Source: Ischnura elegans
Lineage: Eukaryota; Arthropoda; Insecta; Odonata; Coenagrionidae
Direction of reading: 5' to 3'
DNA: 64,000 bases
Assembly (NCBI RefSeq): GCF_921293095.1
Contig: NW_025791702.1
Span: 19,165-83,164, forward strand
Below the pieces are notes generated by a model. The model was not told where the DNA came from. It worked only from the letters and a program-made list of their open reading frames with translations, and did no database searches. The position numbers and the translations under genes are program-made. Shown here one piece after another: positions 1 to 64,000 of the stretch. Within the stretch, counting starts at the first letter, position 1. Each line of letters starts with the position of its first letter.

Positions 1-1290
1 AAATCGTGGTGAATTCAGTCCCTGGGGTTCGAGTAGTTTAAGATAAATCTGAGAGGATGTGTTTGAAAAATTACATTTTTCGCTTGCAAAATTAAAAACA
101 TGTGTTTAAAAACAGTAATTTAAGAGGGATTCAGACAGGAGCTGTTTGGATCGTTCCTTCCACCGTAACAGATGAAAATGTGGAGTTTCAGAAGGATCGA
201 CTTATTAGTTTGGGAGATAAATATCAGGTTGACGTTACTTTCTGGGAGCGCAAGCCATTTTTGAAGCAAATACTTTTTTTGCCACACGAGACATAATTAC
301 CCAATTATTTAAATGAAACATGGTTTTAAACGATGACCGTTAAGGGCACTACCAACGTGGGTAGTTTGGGATCGATCCATAAAATAGTTTAACTTAAATG
401 TCAGGAGATGTCAGGGAACGGTAAACGTTTCAGGAGTGAATTTGAAATTTTCCTTGAAATACAGAATTTAATTCCTTTTTTGACAGGAGACGTATGAAAA
501 CGTTCGCATAACCTAATAGATGGTGAATTTAAAGTTTCAGAACGATCGACTTATGAGTTCCTAAAATAACTTCAGTTTTCTGTTTGACGTTTTCAGCGTG
601 ATGTGGCCAAAATTATATTTCGTGCTAGAATGGTCAATTACGAACCGATTCTGATGAAATTTGTTTTTAATCGTCCACAATAATGTGAGTATCAAATCGT
701 GGTGAATTCAGTCCCTGGGGTTCGAGTAGTTTAAGATAAATCTGAGAGGATGTGTTTGAAAAATCCAATTTTTCGCTTGCAAAATTAAAAACATGTGTTT
801 AAAAACAGTAATTTAAGAGGGATTCAGACAGGAGCTGTTTGGATCGTTCCTTCCACCGTAACAGATGAAAATGTGGAGTTCCAGAAGGATCGACTTATTA
901 GTTTGGGAGATAAATATCAGGTTGACGTTACTTTCTGGGAGCGCAAGCCATTTTTGAAGCAAAAACTTTTTTCGCCACACGAGACATAATTACCCAATTA
1001 TTTAAATGAAACATGGTTTTAAACGATGACCGTTAAGGGCACTACCAACGTGGGTAGTTTGGGATCGATCCATAAAATAGTTTAACTTAAATGTCAGGAG
1101 ATGTCAGGGAACAGAAAACGTTTCAGGAGTGAATTTGAAATTTTCCTTGAAATACAGAATTTAATTCCTTTTTTGACAGGAGACGTATGAAAACGTTCGC
1201 ATAACCTAATAGATGGTGAATTTAAAGTTTCAGAACGATCGACTTATTAGTTTGGGAGATAGACCTCAGGTTTGCATTTGGAGATTGGAC
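1..1290. repeat. 693-bp higher-order satellite array (tetramer of ~173-bp monomers)
   Basis: The first bases of the window recur at 694, giving a period of 693 bp; the second copy degenerates near 1250 and the first is cut by the window edge. Each 693-bp unit contains four related monomers whose GTTTTAAACG-like boxes lie near 145, 322, 492 and 663 (and again near 838), spacings of about 170-177. The shared skeleton is a GACAGGAGACGTNTTNAAACG-like box followed some 65 bases later by TGGAGTTT...TAGTTTG. The end of copy 2 switches from one monomer type to another near 1235, as expected from unequal exchange between monomers. Open frames of 64 codons at 102-296 and 795-989 are simply monomer sequence and are not proposed as genes. 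Confidence 0.9.
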
Positions 1291-1299
1291 CGTGATATG

Positions 1300-1550
1300 T
1301 TGTTGCAAATAATGTGATTAAAATGGAATTCTACAAAAACAAATGATATTGGCAAAGGTTAATTTCTTCGTCAGCATTCAGCAACACTGTCGTGGTTACC
1401 CATCGAAGTTAATCTTGAACTTGTATAGCTTCAAGAGCCGATGGCAAGTCCAACTTGGAGACCAACATGGACAGGCAAACTTCTGGCTCAGCAAAACTGG
1501 GGCCACAGCAGGGGACGCGAACCTGAAATAAAGTTAAAAAATGTATGAGC
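1300..1550. repeat. Segment P, copy 1 (shared with 60.64-60.88 kb)
   Basis: Blocks such as GGCAAACTTCT and GAACCTGAAATAAAGTTAAAA recur in the same order in the right-hand copy at 60643-60875, with moderate divergence. Both copies lie directly after an array of the same satellite superfamily. No coding function is apparent; the 62-codon frame at 1343-1531 is not preserved in the other copy. A ~50-bp stretch at 1308-1355 is also repeated directly at 2211-2260. Confidence 0.65.
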
Positions 1551-1721
1551 ATGTCTACGCATACAGATTAGAAGTCAATGTTTTATAATAAACTTCACGG
1601 CAAGTTGTTAACATATGGTGCTGGAAATAACAGTGCCATTCATGAACTCACTAGTCTGTCATCCATCAGTACGTGTCGTCAAGTGTTATTAAAATAGTAT
1701 TTCCACCGAGTTTCATCATTC

Positions 1722-1990
1722 ACAACTTTAAAAAATATCCTAACTGACGTTCCAAAGAAAATTAATGTTTTTTCATATTTCATGCCATCACTCGGAAAAA
1801 CTCCTATGTCAAACTTTTCACCTCGAAATTACATTTCTCGACCGATGTACTCAGGATGACTATTAAATTTATCACATATTCACACCTTCCATTCCCATAA
1901 AATATCATTGCCGTCAGAATCGAAATTTTTTAATTATTCCACCCGATATCCAGAAGAAATTATCATAGGGCGTTAGCTTGGCCCAAAACT
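1722..1990. repeat. Segment Q, copy 1 (near-identical to 61.52-61.79 kb)
   Basis: About 270 bases match 61519-61792 almost exactly, with a few substitutions such as TTTTTTC versus TGTTTTC near 1768. It follows segment P at both ends of the window, so P and Q were probably copied together. No gene is recognisable in it. Confidence 0.85.
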
Positions 1991-2289
1991 TTTTCCCCCG
2001 TTACGTAAACCTGGAGACCCTTGTCGTTATTACGACAGTAATCTCAGTAAACGATCAAGGGTTGAAAAAAAGGGAAGATTTCGGCAATGAGTTAAATTAC
2101 ACTTGATGATCAATAGTAAATTTCTCCAAATCCCGTCTTAATCTCCCGAGTTTCGTTGCCATGAAAAACGTTTGGGCCAAGTTGACGCGGGCGCGATGCA
2201 TGCATATCGCCGTTCAAATAATATGATTAAAATGGAATTCTACACAAACAAAAGATAATGGCAAAGTGTATCAGACAAAGAAAAATATA
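1991..2289. other. No gene seen
   Basis: AT-rich sequence between segment Q and the 345-bp array. It ends in a short direct repeat of 1308-1355. No ORF, RNA gene or regulatory structure could be supported. Confidence 0.6.
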
Positions 2290-3755
2290 TTAAAGCATAC
2301 ATTAGTGTCGAGTTTTGTAGCCTTAGATTCATTAGTTTAAAATATATCCCATTAGAAGTGCCCGAGATATTGCAATGGCTAAAATTCCAATATCAAAATT
2401 ATGTTCTATAAACCGTAAAAACCAGCGGATTTTGACGAGACAAGCTTTAAGACGAAAACGGAAATAAGGCAATTGTTCGTGACGAGTGTCAGTGCGATTG
2501 AAGTAATGGTTTAATTAATATGTTGCAATCCCTGTCTGTCAACATGAAATTCGTAGAGTCAAACACAATGTTATTCATAAAAACCATAGTTACCGTGGGA
2601 TTTTGATGGGAGACGCTTTAAAACGTAGATAATAATTATACACACGTTATTGTAGAGTTTCGTAACCCTAGAGTTAGTAATTTCAAAAACATCTCATTTC
2701 AAGTGACTGATATTTTGCAAAGGCTGATTTTCCGATATAAACATTATATCTTATGAACAGTAAAAACCAACGGATTTTGATGGGACTAGTTTTAAAAGAA
2801 TAGGAGAAATAAGGCAATTGTTCGTGACGAGTGTCAGTGCGATTGAATTAATGGTTTAATTAATATGTTGCAATCCCTGTCTGTCAACATGAAATTCGTA
2901 GAGTCAAACACAATGTTATTCATAAAAACCATAGTTACCGTGGGATTTTGATGGGAGACGCTTTAAAACGTAGATAATAATTATACACACGTTATTGTAG
3001 AGTTTCGTAACCCTAGAGTTAGTAATTTCAAAAACATCTCATTTCAAGTGACTGATATTTTGCAAAGGCTGATTTTCCGATATAAACATTATATCTTATG
3101 AACAGTAAAAACCAACGGATTTTGATGGGACTAGTTTTAAAAGAATAGGAGAAATAAGGCAATTGTTCGTGACGAGTGTCAGTGCGATTGAATTAATGGT
3201 TTAATTAATATGTTGCAATCCCTGTCTGTCAACATGAAATTCGTAGAGTCAAACACAATGTTATTCATAAAAACCATAGTTACCGTGGGATTTTGATGGG
3301 AGACGCTTTAAAACGTAGATAATAATTATACACACGTTATTGTAGAGTTTCGTAACCCTAGAGTTAGTAATTTCAAAAACATCTCATTTCAAGTGACTGA
3401 TATTTTGCAAAGGCTGATTTTCCGATATAAACATTATATCTTATGAACAGTAAAAACCAACGGATTTTGATGGGACTAGTTTTAAAAGAATAGGAGAAAT
3501 TAGGCAATTGTTCGTGACGAGTGTCAGTGCGATTGAATTTATGGTTTAATTAATATGTTACAATCTGCCGGTGAAAAAATAACATTACATGTGTCATACA
3601 GAAAATTATTTGTTTAAGCCATAATTACCGAGGGATTTGGACGGGAGACAATTCAAAACGTAGGTAACGTTTACACGAACATTTTTGTGGAGTTTGGTAG
3701 CCACAGAATGAATAGTTTGAAAAATATCCCATAAATGTTCACAAAGTTGTCATCG
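2290..3755. repeat. 345-bp satellite array 1 (dimer of ~172-bp monomers)
   Basis: The block AATTGTTCGTGACGAGTG begins at 2471, 2816, 3161 and 3506, an exact period of 345. The central copies are nearly identical and the outer ones are diverged. Each 345-bp unit has two related halves: one around ACCGTGGGATTTTGATGGGA followed by GCTTTAAAACGTAG, the other around CAACGGATTTTGATGGGACT followed by TTTTAAAAG. The array is therefore a dimeric higher-order repeat. The last part (3600-3755) is a single diverged monomer with the boxes GAGGGATTTGGACGGGAGAC and TAGTTTGAAAAATATCCCAT. Confidence 0.93.
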
Positions 3756-3985
3756 TGTCAACATGCAAATCTGGGAACCCACTGTGGAGTATGTGGCTGT
3801 ATGATGCAACACAATATTTCTTAACATGCAACTAAACTACACTAATAATAAGCACTGTTGTACACATGCATTTAAAACTTGATCATTTAATCACTTGCAC
3901 ACCGCTCACTTCACGGTCACACGCATTTCTTTAATACTTTCACAGAAAAACTTCAAAATGCACCGATCACAACAAAACTTCACTT
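3756..3985. repeat. Array flank F, copy 1
   Basis: This non-satellite sequence ends at TGCACCGATCACAACAAAAC and is repeated after the second 345-bp array at 7180-7412 (for example CTTCACGGTCACACGCATT and TTCACAGAAAAACTTCAAAA in both). Array plus flank therefore appears to have been duplicated as one module. Confidence 0.85.
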
Positions 3986-4327
3986 CTAAGACTCGGGCAG
4001 GATTCCTCGTAAGACCGTCACTTGCTTTCTTAAAATTACCCAACAGCCATTCAACAGTTGAAATGCATTTATGTTTCCCAAGGGTATATTTACAGGTTGT
4101 CGGCGGCGATCGGCTCATCACAGTTCAACCTGAAAAATTGACAATAATAAAAGCACGTATTCCCGCCAACTTCCATTGCACATTCAAAATATATCGACAC
4201 CACTTCAAACCACCGATCCATCCCCATGAACAGAAGACGTAGTTAATTCAAAATTAATCAAAAACACATCGTCTCTTAACGAACGATATCATGCAATCAC
4301 ATTTGCCGGTCGTAGAACAGGCAACAC
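3986..4327. other. No gene seen
   Basis: A frame of about 115 codons runs across here on the plus strand from flank F (3895-4242). It lacks any recognisable domain, and its first part is duplicated flank DNA whose reading frame is not kept in the other copy. I see no RNA gene or promoter. Confidence 0.5.
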
Positions 4328-5125
4328 GATAACTCGACTACATCAGTAATAAACTCCAGTGTAGAAATGCAATCATAACACTTAATCTGTAGTTAACATC
4401 AAAGGCATTTATTTAACACTCGTTACAGAGATTTTGTACCACCGAAAATTTTCCCGGAGACGTAACTTCGCAAAAGGTGCCTGCTCTTGGAAGTACTGCT
4501 TTCATTATTTTGATAACCTCGACAACACAGGGATATGATGCCTAAATTCGTCATTCGTAAAAATTGAAAGTTACGTCGAATCGATCGGGATAGCCGAATA
4601 ATCCACAAATTGGAACGAAAATGTATTAATCCCGTGATATGAGAACGGCTGCTTTTTTGACCCCGGTAATCCGACAGCTGACGGGAAAAACAAGCGACGT
4701 TCGGGCCCCGAACGAGAAACAAGACGATGCCGAATTCCTTACTATCAGCAGACTATATCCTAGCCACCACAAGACAATGCTTTTGGGCTCTTATTCTGTA
4801 CATGAGTCGCAATAAATAGCACATGCTATTCTGCGGGTCATCATTGCAACGAGACCGTATTCCAAATGAAGCGTTGTAATATTTTTTTTCGCAATGGGAG
4901 TCTTGCCAAGCTCCGCCCAACCTAGTATGAAAAACTTGGGTAGCAATTTCCGTAAACATTAGATATTTCATATATTTTTCTGTATTTAACGGAATATTGA
5001 CTCGCAATTATAAATACTCGCTTCATTTACTTTTAAAAATCATAGTAAACCGTGGATGTACATATGATACGCATTGAAAATCTCATTTATGAAATCAGCT
5101 GTTAGTCGAGGGTATGAGAAAATGA
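4328..5125. repeat. Repeat Y, copy 1
   Basis: Diverged copy of an element found again at 56598-57205 and 62398-63002. Shared landmarks in order are CTCGACTACATCA, GGTGCCTGCTCTTGGAAGTA, CGATCGGGATAGCCGAATAA, a 17-bp palindrome CGTTCGGGCCCCGAACG (4698-4714), AGTATGAAAAACTTGGGTAG and AATCAGCTGTT. Compared with the other two copies, this one carries about 165 extra bases between roughly 4740 and 4905 and a ~22-base insertion just before the palindrome. No protein is recognisable in any copy. Confidence 0.85.
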
Positions 5126-5449
5126 CGTGGCGGTTATTTGTTTTCGTATCGGCTAATCATTATTATGTGATCACATTTTAATGTGGAAAATACAATCGGC
5201 ATGAAAAGAGGGTGTGAAACCAATTTTTTGCGAGCCACGGCAAGTTCCTATTTCATTCAAAGGAAAGGTTGAGAAGGAACTTGACAGGCTAGTATCTGAA
5301 GGTCGTTGGTTCTTCAGAGTTGTTTAACCTCTCTTGCTGACTGGAGTGATAACAATTCATTGAAGCATAACTCAAGTAAATGTAATGTACTTACCTTTTG
5401 TCGAGGGAAAATCCCATACTTAAAGAACTACATTTTAGGTTAGCGTAGG
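5126..5449. other. No gene seen
   Basis: Unique-looking AT-rich spacer between repeat Y and the second 345-bp array. No feature could be supported. Confidence 0.5.
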
Positions 5450-7179
5450 CTGAATAGTTAGCATAGTTAGCATAGGCTGAATTTTCGATAACAACATTAT
5501 GTCATATAAACGGTAAAAACCAGTGGATTTTGATGGGGACGGTTTTAAAACGTTAAGAAAATTGAGACAAATATTCGTGATTAGTGTCTGTGCAACAGAG
5601 TCAATAGTTTTAAAAATGTGTTACAATCTGATACTGAGTATATCATTTTTCCATCTTCATACTCAAAATTATTTCTAAAAACCATGATTATCGTTGGATT
5701 TTGACTCGTGACGTTTCAAATCGTAGGTAACATTAAAACAAACATTATTGTGGAGTCTCGTAGGCACAGAAGGAACAGTTTGAAAAATATCCCATATAAT
5801 GTGCCTGACAGTTAGCATAGGCTGAATTTTCGATAACAACATTATGTCATATAAACGGTAAAAACCAATGGATTTTGATGGGGACGGTTTTAAAACGTTA
5901 AGAAAATTGAGACAAATATTCGTGATTAGTGTCTGTGCAACAGAGTCAATAGTTTTAAAAATGTGTTACAATCTGATACTGAGTATATCATTTTTCCATT
6001 TTCATACTCAAAATTATATCTAAAAACCATGATTATCGTTGGATTTTGACGGGTGACGTTTCAAATCGTAGGTAACATTAAAACAAAGACTATTGTGGAG
6101 TCTCGTAGGCACAGTAGGAATAGTTTGAAAAATATCCCATATTATGTGCCTGATAGTTAGCATAGGCTGAATTTTCGATAACAACATTATGTCATATAAA
6201 CGGTAAAAACCAGTGGATTTTGATGGGGACGGTTTTAAAACGTTAAGAAAATTGAGACAAATATTCGTGATTAGTGTCTGTGCAACAGAGTTAACAGTTT
6301 TAAAAATGTGTTACAATCTGATACTGAGTATATCATTTTTCCATCTTCATACTCAAAATTATTTCTAAAAACCATGATTATCGTTGGATTTTGACGGGTG
6401 ACGTTTCAAATCGTAGGTAACATTAAAACAAACATTATTGTGGAGTCACGTAGGCACAGAAGAAATAGTTTGAAAAATATCCCATATAATGTGCCTGACA
6501 GTTAGCAAAAGCTGAATTTTTAAAATCAACATTATTTCATATAAACAGTAAAAACCAGTGGATTTTGATGGGACCGATTTTAAAACGATAAGAAAGTTAA
6601 GGCAATTATTCGTGACTAGTGTCAGTGCGATTTATTCAATGGTTTGAAAAAAATATTACAATATGAATATGACAAAATGAAATGACAGCTGTCATACTGA
6701 AAATTTTTTGTATAAGCCATTATTACCGAGGGATATTGACGGGGGACGTTTGAAAACGTAGGTAATATTGAAAAGAACAATTTTGTGGAGTTTCGTAGCC
6801 AAAAGAGGAATAGTTCGAGAAATATCTCATATTTTTTCCTGACAGTTACCAAAGGCCGAATTTTCAAAATCAACATTATGTCATATAAACAGTAAAAACC
6901 AGTGGATTTCGATGGAATCGGTATTTAAACGATAAGAAAGTTTAGGCAATTATTCGTGACGAGTGTCAGTGCGAAGGACTCCACGGTTTAATAAATTTGT
7001 TACATTCCGTGGCTCAAAAAATCAAATGTCAATCGCCTTACTGAAAATTATTCGTTTAAGCCATAATTACCGAGGGATTTGGACGGGAGACGTATCGAAA
7101 CGTAGGTAACATTAAAAGGAACATTATTGTGGAGTCTCGTAGGCACAGAATGAATAGTTTGAAAAATATCCCATAAGTT
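5450..7179. repeat. 345-bp satellite array 2
   Basis: The block GTTAGCATAGGCTGAATTTT begins at 5466, 5811 and 6156, with diverged versions at 6501 and 6845: period 345, about five units. Units 1-3 are nearly identical and units 4-5 more diverged. It belongs to the same family as 2290-3755: both contain ATAAACAGTAAAAACCANNGG, TTCGTGACNAGTGTCAGTGCG and the ACCGAGGGATTT...GGGAGACGT box. The array ends with the monomer box TAGTTTGAAAAATATCCCAT at 7156-7175. Confidence 0.93.
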
Positions 7180-7412
7180 GTATTCATGTCAACATGCTGT
7201 TCTGGGAACCCAGGGTTGAGTGTGTGGCCGTATGATGCAACGCAACATTTCTTAACATGCAACTTCACTACATTAATAATAAACTCTGGTGTACACATGC
7301 ATTTAAAACTCGATGGTGTAATCGCTTGCGCACTGCTTAACTTCACGGTCACACGCATTACTTTAAGACTTTCACAGAAAAACTTCAAAATGCACCGATC
7401 ACAAGAACACTT
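7180..7412. repeat. Array flank F, copy 2
   Basis: Direct copy of 3756-3985 at somewhat over 80 percent identity by eye, in the same position relative to its satellite array. It ends near TGCACCGATCACAAGAACAC. Confidence 0.85.
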
Positions 7413-8160
7413 CACTCGGACGAATTTTTTTGCAATGCACACGACGCGGTGAGTGTGGAAATTTGTTGCACATAGGGAAATATAAAGGATCACACGATAC
7501 AGCCTCTGCGAAGAGGAAATGCAGCAAATTTATAGTAAATATCTTGTCGTGGGCTAATTGCCTGATGCTCCAAGCTCGCCTGTAGCAGATAGTTCCGAAG
7601 GCGCCACTGGGGGATCCACCTCTCGGACGTCGCATCAATCAGCTGTCTTTGAGACGTTATTTTCTCGGTACGATTCCTTCAAATAATACCGCGTTATACA
7701 GAGTATTCATACGAATTCCTCCTCGGTGAGTGCACCGCGTTCTTTACCCGCTCACTAATAGAGGTTTTTGTGGTGTGGTTGCCACGGCAAAGAGTCATTG
7801 TTGGTCGAACGTTGAAAATGCATGCTTTCGAGGAGAGAAAGTACTTGGTAAAAGGTAACGAAATGTCTACGATGAAGCGGAATGGTATTTAAAAATTCTC
7901 CAACCTTTGACTCTGTGGTGTTAAGAAAGCATCGAGGCCGTTAAAAATATTTTTTTAAATTAAAAGAAAAACAATCTGCAGGGAATCCAATGCTCTTCTT
8001 ATGGGATAACGGTCACGGCACGTCGAGGGCCCCGAGGCCGTTTTCGCATGCGATGGACGTGAAAGGAAAAGCGTATTCCATCACTTGAATGAATTTCTAA
8101 GGTTCTTCAAAATTCCATTCGATTATTCCAATTAAAAGTTGTATAAAAAGTCATTGCAAG
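7413..8160. other. No gene seen
   Basis: Transition from AT-rich satellite DNA to the GC-rich block. Short frames on the minus strand (7399-7638) show no recognisable domain. No repeat partner was found elsewhere in the window. Confidence 0.5.
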
Positions 8161-8180
8161 GTTAATATGTCACGCCATGT

Positions 8181-8235
8181 TTTCCTCAGCCAGGCTGCGG
8201 TCCCAGAGTCCCGGGTTCGAATCTCGGAGTCGGTC
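8181..8235 (+). other. tRNA-like fragment (T-arm/B-box only)
   Basis: CCGGGTTCGAATCTCGG forms a perfect five-pair T-arm (one G-T wobble) with an RNA polymerase III B-box core GGTTCGAATC. I cannot find the matching 5' acceptor strand, a D-arm A-box or an anticodon arm upstream. It is probably a fragment of a tRNA or of a tRNA-derived short interspersed element rather than a working tRNA gene. Confidence 0.4.
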
Positions 8236-8239
8236 GTTC

Positions 8240-9150
8240 TTTTGAATGGTATTTTTTCTTTCATTTTCACGACGTTATCGTTTCCCGAGACCTTCGTGCG
8301 AGCGACGCCTTCGTTCTTCGGCGACCATTTCAAGCATTTCGCGATCGTCAGCGCCACCGCAGCCCAACTACTCGCGCCAGACCGAACGCGCGCAGAATTC
8401 AAACTCGCCACCAGAACGGTCGTCGGGTACGCTTTTCGAGGGGGCAAAATTCGACGTTCCCCGCTTCGATCCCGTACGAAACGGTTACCATCGAATACAC
8501 CTGCGAGTCGATCGGATCGACGCGCTCCAATACCCGTCTCTGCATCGACGTTTCTCCCGAAAAACGCGTACGAAGTCTGCAGTTTCGCGATGCGGGCACG
8601 CATTCGGTGACGTGCCGAAACCTCGTCCCGAGCGTTTCTCGAAGAGAATCGCGAACGCATTTTCCCATTTCAATCGGCTCCACGGACGGCGATCGCCCCG
8701 GGAAGAAATTGCAATGTTTCCACCTTCGACATCGAATAAATCCGAGATCCGATCGCGCATTCCATCGTCCGCGGTACCATCCCACGAAAACACCATTCCG
8801 CGGCACGGAAAACCGTCGAAATCGAATCCACGATCGATATTCTCCTCGGGAAAAATTTACAAAGTCGAACCTATCGAAAGTGACCGCGGTCGATACTCCC
8901 GCGGTATCGAATCGATACCGAGGTCGAAACGTCGCGGAGAAAAAATATCCCACATTTTTTTATATTTTTTTTCGACGTCCGATGCCGCGACGCGCACGAT
9001 CGCGACCCCGCCGCCGACACAAAACCCAAATCTCGACGAAATTCGAAAATTCGCGAACGGCGGTCGCCACGACAGACGCGCGTTCCAGATGCGAGACACA
9101 CCGACGTCCCCTAAAACCACCCGAAAACCTTTCAAATTTTTTCTCAAAAA
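8240..9150. other. CpG-rich block without a supported gene
   Basis: GC-rich sequence rich in TCGA and CGAA words. Several long frames overlap here on both strands (311 and 204 codons on plus, 184 and 199 on minus). Their arginine/serine/proline-rich composition follows directly from the base composition, so I treat all as spurious. Perfect palindromes include GACCGCGGTC (8882-8891) and GGTATCGA/TCGATACC around 8911. The stretch 8429-8510 (CTTTTCGAGGGGGCAAAATT) is a relative of 16637-16710 (CTTTTCGAAGGGGCGAAACT). Confidence 0.55.
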
Positions 9151-9151
9151 A

Positions 9152-9210
9152 ATTTTTCGGCGCGGCTGCGCCGCGCGGTAGGGGGGCGGGGGGGGGGGGG
9201 GGGCGGCGAA
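9152..9210. other. GC hairpin followed by long G run
   Basis: GCGCGGC-TGC-GCCGCGC (9160-9176) is a perfect 7-bp stem. It is followed by a run of G interrupted only by single C residues (about 9181-9206), which could form G-quadruplexes. Homopolymer length here may be unreliable in assembly. Confidence 0.6.
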
Positions 9211-9257
9211 AATTATTCTAAGTCCAGAAATTTTTTTGAGCGTCCGGGACGAAGCAT

Positions 9258-9514
9258 TTTCAGTTCGACCGGCCCGCCGTCTGCGCGACGGGCCGGTCAT
9301 TCCGCTCGGAAGCGGAAAACCACCCGAAAAGCCCCCGGGGACTTCCTTCTCCCTCGCGAGGGAGACCCAGAGTCCAACTCCAGGTCGGAAGCCCCGGGGG
9401 CTGTCCCGAGGCGCCGGAGACGCCTCGGAGTCCAGCCCGAAGGCGCGGGTTCCCAAAAGCCCCGGCGGCTTCGTTCCATTCGCCGGCGCTGACTCTCTTT
9501 CGAGAGTCTGAACG
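9258..9514. other. Dense hairpin cluster, possible structured RNA
   Basis: About 250 bases contain a string of strong inverted repeats. GACCGGCCCG pairs with CGGGCCGGTC (9267-9298). TCCGCT-CGGA-AGCGGA spans 9301-9316. AGCCCCCGGGG...CTTCC (9330-9346) pairs with GGAAGCCCCGGGGGCT (9389-9404) and encloses CTCCCT-CGCG-AGGGAG (9349-9364). CCGAGGCG pairs with CGCCTCGG (9406-9428). GACTCTC-TTTC-GAGAGTC lies near 9490-9507. This resembles the folding density of a ribosomal expansion segment or spacer, but I do not recognise it as any known rRNA or other RNA family. Confidence 0.5.
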
Positions 9515-9519
9515 CACGA

Positions 9520-10440
9520 TTACGAACCAGGGGAGGTCTTTATTTTCAGCGCGCAGAGACTCGTGAGAGCTAACCTCGCCTCCGACACCAATCCTTTCCC
9601 TCGCCTCCGTCGCCGTCCCCGACGGCCTCAGATCCTTACGGTGGAAACGAGGGCCGGAGCTTCCCGCGCCACGATCACCCAGTCACGCATTTTTCTCGCG
9701 ACCCATCACTCCACATCCGCGGTCTCCCCGACACTCCGAAGTTCCTCGCGAAACGTACCGGTCCCAGAAAAAAATTTTTATCTCACGAACCCCGGTCACC
9801 GAGCCACGAATTTCCTCTCCGCGGCCCGCGTCACTCGTTCCCCGTCCACTATACACGCGTTCCTCACTTTTGCGCGCAGCGGGATTCTCCGCAAAAAATT
9901 TTTTAAAGCATCACTCGACTCCCTCGCGAAATATTCAATTCCGCGCTTCCGCCGCGATTAAAATCTCCATTCGTCGCGAATATTTTTCCGCGACGAGCAT
10001 CGCTCCGCCGCCGCCAGATGGCTTCCTTCCCTCCTCGCTCGAGACCCGCGAACGTACCTCCGCGGCGAGCAGATACCAACGCCGCCGAGGGCGAACTACT
10101 TGGTCCGGTCGGAACGCGTACGGGATTCGAACGGTGCAAATGCGACGCCAGACATTTTTCAACGGCACATTTTCAAAGACGGACTACGAGAGACGACGGA
10201 ATCGATTATTGCATCACGGGACCGCTGTCGGAAACCGGTGACCATCCAACGGAAAGGAATGCGAACGCACTCGCGGAGAAATTCTATCCTCGAGTCGCCA
10301 CGATCGTGACGACTAACTTTTCAAGGATTCGGTCGCGTGCTCGCCGACGGCCACACCGCGTACGATTCACCGGTTCTCGTTCGATCACCCAAGTTAAACC
10401 ACGTAGGGCCCGAAAACACCGGGCGTAATTTTTATTCTCC
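9520..10440. other. CpG-rich sequence, no supported gene
   Basis: Overlapping open frames of 60-136 codons occur on both strands with no recognisable domain. A degenerate CTCF-like word, CCGCCAGATGGCTTC, lies at 10011-10025 after a CCG run. Poly-A/T islands such as AAAAAATTTTTT recur near 9770 and 9895. Confidence 0.5.
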
Positions 10441-10479
10441 GACCGATTAAAAAATATTTTCGATCACCGACCACGAGCG

Positions 10480-11000
10480 ATGCGTGCCCAGAATATGCCG
10501 AGAAAAATTCTGTTCGGAAAGATGAACGTCACCCCGTCGAATGTTTCCCAAGAATTCGCGCATCCGCATTCGAGGGAAACGGAAATGAATTCACTGCGTG
10601 GTATTCGTCCCTTCGTCGACGACTTCGATACGAACGAAGTAATGTCAGCGGTCGCCGACGAACTCGCAGCAAAGTAATAATTAATCTCGACCTTCCCGGG
10701 ACGAGCATCGCATCGCGAGTGCTCGAGGAGTAACACGCGCTGCCGCCAGATGGTGCGGGGGGGCCTGCTCCGCTGTCCGGCGACTGCCTCGCCGGGCGCG
10801 TACTCGCTCAAAATTTGAAAGTTCCATTTCCCCGAGGGAGAGCGAATCGATCACGACCGAGATCAAAAATTCCAATCCACGCACTGTCGAGTCCTCGGAT
10901 CTCAATTGCCGTGAAAGATTACTACTAATGACGGCGATGGCACGAAGCCTTTCCTTCGAAGGACGCAAAGCCCGCGAAGGACGTGACAGATTTATTGGAA
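10480..11000. repeat. CpG-rich relative of the 7.7-kb unit's left edge
   Basis: Aligns with 18453-19050. Shared landmarks are CCAGAATATG, ATTCACTGCGT, GTAATGTCAGC, GCAAAGTAATAAT, the TAGATGG-type motif, GCCTCGCCGGGCGCGT, CCCGAGGGAGAGCG and GTCGAGTCCTCGGATCT. Many differences are CpG in this copy against TpG or CpA in the other. A 65-codon frame at 10480-10677 is not open in the relative, so I do not call a gene. Confidence 0.85.
10743..10757 (+). promoter_or_regulatory. CTCF-like motif CCGCCAGATGGTGCG
   Basis: Left-most full motif, in the CpG-rich relative of the unit edge; followed by a G run. C at position 5 replaces the usual T. Confidence 0.45.
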
Positions 11001-11134
11001 CGGTTTATCATCGAACGTCCTACGAAGCACACTGTCGGCGGGCTGTCGAAGACATTTAAACGCCCGGTTTACGGAATCGACGAGGCACGACTGAGATCCA
11101 TTCGAAGAGATGAATATTAACGAAAGCGTCACAA

Positions 11135-11390
11135 AGACCACGACAGAACCGGCGTCATTTCGGTAACCCGCTGATGAACGTGAATCATTCGCTTCGTCTT
11201 CTCACGGCGGCCACCGCACGAAGTAGTTACCCGCATTCCGCCGCTAGATGGTGTCCTCTCCGCAGTGCACTGCTCGTGCGACTCACGGTAGGAAACTTAT
11301 AATCGCCCGTGGGAGTGCACTGCGGAATAATTATTCGCCACGCAGCGGTAATCCTTGCCATAACGAACGAACCGTCGACTCATCAAATGT
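11135..11390. repeat. Relative of unit segment 21.14-21.43 kb
   Basis: ACAGAACCGGCGT, TCTTCTCACG, the TAGATGG motif, AATCGCCCGTGGGA, AATAATTATTCG and AATCCTTGCCATA occur in the same order as at 21139-21425. Divergence is high but collinear. Confidence 0.8.
11241..11255 (+). promoter_or_regulatory. CTCF-like motif CCGCTAGATGGTGTC
   Basis: Matches the consensus except at the last three bases; orthologous in position to the motif at 21278 in the repeat unit. Confidence 0.4.
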
Positions 11391-11399
11391 GAAGTATTG

Positions 11400-12190
11400 A
11401 TATTATCAGGAATCACAGAAAGTACGATCGTACAACATGATGTCTCGGCCCGGCATTGACTGGCAAGTAGGAAACAGAATTAAATGGTGGTGAAGCAAAT
11501 TGGAAGTCACGGGAAAATCACACACGGGAAATTTTATGACGCTGGTCGTTCGAAGCAAGGCGTTAAGTTTTCCTTCACTGCTGATTCCGCGGGTTCTTTT
11601 CGTGGACAATTGAATCGTCAATGTTTGCTGGGAGGAGTTCTGACACGTCCGATAGAGCATGCCTACCGAGTGGTGCTCGTTAAAAATTTTTTCGGCAATG
11701 CTACGCGAAGCTCACTTCTCCACGATATTCAGCGAAAGAAATATTTTATCCGAGGAATAAATTGAGGGAGTTCTCTACCGAAACGAGCGAATTACAACAC
11801 CGAGACATTACCGAACCGACCGCGATTGACAATGTGTGTGGGGATAATATCTTTGAAAGCCACGATGGACATGTTTTTCATAATCAATTACAGCTCCGAT
11901 TATTGCACTATTCATTTGTATTCTACAGGCGAGACGCTCATTAATCATTCCTCTCCTTCAAATATTTACCCGGCGTCGGTCTAAACCGTCCGTTGCCATG
12001 CAACTTTAACGACGGCTGTCGACCGCGGACTCCGTTCGTTCGCAGTTTCCTGCGGCTGGTAGAATATTCTTCGATTCTGCGCTCACGTATCTAAAAGATT
12101 TCGCGAAATTTAACGGAACAGAGTCGGACGACAAACACGCTTCGATTGCAATCGCCGTCGCCAATGCATTTCATCACTCTCCTTCGACAC
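11400..12190. other. No gene seen
   Basis: Moderate-GC sequence with short frames (84-93 codons near 11406-11765 on both strands) that show no recognisable domain. No copy of this stretch was noticed elsewhere in the window. Confidence 0.45.
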
Positions 12191-12229
12191 GCTTCCACAC
12201 TAACACTCGCATTTACAATGCACGCTTTC

Positions 12230-12430
12230 ACAAGGAACGAGGCGTTCTAACGGTGACACATAAAATGTTGCTACGGAGTAATAAACAATTACCCGCGTCT
12301 CGTCCTGCGACGCGAGCACTGCCGGAGTACAATCTGCCGCCGACAGATGGCGCGGGGGGGCTCTTCGCAGTCGCTCGCCGTGGACGCCCAGAGCGGAATT
12401 TAAAATGTCGTCTCTCGGTGGGAATTCTAT
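12230..12430. repeat. Relative of unit segment 22.06-22.20 kb
   Basis: The motif-bearing block ending in TCGCAGTCGCTCGCCGTGGA and AGCGGAATTT matches 22130-22195 closely. Frames of about 100 codons overlap here on both strands and are judged spurious. Confidence 0.8.
12340..12354 (+). promoter_or_regulatory. CTCF-like motif CCGACAGATGGCGCG
   Basis: Variant with GGCGC core; positional relative of the motif at 22133. Confidence 0.45.
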
Positions 12431-12599
12431 CCCGGATTGCGACTCGGCGAAAATATGTGACCGCTCTCCGTGACGAACGATTCGTCCACTCATCCGCGGT
12501 CGATAGTCGTGAAATGCGGAGAACAAATGTTGTCACTTACAACAATGTACTATATTTCCAACGACGCGAAGCACGGAACATCCGTCAATAATCCATTCC

Positions 12600-12850
12600 T
12601 CAGACACAGTATCGTTCAAATCGGAACGCGACCGCCTCGGTAATGACCACCTGGCAGTGAAGTGTCTTTCCTCCGCCCGCCATTTGCATTTCATTTCGGC
12701 GTTCCAAGGGAGCGGACCGCTTCCACTCCAGCACACTCCGTGCGGCCAAAGAGGGTGAAGGGCAGGGGGCCGCGAGGCAGGGAACATCTCGACCGCAGGT
12801 GCTCGTCGCGAGACGTTCCTGGCTCTCCAGCATGCATACTTTATATTTTT
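12600..12850. repeat. Relative of unit segment 19.17-19.35 kb
   Basis: TTGCATTTCATTT, AGCGGACC and ACTTC/GCTTC-CACTCC occur in the same order as at 19214-19260. In the unit this segment lies near the left edge, whereas here it follows the 22.1-kb-like segment, so the order of pieces differs between the two loci. Confidence 0.65.
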
Positions 12851-13800
12851 CAAAATCATTCAAAGGTCGGAAAAACCGCTCCAAGCACCTTTTTCACGCG
12901 TCTTCCCCCAATTACTCCGGAACCATTGCGAACCTCTCCGATATCCTTCCAGTTCTCGACACATCATCACATTCCGTGCTTTCGCTGTGAATTTCACGTC
13001 TTCATCACGTATTTCAGTCGCCCAAAAAATTTTCGAAAGTCGCCCCTACCACTTCGGCAAACTTTTTTTCGCCCAACTTTTCCATTTAACGCGCCGTGAA
13101 CGATCGCATTCGCTTCGAATTTTTAAAATTAACGTTCCGCATGTTAATATTCATTTTCCTGCTTAATTACGACCACGTCCGACTGCATCTTATAATTTTC
13201 CACGAATTTCCAAAGTCCTCCCGAAACGTGGCGACGAATTTTTTTCGATGGTTTTCATTTTTTTACTCCTCAACGGTACACTCTGACGCCGAATCTTTTC
13301 CATTTTCGTAAATAACACAACATCGTACGTTTCAGCCATTTATTTCGTTCTCTCCAGACCTCATCTACATATTTTCCACGATTTTCGAAAGTGAAGGCGA
13401 AACATTTTCTTCACATTTTTTTCAAGTTTCTGATATTTTTACCTCCGTTACCTCAAATCTTTCGGGATATCTCGTTCCATTTCCTTTTACTACGAGTACG
13501 GATACACATTACTGCTCGATTCCGTGCCCATACGATGGAATTTACTAATTTTCCACGAATTTCATAGGTCGACGCGTACTAAATTTCACCGACTCTTTTC
13601 GAGGTTTTTAATTTTTTGATGCACTTTTGCTACCTTTTCTTCCCATTTTCTTTACGCATTCGTAAAGAACAATAAATTCCACGCTTTCCTGAATTTTTTC
13701 ACGACGACCGAACGCATTCTTCTAATGTCGAGTGAATTTCAAAGGTTTCCGACACTAATTTCGCCGTTCCTTTCCCATCGATTTTTCACGTTCCAACGCA
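12850..13800. repeat. ~177-bp tandem repeat (family B)
   Basis: The block CACGAATTTCNNAGGTC recurs, degenerate, near 13006, 13201, 13377, 13554 and 13732 (spacings 195, 176, 177, 178). Each is followed by a T-rich tract and a TTTCG or TTTCC word. An isolated monomer start (TTTCCACGAATTTCATAGGT) also occurs at 54522-54541. The monomers are highly diverged, so this is an old array. Parts of the 7.7-kb unit at 23.0-23.9 kb have a similar layout and may be derived from it. Confidence 0.7.
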
Positions 13801-14119
13801 TCCCGAGACGCGGAGAATATTTTCCTGGAACACGCACGCACGTCACGCGTCCACCCAGTGAACGTGGACCACACGGGAAAATTACACGAATCACCACGAC
13901 TCGATGATGGAGGTTTTGCGCGAAATTGGGCGTAAAAATGCGCCTTTTAAACCCCTCCCGGTGGCAGGGCAGTGCGCATAAATTACGCGGACGTCCACGA
14001 ACAACCCCCACACGATATCCGCCACTGATAACGCCGACATCTTCACACCGGGGGGTCGAAAAAAATTCCCCCCCGAATTTCCGTCACCTCGCAGGGGCAG
14101 TCGACGCAACCCGCATCGC
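13801..14119. other. No gene seen
   Basis: CpG-rich spacer between two tandem repeats. Minus-strand frames of 90 and 140 codons are compositional. No motif could be supported. Confidence 0.45.
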
Positions 14120-14830
14120 ACCCACATGCAATTTACCCATTGCAACATGCGGGATTTGCTCGAATCGCTCCGATTCGCTCCGATACCGTCCGATTTCGTT
14201 CCCACAAGTCTCGAATGGATTCTAACGCAGCAATCGTTTCCATTCCGGAAGATCAGAGCGATATCTCGAATTTTTTTTCTCGCCACTTTAACACGGGAAA
14301 CCCCATTGAGCATGGTGGATTTGCTCGCGTCGCTCCCATTCGCTCGTTTACCGTCCGATTAGCCAATCACGTGTCCCCAATCGATTCTAACGACGTAATC
14401 GTTTCCATTCCAGAAGATCAGAGCGATATCTCGAATTTTTTTTTTCAGAAATTTTAACATGGGATTCCCTATACAAGCACCCCGGATTTGCTCGCGACCT
14501 CGTAATTCCGCCGTTTCTCGTTTGTTTCCCTTCCCACAAGTCCACGGGCGACTCTTGTGACGTCATCGTTTCGATTCCCGAAGATCAGAGCGATATCTCG
14601 TCTCTTTCCGAGTCAAAAATTTTACATGGGAAAGGGTACCCGCTTGGCCGCGATTTGCTCGTGACGTCATAAATCGCTCGATTCTCTTTTGTTTCGCTTC
14701 CTTCCGGTTCGTGAGCGACTCTGATACGCCAATCGTTTAAATTCCAGAAGATCTCTGCGATATCTCCAGTATTTCCGATCGCATTTTTTTACCCGGGAAA
14801 TCCCATAAGAGCGTTCCCGAAGTCGCACTC
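14120..14830. repeat. ~166-bp tandem repeat (family C)
   Basis: The block GATCAGAGCGATATCTCG begins at 14251, 14416 and 14583, with a diverged copy at 14750. The companion block GGATTTGCTCG lies at 14152, 14317, 14484 and about 14651. Both give spacings of 165-167. The unit also contains an ATCGTTTNCATTCC block. Two monomers contain a perfect cAMP-response-element-like octamer TGACGTCA (14558-14565 and 14662-14669). Open frames of 78-105 codons here are repeat sequence. Confidence 0.88.
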
Positions 14831-15165
14831 GAAGACGTTTTTCGATTGTTTTCCATCGAAAAATCGCCATTTTTGAATAATTCTCCGGAATTAAAATATA
14901 ATTTTCGTTACTTACGAAATTTAAATTGCCATTCTGTAAAGACAGCATTTTCCGTCAGGAAACAAGCACTCCATCTGCAAAAAAAACATCTTTTCATAAG
15001 TTATATTCGTACCTTCCAGTATTCATTTCAAATATTTTTCATTAGTTAATCATAATTATCATTAATTACAACTTTATTATTTTTTCATTCTCTTTCAGCT
15101 TTTCTTTACGAAATATTATTTCATTCTCGTCGATGAAAGCAATGGGAAACAATCGTCCGTATGAC
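14831..15165. other. AT-rich spacer, no gene seen
   Basis: AT content rises sharply just downstream of the H3 pseudogene's 3' end. No ORF with a recognisable domain. Confidence 0.5.
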
Positions 15166-15169
15166 GTCT

Positions 15170-15185
15170 AGTCCTGAAAAGGACT
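15170..15185 (-). terminator. Histone mRNA 3' stem-loop of the H3 pseudogene
   Basis: On the minus strand the sequence is AGTCCT-TTTC-AGGACT: a perfect 6-bp stem with a 4-base loop, the architecture recognised by stem-loop binding protein in replication-dependent histone mRNAs. The usual outermost G-C pair is replaced by A-T, keeping pairing. It lies about 40 bases beyond the H3 stop codon, the normal place. Confidence 0.8.
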
Positions 15186-15225
15186 TTTGTTTTTGTGCCG
15201 ACGAGAAGTCGACAGCGACGACGAT

Positions 15226-15614
15226 CTAAGCGCGCTCTCCGCGGATACGGCGTGCCAGCTGGATGTCCTTTGGTGCACGATGGTGACGCGCTCGGCGTGG
15301 ATGGCGCACAGGTTGGTGTCCTCGAAAAGACCCACGAGGTAGGCCTCGGACGCCTCCTGCAGAGCCATGACGGCGGAGCTCTGGAAGCGGAGGTCGGTCT
15401 TCAAGTCCTGGGCGATCTCACGGACCAATGGGCGCTGGAAGGGCAGCTTGCGGATCAGAGTGCTCTTCTGGTGTCATCTCTTTCTGATCTCTCGGAGGGC
15501 CACGGTACCTGTGGGGCTTCTTCACTCCACCGGTGGCCTCTTGCGAGCGGCCTCGGTGGCCAGCTGCTTCCTGGGGGCGGTCGACTTACGGGCTGTCTGC
15601 TTGGTACGTGCCAT
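15226..15614 (-). pseudogene. Histone H3 pseudogene
   Basis: Histone H3 forms the (H3-H4)2 tetramer core of the nucleosome. The minus strand starts with ATG at 15614 and reads [12 protein letters not shown], then lacks G12-G13-K14. It resumes APRKQLAT, has K23E, and loses frame after ARK through a ~7-base deletion. A second deletion of 11 bases lies between two GGTACC copies, and a TGA stop follows near the REIR region. A clean stretch [20 protein letters not shown] and onward through the alpha-2 helix follows, with F78L, K115E and M120V and an extra proline before LVRE. A 2-base insertion after VTIV shifts the last ~15 residues out of frame; the ancestral stop is TAG at 15228-15226. No intact H3 could be made. 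It diverges from an H4 pseudogene 180 bp away, the usual insect arrangement. Confidence 0.92.
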
Positions 15615-16106
<492 letters not shown>

Positions 16107-16165
16107 ATTTCCATCGCGGCAGCAGCCCATTACATCTGGCAGCTGCAGCATCATCGAATGACAAA

Positions 16166-16195
16166 GGTCCTTTTCGGGACCATAGAAAGTGCAGG
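16166..16195 (+). terminator. Histone mRNA 3' stem-loop and downstream element of H4
   Basis: GGTCCT-TTTC-GGGACC (16166-16181) is the 16-nt replication-dependent histone stem-loop, with the innermost pair a T-G wobble. It is preceded by ACAAA and followed by a purine-rich AGAAAGTG stretch resembling the U7 snRNA-binding histone downstream element. It lies 60 bases after the stop codon. Confidence 0.85.
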
Positions 16196-16399
16196 ATATT
16201 ATTTGCCATTGCTTAAACTTCCGTTCGGAAAGTGGTCCGATTATCACTTACGGTTATCGATTTTCACTCGCCCCGTCGATTTCGAATCGCCTTCGTGCTC
16301 TTCCGTCGATTCCGCTTCGTTGGCGGCTTTTACGACTGCTTTCGGAGTGATGACGTCATTGGTGGGGTGAACGTCGTTTCGATGACTGACGATCCAAAC

Positions 16400-17270
16400 A
16401 CGTGCCAAAGTATCGAAAGTATCGAGAATCGACGTTTTCTAGCAATTTCGATTCTCTCGAGCCCAAAATATCGATGCTATGGCCGATAATTATCGAAAAA
16501 TTTAAATTGCGAATTCAGATGTTTTGACCAATAGAGTATCGGCAGAGTGTATTAAAACTCGCCACCGACACAGAGTATCGATGAGAACATCGATACTTTG
16601 CCCATAATTGAGGTAAGAATGAATATTACGTGCACTTTTCGAAGGGGCGAAACTCGATGTTCCCCGCTTCGATTGTTATCGAAATGGATTCTATCGAATA
16701 TACATTGAATCAAATTGTATCGATATGCTCGAATATCGATCTCGATATCGATACTTTTACCAAAAATTGTGTCCAAAGTCAGCACTTTTGTGTCATAGGT
16801 ACGCTATTACGGATCAAAAATATCGATGTTGCAAACGACAAAGGTACCGTTTGTCGACTGAAATGTGTACACCTACCGTTGTTCTTTATTATTGTTTATT
16901 CAAATTGACAATTTCATGTATGCATGGCTAGAAAATAAATTCCAAAGTCGACACTTTCGCAAAAATGCATCTTTCAATGTCCAACATTTGTTATCGAAAA
17001 ATCGATATTTCGAGCACCGATCGAATCGATTTTTAGATATTATCTAAAGGTACCGTCAGTCTTTAGTATCGAAAGGCATCGAAATCGATTCTTATATCGA
17101 TACTTTTCTCAGGAAAAAAACTTAAAATCGCAATATTCGCAGAATTTTTTTCAGAGTTTTCGAGATCGATTTATTCGATACTTTGACTATGGAAAGTATC
17201 GATTCTCAATTTTATCGATAGAATATCCACCTTATTGCATGGCTACGTATCGATATCGATACCATGACCG
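16400..17270. promoter_or_regulatory. TATCGATA motif cluster (DRE/BEAF-like)
   Basis: Exact TATCGATA occurs at 16718, 16746, 17095, 17213, 17248 and 17254, the last two overlapping, among many further ATCGAT and TATCGA words. Chance would give about one per 65 kb. In Drosophila this octamer is the DNA-replication-related element bound by DREF, and its CGATA half is bound by the boundary protein BEAF-32. Here the words are embedded in a degenerate repeat (for example ATCGATACTTT recurring), so they may reflect an old satellite rather than a regulatory element. Part of it (16637-16710) is related to 8429-8510. Confidence 0.55.
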
Positions 17271-17280
17271 ATAGTTTACT

Positions 17281-18450
17281 CAGATAAAAAATCTAAATTC
17301 TGAACTTTCGCAACCATTTTTTCCATGTTGCCGATTCCAGATTGATGCAGCCGCACGAGACGATCGTTAACGTCATTTCCTTGTAATGACCCATTTGCAA
17401 CCAAGGGCACTTTGCCACTCAGAAAACTGGTGGGACAGTTTCTCTTACCGTCAAACCGTTTCTCCCTCATTCCACCTTTTTCAGCTGCACTCCATATTCC
17501 ACGTTGGCTTCACATTGTAATCCATCTTCGAAAGCCTCTACTTTGTCACGGAAGGTCCGCGCTTCCGCTGTCTTCCTTTCCGAAACTGCAACATTTCTGA
17601 AAACTAACTCTTACAGATCCATTTCCGAAACTGATGCTTTTGAAATGGAAATTTTTTATGCGCCGTTGATGCTCAATTTCATTCCTGTATGACATTTAAA
17701 TCCAAATTGTTACAAAGTCAGATAGTGAACTATCGAATCTAATCACCGAATGAGAATAAAATTCTTCAAAAGCCATACATATCTTCGCCAACGGCCATAC
17801 CACGTTGAATCCTTATGAGAACGAATTACAAGATATTCACCACATTCATGCGTTGAACGATGTGCGTTGCATTTTCTTTCACGTGAAATGGCAGTACTCC
17901 CACTTCCTTCAAGTGAAACTATTGAAACACGCACCTTCAGTTTTTCCATTTAACTTAACTTTATCGCGCCTTTGTGCAGTCCATTCCATTTCTTCCGTAT
18001 TCTTCGCGCAAGATACTTACATCGTACATACTGAAAGAAATCATTTCGCTCGAGTGAATTCCGTAAGTAAAGTAAATTACATCTCATCAACGAAACGTTG
18101 GTGATTACAGCGGAAAATATATTGTTCCACGAACGATCGATACAACTCTTTTAATTCACCACTCTTGGATAACATATTTCTGTTCCTAAGTTGTTACATT
18201 CGTTATGTCATTCGTAGAGAAACCGCGCTTAAAACAGTCAAGCCCAGAACTTAAATAAAATAATGTATCGCCGAACAATACATTTCTCGAATGTATTCCT
18301 TGAGAGAACTGCTTTTCCTGTCCGCATTCCATAATGCTCCATTTCCAGCGAATCCATTTTTAAAATTAAATGCATACCTAACATAATTTCGATCGAATTT
18401 TTATTCTTGAACTCTTTAAAAAATATTTTAACTCAGCTACCACTACCTAT
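17281..18450. other. No gene seen
   Basis: Moderately AT-rich, apparently single-copy within the window. Frames up to 99 codons (17805-18104 plus) show no recognisable domain. No RNA gene found. Confidence 0.5.
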
Positions 18451-18452
18451 GC

Positions 18453-18866
18453 ATTGCCAGAATATGTCGAGAAAAATTCTTTTAATAAAGACGAAGGTCA
18501 ATTTGTGAAATGCTTTCAACGATTACTATTCTCCTGTTAGATTTCCTTGGAACGAAAATTAATTCACTGCGTAGTAATTAAAACCCTGCTACGTGCGATT
18601 CCCTTCATTAACGGGATCGGCTATTATTACTGCGGATCATTCATCATTCCTTTTCTTACACGTGTGTAGCGTCAAAAGATGGAAGATACAAACGACGTAA
18701 TGTCAGCTGTCACTGACAAACTTGCAACAAAGTAATAATATTATCTCGTCATCCGCCTCCCGGGACAAGTATTGCATCGTGAGTGCTCAAAAAGTAAGAC
18801 GCGCTGCCGCTAGATGGTGCGGGGGAGGCCACTCCGCAGTCCGGTGCCTGCCTCGCCGGGCGCGTG
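18453..18866. repeat. Left flank of the 7.7-kb array
   Basis: Present once here and again, diverged, at 10480-10810, but absent before units 2-4. It therefore preserves the ancestral left junction of the array. The array proper begins at CAAACACAAG (18867). Confidence 0.8.
18807..18821 (+). promoter_or_regulatory. CTCF-like motif CCGCTAGATGGTGCG
   Basis: Full consensus, 46 bases before the start of unit 1, followed by a G run; its relative is at 10743. Confidence 0.5.
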
Positions 18867-20169
18867 CAAACACAAGTTTGAAAGTTCGATTCCCCCGAGG
18901 GAGAGCGCACCCCGGCTATTGTTTACGACCGAGGTCAACAATGCCAATGCATCCGCTGTCGAGTCCTCGGATCTTGACTGTCTCGAACGATTACTATTAA
19001 TGACAGCAATGGCACATAGCCTTTTCGTCCGAAGACGCAAAGCTTGCGTCCGTTTCGCACGTAAAATCACTTATAAATTCAATCCATGAACACATCATTG
19101 TAAACCTGCACATTTCTCTCATTTCTCATCGTTGGTGAATGTTAATTTTGACTGAAGGAAAATAAATCCGGGCAATGCTATTAACTGCCGACCACCGAGC
19201 GTCGCTCGGCGTATTGCATTTCATTTTCGCGTTCATAACTAGCGGACCACTTCGACTCCCATACGAATTGAGTTCCTGCAAGTCTCGACACGCACACTGA
19301 CTAGGCAGCCGGTATCGGGGGTGTCGAGCCTGGAGAAAAGCAAAACAAAATGCTGTCGTCCGAACTTGCGTGTCATGCGATGGATAAAATTGTGCTCCCG
19401 GAACATGAAGGACGCAATTTCTTTCTTTCATTATGTCTCGTTTACGTTGTAATGGCACGCTTGCAATCGGTTAAACGGACAAAGCTTGCAGATGCATTCG
19501 AGAAATATATTAATCGCGGAGTTGTTTCGTGAACGATTCATTACATCAATTCAATTACAGATTTATTGTAACAGTTACTCATCAAACGCACGACGTCCTA
19601 TCAAAGACAATGAAACGCAAACGTACGATACTTACTATCGATACTAAATTCGCAACAATAAGAATTTTTCAATGCAAGCAATTAGTAGTGGAACACTTCC
19701 CACACGCAAATCGGTGCAACAACTTCAGCGTTCGTACTTGTCGAAACAATTGAAAACAACAGCAATGAAACCAGCAAACACCCGGTTGCTAAGGATAATT
19801 AGCACGTCAACAATCACATTTCTCATTCCCTTTCCCAGGAAAGACCAGCGATAAAAAAGTTTGATGTAATGAAATCGAGTAATTATCACCCATGGCGAAA
19901 GCTATTTCAGTTTCGAGCCCCTACGGTTACCTCGTAACAATCAGTAACGCATTGCAAGAGCACAGTTTACATTTTTTCCCGAAAATCATAACACATGCGG
20001 TGTGCGAAAATGTGTGTGGAGGACTTAAAATAGTCTTCGACGCTTTGCACAATGCGTTCACACATTTCCGATAACCAACGCTGGACATAATTTTGCAAAA
20101 TCACAAATAAACTTGCGTATGAGTGCCGCTACTTACAACATTTCACGGTTTCCATTCAATCATATGACA

Positions 20170-21430
20170 ATGGCGTTTTGCTGGTCTCCAATTTCACGAG
20201 TCTGAGGAAACGTTTGTGATTTTACGTTTTACAATTAATTCCTTTTCTATATCCGATAAAATTCTTTCGGCCTCCGTGATGCTAACACTACGCTTTTCAA
20301 GTCACATGTCAACTTAACACAGCATTACCATGGAATGTTATCGTTGCCCTAATTAATTATGAAGTTTCGCTGCCAAGAAGTTATGAAATATCACACAAGG
20401 AATTATATTCGGACGAAAGGAAATTTAACAATAATCAACGCCGTCTGACAGTGGAAATGCGATGTGCACTATTTAACATCGCTAACTGCTTTCACAACAG
20501 CGGTCCAAATACATAGCATTACACTTATTATTAATCCGGATCTGCCAATGTACATGACTTCACATATGCAGAGTAAACAACCACGATGTAACACCGTTAA
20601 CACTTCAATTAAACTTTACCGTAGTTAATTTTGTGACACCAAACAATCAGTTGCTAAGGGAAACATTCGCGAAAAATATTCTTCCTTCAACTCTTTCGTC
20701 AACATTTTTAACAACGCACTTTGCCTAAGATACATAGTGCAAGGGGAAACCATCAACGTCTTAGCACATTCAATGGCAAACACTTTTAAATTATGCCACG
20801 ATTCACTCAACTTGTTACAATTAAGGACGCCACGACTAATTTCTGTTTTCTTACGATGCACAATTACACCCTGGGATCAATCAACCGTCAAACAGTGTAT
20901 TAATCACATCACAGTTTACTTTTCTACGCAAAAGAGAAAGCCAAGGAATAACACAGACAACGAATATGAATGTGAAGAGTGTGAAAATAAGTAATAGCGT
21001 ACTTACTCGGCTCTTCGGCTGTGGATCACAATCGCCATCGCTGTTGTCAACACACTTATTGCCGTACATTTCAATAACTTTTCCTATGCATCCAGCGACA
21101 CAGACACTTTCACTCCTTTCCTCACGTTTGCTGATCGTCACGAAGAACACTACAGAACCGGCGTTATGTCAGTTACCGCTGTTAACATGCAACAATTATC
21201 ACTGACATTAATTACTCGCGACGTCTTCTCACGACAGCTGCCGCAGCAAGAGCGATCGAGGAGTAATACAGAATCCGCCGCTAGATGGTGCGGGGGGAAC
21301 CTCCAGCAGTCCACTAAGCGCATCTCAGTTGGGAATTTGGAATCGCCCGTGGGAAAGCAATTGGGATAATTATTCGCAACGCAGCGGCAATATGAGAATC
21401 CTTGCCATACCTAATGAACCATCGATTGTC
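20170..21430. repeat. Segment X1 within unit 1
   Basis: Diverged sister of X2 (21520-22200). The two share ATTCCTTTTCTATATCCGAT-like, TGCCCTAATTA, AAGGAATTA, ACAGAACCGGCGTTATGTCA and motif-bearing blocks. X1 has about 700 bases (20445-21135) that X2 lacks. A minus-strand frame at 20881-21150 encodes a hydrophobic stretch but starts at GTG and is broken in the 52-kb relative. Copies lie at 27.89-29.15, 35.61-36.87 and 43.32-44.58 kb. Confidence 0.8.
21278..21292 (+). promoter_or_regulatory. CTCF-like motif CCGCTAGATGGTGCG
   Basis: In segment X1 of unit 1, followed by GGGGGAACC. Confidence 0.5.
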
Positions 21431-21519
21431 AATTGTCGTGAACTATTAATGTTCTCGACAACAAAGGCAAACCGAACGACCAAATCCTCGCCTTAAATTC
21501 GCAAATAATATCGTTAATT

Positions 21520-22200
21520 AAGCCATGATTCAAGCACAATGTAGTGAACATTTGCATAATTGGAATATAGAGTACTCTTGTAGCTCAAAATATCAACCAA
21601 AACGTACCTCATTATGCAGTCTTACGTGGATTTCGACGATTTCCTAGGGATTTTAAACCAATATTTCAAGTACGGATGCCACTGATATTCGTTTGGCGAA
21701 GGAAATGTTGTAGCAAAGCAATTACTGAAAGGGGCAGTACAATCTGGGAAATGTTTGTGAGTTTGCCTTTGACGTTTCAAAATTAATTCCTCTTTTACGT
21801 CCGATAACATACCTTGGGCTTCGTTATGCTAACACTTCCCTTCTAAATTCACATGTTAAGTTATCACAGCTTACCATGAAACGTTGTCCCTGCCCTAATT
21901 ATTTCCGTTATTCCGCTGCCAACAAAAAATGAAATAGCACAAAAGGAATTACATTCCCACGAAAGGAACGTTAAGAATAACCAACGACGCCTGACGAAGA
22001 ACACTATAGAACCGGCGTTATGTCAGTAACCGCTGATAAACATGCAATAATTATAACTGATATTAATTATTCGCGTCGTCTTCTCACGACGGCTACCGCT
22101 GCAAGAGTGATCGAGTAGTTATTCGGATTCCGCCGATAGATGGCGCGGGGGAGCCTTTTCGCAGTCGCTCGCCGTGGACGTCCACAGCGGAATTTGAAAT
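21520..22200. repeat. Segment X2 within unit 1
   Basis: Second, deleted version of X1: CAACGACGCCTGAC joins directly to GAAGAACACTATAGAACC at about 21993. An undeleted relative of X2 exists at 51085-52450. Copies in units 2-4 lie about 7717 bases apart. Confidence 0.8.
22133..22147 (+). promoter_or_regulatory. CTCF-like motif CCGATAGATGGCGCG
   Basis: GGCGC-core variant in segment X2 of unit 1; followed by GGGGAGCC and the conserved TCGCAGTCGCTCGCCGTGGA. Confidence 0.5.
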
Positions 22201-22279
22201 ATCGAGCTAAGAGAAGATGGAATGATGCAAACAGTGCTTTAGATGGCAATATGTTACGAGGAGGTATGAAGTGCAGGAC

Positions 22280-22450
22280 ATGGTGGGTTACGAGTGGCAG
22301 CTTCTACATGAGATACAGAGGAGATTGAAGGTATTGATGGAACGAGCGATAAGAGAAGATAAGATGATGAAAACAGTGCCATTGATGGCAATATATTACG
22401 AGGAGATTCTATCGTTCTCACGTTACTTCACTTACTTAAACTCACGTTAA
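22280..22450 (+). CDS. Candidate 56-codon small ORF (uncertain)
   Basis: ATG at 22280 to TAA at 22448-22450 gives 56 residues: charged (Y-E-W-Q-L-L-H-E-I-Q-R-R-L-K), then I-R-E-D-K-M-M-K, then an aromatic tail. I do not recognise it. The same frame is intact in all five copies (22280, 29997, 37715, 45433, 52577). The second codon is GTG in unit 1 and ATG elsewhere, and one Ile is Leu in the most diverged copy. The stretch just upstream (22203-22265) is a direct repeat of the ORF's middle (22346-22405) in which the equivalent frame has stops. Copies are so similar that intactness is weak evidence. It may be a relic of a mobile-element protein or chance. Confidence 0.15.
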   Translation: MVGYEWQLLHEIQRRLKVLMERAIREDKMMKTVPLMAIYYEEILSFSRYFTYLNSR

Positions 22451-22625
22451 ACTTGTAATTTCATTATTTTCAAACAGAGCATCATTTTTCTGAGAGGATA
22501 ATCTTTAATATCAACACTGAAATGACGGTTTCATTATCCTTTCGATTTCAGTAGTTTTCATGGGGCTGCTGTGGCCTGTAAGTTGACAAATACCAATCAA
22601 ATATTATACACTTCATCCAAATAAC
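22441..22625. repeat. Block Z, copy a (body of tRNA-headed repeat)
   Basis: CTCACGTTAAACTTGTAATT through TGTGGCCTGTAAGTTGACAA recurs within the same unit at 26045-26225, where it is joined to a tRNA-like head. It also occurs at 52739-52920 and 54628-54810. Here the head is missing. Confidence 0.8.
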
Positions 22626-22679
22626 GCCTTCCCGCATTTAAGATAATCTACGCCAAACATAATTTTGCAAAATCACACA

Positions 22680-23380
22680 TGAATTGCGGCGGCAGAGGGG
22701 AAGAGAAAAATGCCTCCCAGGAATGTCACCTCACCTCCAGGCCTTCCGCCCCTCTTCCTCCCCCCCTCCGCCCTTCCCCGCCCGGCCGAGGACGACAGCA
22801 TCCCACGGTCCCAGGAGCCGGGAATTTCCAAAAATTCTGTAGCCATACCGGCAAAAAGTCGTCCCCCCCCCCATTCACTCTCACCGAGTGATGTCAGCCT
22901 CCAACCACATATCGTTTACAAAAAATTTCGACGACCTTAATCCAAACAACCGCTCCTCGCATACCGAATTCACATTTGAGGCATTACGGCCGGTATTCTC
23001 CTCTCCCAAAATCACTCGGACATGTATTTTTCACGCCAACCGCAACCCGCCGGAGGCGACTTTTACGTCTTCAGCGGTCACCTTATGAAGGTATTTATAT
23101 CTCCCCTTCTAAATCTCCTGAAATAATTTTTTTTCACACCATTTCCCGACGCAATTACCTTTCGAGCACCTTCCCCGAACGAACGACACCGGTTTCAGAT
23201 TTTTACCTGCTCGGGAAGTACCCCAAACGCAGTACTGTACTTCGAACATCGAGTCATCCAAAAAATCGAGTTAGTTCACAACAGCGGCGCACTCGGTTTT
23301 TTTACTCGACGGAAGACAAGTGCGCAAATTTTACTCCTTCCGAATTTCGACCCCATTTTCACAAAACCTTTAGTTAAATG
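22680..23380 (+). other. Polypyrimidine tract and 161-codon open frame
   Basis: A C/T-rich stretch (22740-22880, including variable C runs) ends in CTCTCACCGAG, which resembles a 3' splice acceptor. Immediately after it a plus-strand frame stays open from 22892 to the TAA ending at 23377. It contains no ATG, so it could only be an internal exon or chance. The frame is open in all six copies (ends 31094, 38812, 46530, 53718, 55628). The two outer copies read 21 codons further because TAA is TAC there. No domain is recognisable; the composition is R/S/T/P-rich. Confidence 0.25.
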
Positions 23381-24317
23381 CCTTAGGAACACGACCCCGT
23401 TGGTATTTTTCAAATATCTGCAAAACTCTGGCCACGGTGAATTTTTTAAACATTACCCCCCCCCACTTTTCTTTGGGACACTTGGAAACGTCACTTTCCA
23501 TTTTTTTTCCCTCCTACTAGGCCGATTTTCGTCCAGTATCTTTTAAATTCGCAATTTGCATTACTAAACGCTCATGTCCTATGAATTTCGACACCCCAGC
23601 ACGCATCCTTCCTATTTTTAAAAATTATTAAAAGGTCGTTGGAACCACCATTTCGCGTATATTCACGCGCCTTTCATTTATAAATCATTAAGTATGGCAA
23701 AAGTCTCCGTTTTTCTTTCGGATTCCGAAAGAGCACCACATAACACGTATTGAGGATGAATTTCAAGCATCCAGCACGTACTAAAGTGGTCGGAAAAATT
23801 TTTCAAATGTCACCGTTACAACTCTTTCACGTCCACGACTCAACTACAAAGTTTTACACGGATTTCCCGAATAACATGGTATTTAAAAATCCGAATTGCT
23901 GTGCATCTTGTTCAAGAATGTGTGTTGATGTGAAATAACACGTAAAACATTGCTTGGTGGCCACTTTGTGTTAAATAAACGGCTTTTTCCGTCATCTCGA
24001 CTGCTCGGCGTGGCATTTCGGAGTAAACTTAGGACAGGAATTTAGTGTACATTGTGGGATTAAAAATCTGAAACCAAGTGATTGTCGTACACACACGTTG
24101 TATGGTGTTGACAAAGATAAGAATTACATTTCTGTCTCGACGGTATAGCATATTATCGCCTTAGAGTTTGAAGTTAGGAGAAGGCAACCAGTACTGCATT
24201 ATAATTTTTTTTCCAAAATCGGTACGGTGCGGCGTGGGTTTCTGGACTACGAAATACGTTACATGCTGTAAGTTTTATGGTGAACATCAGAGATGAGAGA
24301 ATAGGAAAGAGAGCAAT

Positions 24318-24633
24318 CCGAAAACTTTGATAAATTTAGTCATAACTCCATAATTCTAACATAATTTGTTTTTCGTGCACTGCATCGGAAACCATTCTTG
24401 CTATTGTGTTACTTCAGCATGTTAATTAGGAATGGTCTGCAAGGGAGATGCAGAAAAAGCGAGAATGTTATTGATATTCTCCCCTTCTTCGGTTACTAGT
24501 GAATGACTGAGTCTCGTATTAATATACCATAAATCAACTAATAACTAGCTGGTCGCCTATTTCGCACTTGGCTGCGAACTGTCCGAGTATGGTTCCGCCG
24601 CCGCCGCCGCTAGATGGTGCGGCGTGCTTCTCC
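24318..24633. repeat. Block R, left copy in unit 1
   Basis: About 316 bases from CCGAAAACTTTG to GGCGTGCTTCTCC, repeated at the unit's right end (26265-26578). The left copy continues into CGGCGATTCACAGAC, the right copy into the next unit. Equivalent pairs occur in units 2-4. Confidence 0.9.
24607..24621 (+). promoter_or_regulatory. CTCF-like motif CCGCTAGATGGTGCG
   Basis: In left block R of unit 1, directly after a CCG run; followed by GCGTGCTTCTCCC. Confidence 0.5.
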
Positions 24634-25779
24634 CGGCGATTCACAGACTCTTTCTCTGCGCACATCGGCCGACGGAAAGGCGGCTACTGAAATAAGAAAC
24701 ATTCCTTCGGGTAACCGCGCGGGTGAGAAAATCACAGAGCGCCTATTTTCCCCTTCATTAAATCACGGGAATGAAAGAAAATTCTAAAATGTGATGCATC
24801 ATTCCCAATGCAGTCCCCCGTGACTTCGAAATAAATTTTTAGCCGTGGTGGACACGGATTATCGTAAACACCTTTAACTGTTTGTCACCGTTCCTTCCCA
24901 CTCTGAAAATGTTTCGTGCCCGAGTTGCTGCCCGCAGTTGTCCACGATTAAATTTTACATTTTCCCTAACGGTACCGTAAGTTCTTACTACATTTTTGCA
25001 TGCCACGGTGAATGACAATCGTTCTCCAGTCTCCTCGCCATCGGAGTGAAGCGGAAATTACATCCTTTCGCGAGCGATCGAAGAATTTCCTTATCCGAAT
25101 TAATTATTCCTCGTGAGTAGTCAGGTCTACTTTCCTTCCTCGATTGCACCCTAATTGCGTCAAATATCCTTCCTCTTCTCAATAAGTAATATCGTCACTG
25201 TCTGCCAGTGTCAACGACTTATCCTTAAACCGAACTCCCATAGTTGTACATATTCGCAGTACACGAGAAAAGTTCGCAGAGTTTCGGAGTATAGCCGTAC
25301 ATTTAGTCAGTAAAGGGAGAGAACCGATTAATTAATATCTTACGAATAGGCAATCCACATTTCTCTACATTCTATTAAAACGCACGGAACGACTTAATCC
25401 GTAGCAATAAATTTCCGTGCCTTCTGCCTTGAGTATATGTTAATGAACACACTCGTCTCTTCCACAATGATTTTCAAAGCATAACTCAATTATTTGGTAA
25501 GCTTTTCGTGACATTTAACTGTTTCGCTTGAGCGCTGAACAATATAGTTACCCTTAGTAACGAAGTTATTTGGTTTCCTGTTGGCTGTTTGCTACACCTA
25601 AACATTTCAATGCAAGACGTAACGCGAGTACAGCAAATAATGGAAACTTTGCATCGCTAATTCTTTCAACGTTACGTGCGACGTAACATAGCAACCGACG
25701 GTGGAAAATCATGGAATTCGCTTATCAAAAATGCCACTTTTTGCACCTCCTGCTAATTTTTATTGATAGGGAAATGTTG

Positions 25780-25935
25780 TCTGCTTAATATAAATTGCCT
25801 CCCGAAGACATATAAGACACGGGAGAAAAAAATCGATGAAAGCCATCGAACACCGGATTCAGACTCCAGAATAAAGGTTGATTATTTGCAGTAATAAAAT
25901 ATTACGGCGTTGGTGCTACCCACATCTTTATCATC
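25780..25935 (+). mobile_element. Possible LTR relic
   Basis: TATA-like words (AATATAAAT near 25787, CATATAAGAC near 25807) are followed by a polyadenylation signal AATAAA (25870-25875). A TTGGTGCTACCCACATC stretch (25910-25926) then resembles the start of an arthropod Gypsy-type leader, where a tRNA primer site would follow. No gag or pol sequence is present. Copies recur in units 2-4 near 33.5, 41.2 and 48.95 kb. The boundaries and the call are tentative. Confidence 0.25.
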
Positions 25936-25940
25936 CGATT

Positions 25941-26225
25941 TGGACTAGTTGTTAGAGTACGTTGCTACCACGCGCGCGGGGCCCACGTTCGATGCTTCAG
26001 GCACGCAATTTTTTTCACAATATTTTGTATTTCTTTCGCTGCGGCTCACGTTAAACTTTTAATTTCATTATTTCCAAACAGAACATAATTTTTTCTGAGA
26101 GCAAAATCTTTAATATCAACGAATGTAGTTTCATTATCCTTTCGATTTTATTAGTTTTCATGGGGCTGCTGTGGCCTGTAAGTTGACAAATAGCAATCCA
26201 ATTTCATACACTTTATCCAAATCGT
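25941..26225 (+). mobile_element. tRNA-headed SINE-like element, unit 1
   Basis: The head TGGACTAGTTGTTAGAGTAC contains an RNA polymerase III A-box-like TAGTTGTTAGAG. CACGTTCGATGC about 30 bases on is a degenerate B-box, and GCACGCA closes the tRNA-like part (to 26006). The body is a T-rich segment plus block Z, which also exists without a head at 22441. This is the structure expected of a tRNA-derived short interspersed element. No terminal poly-A or target duplication could be defined. A truncated head is fused to the same body at 54571-54810. Confidence 0.5.
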
Positions 26226-26264
26226 TTGCTGATTTCTACCGAATATTTTGATGTCCCTCGTGAA

Positions 26265-26578
26265 CCGAAAACTTTGATAAATTTAGTCATAACTCCATAA
26301 TTCTAACATAATTTTTTTTTCGTGCACTGCATCGGAAACCATTCTTGCTATTGTGTTACTTTAGCATGTTAATTAGGAATGGTCTGCAAGGGAGATGCAG
26401 AAAAAGCGAGAATGTTATTGATATTCTCCCCTTCTTCGGTTACTAGTGAATGACTAAGTCTCGTATTAATATACCATAAATTAACTAATAACTAGCTGGT
26501 CGCCTATTTCGCACTTGGCTGCGAACTGTCCGAGTATGGTTCCGCCGCCGCCGCTAGATGGTGCGGCGTGCTTCTCCG
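26265..26578. repeat. Block R, right copy in unit 1 (unit junction)
   Basis: Direct repeat of 24318-24633, ending at the junction where unit 2 starts (26584). Only a few differences from the left copy are visible. Confidence 0.9.
26551..26565 (+). promoter_or_regulatory. CTCF-like motif at unit 1/2 junction
   Basis: CCGCTAGATGGTGCG, 18 bases before the first base of unit 2. The same word stands 46 bases before unit 1, so the motif brackets the breakpoint. Confidence 0.5.
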
Positions 26579-28994
26579 CTTCTCAAACACAAGTTTGAAA
26601 GTTCGATTCCCCCGAGGGAGAGCGCACCCCGGCTATTGTTTACGACCGAGGTCAACAATGCCAATGCATCCGCTGTCGAGTCCTCGGATCTTGACTGTCT
26701 CGAACGATTACTATTAATGACAGCAATGGCACATAGCCTTTTCGTCCGAAGACGCAAAGCTTGCGTCCGTTTCGCACGTAAAATCACTTATAAATTCAAT
26801 CCATGAACACATCATTGTAAACCTGCACATTTCTCTCATTTCTCATCGTTGGTGAATGTTAATTTTGACTGAAGGAAATTAAATCCGGGCAATGCTATTA
26901 ACTGCCGACCACCGAGCGTCGCTCGGCGTATTGCATTTCATTTTCGCGTGCATAACTAGCGGACCACTTCCACTCCCATACGAATTGAGTTCCTGCAAGT
27001 CTCGACACGCACACTGACTAGGCAGCCGGTATCGGGGGTGTCGAGCCTGGAGAAAAGCAAAACAAAATGCTGTCGTCCGAACTTGCGTGTCATGCGATGG
27101 ATAAAATTGTGCTCCCGGAACATGAAGGACGCAATTTCTTTCTTTCATTATGTCTCGTTTACGTTGTAATGGCACGCTTGCAATCTGTTAAACGGACAAA
27201 GCTTGCAGATGCATTCGAGAAATATATTAATCGCGGAGTTGTTTCGTGAACGATTCATTACATCAATTCAATTACAGATTTATTGTAACAGTTACTCATC
27301 AAACGCACGACGTCCTATCAAAGACAATGAAACGCAAACGTACGATACTTACTATCGATACTAAATTCGCAACAATAAGAATTTTTCAATGCAAGCAATT
27401 AGTAGTGGAACACTTCCCACACGCAAATCGGTGCAACAACTTCAGCGTTCGTACTTGTCGAAACAATTGAAAACAACAGCAATGAAACCAGCAAACACCC
27501 GGTTGCTAAGGATAATTAGCACGTCAACAATCACATTTCTCATTCCCTTTCCCAGGAAAGACCAGCGATAAAAAAGTTTGATGTAATGAAATCGAGTAAT
27601 TATCACCCATGGCGAAAGCTATTTCAGTTTCGAGCCCCTACGGTTACCTCGTAACAATCAGTAACGCATTGCAAGAGCACAGTTTACATTTTTTCCCGAA
27701 AATCATAACACATGCGGTGTGCGAAAATGTGTGTGGAGGACTTAAAATAGTCTTCGACGCTTTGCACAATGCGTTCACACATTTCCGATAACCAACGCTG
27801 GACATAATTTTGCAAAATCACAAATAAACTTGCGTATGAGTGCCGCTACTTACAACATTTCACGGTTTCCATTCAATCATATGACAATGGCGTTTTGCTG
27901 GTCTCCAATTTCACGAGTCTGAGGAAACGTTTGTGATTTTACGTTTTACAATTAATTCCTTTTCTATATCCGATAAAATTCTTTCGGCCTCCGTGATGCT
28001 AACACTACGCTTTTCAAGTCACAAGTCAACTTAACACAGCATTACCATGGAATGTTATCGTTGCCCTAATTAATTATGAAGTTTCGCTGCCAAGAAGTTA
28101 TGAAATATCACACAAGGAATTATATTCGGACGAAAGGAAATTTAACAATAATCAACGCCGTCTGACAGTGGAAATGCGATGTGCACTTTTTAACATCGCT
28201 AACTGCTTTCACAACAGCGGTCCAAATACATAGCATTACACTTATTATTAATCCGGATCTGCCAATGTACATGACTTCACATATGCAGAGTAAACAACCA
28301 CGATGTAACACCGTTAACACTTCAATTAAACTTTACCGTAGTTAATTTTGTGACACCAAACAATCAGTTGCTAAGGGAAACATTCGCGAAAAATATTCTT
28401 CCTTCAACTCTTTCGTCAACATTTTTAACAACGCACTTTGCCTAAGATACATAGTGCAAGGGGAAACCATCAACGTCTTAGCACATTCAATGGCAAACAC
28501 TTTTAAATTATGCCACGATTCACTCAACTTGTTACAATTAAGGACGCCACGACTAATTTCTGTTTTCTTACGATGCACAATTACACCCTGGGATCAATCA
28601 ACCGTCAAACAGTGTATTAATCACATCACAGTTTACTTTTCTACGCAAAAGAGAAAGCCAAGGAATAACACAGACAACGAATATGAATGTGAAGAGTGTG
28701 AAAATAAGTAATAGCGTACTTACTCGGCTCTTCGGCTGTGGATCACAATCGCCATCGCTGTTGTCAACACACTTATTGCCGTACATTTCAATAACTTTTC
28801 CTATGCATCCAGCGACACAGACACTTTCACTCCTTTCCTCACGTTTGCTGATCGTCACGAAGAACACTACAGAACCGGCGTTATGTCAGTTACCGCTGTT
28901 AACATGCAACAATTATCACTGACATTAATTACTCGCGACGTCTTCTCACGACAGCTGCCGCAGCAAGAGCGATCGAGGAGTAATACAGAATCCG

Positions 28995-29009
28995 CCGCTA
29001 GATGGTGCG
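28995..29009 (+). promoter_or_regulatory. CTCF-like motif, unit 2 X1
   Basis: CCGCTAGATGGTGCG, 7717 bases from its unit 1 counterpart. Confidence 0.5.
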
Positions 29010-29849
29010 GGGGGAACCTCCAGCAGTCCACTAAGCGCATCTCAGTTGGGAATTTGGAATCGCCCGTGGGAAAGCAATTGGGATAATTATTCGCAACGCA
29101 GCGGCAATATGAGAATCCTTGCCATACCTAATGAACCATCGATTGTCAATTGTCGTGAACTATTAATGTTCTCGACAACAAAGGCAAACCGAACGACCAA
29201 ATCCTCGCCTTAAATTCGCAAATAATATCGTTAATTAAGCCATGATTCAAGCACAATGTAGTGAACATTTGCATAATTGGAATATAGAGTACTCTTGTAG
29301 CTCAAAATATCAACCAAAACGTACCTCATTATGCAGTCTTACGTGGATTTCGACGATTTCCTAGGGATTTTAAACCAATATTTCAAGTACGGATGCCACT
29401 GATATTCGTTTGGCGAAGGAAATGTTGTAGCAAAGCAATTACTGAAAGGGGCAGTACAATCTGGGAAATGTTTGTGAGTTTGCCTTTGACGTTTCAAAAT
29501 TAATTCCTCTTTTACGTCCGATAACATACCTTGGGCTTCGTTATGCTAACACTTCCCTTCTAAATTCACATGTTAAGTTATCACAGCTTACCATGAAACG
29601 TTGTCCCTGCCCTAATTATTTACGTTATTCCGCTGCCAACAAAAAATGAAATAGCACAAAAGGAATTACATTCCCACGAAAGGAACGTTAAGAATAACCA
29701 ACGACGCCTGACGAAGAACACTATAGAACCGGCGTTATGTCAGTAACCGCTGATAAACATGCAATAATTATAACTGATAATAATTATTCGCGTCGTCTTC
29801 TCACGACGGCTACCGCTGCAAGAGTGATCGAGTAGTTATTCGGATTCCG

Positions 29850-29864
29850 CCGATAGATGGCGCG
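29850..29864 (+). promoter_or_regulatory. CTCF-like motif, unit 2 X2
   Basis: CCGATAGATGGCGCG, unchanged from unit 1. Confidence 0.5.
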
Positions 29865-32321
29865 GGGGAGCCTTTTCGCAGTCGCTCGCCGTGGACGTCC
29901 ACAGCGGAATTTGAAATATCGAGCTAAGAGAAGATGGAATGATGCAAACAGTGCTTTAGATGGCAATATGTTACGAGGAGGTATGAAGTGCAGGACATGA
30001 TGGGTTACGAGTGGCAGCTTCTACATGAGATACAGAGGAGATTGAAGGTATTGATGGAACGAGCGATAAGAGAAGATAAGATGATGAAAACAGTGCCATT
30101 GATGGCAATATATTACGAGGAGATTCTATCGTTCTCACGTTACTTCACTTACTTAAACTCACGTTAAACTTGTAATTTCATTATTTTCAAACAGAGCATC
30201 ATTTTTCTGAGAGGATAATCTTTAATATCAACACTGAAATGACGGTTTCATTATCCTTTCGATTTCAGTAGTTTTCATGGGGCTGCTGTGGCCTGTAAGT
30301 TGACAAATACCAATCAAATATTATACACTTCATCCAAATAACGCCTTCCCGCATTTAAGATAATCTACGCCAAACATAATTTTGCAAAATCACACATGAA
30401 TTGCGGCGGCAGAGGGGAAGAGAAAAATGCCTCCCAGGAATGTCACCTCACCTCCAGGCCTTCCGCCCCTCTTCCTCCCCCCCTCCGCCCTTCCCCGCCC
30501 GGCCGAGGACGACAGCATCCCACGGTCCCAGGAGCCTGGAATTTCCAAAAATTCTGTAGCCATACCGGCAAAAAGTCGTCCCCTCCCCCATTCACTCTCA
30601 CCGAGTGATGTCAGCCTCCAACCACATATCGTTTGCAAAAAATTTCGACGACCTTAATCCAAACAACCGCTCCTCGCATACCGAATTCACATTTGAGGCA
30701 TTACGGCCGGTATTCTCCTCTCCCAAAATCACTCGGACATGTATTTTTCACGCCAACCGCAACCCGCCGGAGGCGACTTTTACGTCTTCAGCGGTCACCT
30801 TATGAAGGTATTTATATCTCCCCTTCTAAATCTCCTGAAATAATTTTTTTTCACACCATTTCCCGACGCAATTACCTTTCGAGCACCTTCCCCGAACGAA
30901 CGACACCGGTTTCAGATTTTTACCTGCTCGGGAAGTACCCCAAACGCAGTACTGTACTTCGAACATCGAGTCATCCAAAAAATCGAGTTAGTTCACAACA
31001 GCGGCGCACTCGGTTTTTTTACTCGACGGAAGACAAGTGCGCAAATTTTACTCCTTCCGAATTTCGACCCCATTTTCACAAAACCTTTAGTTAAATGCCT
31101 TAGGAACACGACCCCGTTGGTATTTTTCAAATATCTGCAAAACTCTGGCCACGGTGAATTTTTTAAACATTACCCCCCCCACTTTTCTTTGGGACACTTG
31201 GAAACGTCACTTTCCATTTTTTTTCCCTCCTACTAGGCCGATTTTCGTCCAGTATCTTTTAAATTCGCAATTTGCATTACTAAACGCTCATGTCCTATGA
31301 ATTTCGACACCCCAGCACGCATCCTTCCTATTTTTAAAAATTATTAAAAGGTCGTTGGAACCACCATTTCGCGTATATTCACGCGCCTTTCATTTATAAA
31401 TCATTAAGTATGGCAAAAGTCTCCGTTTTTCTTTCGGATTCCGAAAGAGCACCACATAACACGTATTGAGGATGAATTTCAAGCATCCAGCACGTACTAA
31501 AGTGGTCGGAAAAATTTTTCAAATGTCACCGTTACAACTCTTTCACGTCCACGACTCAACTACAAAGTTTTACACGGATTTCCCGAATAACATGGTATTT
31601 AAAAATCCGAATTGCTGTGCATCTTGTTCAAGAATGTGTGTTGATGTGAAATAACACGTAAAACATTGCTTGGTGGCCACTTTGTGTTAAATAAACGGCT
31701 TTTTCCGTCATCTCGACTGCTCGGCGTGGCATTTCGGAGTAAACTTAGGACAGGAATTTAGTGTACATTGTGGGATTAAAAATCTGAAACCAAGTGATTG
31801 TCGTACACACACGTTGTATGGTGTTGACAAAGATAAGAATTACATTTCTGTCTCGACGGTATAGCATATTATCGCCTTAGAGTTTGAAGTTAGGAGAAGG
31901 CAACCAGTACTGCATTATAATTTTTTTTCCAAAATCGGTACGGTGCGGCGTGGGTTTCTGGACTACGAAATACGTTACATGCTGTAAGTTTTATGGTGAA
32001 CATCAGAGATGAGAGAATAGGAAAGAGAGCAATCCGAAAACTTTGATAAATTTAGTCATAACTCCATAATTCTAACATAATTTTTTTTCGTGCACTGCAT
32101 CGGAAACCATTCTTGCTATTGTGTTACTTCAGCATGTTAATTAGGAATGGTCTGCAAGGGAGATGCAGAAAAAGCGAGAATGTTATTGATATTCTCCCCT
32201 TCTTCGGTTACTAGTGAATGACTGAGTCTCGTATTAATATACCATAAATTAACTAATAACTAGCTGGTCGCCTATTTCGCACTTGGCTGCGAACTGTCCG
32301 AGTATGGTTCCGCCGCCGCCG

Positions 32322-32336
32322 CCGCTAGATGGTGCG
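32322..32336 (+). promoter_or_regulatory. CTCF-like motif, unit 2 left R
   Basis: CCGCTAGATGGTGCG after a CCG run. Confidence 0.5.
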
Positions 32337-33655
32337 GCGTGCTTCTCCCGGCGATTCACAGACTCTTTCTCTGCGCACATCGGCCGACGGAAAGGCGGCT
32401 ACTGAAATAAGAAACATTCCTTCGGGTAACCGCGCGGGTGAGAAAATCACAGAGCGCCTATTTTCCCCTTCATTAAATCACGGGAATGAAAGAAAATTCT
32501 AAAATGTGATGCATCATTCCCAATGCAGTCCCCCGTGACTTCGAAATAAATTTTTAGCCGTGGTGGACACGGATTATCGTAAACACCTTTAACTGTTTGT
32601 CACCGTTCCTTCCCACTCTGAAAATGTTTCGTGCCCGAGTTGCTGCCCGCAGTTGTCCACGATTCAATTTTACATTTTCCCTAACGGTACCGTAAGTTCT
32701 TACTACATTTTTGCATGCCACGGTGAATGACAATCGTTCTCCAGTCTCTTCGCCATCGGAGTGAAGCGGAAATTACATCCTTTCGCGAGCGATCGAAGAA
32801 TTTCCTTATCCGAATTAATTATTCCTCGTGAGTAGTCAGGTCTACTTTCCTTCCTCGATTGCACCCTACATGCGTCAAATATCCTTCCTCTTCTCAATAA
32901 GTAATATCGTCACTGTCTGCCAGTGTCAACGACTTATCCTTAAACCGAACTCCCATAGTTGTACATATTCGCAGTACACGAGAAAAGTTCGCAGAGTTTC
33001 GGAGTATAGCCGTACATTTAGTCAGTAAAGGGAGAGAACCGATTAATTAATATCTTACGAATAGGCAATCCACATTTCTCTACATTCTATTAAAACGCAC
33101 GGAACGACTTAATCCGTAGCAATAAATTTCCGTGCCTTCTGCCTTGAGTATATGTTAACGAACACACTCGTCTCTTCCACAATGATTTTCAAAGCATAAC
33201 TCAATTATTTGGTAAGCTTTTCGTGACATTTAACTGTTTCGCTTGAGCGCTGAACAATATAGTTACCCTTAGTAACGAAGTTATTTGGTTTCCTGTTGGC
33301 TGTTTGCTACACCTAAACATTTCAATGCAAGACGTAACGCGAGTACAGCAAATAATGGAAACTTTGCATCGCTAATTCTTTCAACGTTACGTGCGACGTA
33401 ACATAGCAACCGACGGTGGAAAATCATGGAATTCGCTTATCAAAAATGCCACTTCTTGCACCTCCTGCTAATTTTTATTGATAGGGAAATGTTGTCTGCT
33501 TAATATAAATTGCCTCCCGAAGACATATAAGACACGGGAGAAAAAAATCGATGAAAGCCATCGAACACCGGATTCGCACTCCAGAATAAAGGTTGATTAT
33601 TTGCAGTAATAAAATATTACGGCGTTGGTGCTACCGACATCTTTATCATCCGATT

Positions 33656-33940
33656 TGGACTAGTTGTTAGAGTACGTTGCTACCACGCGCGCGGGGCCCA
33701 CGTTCGATGCTTCAGGCACGCAATTTTTTTCACAATATTTTGTATTTCTTTCGCTGCGGCTCACGTTAAACTTTTAATTTCATTATTTCCAAACAGAACA
33801 TAATTTTTTACGAGAGCAAAATCTTTAATATCAACAAATGTAGTTTCATCATCCTTTCGATTTTATTAGTTTTCATGGGGCTACTGTGGCCTGTAAGTTG
33901 ACAAATAGCAATCCAATTTCATACGCTTTATCCAAATCGT
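33656..33940 (+). mobile_element. tRNA-headed SINE-like element, unit 2
   Basis: Same head and body as in unit 1, with CTACTGTGGCC instead of CTGCTGTGGCC in the body. Confidence 0.5.
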
Positions 33941-34268
33941 TTGCTGATTTCTACCGAATATTTTGATGTCCCTCGTGAACCGAAAACTTTGATAAATTTA
34001 GTCATAACTCCATAATTCTAACATAATTTTTTTTTCGTGCACTGCATCGGAAACCATTCTTGCTATTGTGTTACTTCAGCATGTTAATTAGGAAAGGTCT
34101 GCAAGGGAGATGCAGAAAAAGAAGGATTGTTATTGATATTCTCCCCTTCTTCGGTTACTAGTGAATGACTAAGTCTCGTATTAATATACCATAAATTAAC
34201 TAATAACTAGCTGGTCGCCTATTTCGCACTTGGCTGCGAACTGTCCGAGTATGGTTCCGCCGCCGCCG

Positions 34269-34283
34269 CCGCTAGATGGTGCG
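34269..34283 (+). promoter_or_regulatory. CTCF-like motif at unit 2/3 junction
   Basis: CCGCTAGATGGTGCG, 18 bases before unit 3. Confidence 0.5.
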
Positions 34284-36712
34284 GCGTGCTTCTCCGCTTC
34301 TCAAACACAAGTTTGAAAGTTCGATTCCCCCGAGGGAGAGCGCACCCCGGCTATTGTTTACGACCGAGGTCAACAATGCCAATGCATCCGCTGTCGAGTC
34401 CTCGGATCTTGACTGTCTCGAACGATTACTATTAATGACAGCAATGGCACATAGCCTTTTCGTCCGAAGACGCAAAGCTTGCGTCCGTTTCGCACGTAAA
34501 ATCACTTATAAATTCAATCCATGAACACATCATTGTAAACCTGCACATTTCTCTCATTTCTCATCGTTGGTGAATGTTAATTTTGACTGAAGGAAATTAA
34601 ATCCGGGCAATGCTATTAACTGCCGACCACCGAGCGTCGCTCGGCGTATTGCATTTCATTTTCGCGTTCATAACTAGCGGACCACTTCGACTCCCATACG
34701 AATTGAGTTCCTGCAAGTCTCGACACGCACACTGACTAGGCAGCCGGTATCGGGGGTGTCGAGCCTGGAGAAAAGCAAAACAAAATGCTGTCGTCCGAAC
34801 TTGCGTGTCATGCGATGGATAAAATTGTGCTCCCGGAACATGAAGGACGCAATTTCTTTCTTTCATTATGTCTCGTTTACGTTGTAATGGCACGCTTGCA
34901 ATCGGTTAAACGGACAAAGCTTGCAGATGCATTCGAGAAATATATTAATCGCGGAGTTGTTTCGTGAACGATTCATTACATCAATTCAATTACAGATTTA
35001 TTGTAACAGTTACTCATCAAACGCACGACGTCCTATCAAAGACAATGAAACGCAAACGTACGATACTTACTATCGATACTAAATTCGCAACAATAAGAAT
35101 TTTTCAATGCAAGCAATTAGTAGTGGAACACTTCCCACACGCAAATCGGTGCAACAACTTCAGCGTTCGTACTTGTCGAAACAATTGAAAACAACAGCAA
35201 TGAAACCAGCAAACACCCGGTTGCTAAGGATAATTAGCACGTCAACAATCACATTTCTCATTCCCTTTCCCAGGAAAGACCAGCGATAAAAAAGTTTGAT
35301 GTAATGAAATCGAGTAATTATCACCCATGGCGAAAGCTATTTCAGTTTCGAGCCCCTACGGTTACCTCGTAACAATCAGTAACGCATTGCAAGAGCACAG
35401 TTTACATTTTTTCCCGAAAATCATAACACATGCGGTGTGCGAAAATGTGTGTGGAGGACTTAAAATAGTCTTCGACGCTTTGCATAATGCGTTCACACAT
35501 TTCCGATAACCAACGCTGGACATAATTTTGCAAAATCACAAATAAACTTGCGTATGAGTGCCGCTACTTACAACATTTCACGGTTTCCATTCAATCATAT
35601 GACAATGGCGTTTTGCTGGTCTCCAATTTCACGAGTCTGAGGAAACGTTTGTGATTTTACGTTTTACAATTAATTCCTTTTCTATATCCGATAAAATTCT
35701 TTCGGCCTCCGTGATGCTAACACTACGCTTTTCAAGTCACAAGTCAACTTAACACAGCATTACCATGGAATGTTATCGTTGCCCTAATTAATTATGAAGT
35801 TTCGCTGCCAAGAAGTTATGAAATATCACACAAGGAATTATATTCGGACGAAAGGAAATTTAACAATAATCAACGCCGTCTGACAGTGGAAATGCGATGT
35901 GCACTTTTTAACATCGCTAACTGCTTTCACAACAGCGGTCCAAATACATAGCATTACACTTATTATTAATCCGGATCTGCCAATGTACATGACTTCACAT
36001 ATGCAGAGTAAACAACCACGATGTAACACCGTTAACACTTCAATTAAACTTTACCGTAGTTAATTTTGTGACACCAAACAATCAGTTGCTAAGGGAAACA
36101 TTCGCGAAAAATATTCTTCCTTCAACTCTTTCGTCAACATTTTTAACAACGCACTTTGCCTAAGATACATAGTGCAAGGGGAAACCATCAACGTCTTAGC
36201 ACATTCAATGGCAAACACTTTTAAATTATGCCACGATTCACTCAACTTGTTACAATTAAGGACGCCACGACTAATTTCTGTTTTCTTACGATGCACAATT
36301 ACACCCTGGGATCAATCAACCGTCAAACAGTGTATTAATCACATCACAGTTTACTTTTCTACGCAAAAGAGAAAGCCAAGGAATAACACAGACAACGAAT
36401 ATGAATGTGAAGAGTGTGAAAATAAGTAATAGCGTACTTACTCGGCTCTTCGGCTGTGGATCACAATCGCCATCGCTGTTGTCAACACACTTATTGCCGT
36501 ACATTTCAATAACTTTTCCTATGCATCCAGCGACACAGACACTTTCACTCCTTTCCTCACGTTTGCTGATCGTCACGAAGAACACTACAGAACCGGCGTT
36601 ATGTCAGTTACCGCTGTTAACATGCAACAATTATCACTGACATTAATTACTCGCGACGTCTTCTCACGACAGCTGCCGCAGCAAGAGCGATCGAGGAGTA
36701 ATACAGAATCCG

Positions 36713-36727
36713 CCGCTAGATGGTGCG
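36713..36727 (+). promoter_or_regulatory. CTCF-like motif, unit 3 X1
   Basis: CCGCTAGATGGTGCG. Confidence 0.5.
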
Positions 36728-37567
36728 GGGGGAACCTCCAGCAGTCCACTAAGCGCATCTCAGTTGGGAATTTGGAATCGCCCGTGGGAAAGCAATTGGG
36801 ATAATTATTCGCAACGCAGCGGCAATATGAGAATCCTTGCCATACCTAATGAACCATCGATTGTCAATTGTCGTGAACTATTAATGTTCTCGACAACAAA
36901 GGCAAACCGAACGACCAAATCCTCGCCTTAAATTCGCAAATAATATCGTTAATTAAGCCATGATTCAAGCACAATGTAGTGAACATTTGCATAATTGGAA
37001 TATAGAGTACTCTTGTAGCTCAAAATATCAACCAAAACGTACCTCATTATGCAGTCTTACGTGGATTTCGACGATTTCCTAGGGATTTTAAACCAATATT
37101 TCAAGTACGGATGCCACTGATATTCGTTTGGCGAAGGAAATGTTGTAGCAAAGCAATTACTGAAAGGGGCAGTACAATCTGGGAAATGTTTGTGAGTTTG
37201 CCTTTGACGTTTCAAAATTAATTCCTCTTTTACGTCCGATAACATACCTTGGGCTTCGTTATGCTAACACTTCCCTTCTAAATTCACATGTTAAGTTATC
37301 ACAGCTTACCATGAAACGTTGTCCCTGCCCTAATTATTTACGTTATTCCGCTGCCAACAAAAAATGAAATAGCACAAAAGGAATTACATTCCCACGAAAG
37401 GAACGTTAAGAATAACCAACGACGCCTGACGAAGAACACTATAGAACCGGCGTTATGTCAGTAACCGCTGATAAACATGCAATAATTATAACTGATAATA
37501 ATTATTCGCGTCGTCTTCTCACGACGGCTACCGCTGCAAGAGTGATCGAGTAGTTATTCGGATTCCG

Positions 37568-37582
37568 CCGATAGATGGCGCG
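37568..37582 (+). promoter_or_regulatory. CTCF-like motif, unit 3 X2
   Basis: CCGATAGATGGCGCG. Confidence 0.5.
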
Positions 37583-40039
37583 GGGGAGCCTTTTCGCAGT
37601 CGCTCGCCGTGGACGTCCACAGCGGAATTTGAAATATCGAGCTAAGAGAAGATGGAATGATGCAAACAGTGCTTTAGATGGCAATATGTTACGAGGAGGT
37701 ATGAAGTGCAGGACATGATGGGTTACGAGTGGCAGCTTCTACATGAGATACAGAGGAGATTGAAGGTATTGATGGAACGAGCGATAAGAGAAGATAAGAT
37801 GATGAAAACAGTGCCATTGATGGCAATATATTACGAGGAGATTCTATCGTTCTCACGTTACTTCACTTACTTAAACTCACGTTAAACTTGTAATTTCATT
37901 ATTTTCAAACAGAGCATCATTTTTCTGAGAGGATAATCTTTAATATCAACACTGAAATGACGGTTTCATTATCCTTTCGATTTCAGTAGTTTTCATGGGG
38001 CTGCTGTGGCCTGTAAGTTGACAAATACCAATCAAATATTATACACTTCATCCAAATAACGCCTTCCCGCATTTAAGATAATCTACGCCAAACATAATTT
38101 TGCAAAATCACACATGAATTGCGGCGGCAGAGGGGAAGAGAAAAATGCCTCCCAGGAATGTCACCTCACCTCCAGGCCTTCCGCCCCTCTTCCTCCCCCC
38201 CTCCGCCCTTCCCCGCCCGGCCGAGGACGACAGCATCCCACGGTCCCAGGAGCCTGGAATTTCCAAAAATTCTGTAGCCATACCGGCAAAAAGTCGTCCC
38301 CTCCCCCATTCACTCTCACCGAGTGATGTCAGCCTCCAACCACATATCGTTTGCAAAAAATTTCGACGACCTTAATCCAAACAACCGCTCCTCGCATACC
38401 GAATTCACATTTGAGGCATTACGGCCGGTATTCTCCTCTCCCAAAATCACTCGGACATGTATTTTTCACGCCAACCGCAACCCGCCGGAGGCGACTTTTA
38501 CGTCTTCAGCGGTCACCTTATGAAGGTATTTATATCTCCCCTTCTAAATCTCCTGAAATAATTTTTTTTCACACCATTTCCCGACGCAATTACCTTTCGA
38601 GCACCTTCCCCGAACGAACGACACCGGTTTCAGATTTTTACCTGCTCGGGAAGTACCCCAAACGCAGTACTGTACTTCGAACATCGAGTCATCCAAAAAA
38701 TCGAGTTAGTTCACAACAGCGGCGCACTCGGTTTTTTTACTCGACGGAAGACAAGTGCGCAAATTTTACTCCTTCCGAATTTCGACCCCATTTTCACAAA
38801 ACCTTTAGTTAAATGCCTTAGGAACACGACCCCGTTGGTATTTTTCAAATATCTGCAAAACTCTGGCCACGGTGAATTTTTTAAACATTACCCACCCCAC
38901 TTTTCTTTGGGACACTTGGAAACGTCACTTTCCATTTTTTTCCCTCCTACTAGGCCGATTTTCGTCCAGTATCTTTTAAATTCGCAATTTGCATTACTAA
39001 ACGCTCATGTCCTATGAATTTCGACACCCCAGCACGCATCCTTCCTATTTTTAAAAATTATTAAAAGGTCGTTGGAACCACCATTTCGCGTATATTCACG
39101 CGCCTTTCATTTATAAATCATTAAGTATGGCAAAAGTCTCCGTTTTTCTTTCGGATTCCGAAAGAGCACCACATAACACGTATTGAGGATGAATTTCAAG
39201 CATCCAGCACGTACTAAAGTGGTCGGAAAAATTTTTCAAATGTCACCGTTACAACTCTTTCACGTCCACGACTCAACTACAAAGTTTTACACGGATTTCC
39301 CGAATAACATGGTATTTAAAAATCCGAATTGCTGTGCATCTTGTTCAAGAATGTGTGTTGATGTGAAATAACACGTAAAACATTGCTTGGTGGCCACTTT
39401 GTGTTAAATAAACGGCTTTTTCCGTCATCTCGACTGCTCGGCGTGGCATTTCGGAGTAAACTTAGGACAGGAATTTAGTGTACATTGTGGGATTAAAAAT
39501 CTGAAACCAAGTGATTGTCGTACACACACGTTGTATGGTGTTGACAAAGATAAGAATTACATTTCTGTCTCGACGGTATAGCATATTATCGCCTTAGAGT
39601 TTGAAGTTAGGAGAAGGCAACCAGTACTGCATTATAATTTTTTTTCCAAAATCGGTACGGTGCGGCGTGGGTTTCTGGACTACGAAATACGTTACATGCT
39701 GTAAGTTTTATGGTGAACATCAGAGATGAGAGAATAGGAAAGAGAGCAATCCGAAAACTTTGATAAATTTAGTCATAACTCCATAATTCTAACATAATTT
39801 GTTTTTCGTGCACTGCATCGGAAACCATTCTTGCTATTGTGTTACTTCAGCATGTTAATTAGGAATGGTCTGCAAGGGAGATGCAGAAAAAGCGAGAATG
39901 TTATTGATATTCTCCCCTTCTTCGGTTACTAGTGAATGACTGAGTCTCGTATTAATATACCATAAATTAACTAATAACTAGCTGGTCGCCTATTTCGCAC
40001 TTGGCTGCGAACTGTCCGAGTATGGTTCCGCCGCCGCCG

Positions 40040-40054
40040 CCGCTAGATGGTGCG
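40040..40054 (+). promoter_or_regulatory. CTCF-like motif, unit 3 left R
   Basis: CCGCTAGATGGTGCG. Confidence 0.5.
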
Positions 40055-41373
40055 GCGTGCTTCTCCCGGCGATTCACAGACTCTTTCTCTGCGCACATCG
40101 GCCGACGGAAAGGCGGCTACTGAAATAAGAAACATTCCTTCGGGTAACCGCGCGGGTGAGAAAATCACAGAGCGCCTATTTTCCCCTTCATTAAATCACG
40201 GGAATGAAAGAAAATTCTAAAATGTGATGCATCATTCCCAATGCAGTCCCCCGTGACTTCGAAATAAATTTTTAGCCGTGGTGGACACGGATTATCGTAA
40301 ACACCTTTAACTGTTTGTCACCGTTCCTTCCCACTCTGAAAATGTTTCGTGCCCGAGTTGCTGCCCGCAGTTGTCCACGATTCAATTTTACATTTTCCCT
40401 AACGGTACCGTAAGTTCTTACTACATTTTTGCATGCCACGGTGAATGACAATCGTTCTCCAGTCTCCTCGCCATCGGAGTGAAGCGGAAATTACATCCTT
40501 TCGCGAGCGATCGAAGAATTTCCTTATCCGAATTAATTATTCCTCGTGAGTAGTCAGGTCTACTTTCCTTCCTCGATTGCACCCTACATGCGTCAAATAT
40601 CCTTCCTCTTCTCAATAAGTAATATCGTCACTGTCTGCCAGTGTCAACGACTTATCCTTAAACCGAACTCCCATAGTTGTACATATTCGCAGTACACGAG
40701 AAAAGTTCGCAGAGTTTCGGAGTATAGCCGTACATTTAGTCAGTAAAGGGAGAGAACCGATTAATTAATATCTTACGAATAGGCAATCCACATTTCTCTA
40801 CATTCTATTAAAACGCACGGAACGACTTAATCCGTAGCAATAAATTTCCGTGCCTTCTGCCTTGAGTATATGTTAACGAACACACTCGTCTCTTCCACAA
40901 TGATTTTCAAAGCATAACTCAACTATTTGGTAAGCTTTTCGTGACATTTAACTGTTTCGCTTGAGCGCTGAACAATATAGTTACCCTTAGTAACGAAGTT
41001 ATTTGGTTTCCTGTTGGCTGTTTGCTACACCTAAACATTTCAATGCAAGACGTAACGCGAGTACAGCAAATAATGGAAACTTTGCATCGCTAATTCTTTC
41101 AACGTTACGTGCGACGTAACATAGCAACCGACGGTGGAAAATCATGGAATTCGCTTATCAAAAATGCCACTTCTTGCACCTCCTGCTAATTTTTATTGAT
41201 AGGGAAATGTTATCTGCTTAATATAAATTGCCTCCCGAAGACATATAAGACACGGGAGAAAAAAATCGATGAAAGCCATCGAACACCGGATTCGCACTCC
41301 AGAATAAAGGTTGATTATTTGCAGTAATAAAATATTACGGCGTTGGTGCTACCGACATCTTTATCATCCGATT

Positions 41374-41658
41374 TGGACTAGTTGTTAGAGTACGTTGCTA
41401 CCACGCGCGCGGGGCCCACGTTCGATGCTTCAGGCACGCAATTTTTTTCACAATATTTTGTATTTCTTTCGCTGCGGCTCACGTTAAACTTTTAATTTCA
41501 TTATTTCCAAACAGAACATAATTTTTTACGAGAGCAAAATCTTTAATATCAACAAATGTAGTTTCATCATCCTTTCGATTTTATTAGTTTTCATGGGGCT
41601 GCTGTGGCCTGTAAGTTGACAAATAGCAATCCAATTTCATACGCTTTATCCAAATCGT
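41374..41658 (+). mobile_element. tRNA-headed SINE-like element, unit 3
   Basis: Head and body as in unit 1; A-box-like and B-box-like words unchanged. Confidence 0.5.
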
Positions 41659-41986
41659 TTGCTGATTTCTACCGAATATTTTGATGTCCCTCGTGAACCG
41701 AAAACTTTGATAAATTTAGTCATAACTCCATAATTCTAACATAATTTTTTTTTCGTGCACTGCATCGGAAACCATTCTTGCTATTGTGTTACTTCAGCAT
41801 GTTAATTAGGAAAGGTCTGCAAGGGAGATGCAGAAAAAGAAGGATTGTTATTGATATTCTCCCCTTCTTCGGTTACTAGTGAATGACTAAGTCTCGTATT
41901 AATATACCATAAATTAACTAATAACTAGCTGGTCGCCTATTTCGCACTTGGCTGCGAACTGTCCGAGTATGGTTCCGCCGCCGCCG

Positions 41987-42001
41987 CCGCTAGATGGTGC
42001 G
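41987..42001 (+). promoter_or_regulatory. CTCF-like motif at unit 3/4 junction
   Basis: CCGCTAGATGGTGCG, 18 bases before unit 4. Confidence 0.5.
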
Positions 42002-44430
42002 GCGTGCTTCTCCGCTTCTCAAACACAAGTTTGAAAGTTCGATTCCCCCGAGGGAGAGCGCACCCCGGCTATTGTTTACGACCGAGGTCAACAATGCCAA
42101 TGCATCCGCTGTCGAGTCCTCGGATCTTGACTGTCTCGAACGATTACTATTAATGACAGCAATGGCACATAGCCTTTTCGTCCGAAGACGCAAAGCTTGC
42201 GTCCGTTTCGCACGTAAAATCACTTATAAATTCAATCCATGAACACATCATTGTAAACCTGCACATTTCTCTCATTTCTCATCGTTGGTGAATGTTAATT
42301 TTGACTGAAGGAAATTAAATCCGGGCAATGCTATTAACTGCCGACCACCGAGCGTCGCTCGGCGTATTGCATTTCATTTTCGCGTTCATAACTAGCGGAC
42401 CACTTCGACTCCCATACGAATTGAGTTCCTGCAAGTCTCGACACGCACACTGACTAGGCAGCCGGTATCGGGGGTGTCGAGCCTGGAGAAAAGCAAAACA
42501 AAATGCTGTCGTCCGAACTTGCGTGTCATGCGATGGATAAAATTGTGCTCCCGGAACATGAAGGACGCAATTTCTTTCTTTCATTATGTCTCGTTTACGT
42601 TGTAATGGCACGCTTGCAATCGGTTAAACGGACAAAGCTTGCAGATGCATTCGAGAAATATATTAATCGCGGAGTTGTTTCGTGAACGATTCATTACATC
42701 AATTCAATTACAGATTTATTGTAACAGTTACTCATCAAACGCACGACGTCCTATCAAAGACAATGAAACGCAAACGTACGATACTTACTATCGATACTAA
42801 ATTCGCAACAATAAGAATTTTTCAATGCAAGCAATTAGTAGTGGAACACTTCCCACACGCAAATCGGTGCAACAACTTCAGCGTTCGTACTTGTCGAAAC
42901 AATTGAAAACAACAGCAATGAAACCAGCAAACACCCGGTTGCTAAGGATAATTAGCACGTCAACAATCACATTTCTCATTCCCTTTCCCAGGAAAGACCA
43001 GCGATAAAAAAGTTTGATGTAATGAAATCGAGTAATTATCACCCATGGCGAAAGCTATTTCAGTTTCGAGCCCCTACGGTTACCTCGTAACAATCAGTAA
43101 CGCATTGCAAGAGCACAGTTTACATTTTTTCCCGAAAATCATAACACATGCGGTGTGCGAAAATGTGTGTGGAGGACTTAAAATAGTCTTCGACGCTTTG
43201 CATAATGCGTTCACACATTTCCGATAACCAACGCTGGACATAATTTTGCAAAATCACAAATAAACTTGCGTATGAGTGCCGCTACTTACAACATTTCACG
43301 GTTTCCATTCAATCATATGACAATGGCGTTTTGCTGGTCTCCAATTTCACGAGTCTGAGGAAACGTTTGTGATTTTACGTTTTACAATTAATTCCTTTTC
43401 TATATCCGATAAAATTCTTTCGGCCTCCGTGATGCTAACACTACGCTTTTCAAGTCACAAGTCAACTTAACACAGCATTACCATGGAATGTTATCGTTGC
43501 CCTAATTAATTATGAAGTTTCGCTGCCAAGAAGTTATGAAATATCACACAAGGAATTATATTCGGACGAAAGGAAATTTAACAATAATCAACGCCGTCTG
43601 ACAGTGGAAATGCGATGTGCACTTTTTAACATCGCTAACTGCTTTCACAACAGCGGTCCAAATACATAGCATTACACTTATTATTAATCCGGATCTGCCA
43701 ATGTACATGACTTCACATATGCAGAGTAAACAACCACGATGTAACACCGTTAACACTTCAATTAAACTTTACCGTAGTTAATTTTGTGACACCAAACAAT
43801 CAGTTGCTAAGGGAAACATTCGCGAAAAATATTCTTCCTTCAACTCTTTCGTCAACATTTTTAACAACGCACTTTGCCTAAGATACATAGTGCAAGGGGA
43901 AACCATCAACGTCTTAGCACATTCAATGGCAAACACTTTTAAATTATGCCACGATTCACTCAACTTGTTACAATTAAGGACGCCACGACTAATTTCTGTT
44001 TTCTTACGATGCACAATTACACCCTGGGATCAATCAACCGTCAAACAGTGTATTAATCACATCACAGTTTACTTTTCTACGCAAAAGAGAAAGCCAAGGA
44101 ATAACACAGACAACGAATATGAATGTGAAGAGTGTGAAAATAAGTAATAGCGTACTTACTCGGCTCTTCGGCTGTGGATCACAATCGCCATCGCTGTTGT
44201 CAACACACTTATTGCCGTACATTTCAATAACTTTTCCTATGCATCCAGCGACACAGACACTTTCACTCCTTTCCTCACGTTTGCTGATCGTCACGAAGAA
44301 CACTACAGAACCGGCGTTATGTCAGTTACCGCTGTTAACATGCAACAATTATCACTGACATTAATTACTCGCGACGTCTTCTCACGACAGCTGCCGCAGC
44401 AAGAGCGATCGAGGAGTAATACAGAATCCG

Positions 44431-44445
44431 CCGCTAGATGGTGCG
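44431..44445 (+). promoter_or_regulatory. CTCF-like motif, unit 4 X1
   Basis: CCGCTAGATGGTGCG. Confidence 0.5.
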
Positions 44446-45285
44446 GGGGGAACCTCCAGCAGTCCACTAAGCGCATCTCAGTTGGGAATTTGGAATCGCC
44501 CGTGGGAAAGCAATTGGGATAATTATTCGCAACGCAGCGGCAATATGAGAATCCTTGCCATACCTAATGAACCATCGATTGTCAATTGTCGTGAACTATT
44601 AATGTTCTCGACAACAAAGGCAAACCGAACGACCAAATCCTCGCCTTAAATTCGCAAATAATATCGTTAATTAAGCCATGATTCAAGCACAATGTAGTGA
44701 ACATTTGCATAATTGGAATATAGAGTACTCTTGTAGCTCAAAATATCAACCAAAACGTACCTCATTATGCAGTCTTACGTGGATTTCGACGATTTCCTAG
44801 GGATTTTAAACCAATATTTCAAGTACGGATGCCACTGATATTCGTTTGGCGAAGGAAATGTTGTAGCAAAGCAATTACTGAAAGGGGCAGTACAATCTGG
44901 GAAATGTTTGTGAGTTTGCCTTTGACGTTTCAAAATTAATTCCTCTTTTACGTCCGATAACATACCTTGGGCTTCGTTATGCTAACACTTCCCTTCTAAA
45001 TTCACATGTTAAGTTATCACAGCTTACCATGAAACGTTGTCCCTGCCCTAATTATTTACGTTATTCCGCTGCCAACAAAAAATGAAATAGCACAAAAGGA
45101 ATTACATTCCCACGAAAGGAACGTTAAGAATAACCAACGACGCCTGACGAAGAACACTATAGAACCGGCGTTATGTCAGTAACCGCTGATAAACATGCAA
45201 TAATTATAACTGATATTAATTATTCGCGTCGTCTTCTCACGACGGCTACCGCTGCAAGAGTGATCGAGTAGTTATTCGGATTCCG

Positions 45286-45300
45286 CCGATAGATGGCGCG
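45286..45300 (+). promoter_or_regulatory. CTCF-like motif, unit 4 X2
   Basis: CCGATAGATGGCGCG. Confidence 0.5.
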
Positions 45301-47757
45301 GGGGAGCCTTTTCGCAGTCGCTCGCCGTGGACGTCCACAGCGGAATTTGAAATATCGAGCTAAGAGAAGATGGAATGATGCAAACAGTGCTTTAGATGGC
45401 AATATGTTACGAGGAGGTATGAAGTGCAGGACATGATGGGTTACGAGTGGCAGCTTCTACATGAGATACAGAGGAGATTGAAGGTATTGATGGAACGAGC
45501 GATAAGAGAAGATAAGATGATGAAAACAGTGCCATTGATGGCAATATATTACGAGGAGATTCTATCGTTCTCACGTTACTTCACTTACTTAAACTCACGT
45601 TAAACTTGTAATTTCATTATTTTCAAACAGAGCATCATTTTTCTGAGAGGATAATCTTTAATATCAACACTGAAATGACGGTTTCATTATCCTTTCGATT
45701 TCAGTAGTTTTCATGGGGCTGCTGTGGCCTGTAAGTTGACAAATACCAATCAAATATTATACACTTCATCCAAATAACGCCTTCCCGCATTTAAGATAAT
45801 CTACGCCAAACATAATTTTGCAAAATCACACATGAATTGCGGCGGCAGAGGGGAAGAGAAAAATGCCTCCCAGGAATGTCACCTCACCTCCAGGCCTTCC
45901 GCCCCTCTTCCTCCCCCCCTCCGCCCTTCCCCGCCCGGCCGAGGACGACAGCATCCCACGGTCCCAGGAGCCTGGAATTTCCAAAAATTCTGTAGCCATA
46001 CCGGCAAAAAGTCGTCCCCTCCCCCATTCACTCTCACCGAGTGATGTCAGCCTCCAACCACATATCGTTTACAAAAAATTTCGACGACCTTAATCCAAAC
46101 AACCGCTCCTCGCATACCGAATTCACATTTGAGGCATTACGGCCGGTATTCTCCTCTCCCAAAATCACTCGGACATGTATTTTTCACGCCAACCGCAACC
46201 CGCCGGAGGCGACTTTTACGTCTTCAGCGGTCACCTTATGAAGGTATTTATATCTCCCCTTCTAAATCTCCTGAAATAATTTTTTTTCACACCATTTCCC
46301 GACGCAATTACCTTTCGAGCACCTTCCCCGAACGAACGACACCGGTTTCAGATTTTTACCTGCTCGGGAAGTACCCCAAACGCAGTACTGTACTTCGAAC
46401 ATCGAGTCATCCAAAAAATCGAGTTAGTTCACAACAGCGGCGCACTCGGTTTTTTTACTCGACGGAAGACAAGTGCGCAAATTTTACTCCTTCCGAATTT
46501 CGACCCCATTTTCACAAAACCTTTAGTTAAATGCCTTAGGAACACGACCCCGTTGGTATTTTTCAAATATCTGCAAAACTCTGGCCACGGTGAATTTTTT
46601 AAACATTACCCACCCCACTTTTCTTTGGGACACTTGGAAACGTCACTTTCCATTTTTTTTCCCTCCTACTAGGCCGATTTTCGTCCAGTATCTTTTAAAT
46701 TCGCAATTTGCATTACTAAACGCTCATGTCCTATGAATTTCGACACCCCAGCACGCATCCTTCCTATTTTTAAAAATTATTAAAAGGTCGTTGGAACCAC
46801 CATTTCGCGTATATTCACGCGCCTTTCATTTATAAATCATTAAGTATGGCAAAAGTCTCCGTTTTTCTTTCGGATTCCGAAAGAGCACCACATAACACGT
46901 ATTGAGGATGAATTTCAAGCATCCAGCACGTACTAAAGTGGTCGGAAAAATTTTTCAAATGTCACCGTTACAACTCTTTCACGTCCACGACTCAACTACA
47001 AAGTTTTACACGGATTTCCCGAATAACATGGTATTTAAAAATCCGAATTGCTGTGCATCTTGTTCAAGAATGTGTGTTGATGTGAAATAACACGTAAAAC
47101 ATTGCTTGGTGGCCACTTTGTGTTAAATAAACGGCTTTTTCCGTCATCTCGACTGCTCGGCGTGGCATTTCGGAGTAAACTTAGGACAGGAATTTAGTGT
47201 ACATTGTGGGATTAAAAATCTGAAACCAAGTGATTGTCGTACACACACGTTGTATGGTGTTGACAAAGATAAGAATTACATTTCTGTCTCGACGGTATAG
47301 CATATTATCGCCTTAGAGTTTGAAGTTAGGAGAAGGCAACCAGTACTGCATTATAATTTTTTTTCCAAAATCGGTACGGTGCGGCGTGGGTTTCTGGACT
47401 ACGAAATACGTTACATGCTGTAAGTTTTATGGTGAACATCAGAGATGAGAGAATAGGAAAGAGAGCAATCCGAAAACTTTGATAAATTTAGTCATAACTC
47501 CATAATTCTAACATAATTTTTTTTCGTGCACTGCATCGGAAACCATTCTTGCTATTGTGTTACTTCAGCATGTTAATTAGGAATGGTCTGCAAGGGAGAT
47601 GCAGAAAAAGCGAGAATGTTATTGATATTCTCCCCTTCTTCGGTTACTAGTGAATGACTGAGTCTCGTATTAATATACCATAAATTAACTAATAACTAGC
47701 TGGTCGCCTATTTCGCACTTGGCTGCGAACTGTCCGAGTATGGTTCCGCCGCCGCCG

Positions 47758-47772
47758 CCGCTAGATGGTGCG
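47758..47772 (+). promoter_or_regulatory. CTCF-like motif, unit 4 left R
   Basis: CCGCTAGATGGTGCG. Confidence 0.5.
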
Positions 47773-49091
47773 GCGTGCTTCTCCCGGCGATTCACAGACT
47801 CTTTCTCTGCGCACATCGGCCGACGGAAAGGCGGCTACTGAAATAAGAAACATTCCTTCGGGTAACCGCGCGGGTGAGAAAATCACAGAGCGCCTATTTT
47901 CCCCTTCATTAAATCACGGGAATGAAAGAAAATTCTAAAATGTGATGCATCATTCCCAATGCAGTCCCCCGTGACTTCGAAATAAATTTTTAGCCGTGGT
48001 GGACACGGATTATCGTAAACACCTTTAACTGTTTGTCACCGTTCCTTCCCACTCTGAAAATGTTTCGTGCCCGAGTTGCTGCCCGCAGTTGTCCACGATT
48101 CAATTTTACATTTTCCCTAACGGTACCGTAAGTTCTTACTACATTTTTGCATGCCACGGCGAATGACAATCGTTCTCCAGTCTCTTTGCCATCGGAGTGA
48201 AGCGGAAATTACATCCTTTCGCGAGCGATCGAAGAATTTCCTTATCCGAATTAATTATTCCTCGTGAGTAGTCAGGTCTACCTTCCTTCCTCGATTGCAC
48301 CCTACATACGTCAAATATCCTTCCTCTTCTCAATGAGTAATATCGTCACTGTCTGCCAGTGTCAACGACTTATCCTTAAACCGAACTCCCATAGTTGTAC
48401 ATATTCGCAGTACACGAGAAAAGTTCGCAGAGTTTCGGAGTATAGCCGTACATTTAGTCAGTAAAGGGAGAGAACCGATTAATTAATATCTTACGAATAG
48501 GCAATCCACATTTCTCTACATTCTATTAAAACGCACGGAACGACTTAATCCGTAGCAATAAATTTCCGTGCCTTCTGCCTTGAGTATATGTTAATGAACA
48601 CACTCGTCTCTTCCACAATGATTTTCAAAGCATAACTCAATTATTTGGTAAGCTTTTCGTGACATTTAACTGTTTCGCTTGAGCGCTGAACAATATAGTT
48701 ACCCTTAGTAACGAAGTTATTTGGTTTCCTGTTGGCTGTTTGCTACACCTAAACATTTCGATGCAAGACGTAACGCGAGTACAGCAAATAATGGAAACTT
48801 TGCATCGCTAATTCTTTCAACGTTACGTGCGACGTAACATAGCAACCGACGGTGGAAAATCATGGAATTCGCTTATCTAAAATGCCACTTCTTGCACCTC
48901 CTGCTAATTTTTATTAATAGGGAAATGCTGTCTGCTTAATATAAATTGCCTCCCGAAGACATATAAGACACGGGAGAAAAAAATCGATGAAAGCCATCGA
49001 ACACCGGATTCGCACTCCAGAATAAAGGTTGATTATTTGCAGTAATAAAATATTACGGCGTTGGTGCTACCAACATCTTTATCATCCGATT

Positions 49092-49376
49092 TGGACTAGT
49101 TGTTAGAGTACGTTGCTACCACGCGCGCGGGGCCCACGTTCGATGCTTCAGGCACGCAATTTTTTTCACAATATTTTGTATTTCTTTCGCTGCGGCTCAC
49201 GTTAAACTTTTAATTTCATTATTTCCAAACAGAACATAATTTTTTCTGAGAGCAAAATCTTTAATATCAACAAATGTAGTTTCATCATCCTTTCGATTTT
49301 ATTAGTTTTCATGGGGCTGCTGTGGCCTGTAAGTTGACAAATAGCAATCCAATTTCATACACTTTATACAAATCGT
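49092..49376 (+). mobile_element. tRNA-headed SINE-like element, unit 4
   Basis: Head unchanged; body matches unit 1 more than units 2-3 at CTGAGAGC. Confidence 0.5.
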
Positions 49377-49701
49377 TTGCTGATTTCTACCGAATATTTT
49401 GATGTCCCTCGTGAACCGAAAACTTTGATAAATTTAGTCATAACTCCATAATTCTAACATAATTTTTTTTTCGTGCACTGCATCGGAAACCATTCCTGCT
49501 ATTGTGTTACTTCAGCATGTTAATTAGGAATGGTCTGCAAGGGAAATGCAGAAAAAGCGAGAATGTTATTGATATTCTCCCCTTCTTCGGTTACTAGTGA
49601 ATGACTCCGTCTCGTAATAATATGCCATACAATAACTAATAACTAGCTGGTCGCCTATTTCGCACTTGGCTGCGAACTGTCCGAGTGTGGTTCCGCCGCC
49701 G

Positions 49702-49716
49702 CCGCTAGATGGTGTG
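49702..49716 (+). promoter_or_regulatory. CTCF-like motif at right edge of array (variant)
   Basis: CCGCTAGATGGTGTG: one change (C to T) in the core compared with all internal copies. Confidence 0.4.
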
Positions 49717-49727
49717 GCGTGCTTCTC

Positions 49728-49967
49728 TCGGCGATTCACAGACTTTCTCTGCGCACATCGGCCGACGGAAAGGCGGCTACTGAAATAAGAAACATTCCTT
49801 CGGGTAACCGCGCGGGTGAGAAAATCCCAGAGCGCCTATTTTCCCCTTCATTAAATCACGGGAATGAAAGAAAATTCTAAAATGTGATGCATCATTCCCA
49901 ATGCAGTCCCCCGTGACTTCGAAATAAATTTTTAGCCGTGGTGGACACGGATTATCGTAAACACCTT
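49728..49967. repeat. Right flank of array, copy of 24.63-24.87 kb
   Basis: TCGGCGATTCACAGAC through GATTATCGTAAACACCTTT follows 24634-24870 closely, then stops matching. It shows that block R plus this sequence was contiguous at the original right boundary. Confidence 0.85.
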
Positions 49968-51080
49968 TTCCATTTACACCGGAGTCGCGTTAAATGCCGG
50001 AATCGTCTAAAATTATGCTCCCTCGTCACGAGCATTCTCTTTCGTTGCAGTTGGAAAGTATTACTTGGTGAATCGGATTATTCAGCGTCCTTGGTGGAAG
50101 ATGTATTTGTATTCCTCATTCTCTAATTCATTAATGAAGACTGTTTGAGAAAAAACCAGTGCGACATAATCCATTTCGTGCAGTCAGTTGTAAACATTTC
50201 CCTCCATACTGTTTAAAGTTTTATTCGTCCACAAATTTTTTGTAACGCACTGTCTCTTCGTGCGAGGTACCGCCACGTGGAAAGAATCCGGGGGTGGGGA
50301 AATTCTTGGGTCAACGAAGACAACTTTCTTGGGAACCCGTGTGTGGGGTAGTTCCCACGCTTGGATCCGGGTGGTGGGGGACGGGTTCCCACACCACGAA
50401 CCTGAACGCATCGAGGGGGGCAGGGGACGCCGGGAAGAAAAAAAAAGAAGTTCCAAGGGGCGAATTTTTCAAAAGACGCAATGGCCTCCTTCGTTTGTTT
50501 CCCGTCGACGTAAAAAGTGAGTAAGTGTTTTCTATTCATGGCATCATTCAATACCTGCCGTATCGAAAGACTTGCACGCGAGGATAATCACTTCAATGAC
50601 AGCAACACATACTTTCATGGCATAGCACCATTAAAAAATGTGGAAAGGTAATAGACTGCCATTAATGGAAGTAGGGTTTTGCAAGGCTTGGAGATAACGT
50701 TAACACTTGAAAAAAAACGCTCAATGGATATCGTTCCTTCGTCAACAGTACACTTTCATTACATTCACGCAATAGTCATGTCGAGGAATTTATCAATCAA
50801 TGATCGGTGTATACGTCCAATGAAGTATTCCATAGCGCAAGTGAAACTTTAGGGTTGGAAATATTTCCGTCGGGAATACGTATCACGAAAACAAATGCCA
50901 GTCGCCCGTCTGCATGGGAACATGAAGGGGACTCTTGTTCCCACGGTCGGATATGGTGGTGGGGGAAGGTACGTCTCCCCGACCAAGAAGCGGCAGCGTG
51001 TGACGTAAGCAACTGTCGATAGGGTAGAACTTTGAATCGAGGTCGGCTCCCTGCCAACGGACAGAGTTTTTGAAGTGGCG
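49968..51080. other. Unique spacer with inverted repeats
   Basis: No gene recognised. TGGGAACCCGT (50330-50340) pairs exactly with ACGGGTTCCCA (50381-50391). A related smaller pair TGGGAAC/GTTCCCA lies at 50915-50943. The stretches starting GTTCCCACG at 50351 and 50937 are diverged direct copies that both contain GGTGGTGGGGGA. Overlapping frames up to 112 codons on both strands (50184-50551) are not supported as genes. Confidence 0.5.
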
Positions 51081-51084
51081 CACT

Positions 51085-52290
51085 ATCGTTCGTCAAGCCG
51101 AGATTCAAGAACAATGTAGTGAACATTTGCATAATTGGAATAGAGAGAATTCTTGCTGCTCAAAATATCAACCAAAACGTACCTCATAATGCAGAGTCTT
51201 ACGTGGTTTTCGAAGATTTCCAAGCGATTTTAAACCAATATTTCAAGTACGGATGTCACTGTTAAAATTTGTATGGCGAAGGAAATGATGTAGCAATCCG
51301 GAATTACTGAAAGAGGCAGTACAATCTGGGAAATGTTTGTGAGTCTGCCTTTGACTTTTGAAAAGTATTTCCTCTACTACGTCCGATAACATTCCTTGGG
51401 CTTCGTTATGCTAACAGTTCGCTTTTAAAATCACACGTTAAGTTATCACAGCTTGCCATAAAACGTTGTCCCTGCCCTAATTATTTACGTTATTCCGCTG
51501 CCAAGAAAAAATGAAATGGTACAAAAGGAATTACATTCCCACGAAAGGAACGTTAAAAATAACCAACGACGCCTGACAGTAGGAATGGGATGTGTAATCG
51601 TCAACATCGTTTATTGTTCTTTCATTGCACTTATTAGACTTAGCATTGACACGTATTATTAATCAAGATCTGCCAATTGGCATCACTTCACACATGCAGA
51701 GTAAAGAACGACGATATAACACGCTAAACAATACAATTTAATTATTCCGTATTCACTAATGTGAAACCAGCAATCCGTTGCTAAGGAAAACATTAGCGAA
51801 AAATATTCTTCCTTCAACTCTTTCGTCAACATTTTAAACAGCGCACAGTGTCTAAGATACAAAGTGCAAGGGAAAACCATCAACTTCTTGGCACAGAGAA
51901 AGGCAAACAATTTTAAATTAAGCCACGATTCACTCAACTTGTAACAATTAAGGATGCCGCGAATAATTTCGGTTTTCTTAGGATACACAATAACACGTTG
52001 GGATCAATCAACCGTCATCATCGTCAAAAAGTGAATTAATCACTACAGAGTTTACTTTTCCACGCAAAAGAGAAACGCAAGGAACAACACAGTCGACGAA
52101 TACGAGCGTGAAAAGTGTTTAAATAAGTAATACTTACTCGGCTCGCTGGTTGTGGATCACAAGTATTCACCTGCACGGCTATCAGCATCGCTTTTGTCAA
52201 CACTATTGATTCTCCTGCATTTCACTCACTTTTCCAATACATCCATCGACACAGACACTTTCACTCTTTTCCTCACGTTTGCTGAGCGTC
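51085..52290. repeat. Undeleted relative of segment X2 (X3)
   Basis: 51085-51560 follows unit positions 21515-21990, 51560-52285 follows 20436-21140, and the sequence then returns to the 21993 register. It therefore contains the ~700 bases missing from X2 in the units. Divergence is roughly 10-15 percent by eye. Confidence 0.8.
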
Positions 52291-54480
52291 ACAAAGAACA
52301 CTACAGAACCGGCGTTATGCCAGTAACCGCTGATAAACATGCAATAATTATAACTGATAATAATTATTCGCGTCGTCTTCTCACGACAGCTACCGCTGCA
52401 AGAGTGATCGAGTAGTAATTCAGATTCCACCGATAGATGGCGCGGGGGGGCCTTTTCGCAGTCGCTCGCCGTGGACGTCCACAGCGGAATTTGAAATATC
52501 GAGCTAAGAGAAGATGGAATGATGCAAACAGTGCTTTAGATGGCAATATGTTACGAGGAGGTATGAAGTGCAGGACATGATGGGTTACGAGTGGCAGCTT
52601 CTACATGAGATACAGAGGAGATTGAAGGTATTGATGGAACGAGCGCTAAGAGAAGATAAGATGATGAAAACAGTGCCATTGATGGCAATATATTACGAGG
52701 AGATTCTATCGTTCTCACGTTACTTCACTTACTTAAACTCACGTTAAACTTCTAGTTTCATTATTTTCAAACAGAACATCATTTTTCTGAGAGGATAATC
52801 TTTAATATCAACACTGAAATGACGGTTTCATTATCCTTTCGATTTCAGTAGTTTTCATGGGGCTGCTGTGGCCTGTAAGTTGACAAATACCAATCAAATA
52901 TTATACACTTCATCCAAATAACGCCTTCCCACATATAAGATAATCTACGCCAAACATAATTTTGCAAAATCACACATGAATTGCGGCGGCAGAGGGGAAG
53001 AGAAAAATGCCTCCCAGGCCTTCCGCCCCTCTTCCCCCCCCCCCTCCGCCCTTCCCCGCCCGGCCGAGGACGACAGCATGCCACGGTCCCAGGAGCCGGG
53101 AATTTCCAAAAATTCTGTAGCCATACCGGCAAAAAGTCGTGCCCCCCCCCATTCACTCTCACCGAGTGATGTCAGCCTCCAACCACATATCGTTTGCAAA
53201 AAATTTCGACGACCTTAATCCAAACAACCGCTCCTCGCATACCGAATTCACATTTGAGGCATTACGGCCGGTATTCTCCTCTCCCAAAATCACTCGGACA
53301 TGTATTTTTCACGCCAACCGCAACCCGCCGGAGGCGACTTTTGCGACTTCAGCGGTCACCTTATGAAGGTTTTTATATCTCCCCTTCTAAATCTCCTGAA
53401 ATAATTTTTTTTCACACCATTTCTCGACGCAATTCCCTTTCCAGCACCTTCCCCGAACGAACGACACCGGTTTCAGATTTTTACCTGCTCGGGAAGTACC
53501 CCAAACGCAGTACTGTACTTCGAACATCGAGTCATCCAAAAAATCGAGTAAGTTCACAACAGCGGCGCACTCGGTTTTTTTACTCGACGGAAGACAAGTG
53601 CGCAAATTTTACTCCTTCCGAATTTCGACCCCGTTTTCACAAAAGCTTTAGTTACATGCCTGCGGAACACGACCCCGTTGGTATTTTTCAAATATCTGCA
53701 AAACTCTGGCCACGGTGAATTTTTTAAACATTACCCCCCCCCACTTTTCTTTGGGACACTTGGAAACGTCACTTTCCATTTTTTTCCCCTCCCACTAGGC
53801 CGATTTTCGTTCAGTTTCTTTTAAATTCGCAATTATCATTACTATACGCTCATGTCCTATGAATATTGACTCTCCAGCACGCATCCTTCCTATTTTTAAA
53901 AATTATTCAATGGTCGTCGGAACCACTATTTTGGGCATTTCAACGCGTCTTTCATTTATAATTCAAGAAGTAAGGCGAAAGTCTCCAATTTTCTTTCGGA
54001 TTCCGAAAGAGCACCACATTACACGTATTCGGAATGAATTTCATGCATCCAGCACGTACTTTTAAGGTCGGAAAAAATTTTCAAATGTCACCGTTAACAC
54101 TCTTTCACGTCCACGACTCAACTACAAAGTTTTACACGGATTTCCCGAATAACATGGTATTTAAAAATCCGAATTGCTGAGTATCTTGTTCTGGAATGTG
54201 TGTTGATGTGAAATAACACGTAAAACATTGCTTGGTGGCCACTTTGTGTTAAATAAACGGCTTTTTCCGTCATCTCGACTGCTCGGCGTGGCATTTCGGA
54301 GTTAAACTCAGGGCAGGAATTTAGTGTACATTTGTAATATTAAAAATCTGAAACCAAGTGATTGTCGTACACACACGTTGTATGGTGTTGACAAAGATAA
54401 GAATTACATTTCTGTCTCGATGTTATAGCTTATGAACGCCTTAGAGTTTGGAGTTACGAGAAGGGAACCAGTACTGCATT
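52291..54480. repeat. Partial unit copy 5 (matches 21.99-24.2 kb)
   Basis: Collinear with the right half of segment X2 through the family-B-like region. 52291-53640 is only a few percent diverged; from 53820 on divergence rises sharply. It contains the small ORF at 52577-52747 and the open frame 53170-53718. Confidence 0.9.
52430..52444 (+). promoter_or_regulatory. CTCF-like motif, partial copy 5
   Basis: CCGATAGATGGCGCG; the preceding bases are CCAC where the units have CCGC, and the G run after it is longer. Confidence 0.5.
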
Positions 54481-54509
54481 ATTATTTTTTTTCCAAAATT
54501 TACCATTTT

Positions 54510-54627
54510 CCACGAATTTCATAGGTCACCGCTAACCCGAATCAAAGAGTTTTTTTTTCAGCACACGATCGATGCTTCAAGCACGCATGTTTTTTTCACA
54601 ATATTTTGAATTTATTTCGCGGCAGCT
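54510..54627. repeat. Junction: family-B fragment plus truncated tRNA-like head
   Basis: TTTCCACGAATTTCATAGGT matches a family-B monomer at 13550-13569. It is followed by CGATGCTTCAAGCACGCATG, the end of the tRNA-like head, leading into block Z. Confidence 0.6.
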
Positions 54628-56507
54628 CACGTTAAACTTGTAATTTCATTATTTTCAAACAGAGCATCATTTTTCTGAGAGGATAATCTTTAATATCAAC
54701 ACTGAAATGACGGTTTCATTATCCTTTCGATTTCAGTAGTTTTCATGGGGCTGCTGTGGCCTGTAAGTTGACAAATACCAATCAAATATTATACACTTCA
54801 TCCAAATAACGCCTTCCCGCATTTAAGATAATCTACGCCAAACATAATTTTGCAAAATCACACATGAATTGCGGCGGCAGAGGGGAAGAGAAAAATGCCT
54901 CCCAGGAATGTCGCCTCACCTCCAGGCCTTCCGCCCCTCTTCCCCCCCCCCCCCCTCCGCCCTTCCCCGCCCGGCCGAGGACGACAGCATGCCACGGTCC
55001 CAGGAGCCAGGAATTTCCAAAAATTCTGTAGCCATACCGGCAAAAAGTCTTCCCCCCCCCATTCACTCTCACCGAGTGATGTCAGCCTCCAACCACATAT
55101 CGTTTACAAAAAATTTCGACGACCTTAATCCAAACAACCGCTCCTCGCATACCGAATTCACATTTGAGGCATTACGGCCGGTATTCTCCTCTCCCAAAAT
55201 CACTCGGACATGTATTTTTCACGCCAACCGCAACCCGCCGGAGGCGACTTTTGCGACTTCAGCGGTCACCTTATGAAGGTTATTATATCTCCCCTTCTAA
55301 ATCTCCTGAAATAATTTTTTTTCACACCATTTCTCGACGCAATTCCCTTTCCAGCACCTTCCCCGAACGAACGACACCGGTTTCAGATTTTTACCTGCTC
55401 GGGAAGTACCCCAAACGCAGTACTGTACTTCGAACATCGAGTCATCCAAAAAATCGAGTAAGTTCACAACAGCGGCGCACTCGGTTTTTTTACTCGACGG
55501 AAGACAAGTGCGCAAATTTTACTCCTTCCGAATTTCGACCCCGTTTTCACAAAAGCTTTAGTTACATGCCTGCGGAACACGACCCCGTTGGTATTTTTCA
55601 AATATCTGCAAAACTCTGGCCACGGTGAATTTTTTAAACATTACCCCCCCCCCACTTTTCTTTGGGACACTTGGAAACGTCACTTTCCATTTTTTTCCCC
55701 TCCCACTAGGCCGATTTTCGTTCAGTTTCTTTTAAATTCGCAATTATCATTACTATACGCTCATGTCCTATGAATATTGACTCTCCAGCACGCATCCTTC
55801 CTATTTTTAAAAATTATTCAATGGTCGTCGGAACCACTATTTTGGGCATTTCAACGCGTCTTTCATTTATAATTCAAGAAGTAAGGCGAAAGTCTCCAAT
55901 TTTCTTTCGGATTCCGAAAGAGCACCACATTACACGTATTCGGAATGAATTTCATGCATCCAGCACGTACTTTTAAGGTCGGAAAAAATTTTCAAATGTC
56001 ACCGTTAACACTCTTTCACGTCCACGACTCAACTACAAAGTTTTACACGGATTTCCCGAATAACATGGTATTTAAAAATCCGAATTGCTGAGTATCTTGT
56101 TCTGGAATGTGTGTTGATGTGAAATAACACGTAAAACATTGCTTGGTGGCCACTTTGTGTTAAATAAACGGCTTTTTCCGTCATCTCGACTGCTCGGCGT
56201 GGCATTTCGGAGTAAACTTAGGACAGGAATTTAGTGTACATTGTGGGATTAAAAATCTGAAACCAAGTGATTGTCGTACACACACGTTGTATGGTGTTGA
56301 CAAAGATAAGAATTACATTTCTGTCTCGACGGTATAGCATATTATCGCCTTAGAGTTTGAAGTTAGGAGAAGGCAACCAGTACTGCATTATAATTTTTTT
56401 TTCCAAAATCGGTACGGTGCGGCGTGGGTTTCTGGACTACGAAACACCTTACATGCTGTAAGTTTTATGGTGAACATCAGAGATGAGAGAATAGGAAAGA
56501 GAGCAAT
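54628..56507. repeat. Partial unit copy 6 (matches 22.44-24.32 kb)
   Basis: Tandem copy of 52739-54480 about 1890 bases downstream, sharing its derived variants (for example ACATGCCTGCGGAACACG). From about 56180 it matches the 7.7-kb units better than copy 5, suggesting exchange. It contains the open frame 55080-55628. C-run lengths differ from all other copies (54942-54956). Confidence 0.9.
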
Positions 56508-58510
56508 CAACTGAAGCCAAATATAATGCATCACATGTAGTTTCTTCGTCACGGTACTAAATCAATTCTATCACGCAATCATCAAATCGAGGAACTCGAC
56601 TACATCAGTACTAAACTCCAGTGTAGACATGCAATTATAACACGTAATCAGTAGAAAAACATCAAAGGCATTTATTTAATACTAGTTGCAGAGAATTTTC
56701 ACCGCCGAAACTTTTTCTTGAGACATAATAATGTCGCTGTTAGCAGACGGTGCCTGCTCTTGGAAGTACTGCTTTCATTAGTTTGTTAACCCCGACGACA
56801 AAGACATATAATGGATAAATTCGTCATTCGGAAAAATAAAAACTAACGTCCAATCTATCGGGATAGCCGAATAATCCACGAATGGGAACGAAAACGTATT
56901 AATCTCGTGATATGAGAACGGATGCTATTTTGACCCCGGTAATCCGACGTTCGGGCCCCGAACGAGAAACAAGACACTGCCGAATTCCACTGCTAAGCTC
57001 CGCCTCTCCCAGTATGAAAAACTTGGGTAGCAGTTTACATAACCATTTCATATATTTTTCTGTGTTTAACGGAATATTGACTCGTAATTATAAATACTCG
57101 CTTTATTTACTTTTAAAAATCATATTAAACCTTGGCTGTAATAATGATACGCATCGAAAAGCTCATTTATGAAATCAGCTGTTTGTAGAGGGTATGAGAA
57201 CATTACGAATAATTCAGACTGGTGGTTATAAAAATCTAGGGTTAAGCAATTTTTAAAAAATTTTATGCATCCACCGAGATTATTACAACGACATCGATAT
57301 ACAGGCGAAGCAGAAATCAGCCAATATATTCTTGTCGTGATCTGTCGTAGTGACTTTCTGATTTACGTTTTCGTCATAACAAAATGCAGTAATCGAGTCG
57401 GTATTCTTAAGTTTTCTCAAGAGTAGAGTGTGAACAAGTGATTTTTTAACATTATGGTATGAATAGACTGACGGAAACATATTATCTAAGCAATGGACTA
57501 GCTGAGGTTGCAAAAACGGATGTTTTGGCGTTACGACCACTTTAAAAAATAGTTTTCACGATTAAAAATAGGTTATCGGATCACTTATTCAACAGTAAAG
57601 TGTGATCAAGTGAATAGTAACGGTCTTGATTGAGTTAACTGCAGGAAATAATTAATTTAAACAAAATTCGAGTACACCACGCCGAAAACTTGCGTGGTTA
57701 TATTACAGTCATTAAACTGACTGAAATAATTGATGGAAAATATAGAATCTAGACGTGCAGTAATGCCAAAAACATTATAGAACCAATCAATGATTGATAT
57801 TGCAAACTTTGTTTGTGAAATGTTTCTTGCTATTCTAATTTACATCAGCCACCATACGACCCACATAGCATGTTAACTCATGTCAAGTTTGAGTTTTCCT
57901 TACCATGTCAAGGTTGACTCTTTGAAGCTGCCAAATCCAGCCCATATCAAGCTACCGAACTTCTTTTTTCCCTTGTGGCGTCTAGGCTGAAATATTTTCT
58001 GGTCAGAAAGCTCACTCACTCACATGTTACACAATTTATTCACCTATGGCAAGCAAAAACACACTGTGTTGTACAGCATAAGCAATGGCCATGTATTTGA
58101 TTCCGAGAATTACCATTGAAAGCAATATTTTTTCCTCAGGCTCTAGGGTAAGATTTTCATAGCCCATGGAATCTCTAATTCAGTGTCAAAAATATACAAT
58201 CAGTGGTGGCTGTTCATTTACCCCAGGTTAATACATAAGAGTGCCAATTTGGTAACCAATACTTAGGAGTCCTATTTCAGGTTTGAATATTTTAATATGG
58301 TAAAAAAGAAACGATACTTTATCCTGAAAATGTTTGAATTTATTCCAAACATTGGAGCCTTAATTAAAGGAGATAATTTGGACCCATGCACCTGAAGACT
58401 CAAGGAACATCAAAGCCAGATTAATCAAAGAAAAATTACATTAAGGTTCTAAATCATTGTCTGCAAAGTGTATTAAAGAAAAGGTTCTCGTTAAATCCTG
58501 CAGGATGTAT
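56508..58510. repeat. Segmental duplication D, copy 1
   Basis: AACTGAAGCCAAATATAATG onward matches 62308-64000 at high identity in the same orientation. It includes repeat Y copy 2 (56598-57205) with the palindrome CGTTCGGGCCCCGAACG at 56948-56964. About 310 bases (57206-57516) are present only in this copy. No gene is recognised; frames of 85-86 codons have no known domain. Confidence 0.92.
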
Positions 58511-58760
58511 ATGAGGAGAATGGATCGTTTAAGTATAAGACCAAATCAGTGTATGCATGTTTCTCAAAGTCTGCCACTAAAATTCCTTGTGATGATGTCT
58601 ACATGCATGGAAAGAGCTGAGATATCAAGTTCTTTATACATTTATGATATAAAATTGTGCTATCACCACTAAAATGTTATAGAAACTAGTGTATATGAAG
58701 CCATCCATTCACCTTGGAGCCAAAAGCAATAACCCTCGGAATGGACACAATTTGATTATA
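58511..58760. other. No gene seen
   Basis: AT-rich link between duplication D and the satellite array. It may still belong to D, whose second copy runs off the window end. Confidence 0.45.
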
Positions 58761-58764
58761 TTTG

Positions 58765-60640
58765 ATTTGGTGCTAGAATGCTTAATTATCAACGGATTTG
58801 GTTCAAACTAAATTTAAAACGTCCAAAATATTGTGAGTATCTAATCGTAGTGAGTGAGTTTAGGCACAGAGGTTTGAGTAGTTTAGGAAATATCTGAGAG
58901 GTATGTGGTTGAGAAATGGAATTTTTCACTTGTAAAATTCAAAATGTATGTTTACAATCAGTAATCATGGAGGGATATTGAGGTGAGGCTACTAAAAGCT
59001 TCATAGTACTATCATAAATAAGTGCATTGAGTTTGAAAACGATAGCATTATTAGATCCTACGATATCATCAGATTTGCGTTTGAACCATATGGTACGACG
59101 AAATTTTGACCCAAAACCTTATTTTGCCATATATAGGATAATTACCGACGGATTTCGGCGAAATATGTCTTAAAACGATCACAATTATGTGTAGTACATG
59201 CGTGCAGAGTTTGGGAGCGATGCGACTCGTGGTTAAAACTGTAGCTCAAGAGTTATCACCGTTCAGATTTTTCGCGTGAAATTTTTCAACTCAGTATAAT
59301 GGACAAATATGTAGCATTAGGTAATTCAAGGCGAATTTTGACAGGAGACGCTTAAAAGGTCTATAGAACTAAAAGAAATAAGAGTGAAGTGTCTCCAAGC
59401 GATTGCATTTATAGTTCCAGAGATAACCGTGGTTTTATATGTATTGGGGTATAGCGTGAAGGGATTTTGACCCAAAACCTTATTTTGCCATATATAGGAT
59501 AATTACCGACGGATTTCGGCGAAATATGTCTTAAAACGATCACAATTATGTGTACTACATGCGTGCAGAGTTTGGGAGCGATGCGACTCATGGTTAAAAC
59601 TGTAGCTCAAGAGTTATCACCGTTCAGATTTTTCGCGTGAAATTTTTCAACTCAGTATAATGGACAAATATGTAGCATTAGGTAATTCAAGGCGAATTTT
59701 GACAGGAGACGCTTAAAAGGTCTATAGAACTAAAAGAAATAAGAGTGAAGTGTCTCCAAGCGATTGCATTTATAGTTCCAGAGATAACCGTGGTTTTATA
59801 TGTATTGGGGTATAGCGTGAAGGGATTTTGACCCAAAACCTTATTTTGCCATATATAGGATAATTACCGACGGATTTCGGCGAAATATGTCTTAAAACGA
59901 TCACAATTATGTGTAGTACATGCGTGCAGAGTTTGGGAGCGATGCGACTCATGGTTAAAACTGTAGCTCAAGAGTTATAACGGTCAGATTTTTCGCGTGA
60001 AATTTTTCAACTCAGTATAATGGACAAATATGTAGCATTAGGTAATTCAAGGCGAATTTTGACAGGAGACGCTTAAAAGGTCTATAGAACTAAAAGAAAT
60101 AAGAGTGAAGTGTCTCCAAGCGATTGAATTTATAGTTCCAGAGATAACCGTGGTTTTATATGTATTGGGGTATAGCGTGAAGGGATTTTGACCCAAAACC
60201 TTATTTTGCCATATATAGGATAATTACCGACGGATTTCGGCGAAATATGTCTTAAAACGATCACAATTATGTGTAGTACATGCGTGCAGAGTTTGGGAGC
60301 GATGCGACTCATGGTTAAAACTGTAGCTCAAGAGTTATCACCGGTCAGATTTTTCGCGTGAAAATTTTCAACTCAGTATCATGGTGGGACGGATTTAAAA
60401 ACATTGATGTGATCGAATCAAATATTTGTGGGGAGTTTTGGTGCCACAAAGTCGATAGCTCGAATAATGTACTGTCATATGTGCACGTCCCAGTTCCTAG
60501 AGTAAGATTAGTGATGGAATGTTAGACATTGTGTGGAAACCAAATTCAAGAGGCATTTCGATCGGACAAGTTTAGAACGTTGGGGTAATTAATTCAAATT
60601 TTTTTGTGCAGTTTAAGTGCTACCAAAATGAACAGTTTCA
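58765..60640. repeat. 361-bp satellite array (dimer of ~180-bp monomers)
   Basis: TTTTGACCCAAAACCTTATT begins at 59104, 59465, 59826 and 60186: periods 361, 361 and 360. Each unit has two related halves, one with ACCGACGGATTTCGGCG...CTTAAAACGATC, the other with GGCGAATTTTGACAGGAGAC...TTAAAAGG. The sequence before it (58765-59000) matches one monomer of the 693-bp repeat (GTCCANAATANTGTGAGTAT, TTTGAGTAGTTTA). The sequence after it (60375-60640) holds two diverged monomers. Minus-strand frames of 60 codons recurring at 361-bp steps are repeat sequence. Confidence 0.92.
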
Positions 60641-60642
60641 AA

Positions 60643-60875
60643 TAATATCAGCAAAGGTTTGTCACATAGAGAAATATTTCCTTGTCAGCATTCACCAAGG
60701 ACTCCAACAGCATGGGACATAACTCCAACAGCATAAGACATGGAGACCACAGGCTTTCTTTCAGGCAAACTTCTCATGCAGCAGACGTGGTTTAAATGAT
60801 CAGGACAGACCCGTTCCTACATGCCAGAGGACGTGAATCTGAAAGAAAGTTAAAATCTGACATATATCGATATCC
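60643..60875. repeat. Segment P, copy 2
   Basis: Partner of 1300-1550. It shares ATATTTCCTTGTCAGCATTCA-like, GGCAAACTTCT and GACGTGAATCTGAAAGAAAG-like blocks; a short internal CTCCAACAGCAT repeat is private to this copy. Confidence 0.65.
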
Positions 60876-61394
60876 CTTCGGCTCACACTTAAATTGAATT
60901 CCTGTCAATAGAGCCTTCCTTCAAGTGAAGATATACCATGAAACATTCTCCAATTGTACCATGCATGAAGTTATAAGTCACTGCAATTCAGTGTGCATAA
61001 TTATTTAGTTTAAAAAAGTTTTAGTTAAAAAAATATTTGTATGTGATAGTGTTCGTAGTTTAAACGAGGATATATTCGAAAATGTGGATTGTACAGCACA
61101 GCAATTCCAGTCATAAGCTTCCTAAAATAACCGACATTCTCCCTGATGTAAGATCCGATGTGATCCTCCAAGACCTGAAATGGAATTACAGAGACTATTA
61201 AAACGATACATGTAACTTTCACAGGTTGTAAAATCTCACACATTAACCAAACACAAGAATGAAGTTGAAATGTCGTTCAGCATTTGTCAGGTGTTTGAAA
61301 GGCTGTTCATGGCAATGTACAAGGTATATCATATTCTCAAATAACACAAGCTAGTTCATGCTATTAGTGAATACACGACTTATATATTACAATC
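60876..61394. other. No gene seen
   Basis: AT-rich sequence without a recognisable gene, RNA or repeat partner in the window. Confidence 0.45.
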
Positions 61395-61518
61395 TCAGGA
61401 TGTCAACATGACATTTCTAGATTCCAACTCAATATCATTTATAATTTCAAAAATATCCCTTTTCAAGTGCCTGATATTTTGCAAAGGCAATATTTCCAAT
61501 AAAATCCTAAGTTTCCTA
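61395..61518. repeat. Isolated 345-family monomer fragment
   Basis: ATTTCAAAAATATCCCTTTTCAAGTG and CTGATATTTTGCAAAGGC match the 345-bp array near 2685-2745, showing that the satellite once extended here. Confidence 0.7.
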
Positions 61519-61795
61519 ACTTTAAATAATATCCTAAGTGACGTTCCAAAGAAAATTAATGTGTTTTCATATTTCATGCGATCACTCGGAAAAACTCCTA
61601 TGTCAAACTTTTCTCCTCGAAATTACATTTCTCGACCGATGTACTCAGGATGACTATTAAATTTATCACATATTCACACCTTCCATTCCCATAAAATATA
61701 CTTGCCGTCAGAATCGAAATTTTTTAATTATTCCACCCGATATCCAGAAGAAATTATCATAGGGCGTTAGCTTGGCCCAAAACTTTTTACAACTC
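61519..61795. repeat. Segment Q, copy 2
   Basis: Near-identical to 1722-1990. The match stops at CCCAAAACTTTTT in both, marking a shared breakpoint; the neighbouring sequences then differ completely. Confidence 0.85.
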
Positions 61796-61799
61796 ACCG

Positions 61800-62307
61800 T
61801 CACCGTTACAACTCTTTCACGTCCACGACTCAAGTACAAAGTTTTACACGGATTTCCCGAATAACATGGTATTTAAAAATCCGAATTGCTGTGTATCTTG
61901 TTCTAGAATGTGTGTTGATGTGAAATAACACGTAAAACATTGCTTGGTGGCCACTTTGTGTTAAATAAACGGCTTTTTCCGTCATCTCGACTGCTCGGCG
62001 TGGCATTTCGGAGTAAACTTAGGACAGGAATTTAGTGTACATTGTGGGATTAAAAATCTGAAACCAAGTGATTGTCGTAAACACACGTTGTATGGTGTTG
62101 ACAAAGATAAGAATTACATTTCTGTCTCGACGGTATAGCATATTATCGCCTTAGAGTTTGAAGTTAGGAGAAGGCAACCAGTACTGCATTATAATTTTTT
62201 TTCCAAAATCGGTACGGTGCGGCGTGGGTTTCTGGACTACGAAACACGTTACATGCTGTAAGTTTTATGGTGAACATCAGAGATGAGAGAATAGGAAAGA
62301 GAGCAAT
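61800..62307. repeat. Unit-tail fragment (matches 23.81-24.32 kb)
   Basis: CACCGTTACAACTCTTTCAC through GAAAGAGAGCAATC follows the 7.7-kb unit closely and leads into duplication D exactly as partial copy 6 does at 56507. Confidence 0.9.
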
Positions 62308-64000
62308 CAACTGAAGCCAAATATAATGCATCACATGTAGTTTCTTCGTCACGGTACTAAATCAATTCTATCACGCAATCATCAAATCGAGGAACTCGAC
62401 TACATCATTACTAAACTCCAGTGTAGACATGCAATTATAACACGTAATCAGTAGAAAAACATCAAAGGCATTTATTTAATACTGGTTGCAGAGAATTTTC
62501 TCCGCCGAAAGTTTTTCTTGAGACATAATTTCGCTGTTAGCAGACGGTGCCTGCTCTTGGAAGTACTGCTTTCATTAGTTTGATAACCCCGACGAAAAAG
62601 ACATATAATGGATAAATTCGTCATTCGTAAAAATAAAAACTAACGTCCAATCGATCGGGATAGCCGAATAATCCACGAATGGGAACGAAAACGTATTAAT
62701 CTCGTGATATGAGAACGGATGCTATTTTGACCCCGGTAATCCGACGTTCGGGCCCCGAACGAGAAACAAGACACTGCCGAATTCCACTGCTAAGCTCCGC
62801 CTCTCCCAGTATGAAAAACTTGGGTAGCAGTTTACATAACCATTTCATATATTTTTCTGTGTTTAACGGAATATTGACTCGTAATTATAAATACTCGCTT
62901 TATTTACTTTTAAAAATCATATTAAACCTTGGCTGTAATAATGATACGCATCGAAAAGCTCATTTATGAAATCAGCTGTTTGTAGAGGGTATGAGAACAT
63001 TACGAAAAATTCGGATGTTTTGGCGTTACGACCACTTTAAAAAATAGTTTTCACGATTAAAAATAGGTTACCGGATCACTTATTCTTCTAATTATTCAAC
63101 AGTAAAGTGTGATCAAGTGAATAGTAACGGTCTTGATTGAGTTAACTGCAGGAAATAATTAATTTAAACAAAATTCGAGTACACCACGCCGAAAACTTGC
63201 GTGGTTATATTACAGTCATTAAACTGACTTAAATAATTGATGGAAAATGTAGAATCTGGACGGCATTAATGCCAAAAACATTATAAAACCAATCAATGAT
63301 TGATATTGCAAACTTTGTTTGGGAAATGTTTCTTGCTATTCTAATTTACATCAGCCACCATACGACCCACATAGCATGTTAACTCATGTCAAGTTTGAGT
63401 TTTCCTTACCATGTCAAGGTTGACTCTTTGAAGCTGCCAAATCCAGCCCATATCAAGTTACCGAACTTCTTATTTCCCTTGTGGCGTCTAGGCTGAAATA
63501 TTTTCTGGTCAGAAAGCTCACTCACTCACATGTAACACAATTTATTCACCTATGGCAAGCAAAAACACACTGTGTTGTACAGCATAAGCAATGGCCATGT
63601 ATTTGATTCCGAGATTTACCATTGAAAGTAATATTTTTTCCTCAGGCTCTAGGGTAAGATTTTCATAGCCCATGGAATCTCTAATTCAGTGTCAAAAATA
63701 TACAATCAGTGGTGGCTGTTCATTTACCCCAGGTTAATACATAAGAGTGCCAATTTGGTAACCAATACTTAGGAGTCCTATTTCAGGTTTGAATATTTTA
63801 ATATGGTAAAAAAGAAACGATACTTTATCCTGAAAATGTTTGAATTTATTCCAAACATTGGAGCCTTAATTAAAGGAGATAATTTGGACCCATGCACCTG
63901 AAGACTCAGGGAACATCAAAGCCAGAGTAATCAAAGAAAAATTATATTAAGGTTCTAAATCATTGTCTGCAAAGTGTATTAAAGGACAGGTTCTCGTTAA
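62308..64000. repeat. Segmental duplication D, copy 2
   Basis: Matches 56508-58510 and continues past the window end. It contains repeat Y copy 3 (62398-63002) with its palindrome at 62745-62761. It lacks the 310 bases at 57206-57516 of copy 1, joining TACGAAAAATTC to GGATGTTTTGG near 63014. A few short insertions (for example TTCTAATTA near 63086) are private to it. Confidence 0.92.

Follow-up and report, generated by a model that had tools for sequence, protein, structure and literature searches.

The long intergenic spacer of the histone/5S repeat of Ischnura elegans carries four CTCF-like sites, A, B, C and D, all in one direction, and we regard it as somewhat better than an even call, judging from matrix fit and conservation, that they are candidate CTCF boundary elements built into the repeat. 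The stretch of DNA analysed as a whole (the window, 64 kb) is a decayed variant of this histone array in which the spacer has been copied in tandem. The earlier note, which had reported twenty-one CTCF-like motifs of the same orientation in the window, missed that they belong to an array of histone and 5S genes with four such sites in its spacer. The motif scan found all twenty-one as described, on the plus strand (Table 1). With up to three mismatches allowed there are 22 matches in the window, the 22nd being a three-mismatch one on the minus strand at 56847, while dinucleotide shuffles searched on both strands gave a mean of 2.38 (sd 1.61, maximum 7) and 0 of 100 reached 22.

The histone/5S repeat and its decayed variant

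On contig C34 the tandem histone unit is 43.3 kb long and runs H1, H3, H4, H2A, H2B, the four plus-strand sites A-D and 5S, with the whole gene order taken from one unit and the site set from two. The first 16.7 kb of C34 are repeated at +43262 with 99.86% identity. In the unit whose full order is known, the candidate sites follow the core histone genes and precede the H1 of the next unit. Among the small contigs C28-C73, H4 was matched on 14, and in 14 of 14 the motif lies on the same strand as H4.

Table 1. Positions of sites, spacer units and genes (window coordinates, except where C34 is given)
Feature	Position	Strand	Remarks
Extra CTCF-like site CCGCCAGATGGCTTC	10011..10025	+	fly matrix 16.1 bits; absent from the list of the earlier note
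Decayed 5S rRNA gene	10343..10447	+	sub-threshold, 30.2 bits vs gathering 38
CTCF-like site A' CCGCCAGATGGTGCG	10743..10757	+	diverged unit; fly matrix 17.3 bits, p 7.5e-7
CTCF-like site B' CCGCTAGATGGTGTC	11241..11255	+	diverged unit; fly matrix 16.3 bits
CTCF-like site C' CCGACAGATGGCGCG	12340..12354	+	diverged unit; fly matrix 20.8 bits
Decayed histone H3 gene	15229..15614	-	frameshifts and in-frame stops
Histone H4 coding stretch, residues 2-103	15798..16103	+	100/102 identical to H4 query
Histone 3' stem-loop	16161..16205	+	sub-threshold, 25.6 bits vs gathering 34
Site A CCGCTAGATGGTGCG	18807..18821	+	start of tandem block; motif scan and matrix
Tandem spacer unit 1	18867..26583	+	7717 bp
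Site B, unit 1	21278..21292	+	copies at 28995, 36713, 44431; motif scan and matrix
Site C, unit 1 CCGATAGATGGCGCG	22133..22147	+	20.3 bits; copies at 29850, 37568, 45286
Site D, unit 1	24607..24621	+	copies at 32322, 40040, 47758; motif scan and matrix
Site D' with A-type right flank	26551..26565	+	tandem-unit junction; copies at 34269, 41987
Tandem spacer unit 2	26584..34301	+	7718 bp
Tandem spacer unit 3	34302..42019	+	7718 bp
Tandem spacer unit 4	42020..49736	+	7717 bp
Site D', last copy CCGCTAGATGGTGTG	49702..49716	+	weakest; fly matrix 13.9 bits, p 8.8e-6
C-type site 3' of tandem block	52430..52444	+	fly matrix 20.3 bits
H1	C34 18837	+	histone unit
H3	C34 20746-20339	-	histone unit
H4	C34 36981	+	histone unit
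H2A	C34 38685-38314	-	histone unit
H2B	C34 38904-39272	+	histone unit
CTCF-like sites A, B, C, D	C34 43959, 46446, 48041, 50043	+	spacer after H2B
5S gene	C34 52175		after A-D sites

In the window the 5S remnant lies directly upstream of A', an arrangement that matches the C34 unit, and the multiplied spacer block is located on this decayed variant contig, outside the C34-type repeat. The four tandem units differ pairwise by 9-42 substitutions per 7.7 kb. Because they are near-identical copies, the 21 sites are not independent and go back to about four ancestral ones (A-D). Probably a D site was joined to an A-type flank by recombination at a point 12-27 bp beyond its downstream end, and this junction was then amplified into the four 7.7-kb copies; the window sites would have been carried along with the copying, and their number would need no added function. 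The additional site at 10011 is present in six of six old-type copies examined, the window itself being one of the six. On inspection by eye, a B-box-like stretch was noticed only next to A-type right flanks. A coding role was rejected, as none of 6 long reading frames has a Pfam match at E<=0.001, and so was a tRNA or tRNA-derived element, with 0 genes found in the window by ARAGORN.

Conservation, descent and genomic distribution of the sites

According to the earlier note the motif is kept in relatives whose surroundings have diverged, which holds when all seven modules are aligned and weakens when they are taken pair by pair. In the seven-way alignment the motif block scores 96/105 and the next-best block 79, and 10 of the 34 invariant columns (of 434) fall within the 15 motif columns. 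The sites at 10-12 kb retain 14-15 of 15 bases, with flanks 60-75% identical to their C34 and window counterparts. Pair by pair, in six comparisons of old with new modules, 18-36 of 272 flanking 15-bp windows equal the motif's conservation; 12 of 15 bases are kept both between A and C, a level reached by 25 of the 272 windows in the flanks, and between B and C, where 106 of 272 reach it. The substitutions among site alleles preserve the matrix score to a degree that random ones equal in 0.15% of 100,000 trials (P=0.0015).

A, B and C have related flanks, with the similarities of B-C, A-C and A-B equalled by 0, 1 and 7 of 1000 random spacer pairs, respectively. With the masked flanks of D compared to A, B and C of C34, 787, 885 and 701 of 1000 random pairs are as good, so that D has no detectable flank relation to the other three and a reading of all four sites as mutual duplicates is not supported. 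A, B and C would therefore have descended from one another through duplication, while D, which shares an exact 15-mer with A and B of C34, may either have diverged past recognition or have had a separate origin. This older duplication accounts for A, B and C pointing the same way, as tandem copying does for the number of sites, and neither feature lends independent support to a directional boundary.

These data bear on a passive-remnant reading, in which the motif would be ordinary spacer sequence, spread by unequal exchange and homogenisation, with a chance match to CTCF. The reduction of 21 sites to about four, the few substitutions between units, the duplication that explains why A, B and C share one direction, and spacer flanks that are ~97% kept between C34 and C13 are in accordance with it. 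It is nevertheless unlikely, as the motif is the best-kept block of seven diverged modules, its substitutions are confined to the consensus, and D has the exact A/B 15-mer without detectable flank homology.

Equal frequency in dispersed repeats, which the earlier note had set against its own reading, was not found. The exact 15-mer has 206 matches genome-wide, and among 100 matches listed in contig order 9 are on C1-C12 and 88 on small contigs; eight of those nine loci were compared, and their flanks have no detectable similarity to each other, the window or C34. All 40 scored matches of the A' module (of 68 candidates) fall either in the motif cluster of C13 or on small contigs where H4 or the motif is present, so its copies are not scattered at unrelated places as those of a dispersed transposable element would be; an H4 match is absent from C13, C27 and C57. 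The fly-consensus CTCF pattern occurs 118 times in the genome and the reversed pattern 15 times, while a scrambled control occurs 38 times and its reverse 214 times, which indicates that controls vary. A pattern with the T core has 167 matches genome-wide (reversed control 17), and 65 of the 100 listed are a related 15-mer, CCGATAGATGGTGCT, which is part of a repeat that is young, as 5 of 5 copies examined are 97.5-99.8% identical over ~470 bp. Origin from a dispersed repeat is unsupported for the motif of the array but holds for the related 15-mer.

Fit to CTCF and to other factors

The Drosophila CTCF boundary core, for example in Fab-8 of the bithorax complex, is CC-R-M-Y-AG-R-TGGCGC. We scanned at p<1e-5 with approximate forms of a fly and a vertebrate CTCF matrix, JASPAR MA0531.1 and MA0139.1. 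In the window the fly matrix has 22 plus-strand and 0 minus-strand matches, the 21 sites and 10011, and the vertebrate matrix also 22 and 0, namely 20 of the 21 together with 10011 and 1505; the site at 49702 fails p 1e-5 on the latter. In 60 kb of C34 the fly matrix matches only the A-D sites and their copies (8 plus, 0 minus), and the vertebrate matrix gives 10 plus and 4 minus, with extra plus matches at 38430 and 42140. Column-permuted fly matrices have a mean of 3.7 window matches (maximum 23) and vertebrate ones 4.5 (maximum 32), the high maxima arising because a match to a repeated stretch is counted again in every copy. Six of seven site alleles score 16.3-20.8 bits on the fly matrix and one 13.9. 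In the GGC position of the core, C-type sites have C (ATGGCG), while A, B and D have T (ATGGTG) where CTCF matrices favour C. The CTCF identification made in the earlier note is strengthened by the matrix scores, the seven-way conservation, the consensus-bound substitutions and the CTCF gene in the genome, and weakened by this T. The CTCF consensus string AGATGGCGC, sought in the literature, was found in print, and the string AGGTGGCGC had no match in the literature text searched.

Exons for fingers 1-5 of the CTCF gene are located on C5 and are 58% (fingers 1-2), 73% (2-4) and 69% (4-5) identical to human; for the joined fingers 3-5 the best solved structure is CTCF (E 3.7e-64). A likely finger 6 and the start of 7 match weakly on C5 (21/62), and fingers 8-11 were not located with human finger queries against the genome. 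The first human finger queries gave ~35-51% matches to other zinc-finger genes, or none, and missed the gene because its exons are short; it was located with 26 residues of finger 3 as query. CTCF transcripts are reported from almost all arthropod assemblies surveyed (PMC5094011).

Promoters in rDNA spacers drive non-coding spacer transcription, and the arthropod initiator is KCAGTY. Less likely still than a passive remnant is that the module is such a repeated spacer promoter, in which the motif would act in non-coding transcription of the spacer as an activator or core-promoter site. The end of the motif lies 13-15 bp upstream of the A in an initiator-like GCAGTC, which follows it after 12-14 bp at the C34 sites A, B and C and, in the window, at 12340, 18807, 21278, 22133 and 52430, and the histone spacer is CpG-rich (observed/expected 1.24-1.66). 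However, D sites have GCGATTC, 10743 has GCTGTC, 11241 has GCAGTG just 6 bp off, 26551 lacks GCAGTC, and inspection by eye showed no downstream promoter element. Rfam at gathering threshold has zero RNA family matches across the window, and at E<=1, over 9500-27500, only the 5S remnant, the histone stem-loop and a chance-level match (22044-22258, E 0.34) that covers site C at 22133. An identity as rRNA spacer was rejected, with Rfam at gathering threshold empty in the window and limited to three 5S genes in L009-L017. Downstream GCAGTC is retained in several modules of types A, B and C, so the conserved element may extend beyond the CTCF site. Binding of the core by another zinc-finger protein, of YY1/Pho type or from another C2H2 gene, is the least probable: all 14 aligned modules have AGATGG unchanged and C2H2 genes are many (at least 81 matches to CTCF fingers at E<=1e-20), but the six alleles scoring well fit the CTCF matrix over 15 bp, and the YY1/Pho core, GCCAT, is missing from T-type sites.

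A putative boundary and known systems

If the sites are CTCF boundary elements, A-B-C-D would form a one-direction module of CTCF-type sites within the spacer of each histone/5S unit. Binding of CTCF to A-D would turn each spacer into a chromatin boundary, with the core histone genes of a unit on one side and, on the other, the 5S gene that comes next, the satellite and the H1 of the next unit.

Drosophila CTCF boundaries such as Fab-8 are developmental and single-copy; the I. elegans sites differ from them in being repeated with a gene array and in having mostly GGT instead of GGC. The specificity of Drosophila CTCF is described as similar to that of vertebrate CTCF (PMC2749850). The CTCF site ATGCAGCTAGATGGCGCTC, printed in a legend on mammals (PMC5739101), has TAGATGGCGC in common with the C-type site. 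A nearer parallel in location is sea-urchin sns5, an insulator within the tandem early histone repeat that shields the H1 promoter from the core-histone enhancer (PMC3784565), as the I. elegans sites also lie between core histone genes and the next H1. According to the same source the sns5 boxes are unlike the CTCF consensus, and a homeodomain protein, CMPl, binds boxB (PMC3784565), whereas the I. elegans sites are CTCF-type, four per unit, and adjoin a 5S gene, and their blocking is putative. Insect histone and 5S clusters are often co-localised on chromosomes (PMC11354594); in I. elegans the 5S genes are inside the histone repeat unit, with the CTCF-like sites between.

A bolder proposal, which we hold as tentative and doubtful, is that every histone repeat has its own four-fold one-way CTCF boundary, the locus being a chain of ~40 small insulated domains, in each of which the histone genes, read by Pol II, are kept apart from a 5S gene read by Pol III. 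This would be an insect, CTCF-based answer to the problem of sea-urchin sns5, with no counterpart in Drosophila. If CTCF binds, the histone array would hold probably well over a hundred CTCF sites of fixed direction and would offer a natural setting in which to ask if CTCF sites that all point one way make boundaries in insects. It would also show how Pol II histone and Pol III 5S genes stay apart within one repeat, and would bear on a separate origin of histone-repeat insulators, with different proteins, in echinoderms and insects. Drosophila cannot settle these questions because CTCF and CP190 ChIP-seq have no meaningful signal in its histone array (PMC10515271). A limited literature search had no link of CTCF to a histone repeat among the matches listed; the I. 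elegans histone repeat itself has already been published as the source of an H3-H4 marker (PMC12568778).

CTCF-like sites in the histone/5S repeat unit

In a repeated unit, a CTCF-like module of four sites in one direction follows the core histone genes and precedes the 5S gene. On contig C34, which carries an intact-looking copy, the order is H1, H3, H4, H2A, H2B, a weaker 5S match (67 bits), the 15-bp sites A to D and a strong 5S match (101 bits), and the first 16.7 kb of the contig recurs at +43,262 with 99.86% identity. Identity to fly-like queries is 100% for H3 and H4, 98% for H2A, 96% for H2B and, over the matched part, 75% for H1. Over 60 kb of C34 a fly CTCF matrix (p<1e-5) gave no sites beyond the A-D set, while a vertebrate matrix gave two further places on the plus and four on the minus strand.

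In one histone unit of C34 a gap of 16.2 kb (20747-36980) lies between H3 and H4, and a solitary 134-bp piece at 31767-31900 matches the window's H3-H4 intergenic stretch; the divergent promoter looks as if it had been split by two insertions. At eight other H4 loci, H3 lies 180-181 bp off in five and was not found within the 1.5 kb fetched in three. A 345-bp satellite occupies 2302-3565 and 5465-7175 of the window and is also present in the C34 unit, between the 5S gene and H1.

Features of the window, of the C34 unit and of a young dispersed repeat
Feature	Location	Strand	Remark
Decayed H3 gene	window 15229-15614	minus	
H4 reading stretch	window 15798-16103	plus	100/102 residues identical to query; ~180 bp from H3
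Histone 3' stem-loop	window 16161-16205		sub-threshold match
5S remnant	window 10343-10447		sub-threshold match
3-mismatch match to CCGMTAGATGGYGCG	window 56847	minus	pattern search of window
Sites A, B, C, D	C34 43959, 46446, 48041, 50043	plus	between core histone genes and 5S
Young dispersed repeat, copies L048-L052	C1:452878, C1:2388791, C2:2004394, C3:5225437, C7:112832766		

Number, direction and origin of the sites

The window covers bases 19165-83164 of contig C60, which is 83,164 bp in length. The pattern CCGMTAGATGGYGCG at up to three mismatches matches the window 22 times, once on the minus strand and otherwise at each of the 21 plus-strand sites (10743-52444) listed in the earlier note; shuffled windows gave a mean of 2.38 matches, and 0 of 100 reached 22. 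The fly matrix (p<1e-5) returned the 21 sites and an extra one at 10011, and the vertebrate matrix 20 of the 21 (49702 was missed) together with 10011 and 1505, with no minus-strand hit from either. Column-permuted matrices averaged 3.7 window hits for fly (maximum 23) and 4.5 for vertebrate (maximum 32), which indicates that repeats inflate the raw count, and the number of site types is a fairer measure. The earlier observation of twenty-one same-direction sites was right; duplication produced the count and, for the most part, the shared direction.

The four tandem units of the window are 7717-7718 bp each, and any two are set apart by 9-42 substitutions and by 2-11 gap columns. The site at 26551 and its copies combine a D-type left flank with an A-type right flank, with the switch 12-27 bp past the motif, so that a single recombination of a D neighbourhood with an A neighbourhood, followed by amplification, would account for the block. 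Within the C34 unit, masked flanks are related in the pairs B-C, A-C and A-B, whose local scores were equalled by 0, 1 and 7 of 1000 pairs of random spacer, whereas flanks of D against A, B and C were at random level (787, 885 and 701 of 1000 as good). Duplication thus explains why A, B and C face one way, but not why D does.

The decayed old-type unit of the window holds the diverged sites A', B' and C' (10743, 11241 and 12340), and these and 10011 have identical letters in 6/6 fetched old-type copies, one being the window itself. The A' module was found in nine copies at 99-100% identity on C97, C74, C57 and the window's own contig C60. It is to be noted that H3 of this unit is broken in the window, yet the A' module persists in at least nine near-identical copies. 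The unit (window 8000-16300) is GC-rich, at 0.49-0.53, and has a CpG observed/expected ratio of 1.52-1.66, above the 1.24-1.36 of the other spacer stretches measured.

Conservation of the motif

The earlier note had claimed that the motif is kept in diverged surroundings. Taken alone, the pairwise retention between old and new sites suggests this weakly: in six comparisons 14-15 of 15 bases are kept in flanks 60-75% identical, and the motif is equalled by 18-36 of 272 flanking windows. The comparison of seven modules (A-D of C34 and A'-C') clearly supports the claim, the motif block scoring 96/105 and the best other block 79. The pairs A-B and B-D retain 15/15 bases with 0/272 flanking windows as good, while B-C retains 12/15 (106/272) and A-C 12/15 (25/272); by this method the pairs A-D and C-D gave no alignment at the motif. 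The exact 15-mer is common to D, A and B, although the flanks of D have no detectable relation to those of A and B, and no other result speaks as strongly for a role of the word itself. Site C differs between C34 and C13 at 2/15 bases in flanks 97% identical.

Motif alleles vary at positions 3, 4, 5, 12, 14 and 15. On an allele tree drawn by hand, the six derived alleles lose a summed 0.8 bits in the fly matrix, where 35 would be expected; among 100,000 random trials, 0.15% perform equally well and 0.53% keep the minimum as high.

CTCF reading and genomic distribution

The CTCF reading of the sites is plausible, and most of the available tests left it standing. In the most likely mechanism, CTCF would bind the module sites and create one boundary per unit. 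The chief functional alternative is a promoter in the spacer that uses GCAGTC downstream of the motif. The nearest precedent is sns5 of sea urchin, likewise within a histone unit, the early one, where it is described as an insulator shielding H1 from the H2A enhancer; its sites are, however, not CTCF-type (PMC3784565), while those of the damselfly are CTCF-like. For the Drosophila histone array, CTCF and CP190 ChIP-seq are described as giving no meaningful signal (PMC10515271), which counts against a general insect rule for CTCF at histone arrays. The histone repeat of I. elegans has been published before (PMC12568778); what is new is the context, with CTCF-like sites built into the histone/5S repeat.

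A CTCF exon was located on C5 by a 26-residue finger-3 query. Exons around it match fingers 1-2 (25/43), 2-4 (38/52) and 4-5 (34/49), with a weak match (21/62) to a likely finger 6 and the start of 7; fingers 8-11 were not located. For joined fingers 3-5 the best solved structure is human CTCF (7w1m_H, E 3.7e-64; best non-CTCF chain 2.2e-55).

In the genome of 1,722,721,009 bases and 110 contigs the motif has 206 exact matches. Among the first 100 listed in contig order, small contigs hold 88, C1-C12 hold 9 and a cluster on C13 has 3. H4 has 46 matches, 43 of them on small contigs (C28 or later) and the rest on C10, C19 (partial) and C2 (a fragment). Compared by eye, motif and H4 have the same strand in 14/14 small contigs from C28 to C73 with an H4 match, and C27 and C57 have the motif without one. 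Chromosome 13 (C13, 21 Mb), also without an H4 match, carries an A-D spacer at 7175601-7183000 (locus L037), which perhaps marks the home of the unplaced histone array.

The C-core form of the fly consensus, ending in C or T, occurs 118 times genome-wide against 15 for the reversed pattern; the controls are uneven, a scrambled pattern giving 38 matches and its own reverse 214, and array alleles do not have the last base that this consensus demands. The T-core form has 167 matches against 17 reversed, and a single 15-mer makes up 65 of the 100 listed. This 15-mer belongs to a young dispersed repeat, of which 5/5 fetched copies are 97.5-99.8% identical over ~470 bp. The repeat carries CCGATAGATGGTGCT with CCGCTAGGTGGCCC ~24 bp upstream, and as a mobile element it may distribute CTCF-like sites. 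CTCF fingers also match other C2H2 zinc-finger genes with long open frames, and nearly all of the matches listed are on C13, C14, C16 and C17.
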